Made by a program: the position numbers and the translations under genes
The notes under the pieces: generated by a model
Database searches by the model: none
Told to the model about the DNA's origin: nothing
Seen by the model: the letters and a program-made list of their open reading frames with translations, nothing else
Origin: Ianthella basta
Lineage: Eukaryota > Porifera > Demospongiae > Verongiida > Ianthellidae
Length of the DNA stretch: 64,000 nt
Assembly (NCBI GenBank): GCA_964019415.1
Contig: OZ025879.1
Coordinates: 4,578,637-4,642,636 of the forward strand
Direction: 5' to 3'
In this document: piece by piece, positions 1 through 64,000 of the stretch
Numbering within the stretch: the stretch's first letter is position 1
Layout: the number at the start of each line of letters is the position of its first letter

Positions 1-1219
1 GGACCACCTCCTTGTCCATGTGAAGGTCCAATGATGATACAGAAAGGGCCTGCAGACATATCTCGGACTCCTATCTATGTTCTATCTATGTTCTAAATGA
101 ATTGTAGAATGATATCTCTATGCAGATGTTATTAAATACACGTGTGCTGCACCATATGCTTTCAGAATGTATCATACAACATCATTAATAAGACAATACC
201 ACCTTATAATAGCATGTAGAATAGAGTTTTATAGCACGATATTGAAGTCCTGTCATTAATAGTACTATTGTGAGCACTGATGCAGATACAGCTTATGCAC
301 TTATAGATACAGCCCAGATACAGACCACTTACTGTAATTCATCACACTGAGGCCATGATCACCAGACACTACATAGTGGTGATTGCATTACCTGACAAGT
401 AATTCCCATTGGTCCAAGACTGCAGACCTGAGAATTGTGTAGCTGAGTATCATGTGCAGCCACCCCACATGTGGTGCTGTAGTTCTAGTGATGGTGCTGT
501 CTCCGGACAAGGAGTGTTATAAGCCACCTTAAATAGTAGTGGCTGCTTTTTCCATTCCACCGCTAGCAGTGAAGACCAATGATGCATATGTCAGTGGGCT
601 TTCTTGACTTTACATGCACCATGCCAGTTCATTTGTCTTGCAATATTCTTACTCCAGTCCTTGCCAATGGTATGTCTGGTGAAGAAGGAGTGTGTGCTAC
701 CGGAAGGGTAGGGATTAAGCAACTATATACCAGCTGTAAGGTCCATTCAAATGCCAGATATAATCTTATAACCTAACAATTATAACAACTGTACATACAC
801 ACAGTGTCACATACGTCATAATATTATACATGTTTACATATTTATAGTGAAAATGTTTCCCACCTACCTACCGCATGACATGTAAACATGTGACAATGCC
901 ATCTGATTAGCATGGTGCAGAATGTGATGGCTAAGTATTCTTTGTGGTTGAAAGTAGTGCACATTTTGTCTTAGCTAACACTGTTAGGTAAGGCACAGTA
1001 TTGCATAATTATTACTCATACACAGTCTACACTTGAGACATGTGTCTGTGGATGTGTGTACATGTGGGTTGCACATTTTGACAAACAGGATTAATGCATT
1101 AATTTTCCATAATTTACTCGAAAAGCTGCTACCTCAAAATATAGGAAGCTTGACTTGTTCAACTACGTAGGAATACTAACAAGAGAAATGAAAACTCACA
1201 CAGCACATTAATCAATACA
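1..1219. other. 3' flank of receptor 1, no gene seen
   Basis: Non-coding. Positions 1-560 closely match 61808-62360 in the same orientation; about 780-1219 resembles the flanks of the other tail exons (about 39640-40350 and 27000-27370). Short open frames are not supported. Confidence 0.55.
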
Positions 1220-1337
1220 TTACTGAAAGCATGTTTCACAAGGTCCTTCTCCTCTTTCTCCCACTTGTAGAGTGCCTGTTGTTTCATATGCTGGGTTATC
1301 CTGGAGATGAGGATCTTCATGCACAGCTTCAGTCTTA
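1220..1337 (-). CDS. Receptor 1 exon 14, cytoplasmic tail
   Basis: CTGCAG acceptor, then 38 codons and a TAA stop at 1222-1220. The tail reads [20 protein letters not shown] and onward. The NPAY motif is present, but two tyrosines found in sister tails are replaced, by His in the first motif and Cys in the last. Frame and phase fit the TM exon donor; a different frame, which starts with a Met, is a shadow. Confidence 0.68.
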
Positions 1338-4300
1338 CTGCAGTGATGCAAAGAGTGAAAATAAATCCATATGTAACTTGAGTATGCTTACTGTACATTC
1401 TATATTGTTAGAAATTGAAATTTTATGTACTCAACAATAATTATTACTGTGCCCAAAACTGTGTACAATTCATCTGTGCCACAGGTAGTTTGCCTGACAA
1501 ATCACCAGAGCATATGGAGGATGGTCAAAGAGTTTTGCTGATGTTCTGGATCTCTGGAGATGCCAGCACTTTCACAACTATATGGCGGGTTAATGTGACA
1601 ACACAGGCCATACATAATTATGGCCCAGGTGGTGCATGGTTACTAATAACTACATAAATTAAAAGCTTTAGCTTACTGTTTGGCTGGCATGTATACACTA
1701 ACGCATACTCATGAGCCTGGCTCAGTGTGAATGGTCCCTTACTGCCCTATACCAGCACATGGCATACTATAGCTTTATTAGTTCAGGAGGATGGGGGATA
1801 CAGAATACTAATGTTGCTGGACATACAATGACACTAGCTGCAGAACCCCCTGCATGTATGTTTCCCAGTATACCAGCATGCTACATCTTCAGGCAGTTAT
1901 ACATCACATCACAGTGACAATTACTCTTTTATTCCATTATAATGGAGTGAAACATAATGGAGTGAAACACAAGGACATAAGTTTTGGAGTATCCTAAATC
2001 TCATAGATCTTGTATCAGAGAGAACAAGAACTACTAAAGGATATGAGAAAGCAGTGAACATTATCAACTTTATCTATGCAATGTTGATAATATGTATACA
2101 CATGCATGCAAGAATATATATTTATTTGCTGTTGCTGGGTGGTTGCTATGTTTATTGAGTGACTATAAAAGTGCTACTTGCAGTGAGAGGTAACAATTTG
2201 TTATCAGACAGCGATTATATATATCTTATTGGAGAGCGTTTATATCTTATAGGAGAGCAATTATATCTTATTGGAGAGCGATTATATCTTATAGGAGAGC
2301 GATTATATCTTATTGGAGAGCAAGAATATCTAATCGGGTTCACGAAAATATCTAATCGGGTTCAGTGTGATTCAATCAATAGCAACAAAACTTCACATGC
2401 AAGTACTTGCATTCAGATCAAAACACAAGAACAGTTCAATGAAGCATACAGTAACTCTACACTACCCAACCATTAATATGGTTGGGTTTTGAATATCTAT
2501 GGTGCCACTGTAGTTTCAGTCATGGAAAAGGGCGCAAAAAGCTTAAGCTTCAACCTATTGGAAGCACTGAGCAAACTGATTACTGCCATTCTACCGTACT
2601 ACAGCTGTCAATTCAACGAAATTTGTGCGTCAATGGGTGGCCGATTCTTCCACACGAGAGGACCTGGTCGGAAAGACATCTCAAGTATGTAGCTAGCTAG
2701 CTAGCTACCGAACAAACATAGAGTCTCAGATCACGGTCAGTTCCGACGCAGCTGATCACCGATCCATCGTGCTGTCCCACTGTCAGATTCCTCTGAGTCA
2801 GCTTGGCTCCCTTTGCCTCCAAAGCCGCCGGGCGCACTTTCCGCCGACCACGAGTCACCATCCAAGTCTTGTTGGCACCTTCGATCGCGTTGCAGGAGCG
2901 GGGCAAGACGTCCCCTCCGTAAAGGAAGAGGTTTCTGGAGGTGTAGTGTACCGACGTTTCTGCCTGACTCGCTTGGCTCCTCGCTAGCTAGCTCTCGTAA
3001 TGAATAAAAATGCATTGGATTCGCTCGCGCTCCCTTAATGCTTTCCTTATTTGGCAAGAAACCAAATAACATTTGCCCATGCTTTCCTTCGGCAGATAAA
3101 TCACTTATAACACCTCCTTTTCGGGATGTCGCTGATTTATAAGCACTCCCCCCTTGGGCGCTTCGCGCCCTCGGGCCTCATGCTTATAAATCAGCGACAT
3201 CCCTCAAGGAGGTGTTATAACTAATACATATTAAATAATTATACTTACACTGTTGCGGTATTCAGTTTTCTTTTCTCTCTATGGAAGACTGCTGCAGCAA
3301 CACAGCCAGCAATGGCTGCCGTGAACAGGACACCTCCAATGAAACCTCCACTGGCACCACCCACACTCACACCCACAAAAGAGCAGTCACATGCTATAGG
3401 GGAGAAAGGGGACGGGGGAAATGGCATAGCTCTAGTGTCTGACGGTGCAGAAACTATGTAAACACATAGCAACATTACATCAATTAACTAAAGTTTTGTA
3501 TTATATATGTTCTGCATGGTTTCACAACTGTTGCCTTGTTGTACAACCAGTTGCCCCATTGCACACCTGGGCAAAGTACTGAACACTGTTTATGTATTCT
3601 TTTAATCTTTGTTTCACTAGCAAAGCCTTTCAGACCGCCCAGTTGTGCAAATGAACCAAGTAAGGCAATTGGGTAATAGAGAGCTATGTAGCAAGGCAAC
3701 CAGACACTATGAGAGCTAGGGAGCTGTGCAACTGGGTGGTATCAGTTGCCACATTAAAACAACGCCATAAGCTGAAAGCCCAGTAACCCATGCAACTGGG
3801 TAGCTCTCTATCACTTGATTGTTCAACCTGGCAGCTCTCTATTGCCTGACTTTCTAACTGGGCAGCTCTCTATTGCCCAGTTATCCAATCAGGCAGCTTT
3901 GTACTTGAGGAGAAACAGTGAAGGTAAGGGGAGTATGTACCAGAAAACACTGTTGGTTTAACACTTCATTATAAATATTGACAGCAGTATCACAGGACTA
4001 TACTAGACATGCTGTGAATTGTAACCTAACCTGCACACTACGTGATTAATGATACATTCATATGTGGCATTAGAATTTAATTGGCTGGAAATACATAATA
4101 TAATAATTATGCTTTTGTCTGACATACACAAATCACAGAAATATGACAGTGCTTCAATTACACCTATTGGTTGAATGGAGTGTGCGCAGTTGTGGTTAAC
4201 TGATGTCAAGGGACAAGTTAAGTCAAGCAACCTGCTTTATTTACCACATACCCGGTAGTCTAACCTGGTATAACAGTGTGAAACTTCTTCACTGCAGAAA

Positions 4301-6399
4301 AAGCACTCATGTTTCCAATTGAATTGACAGCGGCCACTGAAACACTGTACTCTGTATTGTGTGGAGTTAGACCTTGCAACGTAAAGCAGGTACCTGATGT
4401 ATTCACCATGCTATAGTAACCAGTGCCAATTAGTCCATACTTTACATGGTATTTCACGATTGCAACATCACATATCCTAGACTGGGAGGCAGTCCAAGAC
4501 ACCACAGCTGTGTCTGAATCCATTACAGCAACTGACACATTTGCTGGAGGTTCAGGTCCTGCATAACGAGAGCATAACAATGCACTTATGTATGAATACA
4601 CATGTAGGACTATTACATGTAAGACTCGATTCTTCCATTCTGTGTGCATGCACACAAACATAGCATGCAATTAAGAAGATCCATGACATAAGTACACAGC
4701 ATGTACAGTAACTAAGGTGATGCACCATTGTATACACGCTGCAAACCTTCTTCTCTATTCTTCCCAGGACAGAGTGGAAGAGCACTACTTTGTGCTGATC
4801 CTAAACCTCGAGTGTTGACAGCTGCTACTCTGACATTGTAGGCCAGGAACTCATTTGGGAGTGTCAGACTGAAGTAAGGGCTGCTGCTGCTTCCTGCATT
4901 CACTGGGTCTCCAGGTATCATTGCTGGTTCATACTCAATCTCATAGTGGATGGCTCCATTAGGGTGGAGTGGGGGGAGCCAGTTTAGCTCAGTGGTACTC
5001 CCATTTGGTTCTCTAGTCATAGTCAGCATGTGTGGTGGGAAGGGGGCTGTGGGGGTATATGTAGCAATAGAATGTTGGGTTGCATGGAAGTGCAAGGTAA
5101 GTGTTATACCTATTTATATCCTGTAAGTTGGAACATGCCTTACCACTTTCCATTGTTGTCACATACATCTCTCCTGCCCCACTACTGACTGATGTCCCAT
5201 CTGTAGACCACACTCTGATCCTGTAGGCTGTTCCTGGTTCCAGACCACTCAGTGTGACACTAGTGGTGGCTCCTCCTACAATCCTCTCATACTGTGGAGT
5301 CACCACTGGGGGAGTGCCAAGGTCCTGTCTCTGATAGCTCACATAGTATCCTGTAGCACCTGACACTTGGGACCAGGAGACACTCACTGATGTAGTTGTA
5401 GTTGCTCCTTGTCTATTGGAAGAAGGTGGCTGTATGGCACTTTCTACTCAGAATGGAAGTAAAAGAAAAGAACTGAATAATTGTATTGCTTTTGACTCCC
5501 TTTTGAAATTAGTTTAAAAATAATGTAGATGGAACCAGACAGCTCTTTCACGCCACTACAGTGGACATTTGCTGCACATGGTGTGGCATTCTCTGAAAAG
5601 GCCTTCCAGCACAGTGGTAATCCAACACAGCAGTGGAAGCTCAGTACAGAGGTGAGTTGGCTTTTCTCGACTATTATGTAGATATTGATCAATATTAGTT
5701 CTGTCACTAGAGTATCAATTGCAGTTTACAGCCTCTACAAGATTTGTGTACATGCTTGCAACATATAAGGTGATACATGACAACACTAATGCCGTTTGTC
5801 CCTGATGGTGCTGTGATGATAGATATTGCTGATAACATACTAGGATTACTATACTTGAATGCTTTTACTAGGGATGTTTAAAAAGGAATTTAGTTGCAAA
5901 TAGAAATAAGCCTAGGTTATAGCCTCACACTGAAGCCGAGTCTCATCACACGTCAGAGATACCTACATAAATGGGACAATGACGAAACTCTATCTGTGCA
6001 ACACGCTATTACAAGAAATACAAGAAGTCGGTAGGGTCTTTAGAACTATTGTGATAGAGGTTGCTTGATATAAGTGCCCCTTGCCTCAAAGTGTTCTGTT
6101 TACCTTTATAAATTTTGAAAGTGGGTAAGGGGTTGCCAGGCTGCACATTTGAAGCTAGCAAGTTCTAGTAATTTCTGATCAATATAATCCCTATTTCTCA
6201 AGTCTCAGTCAAGTGGCACCCAAGTGCTGTGTACACACATCATGAGAGAGGTTGCTTTGCTTCGATAATCCAGATAAAGATACAGCTGCCTTAATTACAT
6301 ATTTTGCCACGAGCATACAAGTAACAAACAAATTGTTCAAATCATAATTGCTATTTCTAATAGTCATGTATTACTAGCACATCTTATATGTGTGTGTGT

Positions 6400-6470
<71 letters not shown>

Positions 6471-6481
6471 GTGTGTGTGTG

Positions 6482-6517
<36 letters not shown>

Positions 6518-6551
6518 TGTGTTTATGTGTGTGTGTGTGTGTGTGTGTGTG

Positions 6552-6601
<50 letters not shown>

Positions 6602-9600
6602 TCTGTGTACTAGGGCATCTACGCACACATGCCAAACCTACATCGTAGTTTCTAACGTAGACTGAGGGTGCACCCAAAGACACTTATAAAGCTAATTAAG
6701 CACACAACTGGGATGCACAACACATTGATACACGCCTAGTTAGCAAAATTGTGACTAACAGTTTTCACTCTGTTATGAACCTCGACAATGATTGTTGTCA
6801 TAGTACAGGTACAAATTTTCCAACAGCCACTTTGTTTGAGTTACAGCTGGCAAAGACTTATGAAATGAAGTAGATAAATCAGGGTGTTTCAAGGCTCATT
6901 GATTTGTCTCTGGATCATGTTTGCTTGTGCTTAAGGTCAGTTTAACGTATGACTAGTCTGATTTCAACTCTCTAGCTCAACTTCTTACCTTCAAGAAAGC
7001 CTTGTCCTTGGCTCAGGGATTGGAGACTGCAGCGCAGAATGTTAAAGAGCTGCAGGGTGGACCCGTGGCTACTTCCCAGAGGGTGGTGCACAAGGTGACC
7101 TCTCAGCCAGCCTTTCAGAACAGAGGAAAGTCAGATGGGTTCAAAGGCAGGTTGACCTCAGCCTGCTATCGTTGTGACAAATCAGGTCATGGGGCTTATC
7201 AGTGCAAATTCAAAAGTGCTGTGTGTTTCAAATGTGGCAAGAAAGGTCACATCTGGTCAGTTTCAACACGCACAAGGGGGTTGTTCCGTTACACCCACCT
7301 CCCATTCGGGATTTCATCAGCACCGGGTATTTTTCAAAGAATCATGGAAAGCTTGCTACAGGGGATCCTGGGAGTAATTGTGTACCTTGACGACATTTTG
7401 GTGTCTGCTCCAAATGAAGAAGAGCATTTATGCAGATTGGAGCAAGTATTCGATCGGCTAGAGAAGTCTGGCCTTCGGGCTCAAGAAAACAAATGCCAGT
7501 TTTTGGTGTCAGAAGTATCATACCTGGGACACCAAATTGATGCCGAAAGACTGCATTCCCTCCCCAGCAAGGTGCAAGCAGTGGTTGATGCACCCAGTCC
7601 TCGTACAGTTCAGGAGCTGAAAGCTTACCTAGGCCTTTTCACTTACTATGGTAAGTTCATGCCTGACTTACCTTCATTGCTGGCTCCTCTCTATATGTTG
7701 CTCAGGAAGGGGTCACAGTGGCACTGGAGAGGGAAAGAAGATACCGTTCTTCAGAAATCAAAGGAGCTGTTAACATCCTTGCAGCTTCTCGTTCATTTTG
7801 ACGCAAACCTTCCCCTCGTCCTTGCCTGTGACACATCAGCTTATGGAGTTGGAGCGGTGTTGGCACACAGGATGCCAGACGGCAGTGAGCATCCCATCGG
7901 GTTTGCCTCCCATACCTTGTCACCTGCTGAACAGAACTACTCCCAATTGGAGAAAGAGGGTTTGTCGTGTGTGTTTGGCGCGAGGAAGTTTCACTCGTAT
8001 CTATATGGCCATGCATTTGAATTGATCACAGATCATAAGCCACTCATGGCCTTACTCAACGAATACTGACCAACCTCCCCTCAAGCATCAGCACGGATTA
8101 GATGTTGGTCCTTGTTCTTGTCCTGACATATGAGTATTTTCTTTCTTTCCGCCCTACAAAGCTCATTCCAATGCAGACGCTTTGAGTAGGTTGCCTCTCC
8201 CTTCAGCCCCAGCGCAAGTGCCAACACCTCCAGAACTGGTGTTACTCATGGAGCATCTGAAGGAATCCCCAGTGACTGCAGGTCACATTCGTTCTTGGTC
8301 ACAGAAGGACCCAGTTCTTGCACAAGTCCTTGAGTTTGCTCACCAAGGATGGCCTGACAAAGTTGACCAGGACTTGAGTCCGTATTTGTGAAGAAAGATG
8401 AGTTGACCATACATGAAGGGTGTATCTTGTGGAGAAACAGGGTGGTTGTTCCACCACAGGGGTGGGAGAGGGTCCTGCATGAATTGCATGAAGGGCATCC
8501 TGGAATTTACACATGATGTCGTTGGCTAGAATGTTTGTATGGTGGCCTGGGCTGGACAAGGACTGTGAAAAGTGCGTCCGGTTGTGGCATTCTTGTCAGG
8601 TTAACTAATCGTCACCATCAAGCGCTCCTTTGGAGCCATGGGTCTGGCCAACACGACCCTGGGCAAGGTTACATTTGGACTATGCCGGTCCGTTCTTGGG
8701 CAAGATGTTCTTGATACTCATTGATGCCCACTCCAAGTGGATAGAAGCCTTTTGTGTGACGTCAGCAACGTCGAATGCCACAATTGAGTGCTTACGTTAA
8801 ACCTTTGCTCAGTTCGGCATCCCAGAAACAATAGTCACAGACAATAGCACATGTTTTGTCAGTGCAGAGTTTGAGTCTTTCCTGAAGACCAACGGTGTCA
8901 AGCATCTCATGTTGGCGCCATATCACCCAGCATCCAACGGCTTGGCTGAGTGTGCCGTACAAGAAGAAGTGACTCAAGGATCCTTAAATTCCTGACTGGC
9001 TAAGATTCTGTTTGCTTATTGATTGACTCCTCAAAGTACTACTAGTATTTCTCCATCACAGTTGTTACTGGGCAGACAACCTTGATCCAGACTAGATCTT
9101 GTGAGACTGAACACAGCAGAGTGCATGGAAGCCAAACAATTGCAGCAGAAAGTTCATCATGACACATCTGCTCATGCTCGTCAGTTTGAAGTTGGAGATG
9201 CAGTGTTTGTAAGGAATTTCAGCAGGGTGACATTTGGTTGCCAGGAAGAATCACGAAACGTCTCAGTGCTGTGTTGTTCCTTATTCAGGGTCAGTCCGGC
9301 CAAACGTTCAGACGACATCAAGATGACTTACGGCACCGACCAGATGATGATGGGGACGATGCCGTTGCTGTCGTGCCAAGTTCTGAGTCCATCCTGGTTG
9401 ATCCATCAGAATCGGTCGAATCCCAGTTGGATCAAGTCCAGCAATCGATATTGAGACTCAACCCTCACAGACTCGATCTCCTGCAGCTCAGCCTCAAGAT
9501 AACAATCCACCACGTCCTACCACGTCTCATTATCCATCAAGAAATTGGTCGGCTCCAGATTGTTACCGACCTTAACTTGTTTGATACTGTAGAGGTTCAA

Positions 9601-12600
9601 GAGGTTTAACTTGTTTGTGTGTGTTGTCATCCTTGTGTCTTGATCTTGGTTGATTTGCTGTTCTGTATGCGTGGTTTCCTGTATTGTGCCTGTGTTTTTA
9701 TGGGGGAGAAATGTAGTGTATTGCATACTTATCTTATTGTACTTAATGAATGTGTTTACGCATGCGTGGTTGCTTTTGTGTACTGTCTTTAGAACCGGTT
9801 TTCTCTAGTTTGAGTCAGTTGTGTAAGTGGTCAGTTGTTCTAGTGTTAGTTCTTGTCTGACTGAGTTTTGGCTGCAGTGTTGTATCTGTCGTGCATTGAG
9901 TTGCTCCTAGGGAGTTCATTTCGAATCCGCAGTATATACCGTAGTATACGACACAGGCAGAGAAGGAGAGTAACAATAAGGTTTATGGGTGTCAGAGAGC
10001 TCTACTATTGGGCTTTCTGCACCATCATAGGTTGCCAATGACGTGGGTACCCCAAGAGGACAGAGAGGAGACAATTTTAATTAGAATAGAGAACAGTATT
10101 GGATCTAAACAGCTAATTGCCAACTAATTGGGGCCTGTTAGGATATAAACCACTTAGCATTGAGCTTCATGCTCAAAATCCCACTGACATCTCTTGGAGG
10201 GCATGTAACATTACTTATAGCCCTGCTGCAGAGCAATAATCACCATTGATTATGCTAGCTGAATACCCACTCTTTGGGAGGGTTCCCCATTTCATTTGAA
10301 ATTTGAGTGTTAAACCAATGGAACTGTCTATTTAATTGGGAGCATTCCATAGACTCATCCTGTAAAACTTTGTGCCCACAGAATTTACTTATGTACTTAT
10401 GATAATTCATTTTGTCTCAAGGAGTCCAGTGGGGTAGGCGCTAACCACCTTAGGTCACTATCCCGTATTGCTGTGTTATACTCTTCTACGTTTGGTGAAG
10501 ATTGGTGGAAAATTGGAGGAGTTTGTGAACAATGAAACACAATCTTTTCCCCATCTCTTAGATACGACAGTGACCATAAAAGTGGCAAGAACTCGAACTT
10601 TAAACCAAATTTCGGCTCACCCAGGTTACTCTAGCTGCTAAGCCTCTTCGTAATCCTACTACTTTGTGATGTTTTGTCCCGAATTGAAGGAGTATATCCT
10701 GAACATCAAAATGTGCATTATGTTTTTATAATAAGATGTACGTAATTGTGTAAGACCAGGTGAACAATTGGTCAGATATGCATGGTCAGATATACATTGT
10801 GCTATACTGTGGTGCTGTTTAAGACTTCAGTTAAGTTACCAAACTCACCTCCATTCACAAGATACACTCCAATGAATGCTGATGGGCCACCAGACACTTG
10901 GCATTCCAGGTCTTTGTTCATATACGCATTTGAACTAATGTACATGTGGATATCAGTTTGTCCATTGGTTGGCCTGTCTACACCCACACCACCATTTTGT
11001 ACACATTGGGAACCACAGTCCGTGCACCGAGACTGGCAGTCCAGTAGACGTCCACCACTGCTGTTATGCCATGTTACATATGGAAGCAACATGTTACCAC
11101 CATAGCAAACAATGTGGTCATTGCCAGGCAAACCACCTCCAGTTCGCGGAACATCGGTGTGTGTGAGTGCGGTGTTAGCAACAAAGCTGTTCCTCGGGAA
11201 GAATACTCTATATCTACCATCCTCATTCGACAAGGACAGGCCATCTGTGTGGATAGTGAATGTGTAAAGGAGAAGTCATATGTTAATGCACTAACTTAGT
11301 TCATGTGCATACTATTGCTTACGGAATAGTATACAGTCACATGGAAGATTGAAGTACAAATTGACAGTCATGTTCACAAAATTTACATTTTTTACAGTGA
11401 ACTGTGAATTGTGGTCAGTACCCATATGCAAATTGCATGCTGGTGCTGTATCTCATACCAACTCGCAGCGATCGATAATGGTGCCCGGTCGCCTGACCTT
11501 CAGTAAGTAGTAGTAGGATATGCATACAATAGAGATGAGTGGCAAAAGTTTCTATTCTCAGTATGACAAACATAATATCATGGTATGCCAATATACCCTA
11601 ATGTTACAAATAGGCTAGCATCGGGTTTCCAACCTAACAAATGTGAACACATTTGAAATGGAACACCTGGTCAAGTCAACCAAGTTTCAAGACTGCATGT
11701 GCCCTGCTGAGAAGCAAACACATTAATTCAGGCAAGTCAGTCACATGAAGGAGGTCTTCATCTTTCTCCACTTCACAGGTCGTGGTCTTGAGCAACTTCT
11801 CGAGGCAAGTGTAAGCATGTATTGCATGTCTCTGCTACTGCATAGGTGACATATTCCTGCTAAATGGTGTTATCATCCTTTATCTATGCCTGTACTAGGT
11901 AGGACGATGGACAACCTATTCATGTCCACCAAGTTTAATGCCTGTACAAGCGTAGCTACTTTATTATACTAATTACATCTATGTATCAGTATAAATATGC
12001 CATAGATTAAGTGTTATCCTAAATACATTCATATTAGCTCTTTTCGCATGCAAGAATGAAGGCCTAACAAAATGTTTATGCTGTGCCTACTATAACCAGT
12101 GAAATCTCATGTAGACATATCAAACTCCTACTGTCCACCAGTGTAATAAGCATTTCCCTTTGAAATTAAAGGGGTTTTAGGAATGGCCAGCAGAAAGAAG
12201 CATAGAAACAAGCAACATTTACTCAACACTATGGCATACATTATTTATGTGGAGTTCTCTGGGTTCCCAATTCCCTTGTACACACACCCAAATGTAAATA
12301 TAAAACAACAAATAAAATAAGAGCAGCCTATGTCATCAGAAAGGGTTGGTTCTCCAATACCAGCTTCACAACAGGGTTGAAAACCTTGCCGACGTTTCGA
12401 CCAGATGCTCTGGTCTTCTTCAGGGCGAAGATATGCCAGCGCGAGCACTGATCATATTTATAGCCTTGGTACACCACCTTGGACTTCTTCTCCTGGAGAA
12501 GAAGTCCAAGGTGGTGTACCAAGTCCCATGCAGCTGTGGCGAGACCTACATTGGGGAGACACTGAGGAGGCTCGAGATGAGAATGAAAGAGCACCGGGAT

Positions 12601-15600
12601 GCCTGTCAGAAGGGGACACTGGAGAAGTCAGCCCTTGCAGAGCATGCGTGGGAGAACCACCATCCAATCAGATGGGAGGAGACAACAGTGATCGACCAAG
12701 CCAGGACCCCCAAAGAACTGATGCTCAAGGAGGCAATCCACATCAGGCTGAACCGCCCCTCCCTCAACAGGGATGGTGAGCTGGAGCTGCCTGGATGTTG
12801 GATGGCCGCCTTGAGGAAGGCAATCCCGCAACTTCCGGTGACACCCCTTGATGTGGCTTCCTGTGACAGCGCATGATGAGATGCTAGGCTATAAATATGA
12901 TCAGTGCTCGCACTGGCATATCTTCGCCCTGAAGAAGACCAGAGCATCTGGTCGAAACGTTGGCAAGGTTTTCAACCCTGTTGTGAAGCTGGTATTGGAG
13001 AACCAACCCTTTCTGATGCCTGAGCCAGCTGAGAAGCCCTCACTTCAGCCTATGTCATTTTCCTCTTATGCAAACCCAAGGCTGGCTTTGGGTGTGCTGC
13101 CATCTTGAATACATTGAAAGAAACCTATCCATTGCCAGTAATTGTTCTTTGCTGCTGCCATCAAGCTGGTTTTGCTGAAATGTGCTTGTACATTAAGAAT
13201 AGTAGCCACAAATATTTGGGCGCCTTCCTAATCGGATGTCATGAGTGTCAGGTGCTTGATGTCAAAGGCAACAAAAACAAATAAAACAAATCAATAATTG
13301 CGCGAGAGGGTTTATTGGACAACCGGTTCTGGTGCAGAACTCACTTGCTGCTGACAATGTGTACATAGCTGTTCCCACTTGCTGTGTGTTTCCCTGAACA
13401 GTACAAGTGTAGACACCATTGTCAACATTCTGCCTGCGTATATTCACTACCAAGATGTTGCCCTGTTGGATCCTGGCTGCCCACTCAGGATCAACTCCTC
13501 CTGCATCACAATAGCCCCCAGGACAGATCCACTGATAGCTCAGCACAGTGGTGGATGGCACTCCTACAACTCTGCACACCAAAATCAGGGTGGTGCCTTG
13601 CTCCACCGTAGCAGTGTCGGGGTAGGCATCAATGACAACTAAGAAGGTAATTACACAAGTAGACAAGTTGGGCGGGTAGCTAGCTATATCTAATTATGAC
13701 AAAAGACAGTGCCTAACACTCCCACACAGGCTACCCTCCTCTATACCAGTAAACAGTGAAAGAAAAGGATCAGTATGTGTTGCTGTGAACTCACTTGAAC
13801 CTGTAATGCTTACACATACACAGAGAGAGTCGGGACAGACTTTTGTTAGCAATGGTTACGAGCTATTTAGCTGGCTAGATAGCTTGTAACCATAGCTCTA
13901 CTCCACATTGTGAGTAACTAACACAACATTCTTTAACAATGAATTAAGAATGAAGAATGGTCCCTGGCATAAACTATGCACAGGCCCTCTTTGAATGCCA
14001 AACAGACGAGAAAAATATATACCTGTCACATACCAGTCGAACAACTACACTTCTGGTTACATTATTTTGTGCAATGTGTGAAGCCAGGCATTTGATTAGG
14101 CATCACAGGTTTGGCCAGGAGAAATGATAAGTAAGCAATACAAAAGGACTACTAGGCTATTATTATGAAATGCATGCAACCACAATGAAATAGCCAATTG
14201 CCTACTGCATGCCACTTATAAAACATAGAATATAACTACTTCTATACTCTTGTTTGAGCCTTGCTTGCAAACAGATTGATTAATGATGCATTTAAACACA
14301 GCACTGTGATATACGTAATTGTCTATAAGTATACATACATACGCTTCAGTCTGACAGTACCAGTCACCGAAATGCAACAGTGGTTCAATTACATCTATAG
14401 GTTGCAAGAAACATGTGTATTTATGGTTAACTGGGCAATGGGACAAAGTCATGTTACCTGCAATGATTACTCCATTGGTAACAGCAACTGGTCTCACCTG
14501 GTGTCACCTTTGGTAAATCAGTGTGGAAATTCCTCACTGCAGAGAATGCACTCATGTCTCCATTTGAATAGATGGTAGCCACTGACACACTGTACTGTGT
14601 ATTGCAAGGTGTGAGGCTATTCAGTGTAACACTGGTACCTGATGTATAGAATGTGGTATAGCCACCAGTGCCATTCCTCAGTTGGTACTTCACAATATAA
14701 TTTGATATCACAGCATCACACATCCTAGACTGGGAGGCAGTCCAAGAAACCACAGCTGTGTCTGAGTCCATTATAACAACTGCCACATCTGCTGGAGGCT
14801 CAGGTCCTGTAGGAAATTGAACATATTATCATAGCAATGAATATATGACCATAAACACTCATATTGACACTCATTTTTGCATGTAGGTGCACCCTAGTGC
14901 ACCAGTTATTAATTGCTAGCCTGCATGATTTATTGTTAGGATCTTAGTTTGTTTCAATCATTTATTATTATTAAGTGCAATTAAGATGTAACCATTATCT
15001 CTGACCATAAAAATACATACATCCATTCTTCTATTCTGCAAGAATGTACACAATCACTGCTTGCAACTGAGAGCATGCATCACACACTGTGCAAACCTTC
15101 TCTATTCTTCCCAGGACAGAGTGGAAGAGCACTACTTTGTGCTGATCCTAAACCTTTAGTGTTGACAGCTGCTACTTTGACATTGTAGGTCAGGAACTCA
15201 TTGGGCAGTGTCAGAGTGAAGTAAGGGCTGCTGCTGCTTCCTGCATTCACTGGGTCTCCAGGTGTCATTGCTGGTTCATACTCAATCTCATAGTGGATGG
15301 CTCCATTAGAGTGGAGTGGGGGGAGCCAGTTCAGTTCAATGGTACTCCCAGTTGGTTCCCCAATCATGGTCAGCATGCGTGGTGGGGAGGGGGCTGTAGG
15401 GATGCAAGTACATGATGGTAAGCAGTTTAGCAATGGAGCTGAGCTGATCACTCTCACAAGGTGACTGAACAGAAATACTTGATAATTATAGTAATGACTC
15501 ACCACTTTCCACTGTTGTCACATCCATACTCCTTGCCCCACCACTGACTGATATCCCATCTGTAGACCACACTCTGATCCTGTAGGTTGTTCTTGGTTCC

Positions 15601-18600
15601 AGACCACTAAGTAAGACATTGTCCCCTCCCACAACCCTCTCATACTGTGGAGTCACCACTGGGGGAGTTCCCAGGTCCTGTCTCTGATAGCTCACATAGT
15701 ATCCAGTAGCACCTGACACTTGGGACCAAGAAACAATCATGGATGTAGCTGTAGTAGCTCCTTGCAGGACAGAAGAGGGTGGCTGCAAGGTTGTGCTCAC
15801 TGTAGTAAGCAACAGAAACACACCCTAATTGCATAACATTCTACTTCATTCTTACAGTTCAGTATCATCTGGGTGAAATGGGAGTGGGTGCGGAAGATTA
15901 AATTTGGCAATCTACTCATTTAGTTCAATACAACAAATGTAGTAAAGTGACTTCAGGCAGCCAGTTGTCTGTGATTTATTCACATCGTAGGAATATGCTA
16001 ATCCTCTGATAGGACTAATACAATGATAAGGTAGTAACATTACAAAACCACTTGTGGGTCTGTGGTACAAACTTGCAATAAATACTGTAACTAATGGACA
16101 TTAGTTACTACTACACAGATAAGTAATACTGAGTTTAGTTGTGACTCCATATTGAGAGTCATACACAAGGTCACACATACATACGTACACCCACACACGC
16201 AGACACACAGTCACACAGACACCCACTCACATACATACCCCCACACATTTACACCTACATTCTCCCTCTGCAAAGCATAACTAAAAGCAGATAAGCAATA
16301 TGCAATGGACAACCTCAATGCATTTGATCCCCTATTCCAAGCTGTTTTTCCTAAATGGTTCTCTGCTTAAAGATCTATCTGGTAACAGACTAGATTTCTC
16401 GGAGTGCCTTTTGAAGGGATGCTATGCCAGTATACAAAGTGCATTTTAGAGACACCATACTATACATGTATCTCCTCACTATCAAAATCATTGCACTCTG
16501 TGTACTACATATGTCTAAACCCATAGTGCTCTGCTGGCACATTGCACAAGGTCCATCACTTTTTTCATACGTAGCTTCAATGTTGCTTGAATCAATCTAT
16601 GACAGGCTTCAATCTATACTGAGGTGGAGAGAGATCCACTCACTCTCCCTTCCTCCCCCAAATTCTTTGCCAGTTACAGTGGAGATGATAAAATGTGATT
16701 CAATCTGACAGATTGCACCAGAATCACTTTGGAGGGCCAAAAATTCAAGTTCTCCTGGGACAGAACATATGTAACCAGACCCACTAGAAGGTGTGCTATT
16801 AGGCTCTGTAATCCGTCTACATCATTAGTAGGAGCATACGTAGGCATGAGCAAGCCACAATAGGCAAAAGGTCTTGATTCTGATTTGCAGCATAGACACT
16901 GTTGGAAACTGCTGAATATGTACTGCTGATGATATTGATAACAAGGCAATTAATCACTTCCCTTCCTATTCTCTTCCCTGTTTCAGTCCTGGAGCATTGT
17001 GGCTATGCTTCCTTGACGGTATGCAAGGAGTTTAATTAAATAGAAAAGTGGCCATGGCTGAAAATTGTAATATTGCACAACTGCAAAAAAGGATGGCAAT
17101 ATTATGATATCTAACTAGGTACCTCTGGAAAGGCTGTTATTATGTGACCTTTAAACTAATCAGATGTCTGGTGACCAGTGATCAGATTGTGTTCTATATG
17201 CATGCAAAAAATTCCTTCCCTATAATGAGCTCAACCTTTATTAAACCTACTAGCTGAATACCTTCCCTTCGGATGGGTTCTCACCCTATTGTGTGAAATT
17301 TAATTGCTTAACCAGTCAAAATTGTCTGTTTAAGGTAGCAGCACTGGCCAAAAGGTTCCTTTAGGGTACATTGCAAAACTTGTGGGGCACTGGGCACATG
17401 CCCCTGACTCGAACTACATGCTAGCAATTTCCCTGTGTATGTTCAATAATTAAAATAGTTGGGGATGTGACATGCTGATGGCCTGAAAGATACATCAAGA
17501 TGACTAGAGTGTTGGGTTTACAAGAGTTTCAAGTCCCAGACCACCCAGTCAACCTGTGAAAGCACCCCCACCAGTTACTTTCTGCTGGAGGAGTATGCTG
17601 GCTAAAAAGGCTACCCTAAGTGGTAATGTCATGATTCGCTTGTCTCTGTCATTACTGGCCAATGAGTTGTTTGACCTCTATTGAATTTGGGCTGTACCTC
17701 GCAGGAGAACAGTTAGGTAAGCTTTCTATTACAATGTTATAACTAAAGTTTGTTCTAGAAACACTTTGCATTCCTCGGCAGTTGCGAATTCTGGAATGAC
17801 TTGCATGCAATTGCATAGATTAGTGTCTGCCATAGTTTCCTGCACATTGTCATGGACAATGTGATGAAACCAACAACATTTGATGTATTTACAACCATGA
17901 AGAGAAGCAACAAGTTATCTGTCAACAGCCAGATTGATTCCAATATTAATAGTGAATAAGGAACAATGACCTCCCCTCATGCCATTTTTAAAACCACAGG
18001 ACAATAAATTGTGAATCAAATTTGCATGGCCTAAACTGTGACCGGATCAGCTGACTGTTCTTTGTATGCTGAACACATGGCAGTGGTTTGGGCTTTGTCG
18101 TTGATAGAATGCAGTTGGGGTAGTTGTTTTGAGATTGAAATGGCTTAGTTCGAGAGCCTGCACAGTCAATGTATGCGTAGATCACCAGTCGGATGTTCAT
18201 CACTGACACATTAAACAGCACAGCCAGCATTGGAGATAGGCAGACATGCTTGAACAGCGTGTAATTTGATTATGGAGTACAGAATGCCAAAAAGTAGCCA
18301 ATAAGTGTTGGAGATGTCAATGTGTCACCAGTAAGCATATATATTAGAATATCTCTAGTGTAACGCTCTTGGCCACGTTTCTGTCTTTTGAAACTTGCTC
18401 AAGGAAGGAGTGATTAACTTTAAGCTAAAGATATGTATTTCAGGAACATTAATCAACAACTGTACTAAATATTGTGCAGGATTATTGAATTAAACACGTG
18501 AGCCAGTGATGCTACTGGAATTGGAAGCCTCTGGTAGACTTACCCTGCCAAACTCCCTGTGAATGGAACTGTCTTATGCTAATCCATTTCAAATTCATCT

Positions 18601-21600
18601 AAAGGGGTTCAGTGCCGAAGGTACTAACCACTTTAAGTCACTCCCCAGATTGCCACAATACAATCTAAATTTGGTGAAGATTGGTTGAAAATTGAAGGTG
18701 GAGTTTCTGAACAATGAAATACTATCTTTTCCCTATTTCTTAGATATGACAGCGACTGTAAAAGACACAAGAACTCAGATAAAGCAAATTTAACCCAAAT
18801 TTTGGCTTGATCATGTTACTCTTGCTAAGCTTCACTGTATTCCTACCATGTTTGTTGATCATATCTGCATGTGCAGTAGATATTGCACAGTTATTTAAGT
18901 TGCTGATGGTGTATATGATTTGTATGTGCAATATTATACACTGGTTTCTCTATATAGTTGGCTTTGAAATACGCATTGGAGTTCTTTCCTAACATTATGT
19001 CATTATGTGGCCATTTTTGCAAGCGTTCCAATGTTCCTGCTCAGGTAGCCAAGAATGCTCCAAGGGAGGAAGAGAATGTCTCCTGGCAATACACAGTGCA
19101 TGACAACTAAATTGGAAGGCTCGTTGAAGTGAGACACTTTTCATAAAACTAAGCATTGATCATTATACAACAGCTTGCAAACATAAGCTGACCCAACTTG
19201 ATCATTGCATTTGATACAGTGTTTGAATTAGCTACATGTACAGTATATAAGTACATATGATACACAACACTCACCTCCATTAATAAGATACACTCCAATG
19301 AATGCTGACTGGCTACTGGCCACTTGACATTCCAGGTCTTGGTTTACATATGCAGTTGAGTCAGTGTACATGTGGATATCAGTGTGCACACCATCTTGAG
19401 GGTCTACACCTACACCGCCATTGCCCTGACAGTGGGTACCACAAGCCATGCATGGATTCGCACAGGCCACTAGCCGTCTAGTAATGCTATGCCATGCTAC
19501 AAGCAGAGTTAGATCGTTACCGCCATCGCAAACAATATGATCATTGCCAACTGCAGGGTCTATTTGCAGTTCTTTTCTTGGGGTGTTAGTGTGTGTGAGT
19601 GTGGTGTTGGTGACAAAGCTGTTCCTGGGGAAGAACACTCTTAATCCACCATCTTCATTCAACAAGGACAGACCATCTGTGTGGATAGTGAAAGTGCAAA
19701 TGAGAAGTGACACCATGTGAACACACTGATTATGTTCATGCGCAATACATACCAACAGGACTTGGAAGTGAACATTGACAGTCACTCAAGTCAATAAAAA
19801 TTGTCCAAGGAACTTCACTGATCGATGTTTCATGGTTAACAATAAGGAGAAACCACAAGTATATAGTAGCTGTAATCCTTTGATACAACACAGCTGTAGG
19901 TAGTAATCATATACATACACACAACTCTGTGCAGACTCCATGTACCTCATACATGGAGTCTGCACATATACACAATGGCAAGGAGGATATGGGTTGGAAA
20001 TGTCAAGAAATAATACACTTATGGCAAGACTATTTTTTGACATTACCATGTTACCACCTACTCCATGTTACAGAATAGGAGATTTATAGGATGTTGGAGA
20101 TGATGTCATTCCCCTTGCATTTGCTGTCATTTGAAAGGAAGCTGGTACCAATCCTCGATAAGCTGCCCACACCCATATACATGTACATAAGTGAAGGGCT
20201 ATATAGCTAGTTATCAGGCAGCAGTGTGGTTGAAGTGTGTTTTAGCCTGCCATGGTATGATGAGAGCATGATGCATACAGTAAGTGCTGAACCCAAAGAT
20301 ATATATGAGTCCTGTAACTGGTACAGAACAACACATAATGACTTGGAAGAGTTGCCAGAATGTAAAGCCCATGCAGCAAGGTAGATGTTACCAGATGTAG
20401 AGATGGTGAAAACGTATTCTAAGCAGGCAAATCTTAACCTGGGTTATTGCATGGACTGAAAGTTGCTGAATTTCAAGGGGACTGGGCATGAGCAATGATG
20501 CAAGAGGGAGCAAAATGCAGCAGCAACACAACTTGCACATGGGCACATGCACAGAGTGAAACTTGTAAGTGCCCATGTCCAAGGTACATGTTGTTGCTGC
20601 ATCCCACTCCAAATTACATGTATGGTGGTGCCCGGTCCCCCTGATTATGACCTTCGCATCTTACAGTATTATTCCTTCCATCCATTAGAGTTAACACTCT
20701 ACTTGCACTTGTGCTGGTTACCTTCTGTAACTAGTGCAGGTGGGTGTTCAATGTAGCACTAGTGCATGTACTGATGCACTTCCATATTAGGCATGCAATT
20801 GTCAATTAATTCAGATTAAACATGAGAGACTGACTGGAATGACCAGTATGAGTCCAAGATGTCTTCTTCAGTCTTATTAAGGTTGGTAATTCTTGCAGTG
20901 CACCAGAGAGCTTGACTTATGAACCTCATTCCGTGTGTGGTACACTTGAACGTTATACATACTGCTTCTACTCTTGCCTTGCTTGTGACACCCTCCCCCC
21001 CCCCCCCCCAGTAACTGTCAGACTCCCTAGTATGCATCTAAAGGTGGCACTCTGATGAGTCATTTCAGCTGTCTTGACACTTACACCACTCCAGTCCATT
21101 CTCTCTTTCCATCCTCCTTTGTCTCATGCTCAGCAACTATGTAGTACATCCTTGTTTACCGTCTCCTTGGCTGTGTGGTAGAACTGTTGCTTTGAAATGG
21201 ACCCCAAATGCTAATAAATTGCTACCCCATACCCATGGGTGCTTCTTTGAGTAGCTCAGAGGGTATATTTATGTAACAATACAGACACACTCAAGTGACT
21301 CCCTGCAAAACTTGTAATTATGGAGTTCAGAGTGCTTTGGAGATGACTGACTGTCAAAATCAAATTCACCTCCTACTGTATACTACTTGACTGCCTGCCC
21401 TATCTAACAAGGTGCTACTACAATCTGATGATACCTGTAAATGAGAAAATTGGTGTTCAATTACAATTACTAGGCATACCACACTGGCATAATACGTAGG
21501 TGTCTACTTTAACATTCTCAACACAGCTTGCCCAGGCTTTGTGAACTCTCAGTATGAGATAGCCTTGTAAGTTTCAGTATCTTACAATGCAATACTTAGT

Positions 21601-22634
21601 GGCTGCGAAATTATTTGGAAGTTGTAGCTAGCTATGCAGCTTTATCAATTTGACGCTCACTTGCAACTGACAAGGTGTAACTCGCTGTCACAACTTGCTG
21701 TGTGGATTTCTGAACAGAGCAGGTGTAGGTCCCACTGTCAACGTCATGCCTGCGCAAATTCACCACCAAGATGTTGCCCTGTTGGATCCTGGCTGCCCAC
21801 TCAGGATCAACTCCTCCTGCATCACAATAGCCCCCAGGACAGGTCCACTGGTAGCTCAGCACAGTGGTGGAAGGCACTCCTACAACTCTGCACACCAAAA
21901 TCAGGGTGCTGCCTTGCTCCACAGTAGCAGTGTTGGGGTAGGCATCAATGACAGCTAATGAAGGCAAGTACACAAGGAGACACATTTGGCGTTTTGCTTG
22001 CTACATATGACAAAGGAAAGCCTAACACTTCCACTCAGGCTACCCTCCTCTACACCAGACATTCATGCATGGGGCCTGACCTCTTGCTGTGCCTTCACTT
22101 GAACCTGTAGCACTTACACCTGCACAGAGAGAGTTAGGACAGAGCATTGATAGCTAGTTAGCTAGTTAGATGGCTAGTCAGCTAGCTAGCTAGTAGCTAA
22201 CCATAACTCTAACCCACATTACTAGTAACTAAAACAGGTAATTGCCAACAAAATACTTGATAATTGCTAAGCACTGTTACTCTATAGTATAAGCTAGTTA
22301 GCTACGTAGATGGCTAGCCAGCTAGTTAGTAGCTAACCATAACTCATAGCTAAGCCACATCGCTAATAACTATATAACACAGGTATTCGCCAACAAGATC
22401 CTGATAATTGCTAAGCGCTGTTACTCTTCTTTCTCATGATACAATGCTGACACGTAGCTAATACAGCACGAAGAATTATGCCGCTGGATATCAAAACATG
22501 ATGCCTATACGACTGCTTTACAACTGTTTGTACTTTGTTAGACGCACAGCAGACCGCTCACCTGACATCAGCTGTAGCGATAGCAGCAGCGCCATCGCCA
22601 TCCGGCTGGCACAGGAGAGAAGAAAGAGTGCCAT
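1220..22634 (-). CDS. Receptor 1: double-unit Ig/X/FN3 membrane receptor (gene model, 14 coding exons)
   Basis: Predicted type I membrane receptor of about 1185 aa. Joined exons, 5' to 3': 22634-22562, 22119-22081, 21954-21661, 19676-19275, 15799-15503, 15393-15097, 14806-14498, 13638-13345, 11244-10849, 5443-5144, 5046-4747, 4558-4265, 3393-3249, 1337-1220. They total 3558 nt, a multiple of 3, with no internal stop seen. Order by residue: signal 1-24, linker 25-37, Ig 38-135, X 136-269, FN3 270-570 (three), second Ig 571-668, second X 669-800, FN3 801-1098 (three), TM exon about 1099-1147, tail to 1185. The two halves are joined because the left unit has no signal exon and the right unit has no TM exon, and both sides of the join are phase 1. 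The ligand is unknown. The alternative is two separate genes, with the right one secreted by reading into the intron after 14498. Confidence 0.68.
2211..2331 (+). repeat. 21-bp tandem repeat, about 5-6 copies
   Basis: Unit close to TTATATCTTATTGGAGAGCGA. Translates as repeated YLIGERL by chance. The related element at 45.1 kb has one unit only. Confidence 0.85.
3105..3220. repeat. Fold-back, 40-bp arms
   Basis: Arms 3105-3145 and 3181-3220 are near-perfect inverted copies starting TTATAACACCTCC. The spacer contains a smaller GC hairpin (GGGCGCTTCGCGCCC). Confidence 0.8.
3249..3393 (-). CDS. Receptor 1 exon 13, transmembrane exon
   Basis: 145 nt, phase 1 in and phase 2 out. A short Cys-bearing stalk ([11 protein letters not shown]) leads into a Gly/Ala-rich membrane segment ([20 protein letters not shown]) and a basic stop-transfer HREKRKLN. 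Acceptor CTATAG, donor GTAAGT. Confidence 0.8.
3394..4264 (-). other. Receptor 1 intron between FN3-3 and TM exons
   Basis: No coding exon seen. Contains repeated phrases around AACTGGGCAGCTCTCTATTGCC (several degenerate copies at 3640-3900). Confidence 0.4.
4265..4558 (-). CDS. Receptor 1 exon 12, second FN3-3
   Basis: 98 codons of FN3: [20 protein letters not shown], then [14 protein letters not shown] and [15 protein letters not shown]. Acceptor TATGCAG, donor GTTAGAC. Confidence 0.82.
4747..5046 (-). CDS. Receptor 1 exon 11, second FN3-2
   Basis: 100 codons of FN3: [39 protein letters not shown] and [12 protein letters not shown]. Acceptor CCCACAG, donor GTTTGC. Confidence 0.82.
5144..5443 (-). 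CDS. Receptor 1 exon 10, second FN3-1
   Basis: 100 codons of FN3 with [20 protein letters not shown] and [19 protein letters not shown]. Acceptor GAGTAG, donor GTAAGG. A 97-bp intron separates it from FN3-2. Confidence 0.82.
6388..6600. repeat. (TG)n microsatellite
   Basis: About 210 bp of TG dinucleotide with a few interruptions. Long VCVCV and HTHTH frames are artefacts of it. Confidence 0.95.
7002..8069 (+). pseudogene. Gypsy gag-RT-RNase H fragment with internal deletion
   Basis: 355 codons. Two CCHC-type knuckles: [14 protein letters not shown] and CFKCGKKGH, the second cut short. Immediately after comes mid-RT ([26 protein letters not shown] with the YLDD catalytic pair), then the RNase H start ([24 protein letters not shown]). 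Protease and N-terminal RT are absent, so a deletion joins gag to RT in frame. The open frame also runs upstream to about 6970. Confidence 0.82.
8150..9610 (+). pseudogene. Gypsy integrase remnant
   Basis: In broken frames: [20 protein letters not shown] with HSKWIEAF, then [12 protein letters not shown] and [12 protein letters not shown], the DDE integrase core. A C-terminal piece ([14 protein letters not shown]) lies near 9180-9230. Stops interrupt the core near 8797. Confidence 0.75.
9712..9975 (+). repeat. Candidate 3' LTR of the gypsy-like element
   Basis: Starts TGTAGTG directly after the purine-rich GGGGGAGAAA and ends TAACA, about 264 bp. No second copy is in the window to confirm it. 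Confidence 0.4.
10849..11244 (-). CDS. Receptor 1 exon 9, second domain X
   Basis: 132 codons with the domain X framework ([56 protein letters not shown]). The loop before GNDH (PRTGGGLP) differs completely in sequence and length from the other copies. Acceptor CACACAG, donor GTGAGTT. Confidence 0.75.
12465..12523. repeat. Perfect 59-bp palindrome
   Basis: 29-bp arms (12465-12493 and 12495-12523) around a single T at 12494. It joins the left arm to the GIY-YIG frame. Confidence 0.9.
12495..12876 (+). pseudogene. GIY-YIG endonuclease domain (Penelope-like C-terminus)
   Basis: [20 protein letters not shown] gives the VY...YIG pair, followed by [22 protein letters not shown] and [16 protein letters not shown], the conserved Arg, His and Glu positions of the family. 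The frame is open from the palindrome to the stop near 12876. No reverse transcriptase is attached, so it is an isolated fragment. Confidence 0.75.
13345..13638 (-). CDS. Receptor 1 exon 8, second Ig domain
   Basis: 98 codons with [21 protein letters not shown] and [11 protein letters not shown]. Acceptor TTCTTAG, donor GTGAGTT. The phase-1 start joins the previous FN3-3 in frame. Its own linker and signal exons are absent or decayed upstream. Confidence 0.8.
13639..14497 (-). other. Receptor 1 intron spanning the unit-fusion junction
   Basis: About 13.70-13.92 kb resembles the signal/linker/Ig introns of other copies (compare 22.08-22.24 kb); about 13.94-14.42 kb resembles the FN3-3/TM intron of receptor 4 (compare 42.2-42.8 kb). 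The switch lies near 13920-13940. Confidence 0.55.
13781..13820 (-). pseudogene. Relic of the linker mini-exon
   Basis: The sequence aligns by eye with the linker exon of the other copies (same TTCAAGTGA core), but the acceptor CAG has become TAT and the AGAG|GT donor region is lost. It is a leftover from when the left half of receptor 1 was an independent gene. Confidence 0.5.
14498..14806 (-). CDS. Receptor 1 exon 7, first FN3-3
   Basis: 103 codons of FN3: [20 protein letters not shown], then NYIVKYQL and [15 protein letters not shown]. Acceptor CTACAG, donor GTGAGAC. No TM exon follows downstream; the next compatible exon is the Ig exon at 13638. Reading past the donor gives about 13 residues and a stop, which could make a secreted form. 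Confidence 0.8.
15097..15393 (-). CDS. Receptor 1 exon 6, first FN3-2
   Basis: 99 codons. FN3 strands seen are [40 protein letters not shown] and [15 protein letters not shown]. The acceptor is CCTACAG and the exon ends with a GTTTGC donor after an Asn-Arg-Glu stretch. Confidence 0.82.
15503..15799 (-). CDS. Receptor 1 exon 5, first FN3-1
   Basis: 99 codons. FN3 signature: [19 protein letters not shown] (B-C strands), then [19 protein letters not shown] (E-F strands with the tyrosine corner). Acceptor CTACAG, donor GTGAGT. It has one codon fewer than the copy at 5144. Confidence 0.82.
15800..19274 (-). other. Receptor 1 intron between first X and FN3-1 exons
   Basis: Non-coding, paralogous to 44.8-52.06 kb: 17.75-18.35 kb matches 50.8-51.35 kb and 18.60-18.78 kb matches 51.55-51.74 kb. 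A CA-rich simple repeat lies at 16150-16260. Confidence 0.5.
19275..19676 (-). CDS. Receptor 1 exon 4, first domain X
   Basis: 134 codons, from [11 protein letters not shown] to YLINGG. It holds the conserved [17 protein letters not shown] stretch with an N-glycosylation sequon, a GNDHIVC Cys, a Trp 14-15 residues later, a C-x2-C-style cluster ([12 protein letters not shown]) and DLECQV near the end. The C...W...L-x-C pattern suggests a divergent Ig fold. I do not recognise the family. Confidence 0.75.
19677..21660 (-). other. Receptor 1 intron between first Ig and X exons
   Basis: Non-coding, paralogous to 52.5-57.8 kb but without the LINE and TIR insertions found there. A short palindrome sits at about 19925-19965. 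Confidence 0.5.
21661..21954 (-). CDS. Receptor 1 exon 3, first Ig domain
   Basis: 98 codons. The Ig hallmarks are LVCRVVG (B-strand Cys), [11 protein letters not shown] (core Trp plus an extra Cys pair) and [11 protein letters not shown] (F-strand D-x-G-x-Y-x-C). Acceptor TTAG precedes the AVIDAYP start and the donor is GTGAGC after VA. Confidence 0.82.
22081..22119 (-). CDS. Receptor 1 exon 2, 39-bp linker mini-exon
   Basis: A polypyrimidine tract and CAG precede a 39-bp open segment reading [12 protein letters not shown], followed by a GTCAGG donor. It is phase 1 on both sides and Ser/Gly/Thr-rich, so probably a flexible spacer. It is supported by equivalent exons at 38154-38192 and 58288-58326 with intact splice sites. 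Confidence 0.6.
22562..22634 (-). CDS. Receptor 1 exon 1, signal peptide
   Basis: ATG at 22634-22632 opens a 24-codon exon whose second half is a hydrophobic Ala/Leu/Met run ([11 protein letters not shown]), typical of a secretion signal. It ends with one base of the next codon, followed by a GTGAGC donor. The same exon recurs at 38454, 58568 and 61441. Confidence 0.7.
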
Positions 22635-23626
22635 AGCTATGTCTTGCATGACTCACCTCCCCTCCTGTGGGGAGTGGCTGTTATTACAGCAGGTGAATAC
22701 AGTGCAAGTAACAATATACACCACTAATCTAAATAAATAGTATATTCAAATAATATAATTCACAGAGGCTACAGAGTACTCAGTATGCATACAAACTATG
22801 AATAATTTAATGGATTTTAAATTGAACAGATCTTCTAATTAGGCTTTTGGCCCTGTGAAAATTGCAATCAAACAGCAAATACGAATTCCCATCGGATAAT
22901 ACATAATGTATTGCGCATTTATACAGATACATAGTGTAATATTAGTTGGAATATAAATGTAAGCAGATTATCACGAACCTTGGTGGACATGGCCAGGTGG
23001 TCCATCAGACCATGTCATTAACAGCATTTCTTAATTAGAACTTCTACACTAACATAAGCTAATATACTGTAATCTGGTATATTATTGGTACTAGCTGAAT
23101 GCCCGCCCTACGGGCAGTTTGCCAGCCTATTGCAAGCCAGTGCGCCGGTACCTTGTCAGTTTTGAACTCTCTGCACAGGTAGCAACGGAGGCCGGCTGCT
23201 ATAACGACGGTAGAGTTTGAGTTGAACGTTTGCCCACAACGAATAAGATATTCCGTAACCGGAAGTCCTAGAGACCGATAATTAAAAATGGCGTCTGGAA
23301 AAAAGGAAGCGCGCTCTTCCGCTGCAGAGCAGCTAGGTGAACGGCACCCCTCTAAGCTTATGTCGCCCCACTCCCTTTAACTGGCATGGCTCGTATCAAG
23401 TACGCCAATTACCGGTAGTGGAATAATGTCGATGATGTCGATAATGTTAAAAATGGGCTAGGATGCCTAGACAGTATGGGAAGTTTTTGGAGTTTTGAAT
23501 TAGACAGAATTATTAATTCGGCCTTCGGCCTTGTACACTGAGCCTGGAAACTTCTAATATAAATGTGCATAAGATAATATTTTATGTATGGTCAATTTAT
23601 ATTGAAATATAGCGGTGTTTGGCATA

Positions 23627-24090
23627 TTAAAGCAGCTGGGCTTGCTTCAGCATGAAACTAGGTTGGCCCAACCAAGTAGTCAATCTACTGCTGAAATTAA
23701 CAGTATTACTTAATTAGCAACAAAATGGCTGAGATATGCAAAGGTGTAACATATATTCAACCAGCTGTGTCTGACTTAGTCAAGACAGTATTAAAGCAGC
23801 CAGGCTTGTTTCACTATGAAACTTGGTGCACACGGCCAAGTGGCCCATCAACTTATGCTATTAGCATATTACTTAATTAAGGACAAATGGCCGAGTTATG
23901 CAAGGTGTACCATATATTCCACCAACCCAGTCCTGCTTAAACATGCCAGTTCATTCAGGTGGCCTAGATTGCTGTAGCATGAAACTTGAACACGGCCCAC
24001 CTACCCATGATAGTAATGGTGATCCTTAATTAGTACAAAATGGCCAGTATATGCACGGTGTGCCATATATTTAACCAACCTGACCCTGCT
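23627..24090 (+). repeat. About 150-bp degenerate tandem repeat, 3 units
   Basis: Units begin near 23627, 23790 and 23943, each with CATGAAACT, CTTAATTA, AAATGGC and CCATATATT-like landmarks in the same order. A weaker unit lies near 22960. Confidence 0.6.
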
Positions 24091-25224
24091 TAATTGTGTC
24101 ACCTTTCTGGAAGGAAAAGGCTTCCACATGATGTGTGCCTATCCTGGTTCCATGGTCATCTTCAACGGCTGCCGTCTCAAAGGCCTTACACCCGTTGCAT
24201 AGGAAAAGCGACAGGAGTAACGCAGAAGTCAGCGAGTATGGTCAATGTGTGTTTCTGTATTATTTGTAGTGGTAGTTTATATATATAGATATGGTACATC
24301 TTCTATTGAATGTCAATGACATGCACTTATAATTTCCCTGACTAAATGTTCAGTGAAATGTGCAAAGCTCAGTTTAATAGCTTACATACATTATGTTGTT
24401 AGAATGAATACCAATATGTGACATCCATATATGTCAATGAAACTTTGACTCAATTGCATGTCCACATGTGATGCAAGTGAAAGACACAATACACAATCAT
24501 CCATTGTTAGTGTGCACAAAGAAAGGTCTCTGTACTGAATGCGAACCTTTAATAGCCTATTGTGCTATTTTGTTTGTTACTGTGTGAATGGCTTTATTGG
24601 TAACTGTACCATTCTCATGCTATGCATGCAATACACTGCTGACGGCACAGTATTCGGTATATAACATTTATATTATGTGTAGGTATATGATGCGTACGTA
24701 TGTATAATTATGAGTCTGTGTGTGGTGTGTGAATGTGTGTGCTATATTTATGTGTATGTGACTGAGTTCATGCTGTCTGTATGTGTGTGTCCATCTGCAT
24801 TGGCATTATGCAAGTATATGTGTGCATACATACACATAAAGGCATGCAATATAATTGTATCTCACTTAATTTTTCATCCTAACAGTAAGCAGGTGAGTAT
24901 ATGGAAGTTGCCTGTCAAGGAAAAGTAAATGTCAAGGAAATTTAAAATTAAGAAGAGCAAAATGTTGACTTCATTCATAATTTTTGCATATGGATGTGCT
25001 ACAAAGTCTTGCGTTAATATGCATCCACAGACTGCAGCTGCTTGACACAAACATATGCAGTATATGGCTACAATCAGGAAGGACTTATTTGTTGAAGTCA
25101 CTACACAATGTACTGCTCAACATGCAGTTTGCGCAGTAAAGCACTGTATTGCTGCTCTGAACTTGTCCACACACATGAACATAGTAATATAATTGTAGAG
25201 GCTCATAGTTGCGTTGATAATACA

Positions 25225-26130
25225 CTAATACGAGATTCCTGAGCAAGACACAACTGTAATGATAAATTAAATGCAGGACGTTTCGACCCGGAGGTCTTTG
25301 TCAACTGCGTACAGGAAGAAGACAAAGACAGGTATTCGTATGGCTTAAAATAATCTCTAATGGCGTTCTGCCGTCTCTCAATCGAACGAAATGTGTTCAA
25401 GACGATGTGTTGATAGAGTGATACTCGTACAAAGCCTAACCAAAGACTCTTCTGCGAGATACAGCTCCAATTATCACCGACGGACAGTAAAATGGCCGCG
25501 CTCGACGCTCTCTGTTTGCTAGGCTCATAATCATCTTTCTTCGTATTTCGCCGTGTACCCAAGGAACGAAAGTCTTTTTAGAACATGTTTAAGTAATAGT
25601 ATTGTAGTAGAAAGCTTATCTAACTATTCTCCTGCGAGGTACAGCCCCAAATACAACAGAGGTCGAACGACCCGTTGGCCAATGGGAGACAAATCCAATC
25701 ATGGCATTACCAGTTAGGGTAGCCATTTTAGCCCGCACACTCCTCCTCCAGGCGCAAAACAACATGTACATACTCATTCAGAATGTTATGTAAATAAAAA
25801 GGCGTCAGCAAATCGTTTTGACAGTTTGGTAGGGGTGCTTTCACTGGATGACTCTCGGGTCTGGAGACTTGAAATTCTTGCAACCCCAGTCTATCGCATC
25901 GTGATGTATTTTTCATACCTGCAGCAATATGCTGCATACCCAACTGCCTGAACTATTGAACATACACAAGGAAGTTGTTAGCAAGTAGTTCGAGTTCAGG
26001 GGCGCCCAGTGCCCCACGAGTTTTTTAACTCGAAATACTTGTTTTTGATTGATTGACAAAGACCTCTGGGTCGAAATGTTCTACATTTGATTTATCATTA
26101 TCAGTTGTGTCTTGCTCAAAAATCTCATAG
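25225..26130. mobile_element. Non-autonomous element with inverted 80-bp arms
   Basis: Arms 25227-25310 and 26050-26130 are inverted copies containing GAGCAAGACACAACT and a GACC stem with GAAAC, similar in plan to the Penelope-like arms at 12.4 kb. The interior has no recognised protein. Confidence 0.55.
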
Positions 26131-27231
26131 CAGTGTACACATGAACATGTCCACACACTCTGAAGATGTTCACATGTGCACTGCAGGTGAGTCACCACTC
26201 AGGCCTGGTTCAAAGCTATAAATGTTCACATCACTGGTTTTGAATGCTAGTAGTAATTAGGTGACGAATTGACAAGGTTTGCGTCTGCATGTATGTTTTC
26301 AAACCAGTGTGGAAAAATATAGCTGGTGACTATGAAATGTATTTGGAACTGTTAGCATGTTTCTAAAGGAATCTGCTAAGCACACAAATACAGTCAAGTG
26401 TGTCAATATTCAGTGAAACTGTAGTCCATGAATGCTCTATTCACACAAGATGTATATGAAAGACACGTGCGCAATCATCCATTGTTAGTGTGCACAAAGA
26501 AAGGTCTCTGTACTGAATGTGAACCCTATTATAGTGCATTGTACTATCTCATTCAGGGAACAATTACAATAAGTCAATGAGCAAGCACTGTACAGGTGAA
26601 CATCAGATGATACTTATGATACTTGGGCAGTGAGGTGACAATTGATGCATGCATTCAGTCATGACATCACTGAAATTGAATCACCTCGTACATCCAATCA
26701 AGAAGATCATAGTTGTTGCAATGTGAGTATGTAAAAACCTCGATTCTCTGCCATAATACATTGTAAGAGAATTTGGTTGAAAACAGCATTTACAATATCA
26801 GCTGTACATGCAGATTCCACTATAGTGCATGCACAGTGTGGAAACTATAGCATGTCCACCTCTTCAGTGTGCAGTGCAATGTATATCAGAAGGTCTGTAT
26901 GCATGTAGAAATGACGTATACAGTGCAAGTAACAATATACACCACTAATCTATATAAATAATATAATATAATATAATTAATATAATACCACCACCACCAC
27001 ACAGTGCAAATAACAATAGGACTACCACATGTGGCAGTAGAGTATATGTCTGGTGACCCTATGTCTGGTGAAGGACTGCATGCTACCAGAATCTAGGCTT
27101 CAGTGATCACTTTATGACACTCGGCAGACACAATGTATTACTATTAAGCATCTGCCATGTTACAATAACTGCTACTATTGGTACAGAACATGCATGTATG
27201 CATTGAGTGCATTGAAACAACAATTTGTATG

Positions 27232-27237
27232 TTTATT
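27232..27237 (-). promoter_or_regulatory. Possible polyadenylation signal of receptor 2
   Basis: AATAAA on the minus strand, about 135 nt after the tail stop codon. A single hexamer; the cleavage site was not defined. Confidence 0.25.
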
Positions 27238-27371
27238 TTGACAATTTGAAACAGAATGAATGCATTTATGCAAATATATGTAAATGCTACCTCAAAAAGT
27301 ATGACTTGCTTAACTAGGGATACATGAGAAATGAAAGCCCATGCACACAGCACATTATTAATAAACAGCCA

Positions 27372-27489
27372 TTACTGAAAACATGTTTCATAACTTTCTT
27401 CTCCTTTTTCTCCCATTTGTGGAGTGCTTGTTGTTTCATATGCTGGGTTATCCTGGAGGTGTGGGTCTTCATACACAGCTTCAGTCTTA
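27372..27489 (-). CDS. Receptor 2 cytoplasmic tail exon
   Basis: 38 codons plus TAA at 27374-27372. All three tyrosine sites are present: AVYEDP, QDNPAY and ESYETC. CTGCAG acceptor. This is the most complete version of the tail motif set, together with the tail at 40354. Confidence 0.68.
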
Positions 27490-27820
27490 CTGCAGTGTGT
27501 ATGTAAAAAGTGACATGAAATTAGTATGTATTAACTTGAGCCTGGTGCAGTGTACAAGTATGAACAGGTGGCCTAGACATTTCATTTCATATTTTGAGAA
27601 TTATATAAATATGCACAAAATTACAATATTGTGTGTGAAATAGGGTTCAATCCATCTGTGCCACAGATGGTTTTCCTGACAAATCCCCAGAGCATATGGA
27701 GAATGGTTGTCAGAAGAGTTTGCTGATGCCCAGGATCTCTGGAGATGTCAGTACTTTCATAACTATATCTATGGTAGGTTCATAATTTGGTAGAAGCTCA
27801 TTGCTGTAGCATAGGTAGGG

Positions 27821-27998
27821 TTGGGCAATTGTTGAGCAATCACGTAGCAGTAGAAACAGATTGAAATGTAAGATGTTTTGACTGCAAAGTCTTTGTCAGT
27901 TGCAATACTTTATTGTAACTGACGAAGACCTCTGCGGTCAGAGAGTCTTACATTTCAACCTGTTTCCACTGCTATGTGATTGCTCAACAATCGCCCAA
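27821..27998. mobile_element. Fold-back with hammerhead-like core
   Basis: Arms 27821-27908 and 27914-27998 are inverted copies. The right arm reads CTGACGA, AGACC-TCTGC-GGTC, then a degraded GAAA. It lies in the receptor 2 TM-tail intron. Confidence 0.6.
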
Positions 27999-28222
27999 TC
28001 CTTGTGAGTTCATGTGATAATACAGTCCATAAATTATATATTTAGGGCCCAGGTGGTGCATGGTTACTACATAAAGCTTTAACACTTACTGTTTGGCTGG
28101 CATCTTAATTGTATTAGAGCAAATAAGGAATACTAAGGATATATGCGAAAGCACTGAACATTATCAACTTCATCCAATATTGTTTGTACTAGTATACATA
28201 CATGCAGAACTATTATACTTAC

Positions 28223-28367
28223 TCTGTTTTGGTATTCAGTTTACTTTTATCTCTATAGAAGACTGCTGCAGCAACACAGCCAGCAATGGCTGCTGACAAC
28301 AGGACACCTCCAATGAAACCTTCACTGGCACCACCTACACCTGCACCCACACAAGAGCAGTCACATG
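28223..28367 (-). CDS. Receptor 2 transmembrane exon
   Basis: 145 nt. Stalk ACDCSCVGAGVG, membrane segment [20 protein letters not shown], basic anchor YRDKSKLN. Acceptor CATAG, donor GTAAGT, phase 2 out. Confidence 0.78.
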
Positions 28368-28896
28368 CTATGGGGATGAAAGGGGAGATATGGCAGAGTT
28401 CCACAATATGTACATGTCATATGTAGTTGAGCTACTACTTTGAGACATGTAAAACTCCTCTTTGCTGGTTTAGCACTTCATTATACTTATTGCCCAATCT
28501 TAATAGTTATCGCTATGTACTGCAGTTACCTGATCTGTCATAGTCTAAGATAGTGTGCTACAAAGTTTGGAGACAGGCATTTGATTAGGCATCACAGGGT
28601 TGAGTAAGTAATCCGGCAATACCAAAGGACTACTAGCCTTGTTGTCAATTGTAACCACTGACCACCTAAATATGAGCTAGCCAGTTACCTACGGCAAGTG
28701 CATGCTTTGGTCCTTTGAAACAATAGATTTTATTACAGTTGTTTTGGCCTATCTATGCTAAGTGATCAATGATGCATTAATACATGGCTATGGGTTAAAA
28801 TTGGCAGTATACACAAACGTATGTTTTGGTCTGACATACACTAGTCACAAACACTGATGTGACAGTAGATGCATCTCATATATACACACTGCAAAC
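28368..28896 (-). other. Receptor 2 intron where FN3-3 is missing
   Basis: Sequence follows the FN3-3/TM intron of sisters up to about 28865, then jumps to the sequence that normally lies just after FN3-2. A deletion removed the FN3-3 exon cleanly. Confidence 0.55.
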
Positions 28897-29196
28897 CTTC
28901 CTTTGTATTCTTCCCAGTATAGAGGGAAAGAGCATTACTTTGTGTTGACCGTAAACCTCCAGTGTTGACAGCTGCTACTCTGACATTGTAAGTCTGGAAC
29001 TCATTGGGCAGCATCAGAGTGAAGTAAGGGCTGCTGCTGTTTCCTGCATTCACTGGGTCTCCAGGTGTCATTGCTGGTTCATACTCAATCTCATAGTGGA
29101 TGGCTCCATTGGGGTGGAGTGGGGGGAGCCAGTTCAGTTCAATGGTACTCCCAGTTGGTTCTCCAATCATGGTCAGCATGCGTGGTGGGGAGGGGG
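28897..29196 (-). CDS. Receptor 2 FN3-2 exon
   Basis: 100 codons of FN3 ([44 protein letters not shown]). Acceptor CCCCCAG, donor GTTTGC. The next coding exon is TM; no FN3-3 is present between them. Confidence 0.78.
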
Positions 29197-29296
29197 CTGG
29201 GGGGAGTGGCAATGGAAGTTTGATGAAAGTGCAAAGAACAAAATATTGCTATACTGCTAAATCATATAATCTGTGAACACCATGCATGGTCCTTGC

Positions 29297-29599
29297 CACT
29301 TTCCACTGTTGTCACATCCATCTCTCCTGCCTCACTACTGACTGATGTTCCATCTGTAGACCACACTCTGATCCTGTAAGTTGTTCCTGGTTCCAGACCA
29401 CTCAGTGTGACACTAGTGTTGTCCCCTCCCACAGTCCTCTCATACTGTGGAGTCACCACTGGAGGAGTTCCAAGGTCCTGTCTCTGATAGCTCACATAGT
29501 ATCCTGTAGCACTTGACACTTGGGACCAGGAGACACTCACTGATATCGATGCTGTAGAAGTATTGCTTTGTGTGATGGAGGGTGGCAGCATGGTGCTTT
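29297..29599 (-). CDS. Receptor 2 FN3-1 exon with GC donor
   Basis: 101 codons of FN3 ([38 protein letters not shown]). The donor is GCAAGG where all sister copies have GT. Reading on into the 100-bp intron meets a stop after about 10 codons. Confidence 0.75.
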
Positions 29600-32500
29600 C
29601 TACTCATGATAATGGTAGTAGAAGAAAGGAACTGTATAACTGTATTGCTTTTGGCACCCTTTTGAAAATATAATTACAGTAGATAATGTAGATTTTGAGC
29701 TATTCTAATTCAGTCAGTAGAGTATCAATTGCAGTTTACAGCCTGACTGCAAGAATTGTGTTCACTGCTCACAACGTACAAGGGGATACATGACAATTCT
29801 GTAAATACATTTGTATGGTCCTGTAAATATGTAGTAGGCATGCCACAGCAAAAGCCAGGATTATTGCAGGAATAGTGGGAGATAATGACAGATATTGTAG
29901 CCATTCAGGCACATTTACCTTTGTATATCTTCAAAATTAATAGAGCAGGGAGAAAACATTTCAAAAGTACAGGAGTGGTACTGTAGTTATGTAGGTCACA
30001 GAAAATGATGTACATTAAAATATGAAATGTGTACAGTAGTTTTGTACTTTTCTTGTCCTGGTTGCAAATAGTAGCAAACATTGAAACAAAACTTTAGGTG
30101 TTATGAACTAAAGACATAGTGTGAAGCTGCACAACAGGGGCACTATCTGGTGTACCTATATATTAAGGCATAGTCACTTCACTAACTGCAACTCCTTTCA
30201 TGTATATTAGTTTACAGCCAGTCTGCAGCCTCTCCTGTGAGGTTTGCTACAATATTTTCCGCATTGTCCACACGGTATCTGTGTCATACTTGTTTCTATA
30301 GCCATTCTTATTTGAGCAACTGGAACAAATTCAGTCAAATTGGCAAAGCTGTCCTGTTTTCCAAATGAAGTATTCATTAAATGGTTTCACTCACTAATTC
30401 AGCCCCCAAACTCTTTACCAATTGCAGTAAAAATAATAGCGTAATTTTAACCTATCAGATTGCATCAGAATCAGTCTTGAAGTGCTAAACATTCAAGTTA
30501 CCCCGGGAAAGAGCATGAAAACAGAATCACCAGAAATGTACTCATTGCAACATGTGAAACCAGTAAAGTGTGTTCGGAATGTTTGAAACTGTTGTTAATT
30601 TGCAACCTTTCAACCAATCAGATATTAGGTGATCAGTGATCATTCTAGTTTGTGAACATTAGGTACGCAAAAATCTCTTCTCTATATCTTTAGCTAACCC
30701 CTTATTAAGCCTGATAAGGGGATGGATGGTGCAGAATACAGCATGTGTGTCATATTGGATAAACTGCTGTATTAAATAATGCTAATGAGGTAAAATTTAA
30801 TTTGGCGAGTTTCACGCACAGTAAACTGTACATTAGCTGAATAACAACATGTACATCTTAAGGATATGTATAATTATAGATATTAGATATTGCACAGGTA
30901 TTTATGTTGATGACAGTGTATATACAATGTATGTATATTCACGCCATCAAGCTTTGTGTTTTGAATTCCACAGACACCTTTTGGGAGGAATATAAGTTTT
31001 ATAGATCCAAAACTGATCTCTGGTCCAATCAAACTGTTTCCCTTTCCTCTTCTTGATGATGATGCAGGAAGACCAATGAAAGAACCCTTGGCACCTGTGA
31101 GCCTTCTTGTTACACTACTTCGCTGCCTGATGTTAATTCTATCGTAGAGAGGCCATCTGACAAGAACTAAAGGAATAGTTTGCAGTGACAGTGCATATTA
31201 TGTATAGTAGATATGAAGTGGCTGTGATGATGTCGTACGTATAAATTCATGTGCACTCAGCCCACAACGTACATGTATGGGATTTATTGTCACGTTCACC
31301 CAGCCCGCCACATATGTGTAATGAGATTTAGAAGCATGCGCGAAGCAATTAGAATGCTTCTTTGAGATTTAGAATCATTGTTTAGATGCACATTACAATG
31401 GCAATGGGATCTATTAATTATTAGTCTACTACATACGTACATTTGAGGTACTTTGCTTGTGCTGTGTGACCAGTTCGGCAAGAGCTCCATACAGTGTTCC
31501 TACTCAGATATCCAGTCATGCTTCAGAGGAGGAAAAAATTTCTCCTGGCAAAATACAGTGCATGCCAACTATAGCAGGGCCGCCGGAGGCAATTTAGAAG
31601 TGGTAAGGCCATTGGGTGAAGGATACAAAATGTCTCCAGCGAAAAAAATTTTTAGCTACTTTTCATTATCTTACAGATAATGTTTGTTACGAATCTGTGC
31701 CTCAAGAATAGTGATGCCTTTGCTAGCCCAGCATGCACTCTCGATCAGTCAGTAAGTCGTTTTAAGGGGGTTACCTAGATTTCACAATGATATCAGTGAT
31801 ATACAGCAAAAAGCAGCTAAATCATGTTTACTAAACGTTCAGCATTGTATGAAGCTAGATACGTGCCCATGCATAGGCTACACATACGTATATATAGCTA
31901 AATATTAGATACAATAGCTAGTCTTTGATTTAGCTAGCTAGCATTTCAAAGTTGCTAGCTATTATGCAAAATCCTCACCTGGTATACCAGCTCTCTTGGA
32001 AAGTTCGAGAAACGATCTTCTTCACACCGAATTGACGCTTAGGGTACTAAAAACCTGCGCGAGGCTGAGGCTTGTCACCTATTGTCGGCGTTTCTTAGGT
32101 CCACGTGCCTCGACGATGAGACCATTTTGAATTGTTACATCACCTTTAAGGGTATAGCGATTCGCTGACGTGTGGTGCTACAAGCCATGCTTCGTAGCGC
32201 CAGGTGATGTGGGTTGATTGCCTACGTACGCGCTGCTGGCCTCCATCTTTATTACGTTTTGAATCGATTATGTAACAAAACATGGCGGAAGAAAGGAGCG
32301 TGCTTGCAAATCGTGAAGTATTGGACCCTACTTGATATCTCCTGTTTCATTGCATCTGCTAACAACCTAAGATCATTGCTTATTTGTTTCCTCAACGGTT
32401 AGTTAAGGTAGGGTAGGGTTATCTGGTTTAGTAGCTAAAAACACTGCTTTTGAAAATGAAAAAAACTGCTAGCTGTTCAAAAAGTGGTACGGCCATGGCC

Positions 32501-32702
32501 GTACCGGCCGTACCGCCTCCGACGGCCCTGTATAGTAAGGCTCACAGAATTAAAGTGAGCAATTTTCATAACGACTAAGCATTGATCATTATACAGCAGC
32601 TTGTGAACAAATAAGTTGACTCGACTTGGATATATCATTTGATGGAGTGATATGACTTAGCTACATGTACAGTAATAAGTACATATGACACACAGCACTC
32701 AC
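29600..32702 (-). other. Receptor 2 intron between X and FN3-1
   Basis: Non-coding; 30.06-30.42 kb matches 47.1-47.45 kb of receptor 4. Contains the TIR element 31575-32530. Confidence 0.5.
31575..32530. mobile_element. Non-autonomous DNA transposon, 956 bp
   Basis: Ends CAGGGCCGCCGGAGG and, inverted, CAGGGCCGTCGGAGG. Flanked by TATAG on both sides (31570-31574, 32531-32535). The matching intron at about 19105 lacks it. No transposase frame seen. Confidence 0.7.
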
Positions 32703-33134
32703 CTCCATTAATGAGATACACTCCAATGAATGCTGACTGGCCACCAGACACTCGACATTCCAGGTCTTGGTTCACATATGCACTTGAGTTAGTGTACATG
32801 TGGATATCAATGTGTCCATTTAGTGGAGGGTCTACACCTACAGCACCATTGACTTGGCAGCGAGATCCACAGGCTGCACAAGGTGCAGGGACCCCATGAC
32901 TGTAGCATAGCAGTAACTGTCCACCACTGCTGTTATGCCATTCTACCTGTGCAGCCTCAGGGTGACCACCATAGCAAACAATGTGGTCATTGCCAACTGC
33001 AGGATCTTCAAGAATCTCGCTCTCCCCTCGTTCTCGTGGATTATGAGTTTGTGTGAGTATGGTGTTGGTGACAAAGCTGTTCCTGGGGAAGAACACTCTG
33101 AATCCACCATCTTCATTCAACAAGGACAGACCAT
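32703..33134 (-). CDS. Receptor 2 domain X exon
   Basis: 144 codons, the longest X copy. Framework [56 protein letters not shown]. An expanded loop (RERGESEILEDPAV) lies before GNDH. Acceptor CACACAG and donor GTGAGTG are intact. Confidence 0.72.
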
Positions 33135-33378
33135 CTGTGTGGATGGGTAGTGAATGTGAAAAGAGAAATCACACCATATGAATGGTCTAATTACGTATGC
33201 TCATGTACACTACATACGTCTTCCTTCTTTCCTTCTTTCTCTCATCTCATCACTGTACACTCATCTCACTTGTGTTTTCAACCACTGTTTCCCTCACTTT
33301 CATTCTCTCTCCTTACTCTCATTACACTCACGTTATACTTGTTCAACTTTCCTCATACCAACATTCAACATTCATATG
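33135..33378. other. Junction between receptors 2 and 3 with CT-rich tract
   Basis: 33135-33220 resembles intron upstream of domain X. 33220-33350 is pyrimidine-rich and unique, then the receptor 3 tail flank begins. The receptor 2 signal, linker and Ig exons are gone. Confidence 0.5.
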
Positions 33379-33493
33379 TTACTGGAATATTATTCCAAGT
33401 TCTTCTCTTTCTCCTTCCATTGGAAGAGTGCTTGTTGTTTCATATGCTGGGTTATCCTGGAGCTGTGAGTCTTCATACACAGCTTCAGTTATA
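33379..33493 (-). CDS. Receptor 3 cytoplasmic tail exon
   Basis: 37 codons plus TAA. AVYEDS and QDNPAY are kept; the third tyrosine region has become EELGIIFQ. CTGCAG acceptor intact. Confidence 0.62.
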
Positions 33494-34347
33494 CTGCAGT
33501 ATATGCAATGGAAAATAAAAAGAATTTGTTTTTATCTTGGGTCTGGCACAGTGTAAGCAAGTATAGTATGAACATGTTTACCAGACATTTAATTTGATAA
33601 AACTCAAAATCATGAAATTCTTATGTAAATATTATTATTATTATGAAATAGGATATAATAAATGTGTAAAAACAGGTGGTCTGCTTGACAGATATCCAGA
33701 CCAATTGGATGGTTGAAAAATCTTGCTAATACCCGTGGATCTCTGGAAATGCCAGTTATTTCATAACAATATTGCAGTTCATATGACAATGCAGTGCTGT
33801 ATACATACTGGGTGTGAAGTAGGTGCATGCTTGGGTAGTAATAACTAGGTAAACAGTAACAGAGTTGCAAACTGCTTGGCTGGCATGTACATTAACTCAT
33901 ACCCATGTGATTTGGCTCATGTATGTCTGAATGTTCCTGTACTGCAAACATATCCAGCACACAGAATACGATAGTTCTTACTGTATATATATCAAGAGTT
34001 TATAGTAGATACAGTTAACAGAGTATAACCATACTAATGTCGCTGGATGTACAACAATTCTGGCTGCAGGAATCCCTGCAAGTCTCCCAGCATACCAGCT
34101 TGATGCATGTGCAGGCTGCTAAATCAAGTGCTAATTTCTCATTCTACCATAATTATGCCATTACATCAGAATGTAGCAAAACATTCACAATGTAGAGCAT
34201 CCTTGAACTCATGCATCTCGTATTAGAGTAGAATAAGAATTAATTTATTTATGAGAAAGCAGAAAAATATGAATGAATGTACGCCCGTATCACCTTTAAC
34301 CAATCCTATGAGTACAGGAACACATGCATACACGGCTTTACACTCAC
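33494..34347 (-). other. Receptor 3 intron between TM and tail
   Basis: Contains the conserved block at about 33675-33775; otherwise non-coding and paralogous to the same intron in receptors 1 and 4. Confidence 0.5.
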
Positions 34348-34492
34348 ACTGTTTTGGTATTCAGTTTCCTTTTATTTCTATGGAAGACTGCTGCAGCAAC
34401 ACAGCCAGCAATGGCAGCTGTCAACAGGACACCTCCAATGAAACCTCCACTGGCACCACCCACACCCGCACCCACACAAGAGCAGTCACTTG
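34348..34492 (-). CDS. Receptor 3 transmembrane exon with lost acceptor
   Basis: Coding content matches the other TM exons ([28 protein letters not shown]). The acceptor AG is AA because 34493 is t where sisters have c. The nearest AG, 4 nt inside, would shift the frame. Confidence 0.68.
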
Positions 34493-35085
34493 TTATGGGG
34501 ACAAAAGGGGGGATATCACAGAGTTGGAGCATCTGATGGTATGAGTGGATCAGCATGCCCTTTAATTTCAGAGCATTAGGCTTCAGACCATTTTTCCGCT
34601 TCCAAATGTTGGCTAAGTTGAGGCAGAGTTGAAGAGAAGAATTCAGGAAAGTATTAATGTCTTCAACTCTGCCTCAACTTACCAACATTTGATGCTGGAA
34701 TTTGGTCCAAATGATACAAGCCAGCAATACTAAAAGACTACCAGTTTTGCTGTGAAATGCATTCACACATAACCATTGTCCACTATGAAGTAACCAATTG
34801 CCTACTGCAGGTCAAGCCACCTCAGAAGCATACAAAGTCTTTTTAAGTTGTATGGGCCTTGACTGCACATATGTTGATTGATGATGCAATTATATGTGGC
34901 ATTGGAATATAATTGGCTGTAAGCAAATGCATTATGTTTTTGTCTGACGTGCATACAAGAGAACTGTGACAGTGGTTCAATTACATCTGTATAGGTTGCA
35001 TGTAACATGCTCTTGTAGTTGACTGAGGCCAGTAGACAAAAGTCTTGTAACCTGCTCTTTTTAATCTACTAGTGATGGGTCTCAA
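34493..35085 (-). other. Receptor 3 intron between FN3-3 and TM
   Basis: Non-coding. Holds a fold-back, arms 34579-34635 and 34661-34708, built on AAGTTGAGGCAGAGTTGAAG. Confidence 0.55.
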
Positions 35086-35373
35086 CTGGTGTCACTTCTG
35101 GTTGAAAAGTATGAAACTTCCTCACTGCAGAGAATGCACTCATGTTTCCAATTGAATTGATGACAGCCACTGACACACTGTATTCTGGAGTTAGACCATG
35201 TAATGTAACACTAGTATACGCTGTGGTATAGTCTCTAGTGAAATTGAGTTCATACTTCACACTGTAGTTCACTATTGCAACATCACATATCCTAGACTGG
35301 GAGGCAGTCCAAGACACCACAGCTGTGTTATTATCCATTACAGCAACTGACACATCTGTTGGAGGTTCAGGTC
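35086..35373 (-). CDS. Receptor 3 FN3-3 exon with lost donor
   Basis: 96 codons of FN3 (GPEPPTDVSVAVMDNNTAVV, NYSVKYELN, EYSVSVAVINSIG), shorter than its sisters by a deletion before EYSV. The donor G is changed (35085 is a, sisters c), so GTGAGAC reads TTGAGAC. Confidence 0.68.
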
Positions 35374-35525
35374 CTGCAAAGTGAGAGATTAGCAATGTAC
35401 ATGTGACTATATACATAGGACTCAATTGTAAATTAGAGTCAATTTTTTCATTATGTTGCATGCACACAAACATGCAATGGCATGCAACTATTAGTAAGAA
35501 TATGCATCATAAAACATAGCCAAAC

Positions 35526-35823
35526 CTTCCTCTCTATTCTTTCCAGGACAGAGTGATAGAGCACTACTTTGTGCTGACCATAAACCATGAGTGTTGACAG
35601 CTGCTACTCTGACATTGTAGGTCAGGAACTCATTTTGCAGTGTCAGAGTGAAGTAAGTGCTGCTGCTGCTTCCTGCATTCACTGGGTCTCCAGGTGTCAT
35701 TGCTGGTTCATACTCAATCTCATAGTGGATGGCTCCATTAGGGTGGAGTGGGGAAGCCAGTTTAGCTCAGTGGTACTTTCTTTGGTTCTCCAATCATGGT
35801 CAGAATGCGTGGTGGGGAGGGGG
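35526..35823 (-). pseudogene. Receptor 3 FN3-2 exon with two frameshifts
   Basis: 298 nt where sisters have 294-300 in multiples of 3. One base is missing in the G run near 35750-35754 and another near 35776-35780, so the middle of the domain is out of frame with both ends. Splice sites (ACACAG and GTTTGG) remain. Confidence 0.72.
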
Positions 35824-35962
35824 CTGTGTGAGTGGAAGGAAACAACAGAAGTACTGTACGTATGACGTGTAGGATGGTTCAAGAGTAAAGAGCGCTTTTG
35901 TTGACTACACAATATCTGACTCCATGCAATAGGTTTCTGTTAACACTTTGTATGCTTCTTAC

Positions 35963-36271
35963 CACTTTCCACTGTTACCACTTCAATCTCCCTTGCTACA
36001 CTACTGACTGATGCCCCATCTGTAGACCACACTCTGATCCTGTAGGTTGTTCCTTGTTCCAGATCACTCAACATGACAAAGGTGTTGTTCCCTCCCACAA
36101 TCCTCTCGTACTGTGGAGTCACCACTGGGGGAGTTCCAAGGTCCTGTCTCTGATAGCTCACATAGTATCCTGTAGCACCTGACACTTGGGACCAGGAGAC
36201 ACTCACTATGGTTGGTAAAATAGTGCCTTGTGTGACAGAGGAAGGTGGCTGCAAATCGTCCTGTTCCAACT
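35963..36271 (-). CDS. Receptor 3 FN3-1 exon
   Basis: 103 codons of FN3 with a longer acidic lead (ELEQDDLQPPSSVTQG). Acceptor CTGCAG, donor GTAAGA. No lesion seen. Confidence 0.78.
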
Positions 36272-37744
36272 CTGCAGAAGTAATTTAAAACATTGCTTTA
36301 ACCTTTTACTTGCTCTCAAGCTTGCCCTACGGTAAACGTAGAGGAGATGGCATGCATTAAATTTTGATGGTTTTCATTTAGTATTAATTATAACTGTGTG
36401 CAGCATCAACAGTAGTAATATAATCCTTCAATAATGACTCAAAGATCGTTGGGCAACAGCATGTTAATGATTGAGTAAAGTAGATAATTATTCTTGGACC
36501 TCTTCTCAGGGATCAGTTGACGTGACTGTCCATTCATATCTTTATTATGTGGATACTGACACTTATTTAAATATTTGTAATAATTGTACTAGTTTTCAGT
36601 AACTACATATTACTTCCTATGCGTACAAAAGTACCACCCTTTATCCTTATTATCTCCCAATTGGATAGTTGCAAATTACGCATTAATGTGTTTGGCAGAG
36701 GATTATGAGTAAGCCATGCACAAAGTAAATAGCTACATTGTTACACCAAACCTACCCCCATCAATGAGATAGACTCCAATGAATGCTGACTGATCACTGG
36801 CCACTTGGCATTCCAGGTCTTGGTTCACATAAGCACTTGAGTCAGTGTACATGTGGATATCAGTGTGTCCATTGAGTGGAGGGTCTACACCAACACCACC
36901 ATTGTACTGACAGCGTCCACCACAGTACATACAAGGTAAAGGGCCACCATCACAGCAGCATACCTTTAGCTGACCATTGCTGTTATGCCATGTTACTTGT
37001 GCAGCCTGGGGACTACCACCAAAGCAGACAATGTGGTCATTGCCGGCATGACTTTCTGAATAATGAGCTCGCGTTTTTCGTGGGGGGTTTGTGTGTGTGA
37101 GTGTGGTGTTGGTGACAAAGCTGTTCCTGGGGAAGAACACTCTCAATCCACCATCATCATTCAACAAGGATAGACCATCTGTATGCATAGGCAGTGAATA
37201 TGCATGTAGGTGATTCATACCACATGAACAATTTATTTCATGTATAATGCTGTGCCTTTAGATCTGTCAATAGAATTATGTGCCAAACTAAAACTCACTA
37301 GATGTTACTTCACAGTGACCACTGCTACTCATCTAGGGTCATGATTATGAAAACTAAAGATTTGCAGCTAAGTACCTTCTCCCATTACAGTACAGTGGTC
37401 TCACACATTTGTATGCACACAGTGCATGCAGTGCACTCTTCCAGTCCAATGCACCCATCCTACTGATAATGAACTTGCAGTTCAGACAGATTTATACAGT
37501 GTTTGGGAGTGCACATTGTGCAGAAGCAGGGAATTCACAAAACTGAACATTGAGTGTGGGGGCACTTTCAAGAGGTGACTTAATTTGTTGGTCATGATGG
37601 AACTCCCAGTAACAGATGGATTTGTTGCTAGCTATATAGAGCTACATATTATATTAGCCTAAGGTTTTGCTTCCATGAATGTACTCCTATAGTGGTACAC
37701 GAGACCTTTGTAAGTCGTACGTACATCACTTCCCTGACACTCAC
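36272..37744 (-). other. Receptor 3 introns around domain X
   Basis: 36272-36755 and 37179-37744 are non-coding and unusually short compared with the sister introns (several kb). No repeat family recognised. Confidence 0.4.
36756..37178 (-). CDS. Receptor 3 domain X exon
   Basis: 141 codons. Framework [55 protein letters not shown]. The loop before GNDH is RKTRAHYSESHA. Acceptor CATACAG, donor GTAGGT. Confidence 0.74.
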
Positions 37745-38035
37745 CAACAACTGTAAAGTTGTAACTCGCTGTTACAATTTGCTGTGTGTTCTCCTGAACA
37801 ATGCAAGTGTAGGTACCAGTATTCTCATGCGTCCGTACATTCACCACCAAGATGTTTCCCTGTTGGAGCCTGGCTGCCCACTCAGGATCAACTCCTCCTG
37901 CATCACAATAGCCCCCAGGACAGGTCCACTGATAGCTCAGTTCAGTGGTGGATGGCACTCCTACAACTCTGCACACTAAAATCAGGGTGGTGCCTTGCTC
38001 CACAGTGGCATTGTTGGGGTAGGCATCAATTACAG
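37745..38035 (-). CDS. Receptor 3 Ig exon
   Basis: 97 codons. [34 protein letters not shown], then a one-codon-shorter EF region (RTHENTGTYTCIV). Acceptor TTCTTAG, donor GTGAGTG. Confidence 0.8.
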
Positions 38036-38153
38036 CTAAGAAGGTAGGTAAGCAAGAAAGCGAGACTTGCTCATAACAAATGATATTGTGTAACTTCTCC
38101 ACACAGGCTACACCCACGCCTCTGCACCAGTCAGTCATGTAATGAACCTGTAC

Positions 38154-38192
38154 CTCTTGCTGTGCCCCCACTGGAAACTGAAGTGCTCACAC
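38154..38192 (-). CDS. Receptor 3 linker mini-exon
   Basis: 39 bp reading VSTSVSSGGTAR, preceded by GTGCAG and followed by GTACAG. Phase 1 on both sides. Confidence 0.58.
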
Positions 38193-38453
38193 CTGCACAC
38201 AGAGAGTTAGGACAAAATGTAGCTAGCTGCATGGCTTCCTGTTTCTAGCCAGATTGCAACCATATTGCCAGTAACTAACAATTACACATGTTTTCAGACA
38301 AGATCACTGACAGTTGTTAAGCACCACTAATTTTCTACCTCAAAGCAGAAATGCTACATGACACATGGAATCATGACATATTAAACACGATGTCTACCAT
38401 TACATGGCATTATATCTTTTCTACGTTGTTAGACGGACTGCAGACCACCTCAC

Positions 38454-38493
38454 CTGCTGTCAGCTGTAGCAATAGCAGCAGTGATAATGCCAT
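38454..38493 (-). CDS. Receptor 3 signal-peptide exon, shortened start
   Basis: The family start codon is GTG here, and an in-frame TAG lies just upstream. The only ATG is internal, giving MALSLLLLLQLTA, a hydrophobic core with almost no n-region. Donor GTGAGG is intact. Confidence 0.5.
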
Positions 38494-38526
38494 CCGGCAA
38501 GCACAGGAGAGAAGAAATTGTGCCAC

Positions 38527-40353
38527 AATCTACTTCTTGTGTGATACCACTTCGCCACCTGTGGAGCGTGGCTGCCATTAAATGCATAGTATTAAACAGG
38601 AAGCAACATTATTGCACATTCAGTACAGAATTGCGTGCAACTGTTGTGTTACTAGATTCGTACACATGTACTTAATCATTTCATATGCTCCATGTGCAGA
38701 AGCACACTAGGGCAACCCTGCCCGTGTAGCACTAGTGTAATGAAAGTTATAGTTCATAAAGTCATTAATCCCTTAGGGCGATCACTGGTTGCCATCAATA
38801 GGGCTCCGGCCCCCCAGCCTCCTGAAACACTTCGGTGTAGAAGGCTGGTAGGCGTAATATCCAGTGATTAGCCTTTGTTCAACTGGGATCTTATAGCTAA
38901 AAGTACGTACCGTATATAAGAGGGGTGACAGTGCATTTTCTGATGCTGAAGTGCATGCTAATAGAATGCTCGCTGCAGAAACTTCCTTTTGTCCTTTCAC
39001 AAGAATCCTTGAATTCCTCTTCATTTAAGCTAAATTCCAGTAGTAGAAGTGTCACTTAGGATCAAACCAAGTATTTTACATGACTTTGTAGCAAAGCTGG
39101 TGAGAACATAATAGAAAATTGAGACTGCTGTTCTTGCAATTTTGGTGCAGCTTTTCTTCACGGAAGCCATTGGACACTTTCAGACATCCTTTCAGCCATA
39201 ACAATGGGGTCTCTTTTTATTTAGCTACTTAGCTGTTGGGTAATTCCAAGTTTCCAAATGCTTTGATGGTACTCATCCATTGCATTCACCTATATACAAT
39301 TTTCATTGAAAAGATTTTCATATGATAGATGATAGCCAAGGCAGGCAACACACTGTGCCAATTACTCGATCTCAGCAAGAGATGCCATTGTTGGTCATGA
39401 TGGAAAGTCTTAGTAAGAGATACGTTATACTGCTATGTTAGGCTGAAAGTAACTTCACCCTGGAATGATGTGTAATATGCCTAATGGCATACCATATATA
39501 TGTTATATATATGATATATATATTAGTTTGCCACTCTGACACTCACTTGAAACTGTAAACTGTAACTTACTGTTACAGCTTGCTGTGTGTTGTCCTGAAC
39601 AGTACCACTGTCATCTCCTATATTAACAGCTGTGCACACACAATATCATGTACATACGTACATATATAGTCTACATGTAGATATGTACATACATGTAGAC
39701 TGTATGCAAGCTATAATATTATGTGATCTTGCAGTGAAAATGTTTCTCACCTACCTACTGCTGACATGTATAAACATGTAACAATGCATGCCAGCTAATT
39801 AGCGTAGTGCAGAATATGATAGTTCAGTCTTCTTTGTGGTTGTGGCTGAAATTATTTATACTGTACATTAATCTGTTGGAGGTATGAATATTACTTGACT
39901 GATGCATGTAATCAGTTTCTATTTACTGTATGTGTTTTGTTAAGTACATGCTGTAATGGTGTACAGTTTGAAAGATATGGTTGTGTAGCCAACAACATGC
40001 AATTTGTGTCTTAGCAATGGATACTGCATTATTAGTTCATAATAATAGAAGACAATACCTAGACTTCAGTGACCACTTTATGGCATTCAGGCACAACAAT
40101 GTATAATGTATACACCACAGTACAGCAACTGCTACATATTGTAGCATAATAATATTGATGTGTGCATGCATATTATGCATTGCATGCATTTAAATAATAG
40201 TCTGCAATGCCATGTTAATTTGACAAACAGGATGAATGCATTAATTTTCTTCACTCGAAAACTGATATCTCAAAATTAGGAAGCGTGACTTGTTTAACTA
40301 TGTAGGAACACTAACATGAGGGATGAAAGCCCACACAGCACATTAAATATCCA
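38527..40353. other. Intergenic region between receptors 3 and 4
   Basis: No gene seen. 39540-39620 contains a degraded piece of an Ig exon 3' end (TGCTGTGTGTTGTCCTGAACAG-like), and 39640-40350 resembles the receptor 1 3' flank. Confidence 0.45.
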
Positions 40354-40471
40354 TTATTGAAAACATGTTTCATAAGGTTCTTCTCCTTCTCCTCCCATTT
40401 GTGGAGTGCATGTAGTTCCATATGCTGGATTATCCTGGAGATGTGGGTCTTCATACACAGCTTCACTCTTA
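40354..40471 (-). CDS. Receptor 4 exon 9, cytoplasmic tail
   Basis: 38 codons and TAA at 40356-40354. Tyrosine sites AVYEDP, QDNPAY (followed by Gly, Glu in sisters) and EPYETC. NPxY is a known binding site for PTB domains and endocytic adaptors. No ITIM consensus is met. Confidence 0.68.
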
Positions 40472-43400
40472 CTGCAGTGTATGTAAAAGGTGAAGATAAA
40501 TCGTGTATAACTTGAATAGGAACAGGTTTACTGGACATTTCATTTTATCTTAATAGAAAATTGAATTTTTGTTATGCACACAATTATATTGTGTGTGAAA
40601 TTGGGTATACAATCCACTTGTGCCACAGGCGGTCTGCCTGACAATCCCCAGAGCAAATGGAGGACGGGTGAAGAGTTTTGCAGAAGCCCTGAATCTTTGC
40701 AGATGTCAGAACATCCATAGCAATATGGCGGGTTCATGTGACAATACAGTACGTGCTCCAATCCTAAGGGTTCCACAATGAGATAGCACAGCTATTACTA
40801 TGCAATGAAAATTTCACACTTCTTACACAGACTATTATACCTAATGAAAGAATCTTCCCTTGCTGTGCAATTGAAACCCAAAATAGCTTGTGAAATAGCA
40901 TTTCCAGAAAAATACATACTTAAGAATGCCAGCCTTAAATTCCATTTTTGTTTTGAGGAAAAAGAGGTAATGTGCCTCTGTGATGATTAGTAACAACTTG
41001 TGATACACATTTCTGGCTCAAGTTTGACCAAATTTTTTGTGCGTGGGCAGGAGGAGAGGTCACGTGACACATGCTATGAATAAATTATGTCTAATTCAAA
41101 TTAAGCTTTTAGATAATATTTCTGGAGGAAGTTATAGTTAAGATCTAAAACCTTTAAGGAAACATCTTTAGTGCATCTTCTAATGTTTCCCCAATCATTC
41201 ACCTTGTTACAAACTTTAGAAGCGAAGTTATTTGCTAAAAAGTGGTCTTTAGTGCCTAGTGTTTAGATAGAATCTAAGCAACAAATATGAGTTAAGCTCC
41301 AATAGTCTTTTAATGGATGCCTGCATAGTTGCACGATAACATGCCCTATGTACTTCAGGTCTCTACTGTATGGTTTGCCTAATGCATCAATGCTTATGCA
41401 ATTAACATTGGAACTTTTAGGATTGGAGCACTGTACAGGCTATATGCATATATAGGGCCATGGTTAGTAATAACTACATAAAGCTACGTAAGTCTTACTG
41501 TTGGTTGGCATGTATATGTACTAACACATACTCATGAGCCTGGCTCAGGTCTGAATATTTCCCTACTACAGACTTACCCAGCAAATGGCATAGAATATAG
41601 TTCTTTATAGATCGGGGAGATTGGAGATACAGCATACTAATGCTGCTGGACATACAATGTCACTGGCTGCAGAACCCCCATATGGATGTCTCCAGTATAC
41701 CAGCACTATACATCTTCAGGCAGTTACATCACAGCAAAGTGACAATTACTCAATCTATTCCATTACAATGCAGTGAAACACAACAAGCACATAATTGGAG
41801 TATCCTAAATCTCATACATCTTGTATCAGAGTAAAAAATAATTACTAAGCTAGGGTTATGAGAAAGCAGTGAACATTAATTATCAACTTCATCCACTGTT
41901 GTTTGCACATGCATGTAGGACTGTATATATACTCACATTGTTTTGGTATTCAGTTTTCTTTTATCTCTATAGAGAACAGCTGCAGCAACACAGCCAGCAA
42001 TGGCAGTTGTCAACAGGACACCTCCAATGAAACCTCCACTGGCACCTCCCACAGCTATGTCCACAAAGGAGCAGTCACCAGCTATGGCTATAGGGGATGA
42101 AGGGAGAGGGAGAGGGATATGGCAGACTATTGTCTGATGGTGTAGAAACTGTATTGAGTTTTAAATAAAATATTTCAGGAGAAACAGCAAATTTAAGTAG
42201 AGTATGTACCTGAATACACTGTCCACAATGAAGAATGAGAGATTATCTCTGGCACTAATAGCTATAGACTCTATGTATACAGGCCCACTTTGAGTGTCAA
42301 ACAGACAAAAACAAATTGTACATGTCACATGTAGTTGAACCACCGCACATATGTAAAGCCCTTCTTTGGCCCCTCTTGCTTGTCACTATATAGTGCTGCT
42401 ACGTAATCTATCATGGTGTAAGACAGTGTGCAACAATGTTTGGAGCCAGGCACTCTCATCACAGGTTTGACCAGGAGAGTCGATAAACTGGAAATACCAC
42501 AGAACCGTACTAGTCTAGCTGTGAATTGTAACCACTAATCACCTACGAACTAGCCAGTTTCCTACAATAGGTGCACGCTATTGGTCCTTTGAAACATAAA
42601 CATTCATTGTAGTTGTTTGGGCCTAGCCTGCATACTAAGTGATTGATGATGCATTTATACTTGGGATTGGAATATAATTGGCTATAAACACAAATGTATG
42701 TTTTGCTTAATTGGTCTGACATACACATGTCACAGAAATTAATGTGACAGTGGTTCAATTATACCTATAAATTGCATGAAATTTACATAAATATTATGTA
42801 ATTTTATGGTGAGCTGTTTGAGACCATGGGACACAGTCATGTAACCTGCGCTATACACTCTATTAGTGATGGTAATTGGTCTCACCCGGTATCACCACTG
42901 GTATAACAGTGTGAAACATTGTCACTGCAGAGAATGTACTCATGTTTCCAATTGAATTGATGGCAGCCACTGACACACTGTACTCTGCATTAGGTACCAA
43001 GCCTTGTAGTACAACACTGGTGCTTGTTTCATACAATGAGGTATAATCCCCTGTGCCATTCAGATAATATTTCACACTGTAGTTCACTATTGCAACATCA
43101 CACAACCTAGACTGGGATGCAGTCCAATACACCACAGCTGTGTCTTTATCTATGACAGCAACTGACACATCTGTTGGAGGTTCAGGTTCTGCAAAGTGAG
43201 AGCACAGCAATGCACATATAGGACCAGTCAATTCGACTATTCTGTGTGCATGCATGCACAGAAACACAGCATGTACAGTAGCTAAGGTGATGCACCATTG
43301 TATACACTGCAAACCTTCTTCTCTATTCTTCCCAAGACAGAGTAGGGCTTGTGGTTAATTTGAGGTTATGGAACAAAGTTGTAACTTGGCTACATTCGGA

Positions 43401-46400
43401 CTTATAGACTACTGACACCTTTTAATTAGTACTTACCTTGTTGCAATTGAGTTCCATTTGACCTCTTGTATGCATCTATACTATAAATGAAATTATTTGT
43501 GCAGTAGAGTGCTTTGGTCTTTTCGTCTGATTGCTGCTGTACTGGTTGTTGGTTGGCCGTTTTGTAACGGCGATTGATTAATTCATTGAATGGTGTGCAA
43601 GGTGTACATGAGCTACCGCTGGTTCTCGTGTTTGTCTACGGTTGCTACAAAGTCATGTAACCTGCAGTATTTAGTCAACAGGTTCTACTGGTTAATTGCT
43701 CTCACCTGGTGACATTTCTGGTATAGCAGTGTTCCTCACTGCAGAGATTGCACTAGTGCCATTCGAATTGACAGCAGCCACTGACACACTGTACTCGGTT
43801 TGGCAAGGTGTTAGCCCATGCAGGGTAACATTGGTATTTGGTGTATTCACTGTGGTGTAGTCACCAGCAATATTCTTCATTTTGTACTTCACACTGTAGT
43901 TTACTATCACAACATCACACATCCTAGTCTGGGAGGCAGTCTAAGACACCACAACTGTGTTCATATCTATTACAGCAACTGACACATCTGTTGGAGGCTC
44001 AGGTCCTGCAAAGTGAGAGCACAGCAATGCACATACATATAGCACCAGTCAATTCGTCCAGGCAATGTGAATGCACACAACACAGCATTCAACTAAGATG
44101 ATGCGCCATAACTATATATATGAACATGCACTGCAAACCTTCTTCTCTATTGTTCCCAGGACAGAGTGAAAGAGCATTACTTTGTGCTTGCCCATGAGTG
44201 TTGACAGCTGCTACTCTGACATTGTAGGTCAGGAACTCATTGGGTAGTGTCAGAGTGAAGTAAGGGCTGCTGCTGCTTCCTGTATTCACTGGGTCTCCAG
44301 GTATTATTGCTGATTCATATTCAACCTCATAGTGGATGACTCCATTAGGGTGGAGTGGGGGGAGCCAGCTCAGTTCAATGGTACTCCCATTTGGTTCTCC
44401 AATCGTGGTTAGCATGCGTAGTGGGGAGGGGACTGGAAGAGTGGCAATGGTTTGATTGAATGGAAATGCAAGGCTCATTCTAATAAATCCAGTAAGCAGT
44501 GAACACCATGCATGATCCTTACCACTTTCCACTGTTGTCACATACATCTCTCCTGCCTCACTACTGACTGATGTCCCATCTGTAGACCACACTCTGATCC
44601 TGTAGGTTGTTCCTGGTTCCAGACCACTCAGTGTGACACTGGTGTCGTTTCCTCCCACAATCCTCTCATACTGTGGAGTCACCACTGGGGGAGTTCCAAG
44701 GTCCTGTCTCTGATAGCTCACATAGTATCCTGTAGCACCTGACACTTGGGACCAGGAGACACTCACTGTTGTAGTTGAGGTAGCTTCTTGTGTGATGGAA
44801 GAAGGTGGCTGCATGGCAGTTTCTACTCATAGCAGAAGTAGAAGAAAAGGACTGCATATCTGTATTGCTTTTGGCTTCCATTATGATAAACACATACATA
44901 ATGTAGATATTAATCAATTATTAATTCAGTCACTGGAAGGTCACTGGATTTGCAAAGTTTACAGCCACTAATAGAATTGTATTCACTGCTTGAAACATAA
45001 ATTGTGTCATTTGCCATTGCTAGTTGCCTGTTACACTTATTGGGTGATCATATGCGTAACTGCTACTTGTTGTGCAAGATGGGCCTATTCATTTTTTGAT
45101 ATGCATACCAAATATTTGGTGTGGAATTCTATTATAATAAAGCAATTATATCTGATTGGAGGGTACTGTTCACTCAAATGCACAACACATCTTGGCAGCA
45201 CTGTCATAACCTTGTACATGTGCAGCCATTGAAAGGGCCTAAAAATTCATCCTGATGGAAGCACTCGGCAAACCGCTTACTGCTGTTTCAGTGTACTGCA
45301 ACTGACGAAATCTCGTGCGCAAAGGTGGTTGATTCTTTCATATGAGAAGCTAGTGAGAGGGCTGACTAAATATGTCAGGTAGCTACTGAATGAAACCAAG
45401 AGATTGCTGTTAAATTTGCTAAAGCTGATCACTGTTCTATTGCACTGCCCCACAGTCAGATGCCAGCTCGATCAACTCCCTCTACCTTCAATGCTGCCAG
45501 GCACATCCTGTCGCAATGCACAGTTCACCAGCCAACTCATTGGCATCTCTATCATGTTGCAGAAAATAGACAAGACATCTCTTTCGTAGACTACAGGTTT
45601 CTGGAGAGGTAATGTACCTCCTTCTCTTCCTGGTTTGCATTGCTCCAGGCCAGCTCTCCTAAAGATTATTATGCTGCAATGGATTCACCTCCATTCCCTA
45701 GCAATTTCCTCATCTGGTAAGAAACCAATTAACACACTTCCCTTCCATGGTAAATATAGTCTGTTGTCGGGATGTGGCTAATTTATAAGACTGAGCACTT
45801 CAGACTGGGGCAGAAGCACCCTCATACCTCGATCACGCTTATAAATCAGCCACATCCCTCCTGGGGTTGTCATAATTAAAAACTAACACGTACATGACAG
45901 TACCACAACAAAAGTAAAGATTATGCTGTCAGTAGTACAGAATTTCAGAAATGAGCCCGTTGCGGTATAGTGGTTGTTCAGATAGGGGGATCAATGACTA
46001 ATGTTGTACTGTAGCTATTAGGATTCATATAACCATAGACATACGAATTCTGGCTTTAATCTATGTAGGGATGGCAGTGGTTGTTTGTATGCTGTAATAC
46101 AAACGAAAATCGTGCTACTCCGAATAGGACCGAAACCCAGCAAACTACGCTTACCACGAGGAAGCGGGGACTGAACAGTGCATATGCATAACTAAGCTTA
46201 CTTCCCAGCAAAGGTGCGCCTACATGTAGATAGCGCCCTGGACATTTTCCACATTTCATCTTCTTCTTCTTTATCTTTGGCAGCCGTAGCGCACGAACCA
46301 GAGGGACCAGGAGAATACATCTCGCACCATATTTGGCTGGCTGCGCTCCTTTGTAAGTTAGAAGGCGGCGCAATTTAGTGCGGAAGACGGCACTTGCCAC

Positions 46401-49400
46401 GACTCCCACCGTGTTGCTTGGCCAAGCGAGATGGACACCATTTTCAAATTACGTAATTCAACCGGACGAAACCGGCGTGACTAGTGCCATTGCGAGCAGC
46501 TGTGTACAGCTTCGGGAGACTCCTACTTCCGTTGTTTTGCTCCACAGTAGAATTCTTTGCCTTGTTTTATGACTTAGCATGGCATTTGGCTTGTGGACTG
46601 AATTACTTACAATGCTAATTCAATTTCTCAAATGCAAATTGTAGCTAATTCTATCAGGAGCTAGCTACACAAGAAGTTTAAGTTGCTAGCTAGCTATATC
46701 GTGCATCTTCGCTCCTTCTCCTTAAAAAGTGCAGAAACTAGACATCATAAAAAATTTCTAAAAAATTGAAATGATGTAGGGATGGCATGAAAAGGACAGA
46801 AACAAGTAAAGCTGTTACACATTGGAGCATTAACGATGTCCCTGCATTCAAGGATGTAGGACTATACGGTGTGACATTCTTGCATGTAGGGACCATGGTT
46901 AATGCTCCACTGTGTAACAGCCTGTACTTGTTTCTGTCCTCTTTATGCCATCCCTACATCCTTACAATTTTTTTAGAAAATGTTTATTATGTATAGTAGA
47001 TTTACCTTTACATATGTGTCTCACACAGAACAGAGAAATACCATTTCTAAGGTATGGGTAGTACCATAGCAACTGTTGTAGATGACAGGGAATGATGTGT
47101 AAATTGTGTAAGCACAGTACATTTTGCTTTCTTGTCCTGTTTGCAAATGGTAGCAAATTTGAAATCCATTAAAACAAGGTGTGAAACTGCACAAAATGCA
47201 ACAGTGGCGCTGCCTGGTGTATGTACCTACCGAGGCATGGTAGTAGTCACTACATGTAAGATCTCACTAACTGCAACTCCTTTCATGTATTTTGTTTGCA
47301 GCCAGTCTGCATCTTTTCCCATGAGGCTTGCTATTTTAACAATGTCCACATGGCAACCGAGTCATACTTTCAGTCACATTGCCAAAGGCATCCTGTTTTC
47401 CGAAAATGTATTTAGTAATGGTCCCACTAACTCATTCTTTACCACAGATTTGATCAGCATCTCAAACTTGTCTACAACTGAACCTTTCCAGCCACCACAC
47501 CAATTCAGGGGGTGCTCTACCACTCCTGTAGTGGGAGAACCCCTACTCATTGTCTTACCGACCTTCCCACTCCAGACCATTACATCTATGAAATTTGACT
47601 ATACTCCCTTTTCTTCTGCTTTCTGTGGAGTACTGCCCCCTGAAGAGGCCTGAACATTTCTTTAGCAGCACAAGACAGATGGAGAGTTTGCATGAAAGTC
47701 ATGCAAGTGAATGTCGCAATCCTCAGCCATATTATACAACATATGCATGATATACTGTGTAAATACAACATTGTACTTTGTTAGTGACATTGTATACTGT
47801 ATTGTATTGCATGAAATATGTCATTGACCAGTGCTGATCATTGAATGCAGCAAAATGAGGTACCATGTGCACAACATGCAATGGATAATGCATGGAATAT
47901 GCATGATGGCTATGCATGTTTCGTGCATAGAATGTGCATGAACAACACATGGACATGCATGTTTCCATAGAATGTGCAGGGACCATGTATGGAATATGCA
48001 TGAATACATGCATGTAACATGCATGGAACACACATACATTGTTCATGGAATTGGCATGCATATCCATGCCTAGAAAACCGTGCATGAACCTGTTTCATGC
48101 ATGAAACCTGCATGAAAATTAACTGAAAAGTGTCCCAAATGTTTGCATGTTGCATGGATGTTACAGGTCTCATGCAAGGAAATTGCATGGTTCTACCTAT
48201 TGCAGACAAGGTTCAAGGAACAATATATTGCAGCTTTTACATAAACGGTGGAGCGGGAGCAGGACATTCTGCCTTAGATGTCTTTGTCAACTGCCTACAG
48301 AGTGGGTAATAAATTTAAAGGGATTAGAGGGTTAGTCAAGTTATTACAAGTATTAGGGGTGTCTATACACTCGGCAGTTCTAACTCAAAAGGCCTGTTCA
48401 GCCAGCATACAAAGTGCAGCTTGGAGACACCATACTATACATATACGTATCTCTTTACATTCCAAATCATTGCACTCCATGTACTACATATGTCTAAATC
48501 CATAGTGCTCTGTGAGCATATCACACAAGGTCATAGCTTCAATGTCGCTTGAATCAAACTTAAAGCCTGCAGAATGGCAGGGTTCAACCTATTGAGGCAT
48601 GGGAGCTCCTCTCGATCCCTCCCCAAATACTTTGCCAATTACTGTAACAGTAGTAATGCATGATAATAATGTGATTATAACCTCGCAGATTGCACTATAG
48701 AAGCAGTTTTGGAGGGCCAAATATGTAAGTTTTCATGGCCCAGGGACAGAACATATGAAACCAGACTTACTACAAGGTGTACTATTAGGCGCTCTACTCA
48801 CTCTACATCATGAGTGAGAGCATACACAGGTATAAGTGAACCATAAATTTCGGCTCGGCAAGTAATCGTGAAGTGTAGTCGCCCCCCGTTTGAATGTATG
48901 TATGTATGTATGTATGTATGTATGTATGTATGTATGTATGTATGTATGTATGTATGTATGTATGTATGTATGTAGGTATGTATGTATGTATGCATGTATG
49001 TATGTATGCATATCTGTCCCAGTTAACCCAAGACACCTAGATTGTGCAATAGCGCGGTATTCTCCACAGGCGCTCATGACCACACAAAAGCTCTACTTGG
49101 CCACCATCGGCCACAAAACTGCACAACACTTACTTCACGGCTGCACGGCGCATTCAGCAAGCATGTCTTTGTTGGCCAAAGCTTGCCTGTGCCAGTGGGT
49201 AGGCCAGTTTCTTGCATGGCATGGGAGTGGCCATTTTGATGACATCCTCAGCGGCTGCAGCTAGGCCTACTGCATTATTATGCTAAAGGTCTTGATTCTG
49301 GTTTGCGCATAGACACTGTCAGCAACTGCTGAATATGGCAACTACTGCTGATACTGATAGTGATGCAATTATTATTAATAGCTATCACTTTCCATTGGAT

Positions 49401-52400
49401 TCTTTTCCCTGCTTCAGGCAATTAATAGGAGGGCCTGGAGCATTATGGCTATGCTTCCTTTAAGGTATGCAGGGAGTTAAAACAGAAAAGTGGTCATGTA
49501 GGAAAATTGACTGAATCTCCAGCAGTGAAGAAGTAGTGCTCTTCATACGTGCTGGTATGTACCTCTGTCAATCTACTACTAGTGTAACAACTTGTAGGTA
49601 GCTAAATGAGTTGCATGCAATACTGCACAATTATAAATAAAAATGGCAATAATTATTTTGAAATTCTAACTTGCTGACTCTGGAATTTGCTGTTACAACG
49701 TGAACCTTTCAAACAATGAGATGTCTGGTGACCAGTGATCAATCTAGTTCGTGTACTTTATGCATGCAAAAATCTCTTCTCTAGATCTTGAGCTCAGCCT
49801 TTTTTTCTGTTTTTTTTCCTTTTTGCAACATTTTCCGCTAAACCTACAAGCTGAATACCCACCCTTTGGGTGGGGTTTAGCCTATCGTTTGAAATTTAAC
49901 TGTTTTACCAACTGAAACTGTCAGCTGATATGCTGATGATAAGGTTAGTCGTAATCTACCAGTTCATCCAATGTAAAATGAAAATAATAAATGCAGATGC
50001 ACAGACACAGTTACTCATCAAAATAGATTCATAATTTTATATACTTTCATAGGGGTGTATATCATACATACGTATGTATAGTAGGCCATAACCCATATGC
50101 ATAACACGAACAAGCAGCACACACACACACACACACACACATAGTCTACAAGTGCACACATACCAGCTGCTGATATGTATCAGCAGCTGGCTTAAAGCTT
50201 CCTTTAGGGTACATTACCTCTGGCTTTGTAACTCTGAACCATACTGCCAATCATCTTGACAATTACAAATCTGATAAACAAGTATTTTGAGTAAAACAAA
50301 TTGTGGGCTCCTGAACTCAATCTATTTGCTAGCAATTTCCTTGGGTATATTCAATAATTCAAAACTCTTATATAAAACCTTTTTACTGCGAAACAAATTA
50401 CCTATTTCAGTCTTACACAGATTCGGAAAGATAATGGATTGATTTCACACTTTGACTTTAAATTGTGAGATCTCAAGATGTCTGTAATTTGGTCCAGCCG
50501 CAGATGGTCATTGAGTCCTTTAGCAGGTCTTTGGTGTCAATTTGAAGACCTAGGTATCCAAGGGAGTGATGTCATGACCTGGAATTGACCAAGAGAATCT
50601 TTCCTCAAGAAACTGGCGAAGTGCGGCAACTATGCAAGTCCAGGCAAATTTGGTCTCCATGCAGTTATAAATTACCGTCTATTCTCTATTAACAATTCGC
50701 TGCTCGGACCCCTGGCTTCTATTCGAGCCCCGGCCTCTATTCAGGGCTGGCCTCTATACGGCCATATATGGCATACATGTCTGCTGCTAACAGGACAGTT
50801 GTTCTGTTGAGTGTAATGTTGTTAGACCCATCAGATCATTTTGTGGACCATTTTGGGTTCGTTTAAGTGGGGAAATTTGCAATCATGAAGAGAAGCGGAG
50901 AGAAGTGATCTGTCAAAAGCCAGATTGACTGCAATTTTAAAAATGAATAATATAAAATGACCTCCCTCTCTCATGCTGCTTTCAAAACCATTTGACAATA
51001 AACTGTGAATCAAATTTGCATGGCCTAAACTATGACCGGATCGGCTTAGTGTTCTAGTTATGCTGATGATACGACAGCAGTTTGGGCTTTGTCATTGAGA
51101 GTGTGTGCTGGTGTAGCTGTATCTAGATTGAAATAGCTTAGCTAGAGAGTCTGCACATTGATTTATGAGTTGATCACCAGAAGGATGTTCACCACTGACA
51201 CCAACCTGGAGGACAATTAAACAGCACAGCCAGTGTTGGAAGTAGGCAGACATGCTTGAACAGCTTGTAATTAGATTGTGAAGTACAGAATGCAGCCGAA
51301 AAGTCCTCTGGTGCAACACTCTTTGGCCACTTTTCTGTCTTCCAAAACTTGCTCAGGGAGGGAGTGATTGAATTAAAACTTAAGATATGTGTTTCAGTCA
51401 CATTAATCAACAACTGTACCGAATATTGTGCAGGGTTATTGATTTCAACACATGGGTCAGTGATGCTACTTTAAGTGGGAGCATCCAGTGCACTTATACT
51501 CTGCCAAACTCCATGTGAAAAGAATTTTTTTATGTTTATCCATTTTGTCTTAAGGGTTTCAGCGGCGAAGGTGCTAACCACCTTAAGTCACTCCCTACAT
51601 TGCCATGATACACTCTTTCAATTTCGGTGAAGATTGATTGAAAATTGAAGGAGGAGTTTCCAAACAATGAAGTACAATCTTTTCCCTATCTCTTAGATAT
51701 AATGACAACCGTAAAAGATGCAAGAACTCAGATGGAGCAACTATAACCCAAATTTTGGCTAGACCATGTTATGCTCTCACCATTTTTCAACCACGTTTGG
51801 CGACCATATGTGCATGGTAGATATTGCACAGTTATTTAACTTGCTGACAATGTATATGATTCATATGTATAATACTACACACTCTTTTACCTAGTTGGTT
51901 TTGGAAAGGAAGGAAGGAAGACACTTTTCATATAACTAAGCATTGATCATTATACAACAGCTTGTGAACATAAGTTGACTTGATTTGATCAATGCATTTG
52001 ATAGAGTGTTTTGAATTAGCTACAAATACAGTTTATAAATACATATAATACACAACACTCACCTCCATTAATGAGATAGACTCCAATGAATGCTGACTGG
52101 CCGTTCTGCACTTGGCATTCCAGATCTTGGTTCACATATGAAGGTGAGTCAGTGTACATGTGGATATCAGTGTGTGCATTGCCTTGAGGGTCTACACCTA
52201 CACCACCATTGTGTTGACAGCGGGGACCACAGGCAATGCATGGATTCTCACAGGCCACTAGCTGTCCAGTAATGCTATGCCATGCTACAAACAGAGTTAG
52301 ATCGCTACCACCATTGCAAACAATGTGGTCATTGCCAACTGCTGGGTCTATAAACAGTGCCTTTCGTGGGGTGTTAGTGTGTGTGAGTGTGGTGTTGGTA

Positions 52401-55400
52401 ACAAAGCTGTTCCAGGGGAAGAATACTCTCAATCCACCATCATCATTCAACAAGGACAGACCATCTGTGTGGGTAGTGAAAGTGTAAACGAGAAGTGACA
52501 CCATGTGAACACACTGATTATGTTCATGTACAATACATACCGACAGGATTGTATAATATACTACACTTGGAAGTGAACACTGACAGTCACTCAAGTCAAT
52601 TAAAATTTTCCATTGAACTCTACTTCTTGATTTGTCATGGTTAACAATGAGGAGAAATCACAAGTATATATGTAGTAGCAGTAAGCTTTCGAAAAAAACA
52701 GGTGTAGGTAGTTATCACATACATACACACAACTCTGTGCAGACTCCATGTACCTCATATATACATGATGGCAAGGAGGAGGATATGGGTTGCAACAGTC
52801 AAGGAGTAATATAAGGCAAGATTATTTCCTTGACATTTTCCATGTTATTACCTGCTCCATGCTGCAGAGTAAGAGATTTATAGAATGCTGGATATGATGC
52901 CATTTCACTTGCACTTGCTCTGTCATTTGAAAAGAAGCTGGTACCATTTTCCAGTCCTCAATCCACCATACTAACAACACCCACTGTAGTGCCTCGACTT
53001 TTCCCTTTTCCAGACTCTACAAATTGTAACTAGCCTGTCCTGCTCACACTGAAAATCACTATCTTGTACTCTTGTTCCCAAACACAATTCAACTCTCACC
53101 TTACTAACAGTAATACAAAAGTATTGCTGGAGCCTACCACTTGAACCTCTTTCTGTCAATGAGCTAGAGGTGCTCACAAGTCAGCTGATTCCGTTGAATG
53201 TGAATGAGGAAATTCTGTGCCACAGCAATGAAAAGATACCTAGAAGCCACCAGAGATGGTGGCGATGACTGTTTTGTTCTAAATGTTCTGTTGATATCTA
53301 CAGATAACAATAGCCAGCATTTGAAGTGTGTTTTAGCCTGCTGGTTTGCCATGGTATCATCAGAGCATGATGCATGTTTACAGTAAGTGCTCAGCCCAAA
53401 GACTATATATATATACACGAGTCCTGCAACTGGTACAGAACAGCACATAATGACTTGGAAGAGTTGCTAGATTGTAAAGCCCATGCAGCAAGGTAGATGT
53501 TGCCAGATGTAGGGATAGTGAAAACGTATTCCAATCAGGAAAACTTAACCTGGGCTATTGCATGGACTGAAAGTTGCTGAATTTCAAGGGGACTGGGCAT
53601 GAGCAATGATGCAAGAGGGAGCTGGATGCAGCAGCAACACAACTTGCAAAAGGGCGCAGAGTGAAACTTGTAAGTGCCCATGTGCAAGGTGCATGTTGTT
53701 GCCGCATCCCATTCCAACTTACATATATGATCTCCTGTCAAGTCGAGCGGGAAGGAGTAGACTTGCGCTCTTGAAAACTGGAAACCCTGGAAACCCTGCG
53801 TAACAAATGGGGCACACACCCTATTCAACATACTCTATTTATCCCAGTTACACCCCAGGTACCGTCCGGCACCACTCGAATCGCCTGAACCATGCCCCCG
53901 AAGAAGAGGTCGGATGCCTCCAGAAGAGGTGAGGACGCAACATCATCTGCGTTGCCTTGCGGGAACTGTGGTAGTCGGGAAAACGAGGAGGAAGGAATAC
54001 GCTGTGATGGCCCCCGCAGAGGATGGTTCCACTTCGGGTGCCTGTCTCTCACCGAGGAAGAAGTGGCTGAAGCGAGGGAAGACGGCGTGTCGAGACCCTG
54101 GAGCTGTGACAGATGTCTGGCCCTCTCCTCAGCTGTGCAAGAGCTTCTCCACACGGTGAAGATCCTCAATGAGAGGCTGCACTCTCTGGAAACCGACAAT
54201 CAGGACCTGACCAGGAGACTGGAGCTCCTGGAGAGCCATGATAGCACCCCGGAACATGCCAGCACGAAAAGCGCAACGGCTGATATGGACACGGACACCG
54301 GCTCAATGGCAGACGAAACGAATTCAGCACACTAACTAAACATGATGGCAATGGCTCATGCAAGACCACAAAGAAAGTCCAAAGTAGGCACTGATGAAAA
54401 GGAACGCACCCAACAGAAGTCAAGGAAATCTAGCCTGTTTATCAGAAAGATCCCAGTAACTCACCAAATTGAGGATGTCAGACCGCAAATGAGGAAGTGC
54501 CCCGGGATACCCCTGAAAGACCTAACGATCACGCAACCTATCCCTAACAGTGAGTTCACAGGGAAATGGAAGTATATGTCTTGTGAGGGTCCTACAACAG
54601 CGTTAGAGATGCTCACACAAGCATGTGAGAAGAGGAACCTTCCTTGGAGAATCAACTCTGCTCCCCCAACGCGCCCCACTCCTTTTTTCAAAAACCAGAC
54701 ACACAAACCTCATCGAGAACTAGCAGCAAGACCAGAAGTTCATCCCAAACCATTCACACCACAGCATCGTCCCCATCTCAATACCCACCCTTTTCCACCA
54801 CCACTCAGCCTCCCACTATCATTCAATATGCAATCGTGCATAGCAAAGGCATTTGCTAAAATTATTAATAACAGGCTATCCAACTACCTAGAATCTAACT
54901 GTCTCTTATATGATGAACAGAATGGGTTCCGTAAGGGTCGCTGCTGTCAGGACCACATATCTTCCTTATACTTCATAATTGAAAACAGGAAATTGAGCAA
55001 GCAAGACACTTATGCATGTTTCGTTGATTTTAGAAATGCCTTTGACTCTGTTCCTAGGGAACTGCTTTGGAGTAAATTATCACATTCAGGAATTAATAAT
55101 AACATTTATTCTAGTATAAAGGCATTATATACAAATACCAGAAGCTCCATAAAAATCGATAACAACCTCTCCTCCCCCATTTTTATTAAGCGTGGAGTGA
55201 AGCAAGGCTGCCCCCTCTCCCCTACCCTGTTTAATATTTTTATTAACGACTTGATTGGATAGTTGAATGAAAAAGCTGAGGGGATTTCCTTTAGATTATG
55301 CCAATTGAATGCCCTCATGTATGCAGACAATCTTGTACTAGTAGCAGATAAGCCTGACTCACTCAATAAATTGTTACAGGTACTTAATCAGTGGTGCACT

Positions 55401-58400
55401 GACAATAGAATGTGTATAAATCCAGACTAAACCAAGATTATTCATTTCAGACATCAGATGAAGCAAATTTCAAATTTTCTCTTTACATGCGGAGAATATC
55501 ATATTTATTTTACAGACATTTACAGATACCTAGGAGTAGAATTTACGGAACATCTTAGCTGGGCACAACAAATTGAGAGCACATCAATATCAACAAACAG
55601 AGTGGCAAACTACTTAATTGCAAAAACTAGAAGCAGCGGAGCACTAGTATTTGAAGTTTATACTCACCTGTATAACACACTTGTCTTCCCTATCATTGGA
55701 TATAGCAATTTCTTGTGGGGTTATAAGGGGTATAGTGATATAATGAAGATACAGAATAATTTAATGAGAAGCTTCTTAGGTGTAGGCAGAAACGCCCCGA
55801 TTGTAGCTCTTCTAGGTGATTTAGGCTGGCTCCCCATTACAACAATTACTAAGATCTCATGCATAGGATTCTGGTTCAGATTAAGCAAAATGGCTAAAGG
55901 TAGATTAAATAAGCAGATATTTATTAAAGCAAGTAATCTAGCATCTGATATTTCTGATTTTTAATCATCTGCTAACCCTTAGCTCTGTTAGACAAAAATT
56001 ATTTTCTCATTGCCTAACTTTATCAAACTCATTTACAAATCTTTCTTCTTATGACAAATGTAAGTTCCTCTTAACGAATACCGATAATACAACCATATCC
56101 CTTATTCTTCAAATGTACCATTTAAGGCAATCACTTTTATGCGTCAATTAGTGTATAGTCACTATGTATACTTACCTATCCACTTACACCTGCAAGTTAA
56201 TTTTTGTAACAATTTTTTCAGTGACCAGTAAGCCAACCTTGGCTGAGCAGCCTCTGATCCTCATGCTGCGGTCACTCTAATAATCATTCTATATATATAG
56301 CGTAACATATATATGCAGGTGCTTGGTTCCCCTGATCATATATTTTGCAGTATTATTCCTTCCATCCATTAGAGTTAATACTCTACTTGCACTTGTGCTG
56401 GTTACCCCTCTGTAACTAGTGCTGGTGGGGTTTCAATGTAGCACTAGTGCATGCATGCACTGATGCACTTAACTAGTGCTGGTGGGTTTTCAGTGTAGTT
56501 CCATGTAGTGGATGCACTGAAGCGTTTCCATACTTTGCATGCTATAAATTTATCCAGATTAAACTTGAAAGTGACTGTGACTGGAATGACCTGCATGAGT
56601 TCAAGATGTCTTCTTTGATTTTATTAAGGTTAGTAATTCTTGCAGTGCACCAAGGAGCTTGACTTATTGACCTCATTCCTTGTGTGGTACACTTGAAAGT
56701 TATATGTACTGCATCTTCTTTTGCCTTGCTTGTGACAAGCCTGGTAACTGTCAGACTCCCTAGTATGCATCTAAAGGTGGCACTCTGATGAGTCATTTCA
56801 GCTGTCTTGACACTTACACTACTCTAGTCTATTCTCTCTTTCCATCCTCCTTTGTCTCATGTCCAGTAAATAAATGTGAGTGGATTTGAGAAAAGGGACC
56901 ATTTCGCGCTAAAAATCGATTTTGAGTTAGTGGTACTGAGTCACAGCACAATTGATGGGGTCTCTGTTGCACTTTGTTCCGCTTCAATAGCTGCTCCCGT
57001 TCCCGAGTTACGCTCGCTCAAAGTACGCTCGATGCAATTACGAGAAAACGGCCCGTAACCCTTCCGTTTTTATATCCTTAAACATGGCGACGGCGTAACT
57101 AGTCTTCCTGGTTTGAAGCGCTGGAAAGGACTAGGCGTTTCAAACTTGGCCAGGATGTTGGGACTATACCACAGGTGCGTATGATGCAGTAATCCGACTT
57201 TACTGGAAACACGACTCGTTTGCGTGTTTTCGCCCGTAGTGACACTTAATACATAGCGCGAATTGGTCCCTTTTCTCAAATCCGCTCACAAATAGTACAT
57301 ACTTGTTTACCTTCTCCTCGGCTTTCTTTGCAAAGTGTGGTAGAACTGTTGCTTGGTAATGGATCCCAAATGCTAATATATTGCTACCCAATACCCATGG
57401 GAGCTTCTTTGAGACGTTCAGAGTGTATAATTATGTAGTAATACCAACACACTCAAGTGACTCCCTGCACAACTTGTAATTATGGACTTCAGAGTGCTTT
57501 GGTGGCACTGACTGTCAAATCAAATTCACCTCCTACTGTATAATACTACTTGACTGCCTGCCCTATCTAACAAGGAAGTCCTACTACCATCTGATGATAT
57601 AACTGTAAATGAGAAAATTGGTGTTCAATTACAATTACTAGGCATATCTCACTGGCATAATATGTAGGTGCCTACTTTTAACATTCTCAACACAGCCCAG
57701 GCTTTGACTGTGAACTCTCAGTACAAGATGACCTTGTAAGTTTCAGTATCTTATAATGCAACACTTAGTGGCTGTGAAATTATTTGAGAGTTGTATAGCA
57801 AGCAAAGTTGTAGCTAGCTATGCAGCTTAATCAACTTGACACTCACCTGCAACTGACAAGTTGTGGCTCGCGTTCACAACTAGATGTGTGTTATTCTGAA
57901 CAAAGCAGGTGTAGACACCATTGTCATCATTATGCCTGCGTACATTCACTACCAAGATGTTGCCTTGTTGGATCCTGGCTGCCCACTCAGGATCAACTCC
58001 TCCTGCATCACAATAGCCCCCAGGACAGGTCCACTGATAGCTCAGCACAGTGGTGGATGGTACTCCTACAACTCTGCACACCAAAGTCAGGGTGGTGCCT
58101 TGCTCCACAGTAGCAGTGTTGGGATAGGCATCAATGACAGCTAAAGAAGGTAAATCAACAAGAAGTCAAGTGAGGCTAGACAATATGACAAATGACATTG
58201 TGTAGCATCTCCACACAGGCTATACCCATGCACTCCTCTACACCAATGACAGTCATGTATTGGACCTACAATAGCCTACGTACGTACCTCTTACTGTGCC
58301 CTCACTGGAACCTAAAGCGCTTACCCCTGTACAGAGAAATTTGGGACAGAATGTAGCTAGCTAGCCTGTTTCTAGCCAGCTTGCAAACACATATTGCCAG

Positions 58401-58640
58401 TAACCAACACTCACAGGTATTTGAAACAAGATCACTGATAGTTTAGCGCAGCTTAGCCAGCTAGCTATAGCAAAGCCGTAGGTATCAAAAAACACGACGC
58501 CTATACCATTACAATACCATTCCCTCTACTACTTTGTTAGTCTAAGACGGACTGTAGACCACCTCACCTGATGTTAGCTGGAGCAGTAGCAACAGTGCTA
58601 TCGCCACCCGACAAGTACAGGAGAGAAGAAAGGGTGCCAT
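40354..58640 (-). CDS. Receptor 4: single-unit Ig/X/FN3 membrane receptor (gene model, 9 coding exons)
   Basis: The cleanest complete copy. Exons, 5' to 3': 58640-58568, 58326-58288, 58140-57847, 52464-52063, 44822-44523, 44432-44139, 43188-42886, 42081-41937, 40471-40354. They total 1968 nt, coding for about 655 aa without internal stop. Order by residue: signal 1-24, linker 25-37, Ig 38-135, X 136-269, FN3-1 270-369, FN3-2 370-467, FN3-3 468-568, TM exon about 569-616, tail to 655. An additional FN3-3 exon at 43706-44005 contains a stop and must be skipped; phase 1 on both sides allows this. Probably a cell-surface recognition or adhesion receptor signalling or trafficking through its NPAY tail. 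The ligand is unknown. Confidence 0.72.
40472..41936 (-). other. Receptor 4 intron between TM and tail
   Basis: Contains the conserved block at about 40620-40740; otherwise non-coding and paralogous to 1338-3248. Confidence 0.45.
41937..42081 (-). CDS. Receptor 4 exon 8, transmembrane exon
   Basis: 145 nt: stalk AGDCSFVDIAVGG, membrane segment [20 protein letters not shown], anchor YRDKRKLN. Acceptor CCATAG; a second in-frame acceptor lies 9 nt upstream. Donor GTGAGT after two bases of the next codon. Confidence 0.78.
42082..42885 (-). other. Receptor 4 intron between FN3-3 and TM
   Basis: Non-coding; this is the sequence that reappears at 13.94-14.42 kb inside receptor 1. Confidence 0.45.
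42886..43188 (-). CDS. Receptor 4 exon 7, FN3-3
   Basis: 101 codons of FN3 ([49 protein letters not shown]). Acceptor TTGCAG, donor GTGAGAC. Confidence 0.8.
43306..43346 (-). repeat. Truncated duplicate of the FN3-2 3' end
   Basis: About 40 bp matching the last bases of FN3-2 and its donor (compare 44133-44173), then abruptly unrelated sequence. It marks the edge of the duplication that produced the two FN3-3 exons. Confidence 0.6.
43706..44005 (-). pseudogene. Dead extra FN3-3 exon of receptor 4
   Basis: A 300-bp FN3-3 copy with intact acceptor (TTGCAG) and donor (GTGAGAG). The core Trp codon of VVSWTAS is TAG (43943-43941; 43942 is t where sisters have c). Inclusion would truncate the protein before the membrane; skipping keeps frame. 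Confidence 0.78.
44139..44432 (-). CDS. Receptor 4 exon 6, FN3-2
   Basis: 98 codons of FN3 ([41 protein letters not shown]). Acceptor TTCCAG, donor GTTTGC. The 90-bp intron before it is open in the same frame. Confidence 0.82.
44523..44822 (-). CDS. Receptor 4 exon 5, FN3-1
   Basis: 100 codons of FN3 ([51 protein letters not shown]). Acceptor GAGTAG, donor GTAAGG. Confidence 0.82.
45010..45870. repeat. Dispersed repeat element, CpG-decayed copy
   Basis: Second copy of the 2125-3222 element, ending in the same fold-back motif (GGGATGTGGCTAATTTATAA and its inverse at 45838-45860). Confidence 0.55.
46755..46981. repeat. Fold-back element with about 95-bp arms
   Basis: Arms 46755-46852 and 46880-46981 are inverted copies beginning TTTCTAAAAAATTG and containing GATGTAGGGATGGCAT. 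MITE-like. Confidence 0.75.
47810..48200. repeat. CATG/ATGCAT-dense tract
   Basis: CATG recurs roughly every 10-20 bp with irregular spacing, often as GCATGGAA or ATGCATG. Looks like a degenerate short-unit satellite. Confidence 0.6.
48893..49010 (+). repeat. (TATG)n microsatellite
   Basis: About 118 bp of GTAT/TATG tetramer, with a few changes near the 3' end. Confidence 0.95.
52063..52464 (-). CDS. Receptor 4 exon 4, domain X
   Basis: 134 codons. Framework [20 protein letters not shown] (PR to PW change), GNDHIVCNGG, VAWHSITG, CIACGPRC, DLECQVQNG. Loop before GNDH: RKALFIDPAV. Closest by eye to the copy at 19275. Confidence 0.75.
53892..54335 (+). pseudogene. LINE ORF1 with PHD-like finger and coiled coil
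   Basis: 147 codons, intact. CGNCGSRENEEEGIRCDG, then RGWFHFGCLSL and PWSCDRCL fit a C4HC3 PHD pattern (residues about 22-75). A Leu-rich coiled coil follows (LHTVKILNERLHSLETDNQD). PHD-bearing ORF1 proteins are known from some LINE clades and are thought to help in RNP or chromatin contact. Confidence 0.72.
54342..55262 (+). pseudogene. LINE fused ORF: ORF1-side segment joined to mid-RT
   Basis: 306 codons. The N-terminal half is basic and Pro-rich with no recognised fold. From about residue 165, RT motifs appear: EQNGFRKGRCCQDHI, ACFVDFRNAFDSV and GVKQGCPLSPTLFNIFINDL. The apurinic endonuclease and the first RT motifs are missing. Stop at 55260, before the catalytic YADD box. Confidence 0.72.
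55290..55964 (+). pseudogene. LINE RT 3' part
   Basis: The catalytic box reads YADN instead of YADD (near 55321), then a stop near 55428. A second open frame, 55458-55964, has the thumb-side pattern YRYLGVEF, YNTLVFPIIGY and SNFLWGY. Not functional. Confidence 0.68.
56876..57289. mobile_element. TIR element (MITE-like), 414 bp
   Basis: Terminal inverted repeats of about 38 bp beginning GTGAGYGGATTTGAGAAAAG. The matching intron near 21135 reads straight across without it. No coding capacity seen. Confidence 0.72.
57847..58140 (-). CDS. Receptor 4 exon 3, Ig domain
   Basis: 98 codons: [61 protein letters not shown]. Acceptor TTTAG, donor GTGAGTG. Confidence 0.82.
58288..58326 (-). CDS. Receptor 4 exon 2, linker mini-exon
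   Basis: 39 bp between GTACAG and a GTACGT donor, reading GVSALGSSEGTVR. Phase 1 on both sides. Confidence 0.6.
58568..58640 (-). CDS. Receptor 4 exon 1, signal peptide
   Basis: ATG at 58640-58638, 24 codons with hydrophobic core VAIALLLLLQL and a TSG end, donor GTGAGG. Chosen as start because the same ATG position is used at 22634. Confidence 0.72.
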
Positions 58641-61440
58641 ATTCACTTCTTATTTGATACGTATCCGCCTGTGGGGCGTGGCTGTTATTACAGTGCGTGG
58701 CACATGGGAATATGACCTAAGAGCAGGAAGTAACATTATCACGTGTGTTCGTATGCAACTGTTACCATGCTGTCACCGTGTTCGTACATCATTTCATATG
58801 CTTCACGTGCAGAAACATACTACATAGAGAGTGCGGAGTTCATAAAGTCACTAATCCCTGAAGCCTAGCTAATGGTTGCTTGCCTGAAGTGGGGAATGGT
58901 GTACCTATGTGCAATGCAGACAGTGTTTCTTCCACAAATTCTCCATCATCATTCCAACTGCTTCATCTGTGTGTGCTCTGTCCAGCACCCTTGTCAGCCT
59001 TTCCTTGGTTTTCAAATTGATTTTTTTGTGTGAAGTGTTATCCGGTCAACAGGCACTCATGCACACTACCTGTGACTAATAATAAAATGGAAGAGACTTA
59101 CATGAAAGCCTTCAAATTGATCCATCCTTCTACCTTCATTCTCGCTTACTATCTACTCCTTTCTCTCCCTTCCATTCACTACATAAATATATAATATTAT
59201 GTTTACATCTCATCATTAATGGCCAAATCTACGCATTTCACTTCTACAATTAATTCTATATTATTCTCTCTTCTCTTCTCAAACCATGCCAGCTTCCAGT
59301 CTGAATCCCCAACTCCTTTGCCAATTACATTTTACTGTCACACAGTGTGACCCCATGTACTTCATCAGCTTCCCCATCATCCTTAGCTTGAGGTGCCCTA
59401 GTGCCTCCTTCCTCCATACCTCTCTAGCATCTCTCCATGCTATACCCTTCATGTGTCTCAGTTTCCCCAACATCAGATCTCTCACAGTCTCCATGTTCAT
59501 CCTATGCCACATGGGCCTTGACATCAGTGACATCAGTTAACAAAGCATTCATTTTGATTGTGCTTCCTATGCTGATGCCAGACATACTGTTAATACATTG
59601 GTAGACCCTTGTTGGACTCACATGTAGCTGGTATGTATATTCCATGTTCCACTTATTACAACTTAGAGCAATACAGCTAGAACTGTATGATAGCAATAAT
59701 ACAATTGACTATGCTCACTGCTGCATCCTTCATGCATGCAATTCACCTTCACTGCATTACCAACCACAGCGCACCTTACAAATGTATATGCATATACACT
59801 CTAAATTCAGGACACCTCCCTAGTGAGGACAGGCCTATCTTCACAGCTGCACAAACTTAGTCTACTTACCTCTGAAGTAAGGACACCTCACTAATGAGGA
59901 CAGTGCACGTGCCTACATACTGTACCAGCTACATAGAGATATGTACAAAACTACCTTTGAAATATATTATAAGGACACCTCTCTAATCACTTGTACAAAC
60001 TATCCGACAGGTGTATAGAATTAAGGTGTCACAAAAGTTGCAAAACAGCTATTCAAAATATGTATGGCAACACCCGTGCCTGCCAGTTTTATATCTGTAT
60101 ACTACACACATTGTGTATTGAAGGTTCACTATTTTATGGCTCATAGTTTGCATTAATATATATTACGTACATGCACAAAAAGGCAGTAACCTGTCTTCAG
60201 TGGTGTTTGCATAATGCAGCCACTTGCTTTAAGCAGACGCCTCAGAAGGTCCTACAGGTGGCCTAATGGACATGCAGGCTCCATTAGGCCACCTGTAGGA
60301 GGAGGAGCTCTATTATATACCTATCAAACAGATAACCTAATAACATCATCTTGCTATCCCAGAACAATCCTTGTATTAGCTGGCTAGGAGGGTATTCACA
60401 TGTACTTGCAGCTGTCCCAGCTACGTACAAAAAGGTGTGTACAAACTACATCTGAAATAAGGACACCTCCCTAATGAGGATACTTACTTCTGTTATAAAT
60501 TGTCCCAAAGATGTATTGAATAGAGAGGTGACAGTACCTGTTGTGACATTATAATATTCACACGTTACCTGAATTCTACATTTTCGATTATATCTCAGCA
60601 TATTACAGCACACCAAATAGCTGGCAATATAAAAGTTGGCTCACTGCCTAACTCTTCTACTCCAATGTTTTACAAGTACTTATGCTGACAGATTTGGACA
60701 GTATTCAAGAGTGCCCAACGTGCAGAAGCAGTGACTTAGTGGAACTGTGAACAGAAAATACTACGAGGAACTTCTCATGTTGACTTTTGCCTATACCCCA
60801 AAGCTAACCATTGGAGCACAATTCTATTCAAGATGTCTGGAATATGCTCTGCTTCCCCTCAAGTGATAACTGCAATCATGTGGTATGAGCTACATACATT
60901 AGTAAATTTTTGGCTTTATAGTTTGTATGAGTATCATCTTTGATCTGAGATCTCAATAAAAAGTTGTAAGTACACCATGTACAGTACATGGCTCACTGCC
61001 TATAACTCTTCTACTCCAATGTACTGTAAGGTGAGCAAGACGCATTTCTGATGCTGAAGGGCTAGGAGAGTGCTGGCTGCAGCAAAATCATTTTGCCACT
61101 CATTTGTTCAAAAATCTCCATAGCAAAGGGCCATACCTACGTAAATGTACATAATAGCACAATGTAAGTTGCTCTTCATATTATACAGTAACAGTCCTGC
61201 ATGCACAGTACTGTTTGTACGTGCACTTCACCAAACCCTTGGCACTGCCTTTGTATAATATGAACTACACACACTGATGGCAATACCCATGATAAGTGAC
61301 GTATGAAAACAGCTGAATACGCTTAGGCTGACTGTATATGGAAAACATAGAGCTCACTCCCAACTGACAGAATGTCCAGAGCCGGCCATTCCCACTTGCA
61401 TATGTACCTAAGTGGTTAGATGAACTGCAGGTCACCTCAC
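58641..61440. other. Region upstream of receptor 4
   Basis: Should contain the receptor 4 promoter, but no core element could be named. 59636-60606 is the left arm of a large inverted repeat. A smaller palindrome (60250-60270 / 60281-60301) lies within it. Confidence 0.45.
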
Positions 61441-63860
61441 CTAATGTCAGTTGCAGCAGCAGCACTGCTGCCATCCGGCAGACAGAGAAATGAAGAAAGA
61501 TTTCCATATGCTAGTGGTTACAGCATCTTATTCTCCTTCCTCTCTGTTCAGCTGTGGCAGTTATTGCAGTTTATGCAGTATAGTAGGAAACAACACTTGC
61601 ATGCACGTATTTAAAAGTTTGTGTCATCTACACATGATGTTAGTGATCGCTTAACAATATCTTCAATGGCTGCATGGTGGGGATGTCTGCCCTGGCTCCT
61701 GTGGCAACTTAGCCTGTGGAGGCCCTGGTGATCCACATGTGCTTGGCAATGTTAGCACACATGTGGATGGCACAGAGAGACCCCTAAGCAGAGGCCCATG
61801 GCCACCCGGACCACCTCCTTGTCCATGTGCAGGCCCAATGATGATACAGGAAGGGCCTGCAGCCATATCCTGGACTCCTATCTATGTTCTATCTATGTTT
61901 CAAATGAATTGTAGAATGAAATCACCATGCAGATGTTATTGAATACACGTGTGCCGCACCGTATTTTTTTCAGAATGCATTATACAACATCATGCAGTAA
62001 TAAGACAATACCACTTTATAACAGCATTGCCGGTTTTGGTCTTATTCAGGAGTAGCGACTTCTGTTTGTATTACAGCATATGAACAACCACTGCCATTGA
62101 TGATATGAACATTGATGCAGATACAGCTCATGCACTTATAGATACAGCCCAGATACAGACCATTTGATCCATCACACTGAGGGCATGATCACCAGACCTT
62201 ATATGGTAGTGATTGCATTTCCTGACATCCCCATTGGCACAAGACTGGAGACCTGAGAATTGTGTAGCTGAGTATCATGTGTAGCCACCCCACTGTGGTG
62301 CTGTAGGTCTAGTGAAGGTGCTGTCTCTGGACAAGGAGCGTTATAAGCCAGGAAGAAATGATGGCTGGTTGGCCTCTGAGGCAGTTCTGTCCACTTCCTC
62401 AGCTCCAACACTAGGGGCCTCACTGTCACCCTCAGAAAGCTACATATGCTTTATAGCAACAGCCAGCCAATAATGTCCAACTCAGACAGTCCCAGAACCA
62501 ACATACAATGGGTAAGATCATGAAAGAAAGAAATAAAACCACCAGAAAGAAACGATCATTGGTGCTGGGGCTAAGAGAACATCAGAAGATTCTCTCCATG
62601 GTTTGATACTCAGATGTGGCTGCTATCCCTTCATACACTACACCATTGACATATATATGCACATCTTCTACACATTGTGACTGGTTCTGGCACAGCGGTG
62701 GGAATCATTAGCCTCTACAGTGTGTCAGTTATGAGATGTACATAATAGACAGTGTATCTACTAGATTTGTCAAGTCTAATAGAAGACACAACTCAGAAGA
62801 AATAAAGGGTAAATTGACACCAGCCGGCATCAAACCCAGGACAATTTATACCCTATTGCTATGCTGAGATATAATCGAAAATGTAGAATTCATGCAGGTA
62901 ATGTGTGAATATTATAATGGCGCAACAGATACTGTCACCTCTCTATTCAACACACCTTTAGGACTATTTATAATAGAAGTAAGTATCCTCATTAGGGAGG
63001 TGTCCTTATTTCAGATGTAGTTTGCACACACCTTTTCATACATAGCTGGGACAGCTGCAAGTACATGTGAATATCCTCCTAGCCTGCTTCACATCACAGC
63101 TGTGGATGTGGATGGACTGAGTCTGAAATGGGTTAACATTTATCTTATAGCTATAATAAAATGATTAGTTAGGGGATAGCAAGATGATGTTATTAGGTTA
63201 TCTGTTTGATAGGTATAATGGAGCTCCTATGTGGAGCCTGTCCATTAGGCCACCTGTAGGACCTTCTGAGGTGTCTGCTTAAAACAAGTGGCTGCATTAT
63301 ACAAAAACCACTATAGGCAGGTTACTGCCTGTTTGTGCATGTATGTAATATCTTCTATGCAAAATATGAGCCATAAAATAGTGAACCTTTAACCCACAAT
63401 GTGTTTAGTATACAGATGTAAAAGTGGCAGGCACAGGTATTGCTGTTCATATTTTAAATAGTTGTTTTGCAACTTTTGTGACACCTCTATTCCATATACC
63501 TGTCTGACAGTTTGTACAAGTGATTAGGGAGGTATCCTTAGCTATATATTCAAAGGTAGGTTTGTACACATCTCTATGTAGCTGGTACAGTAGGCACATG
63601 CACTGTCCTCATTAGAGAGGTGTCCTTATTTCAGAGGTACTGTAAGTAGTTTTGTGCAGCAGTGAAGGTAGGCTCTGTCCTCGCTAGAGAGGTGTCCTGA
63701 ATTTAGAGTGTGTACACATTAGTAAAGTACACTGTGGTTGGTGATGCAGTTAAGGTATTGCATGCGTGAAAGGATGCAGCAGTGAGTATAGTCAATTGCA
63801 TTATTGCTATCATACAGTTCTGTATTGGTCTAAGTTGTAATAGGTGGAACATGCCAAATG
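59636..63860. repeat. Large inverted repeat, about 1-kb arms, 2.3-kb spacer
   Basis: Left arm about 59636-60606, right arm about 62868-63860, inverted and similar throughout by eye. Shared landmarks: GACACCTCCCTAATGAGGA-type phrases, TCCATTAGGCCACCTGTAGG, and the inner edge CATTTTCGATTATATCTCAG. Arms are diverged but alignable. The spacer carries the orphan signal exon and the 61808-62360 repeat. Confidence 0.72.
61441..61507 (-). pseudogene. Orphan signal-peptide exon
   Basis: ATG at 61507-61505 opens 22 codons ending in the family pattern CRMAAVLLLQLTLG with a GTGAGG donor. No linker or Ig exon was found between it and receptor 4's own signal exon. It is probably the remnant of a decayed receptor, or an alternative first exon for receptor 4. 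Confidence 0.45.
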
Positions 63861-64000
63861 CTAGTATGGACTAGCCACAGCATTCAGATAATCTTGGATG
63901 GCATCATGGCAGAGTCTGAACTGAACATACAACAGAAAGTGGGTTAAATTATAATGAACTAGTCCCACATGTGAATTCAACAAGGGTCTACTGAATTATT
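61508..64000. other. Right end of window, no gene seen
   Basis: 61808-62360 repeats positions 1-560 of the window (the receptor 1 3' flank), so another receptor unit may end just to the right. The rest is the inverted-repeat arm. Confidence 0.45.

Follow-up and report, generated by a model that had tools for sequence, protein, structure and literature searches.

To our knowledge, which genes lie behind self/non-self recognition in sponges is an open question. Elsewhere, the Hydractinia Alr receptors combine a variable outer domain with tyrosine-bearing tails, and the vertebrate leukocyte receptor complex and paired receptors place related Ig receptors in arrays with differing tyrosine tails. 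In the colonial invertebrate Botryllus schlosseri, histocompatibility is polymorphic at the fuhc, a single locus with few genes. The Alr complex of Hydractinia symbiolongicarpus is reported as a cluster of 41 IgSF genes (PMC11999971) and that of Podocoryna as one of 22 such genes (PMC13119343). For sponges, grafting is reported to indicate a polymorphic genetic system, and the aggregation factors, which also serve cell recognition, are listed as polymorphic in Microciona (PMC5450542). The sponge Geodia cydonium is also reported to have a receptor tyrosine kinase in the membrane whose extracellular part includes an Ig-like domain (PMC12018476).

The stretch analyzed here (the window; 64,000 nucleotides of Ianthella basta contig OZ025879.1, positions 4,578,637 to 4,642,636) is a slice of a tandem array that a genome search extended to about 75 related receptor genes over ~1.75 Mb. 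Judged by their sequences, these C12 receptors belong to one multigene family in tandem arrangement and are type I membrane proteins with Ig, X and FN3 domains and tyrosine-bearing tails. The mitochondrial contig has a demosponge-like character, which supports a sponge as host; an atp9 gene encoded in the mitochondrial genome is diagnostic in this respect. As in the Hydractinia complex, many genes for IgSF type I membrane receptors stand in tandem in the C12 array, but it belongs to a different phylum and has an FN3 stalk, NPxY tails and the size just given; the likeness to Alr is one of organization. The fuhc is not known to contain such an array. The Geodia receptor has a kinase, whereas the C12 tail exon ends after 38 residues. 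Tails differ here as in vertebrate paired receptors (NPAY on C12, ITAM-like on C8), a likeness that we treat as an analogy. Aggregation factors, which are extracellular proteoglycan complexes, have domains that include Calx-beta, whereas the Pfam matches of the gene A model are essentially to Ig and FN3 families. Among titles and opening lines of abstracts in the open-licence PMC literature, no comparable sponge array was found described.

Gene models in the window

Repeat families and splice-site modelling identified four Ig, five X, five FN3-1, five FN3-2, five FN3-3, four transmembrane (TM) and four tail exons, all on the minus strand; one FN3-2 is frameshifted and one FN3-3 has an in-frame stop (Table 1). 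Signal-peptide exons comprise two intact copies, one without ATG and one orphan. Exon order is constant and phases match, with ectodomain exons in phase 1-1 and the TM-to-tail junction in phase 2. These exons make up an intact gene model (gene A; 8 exons, 643 aa) and a fused model of double length (gene D+E; 13 exons, 1173 aa), besides a likely pseudogene and a fragment. Unit B is the likely pseudogene, as judged from its lost start codon, frameshift and altered splice sites, and fragment C lacks signal-peptide, Ig and FN3-3 exons. TM, tail and signal-peptide exons were looked for across the D+E junction, and none was found there.

The preliminary description had proposed a minus-strand exon set in fixed order with matching phases, and the modelling bears this out. 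Its limits, 1220..61507, also fit, running from the stop codon that closes the final tail exon to the far edge of the orphan signal-peptide exon, which may serve gene A as an alternative first exon or may be a remnant. Its nine-exon architecture did not hold: a complete gene has 8 exons, with an extra 5' exon possible.

Table 1. Exons and related features located in the window
Feature	Position	Strand	Evidence
Orphan signal-peptide-like exon MEIFLHFSVCRMAAVLLLQLTLG, intact GT donor	61441..61507	-	similar exon upstream of another unit (L018/L046)
Gene A signal peptide	58568..58640	-	
Gene A Ig, phase 1-1	57847..58140	-	Pfam Ig_3, splice model
Gene A X, phase 1-1	52063..52464	-	splice model; no Pfam family
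Gene A FN3-1	44523..44825	-	splice model
Gene A FN3-2, weak donor GTTTGC	44139..44432	-	splice model
Dead extra FN3-3, in-frame stop	43706..44005	-	
Gene A FN3-3	42886..43188	-	splice model
Gene A TM, phase 1-2	41937..42081	-	top hydropathy window
Gene A tail: VYEDP, NPAY, PYETCFQ, stop	40354..40471	-	
Unit B signal-peptide remnant, GTG in place of ATG	38454..38526	-	
Unit B Ig	37745..38035	-	
Unit B X	36756..37178	-	
Unit B FN3-1, acceptor approximate	35963..36271	-	
Unit B FN3-2, frameshifted, ends approximate	35526..35828	-	
Unit B FN3-3, usual donor lost, 3' end approximate	35093..35373	-	
Unit B TM, usual acceptor altered	34348..34488	-	
Unit B tail	33379..33493	-	
Fragment C X; upstream signal peptide/Ig not found	32703..33134	-	
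Fragment C FN3-1, GC at the donor position (GT in other copies)	29300..29602	-	
Fragment C FN3-2; no FN3-3 found downstream	28897..29196	-	
Fragment C TM	28223..28367	-	
Fragment C tail	27372..27489	-	
Gene D+E signal peptide	22562..22634	-	
Gene D+E first Ig	21661..21954	-	
Gene D+E first X, modelled with AlphaFold2	19275..19676	-	
Gene D+E first FN3-1	15503..15799	-	
Gene D+E first FN3-2	15097..15393	-	
Gene D+E first FN3-3	14498..14806	-	
D+E fusion junction: post-FN3-3 intron continues into pre-Ig intron	13925..14072	-	self-comparison
Gene D+E second Ig	13345..13638	-	
Gene D+E second X	10849..11244	-	
Gene D+E second FN3-1	5144..5446	-	
Gene D+E second FN3-2	4747..5046	-	
Gene D+E second FN3-3	4265..4558	-	
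Gene D+E TM	3249..3393	-	
Gene D+E tail with NPAY, stop	1220..1337	-	

Extent and order of the array

Genome search placed 79 Ig-led units, arranged head-to-head, at 4.38-6.14 Mb of C12, with strays on C4. The family is thus not single-copy, and the tandem Ig/X/FN3 receptor cluster with tyrosine tails first described from the window proves far larger than the window itself. Across the array map, 64 ordered units of at least four exons were counted, compared with a maximum of 9 in 1000 label shuffles, in further agreement with the fixed exon order. The map left out 8 of 87 X rows: the second halves of two split exons and rows on C4 (n = 3), C2 (n = 2) and C10 (n = 1). With self and partial matches excluded, the genome rows used were 72/79 for X, 72/79 for Ig, 77/80 for FN3-1, 72/76 for FN3-2 and 56/57 for TM. 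In the same comparison, all 103 non-self FN3-3 rows gave 16.5 points and the best 80 of 104 gave 15 points. The Ig sample covered 29 of 30 loci (one duplicate dropped), of which 13 were paired with an X copy, and the Mantel test took in the 30 of 35 X sequences that have coordinates. A tandem-repeat search and a bacterial promoter scan yielded nothing useful.

Domains and tails of the receptors

The gene A model matched 11 Pfam families at E ≤ 0.01, essentially of Ig and FN3 type and without Calx-beta among them. The fn3 match was above cut-off (E 2.1e-29, 102 bits, three stretches), and Ig_3 scored 30.3 bits (E 6.2e-7) against a cut-off of 30, rising to 35.9 bits when window positions 57827-58165 were searched alone. 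FN3-3 is as a rule present once per gene, with up to seven copies.

Domain X had no credible match to Pfam, NCBIfam or PDB sequences; the best PDB row was a Leptospira Ig-like protein (E 0.016). Its fold is predicted, with moderate confidence, to be a divergent Ig-like one. Because of this prediction, the architecture would be of the Ig-Ig-FN3 type, which weakens the earlier suggestion of a domain set not previously described. Within X, variability lies mainly in a few stretches. For the X exon as a whole, strong positive selection was unsupported (dN/dS 0.54; 35 X sequences).

The tail of ~38 residues carries VYEDP, NPAY and usually a C-terminal YETCFQ. Homology searches gave a union of 42 tail matches, of which 15 were checked and 12 were read. 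NPAY was present, alongside further tyrosines, in 11 of these 12, and in the remaining one a stop replaces the NPAY tyrosine. In the gene A and D+E models, the tail exon stops after 38 residues with no intracellular catalytic domain, unlike in a receptor tyrosine kinase or receptor phosphatase.

Possible roles of the array

The best reading of these sequences is that they would encode IgSF recognition receptors that are diversified in the germline and signal through phosphotyrosine. We consider it probable that the array holds ~75 type I membrane recognition receptors, each built of signal peptide, Ig, X, FN3 domains, TM and tyrosine tail, and turned over in the germline. Their most likely role would be recognition of self or non-self, conspecific or microbial. 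The variable X stretches may be exposed loops in contact with ligand, with Ig and FN3 domains as conserved scaffold and stalk; ligand binding would then cause tyrosines to be phosphorylated, and PTB/SH2 adaptors would dock.

If X binds a microbial ligand and NPxY signals uptake, the array would serve microbe or symbiont recognition, which we hold as a tentative but real possibility. NPxY is a known uptake motif, and it is present in these tails. Other large pattern-receptor expansions are reported from sponges, with 296 SRCR genes in Amphimedon (PMC10855680) and a repertoire of NLRs in Dysidea (PMC12909245), but Pfam revealed no microbe-binding fold of known kind in the gene A model. It is rather doubtful that this is the locus of sponge fusion and rejection, at which X loops would bind matching X domains on conspecifics in contact. 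Its linkage, very large size and variable domain are in keeping with such a locus, as are the comparable cnidarian complexes and the grafting results. However, high copy number is also compatible with microbe recognition, and the Amphimedon graft transcriptome found no significant enrichment of cell adhesion or aggregation-factor genes, in a text from which the words "immunoglobulin" and "receptor" are absent (PMC5450542).

A function in cell adhesion or cell identity, in the manner of Dscam or protocadherins, with stochastic expression labelling individual cells, appears unlikely. The FN3 stalk is consistent with it, and many of the nearest relatives of solved structure, in sequence or in fold, belong to the adhesion proteins (LAR-type RPTPs, Dscam, NCAM, NEGR1 and contactins). 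However, the presence of a separate signal peptide, TM and tail in several units means that this is not one gene with alternative exons, and variability focused on a single domain fits the recognition of partners that vary. On C12, 57 TM and 35 tail exons are interspersed among receptor units, with signal-peptide exons adjoining several of these units, which argues against a Dscam-type single gene with exclusive alternative exons. A functionless, decaying repeat array is very improbable. Signs of decay do exist: the unit B lesions, the missing exons of fragment C, the dead FN3-3, the stop in one tail and stops in 3 of 11 partial X rows. Against these, 75 of 76 full-length X exons in the genome are open (about 11% expected in neutral simulation), pN/pS is 0.17-0.33 across the first 30 X columns, and the tail motif is conserved across diverged subfamilies.

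Recognition of self, strangers or microbes remains our preferred reading, for which the array is a strong candidate locus. A single linked array that joins a variable domain to conserved tyrosine motifs provides a concrete place to look. It would extend the Alr-like type of very large IgSF receptor array beyond cnidarians and would point to variable Ig-like domains as an ancient solution among animals.

Probable germline turnover

Germline turnover of the repertoire would involve tandem duplication. Unequal exchange within introns between phase-1 exons may have produced the D+E fusion, fragment C and FN3-3 amplification, and exon-scale gene conversion probably contributes. The term "rearranging" in the preliminary description is retained for germline shuffling of units and exons only, a process that sequence comparison suggests proceeds by exchange of phase-1 exons.

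A related array on C8/C16

A related Ig/FN3 array with ITAM-like tails is located on C8/C16. That the two arrays act as paired receptors is speculation by analogy. It is improbable, in our estimate, that C12 is the long-sought sponge histocompatibility complex, with germline-diversified receptors in which X bears CDR-like loops and the NPxY-tailed proteins are partnered with the ITAM-like array. If true, this would place paired-receptor recognition in one of the earliest-branching animal phyla. Domain X had no detectable similarity to the second domain of a C8 receptor, which occupies the same position (hhalign probability 1.6). FN3-1 matched its C8 counterpart weakly, with an E value of 0.001 in one comparison.

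Receptor genes in the window

The preliminary description had proposed a tandem cluster of Ig/X/FN3 receptors on the minus strand (1220 to 61507), and repeat families, translations and splice-site modeling bear this out. Its exon tally likewise holds, with four Ig, five X (the second ectodomain exon, after Ig), five FN3-1, five FN3-2, four TM and four tail exons; ectodomain exons start and end in phase 1, and TM joins the tail in phase 2. Five FN3-3 exons are also present, one of them with an in-frame stop.

Positions of receptor features, in window coordinates unless a contig is named
Feature	Position	Strand	Description and basis
Ig exons, low ends	57847, 37745, 21661, 13345	-	Repeat families, translations, splice-site models
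X exons, low ends	52063, 36756, 32703, 19275, 10849	-	Repeat families, translations, splice-site models
Gene A	58640 to 40354	-	8 exons, 7 GT-AG introns, 643 aa (splice-site model)
L081 sister receptor	C8:7473000-7481000		One 8-kb piece; our reading of the sequence

Gene A, unit B, fragment C and a fused gene D+E were predicted from sequence alone. The top hydropathy windows of gene A are its TM and signal peptide; at Pfam cutoffs its product passes fn3 over three stretches and barely passes Ig_3. Unit B is probably a pseudogene, because its ATG is lost, FN3-2 is frameshifted and splice sites are altered. Fragment C is without signal peptide, Ig and FN3-3 exons. Units D and E are read as one gene from their joined frame: self-comparison showed the post-FN3-3 intron continuing into the pre-Ig intron at the junction (14072-13925), a search between the units for TM, tail and signal-peptide exons found none, and the fused model (13 exons, 12 GT-AG introns) is open over 1173 aa.

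A Ty3-type retrotransposon remnant (6957-8069, plus strand) with zinc knuckle, RT and RNase H lies in the second X-to-FN3-1 intron of the fused gene, and reverse transcriptase pieces that we read as non-LTR-like (54336-55964, plus strand) lie in the Ig-to-X intron of gene A. The fused gene's second Ig-to-X intron holds an inverted repeat (12322-13030; 145 nt, 95% complementary) enclosing an open frame that, in our reading, resembles a GIY-YIG endonuclease; a Pfam search of it gave no match. One repeat (555 columns, 81% identical) recurs between receptor units at both window ends (1-526 and 61808-62350).

Extent and order of the array

In the 209-Mb genome, the window occupies C12:4578637-4642636. 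Searches with each exon placed nearly all close relatives on the same contig at 4.38-6.14 Mb, on the minus strand below 5.15 Mb and the plus strand above 5.17 Mb. The C12 map, whose counts are lower bounds, holds at least 79 Ig, 79 X, 80 FN3-1, 76 FN3-2, 104 FN3-3, 57 TM and 35 tail matches; a second tail query brought the tail union to at least 42, all on C12. Splitting the map at Ig exons gave at least 79 units, with X next in 75/79, an Ig-X-FN3-1-FN3-2 start in 66/79, TM or tail in 54/79 and monotone order in 73/79. Ordered units with four or more exons numbered 64; none of 1000 label shuffles gave more than 9. FN3-3 was absent from 16 units and single in 48, with a maximum of seven copies (2 units). 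Most units of a sub-block at C12:5.92-6.14 Mb carry three to seven copies, i.e., stalk length variation via exon duplication.

The exon searches returned no matches in C12:4.7705-5.1264 Mb; this stretch (4.770-5.126 Mb, ∼350 kb) lies inside the array and adjoins the strand switch at 5.15-5.17 Mb. Outside C12, three full-length X copies were found on contig C4 and weak partial copies on C2 and C10. Two X/Ig/FN3 units at C4:9.927-10.064 Mb, 133 kb apart, have identical X, Ig, FN3-1 and FN3-2 scores and are either a recent duplication or an assembly duplicate. Elsewhere on C12, at 1.688-1.713 Mb, closely similar FN3 domains form a separate dense run, and many of them lie in long open frames.

Constraint, variability and probable exon exchange

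X copies were selected by homology, and therefore thoroughly decayed ones would escape the count; among the 87 matches, a stop occurred in 1 of 76 full-length copies (73 on C12, 3 on C4) and in 3 of 11 partial rows. A neutral simulation, run with substitutions only and to 0.18 per site (mean pairwise dS, at 0.36, is roughly twice that), left 11% of X exons open. Judged by their frames, X exons are not dead repeats.

Entropy and length changes in X peak before C50, between C50 and W62, and in the cysteine-rich C72-C83 stretch, with a further variable site before the last strand in some copies. Overall pN/pS was 0.54, and dN exceeded dS in 4/595 pairs. Windows in the first 30 columns had pN/pS of 0.17 to 0.33, and the first variable stretch rose as high as 1.44; columns 91-130 also gave 0.86 to 1.32, at a pS of only 0.10 to 0.23. 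The Ig exon is less variable (pN 0.072, 29 copies) than X (0.171, 35 copies), and its pS is patchy (0.03 to 0.065 at codons 21-50 versus 0.145 to 0.24 elsewhere). Column shuffles equaled the spread of window pS in 0/1000 cases for Ig and 2/1000 for X, and the lowest window in 15/1000 and 89/1000, respectively. Gene conversion tracts would produce such patchy synonymous divergence; alternatively, nucleotide-level constraint may.

Exchange was also considered at the level of whole exons, using median identity to the query copy in units at 4.48-4.745 Mb, a block picked after inspecting match lists, versus the rest. Identity in the block was higher by 28.5 points for TM and by 16.5 for FN3-3 (103 rows), with smaller margins for X (4.5), FN3-1 (2.5), Ig (2) and FN3-2 (1.5); the X difference was significant (p 4e-4), while those of Ig, FN3-1 and FN3-2 were not at 0.05. 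Across 13 matched genes, distances between Ig copies did not correlate with those between X copies, a comparison of low power (rho 0.113; 577/2000 permutations). Among 30 X copies, mean nucleotide distance was 0.193 for pairs from one array half and 0.201 for pairs spanning both, and it rose weakly with genomic distance (rho 0.129; 76/2000). Array-wide exchange of 5' exons, with 3' exons that mark subfamilies, fits this pattern best; alternatively, exons may differ in their rates.

Tails and proposed role

Twelve of the at least 42 tail matches were read (10 from the minus half, 2 from the plus half). NPAY is present in 11/12, the remaining tail having a stop at the tyrosine position; VYED lies upstream of NPAY in 10/12, and YETCFQ forms the end in 8/12. 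Between halves, the inter-motif linker of these tails has diverged and the tyrosine motifs are kept. NPxY is a PTB or endocytic motif, and we infer signaling through the tail motifs.

We take the array to encode candidate recognition receptors in which X would be the ligand-reading domain and whose repertoire would be diversified in the germline. As to allorecognition, microbe recognition or adhesion, copy number leans slightly toward non-self or microbial ligands. By analogy, the array may work like the Hydractinia complex, a likeness in kind and not a claim of membership. That complex has 41 Alr genes (PMC11999971) and the Podocoryna complex 22 (PMC13119343); no description of such an array in a sponge was found in the available portions of the literature searched, including PMC11999971, PMC12018476, PMC5450542, PMC12909245, PMC13119343 and PMC10855680.

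A sister array and the mitochondrial contig

Beyond 82 close Ig relatives, contig C8 holds 65 of 150 scored Ig matches, at 40 to 55% identity. In our reading, one of its loci, L081, encodes a signal peptide followed by Ig, a second domain with no match, two FN3 domains, a Ser/Thr/Pro stalk, a TM segment and a longer tail. That tail carries YDVV, YQGL, YTQL, YQEL and YQAM, of which YQGL-x10-YTQL fits the ITAM consensus. This tail had 51 matches on C8, C16 and, once, C11, a few with stops, including groups at C8:7.19-7.55 Mb and C16:5.66-5.72 Mb. We read these C8 and C16 loci as a sister array of Ig/FN3 receptors whose stalk is mucin-like and whose tails are ITAM-like.

Mitochondrially encoded atp9 is, among animals, a mark of demosponges and allies. 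The mitochondrial contig, C96, has the order nad6-nad3-trnR-nad4L-cox1-cox2-trnK-atp8, where all gene names except those of cox1 and the tRNAs are our presumptive assignments; it carries COX1 with nine in-frame TGA codons and an ATP synthase c-subunit frame.
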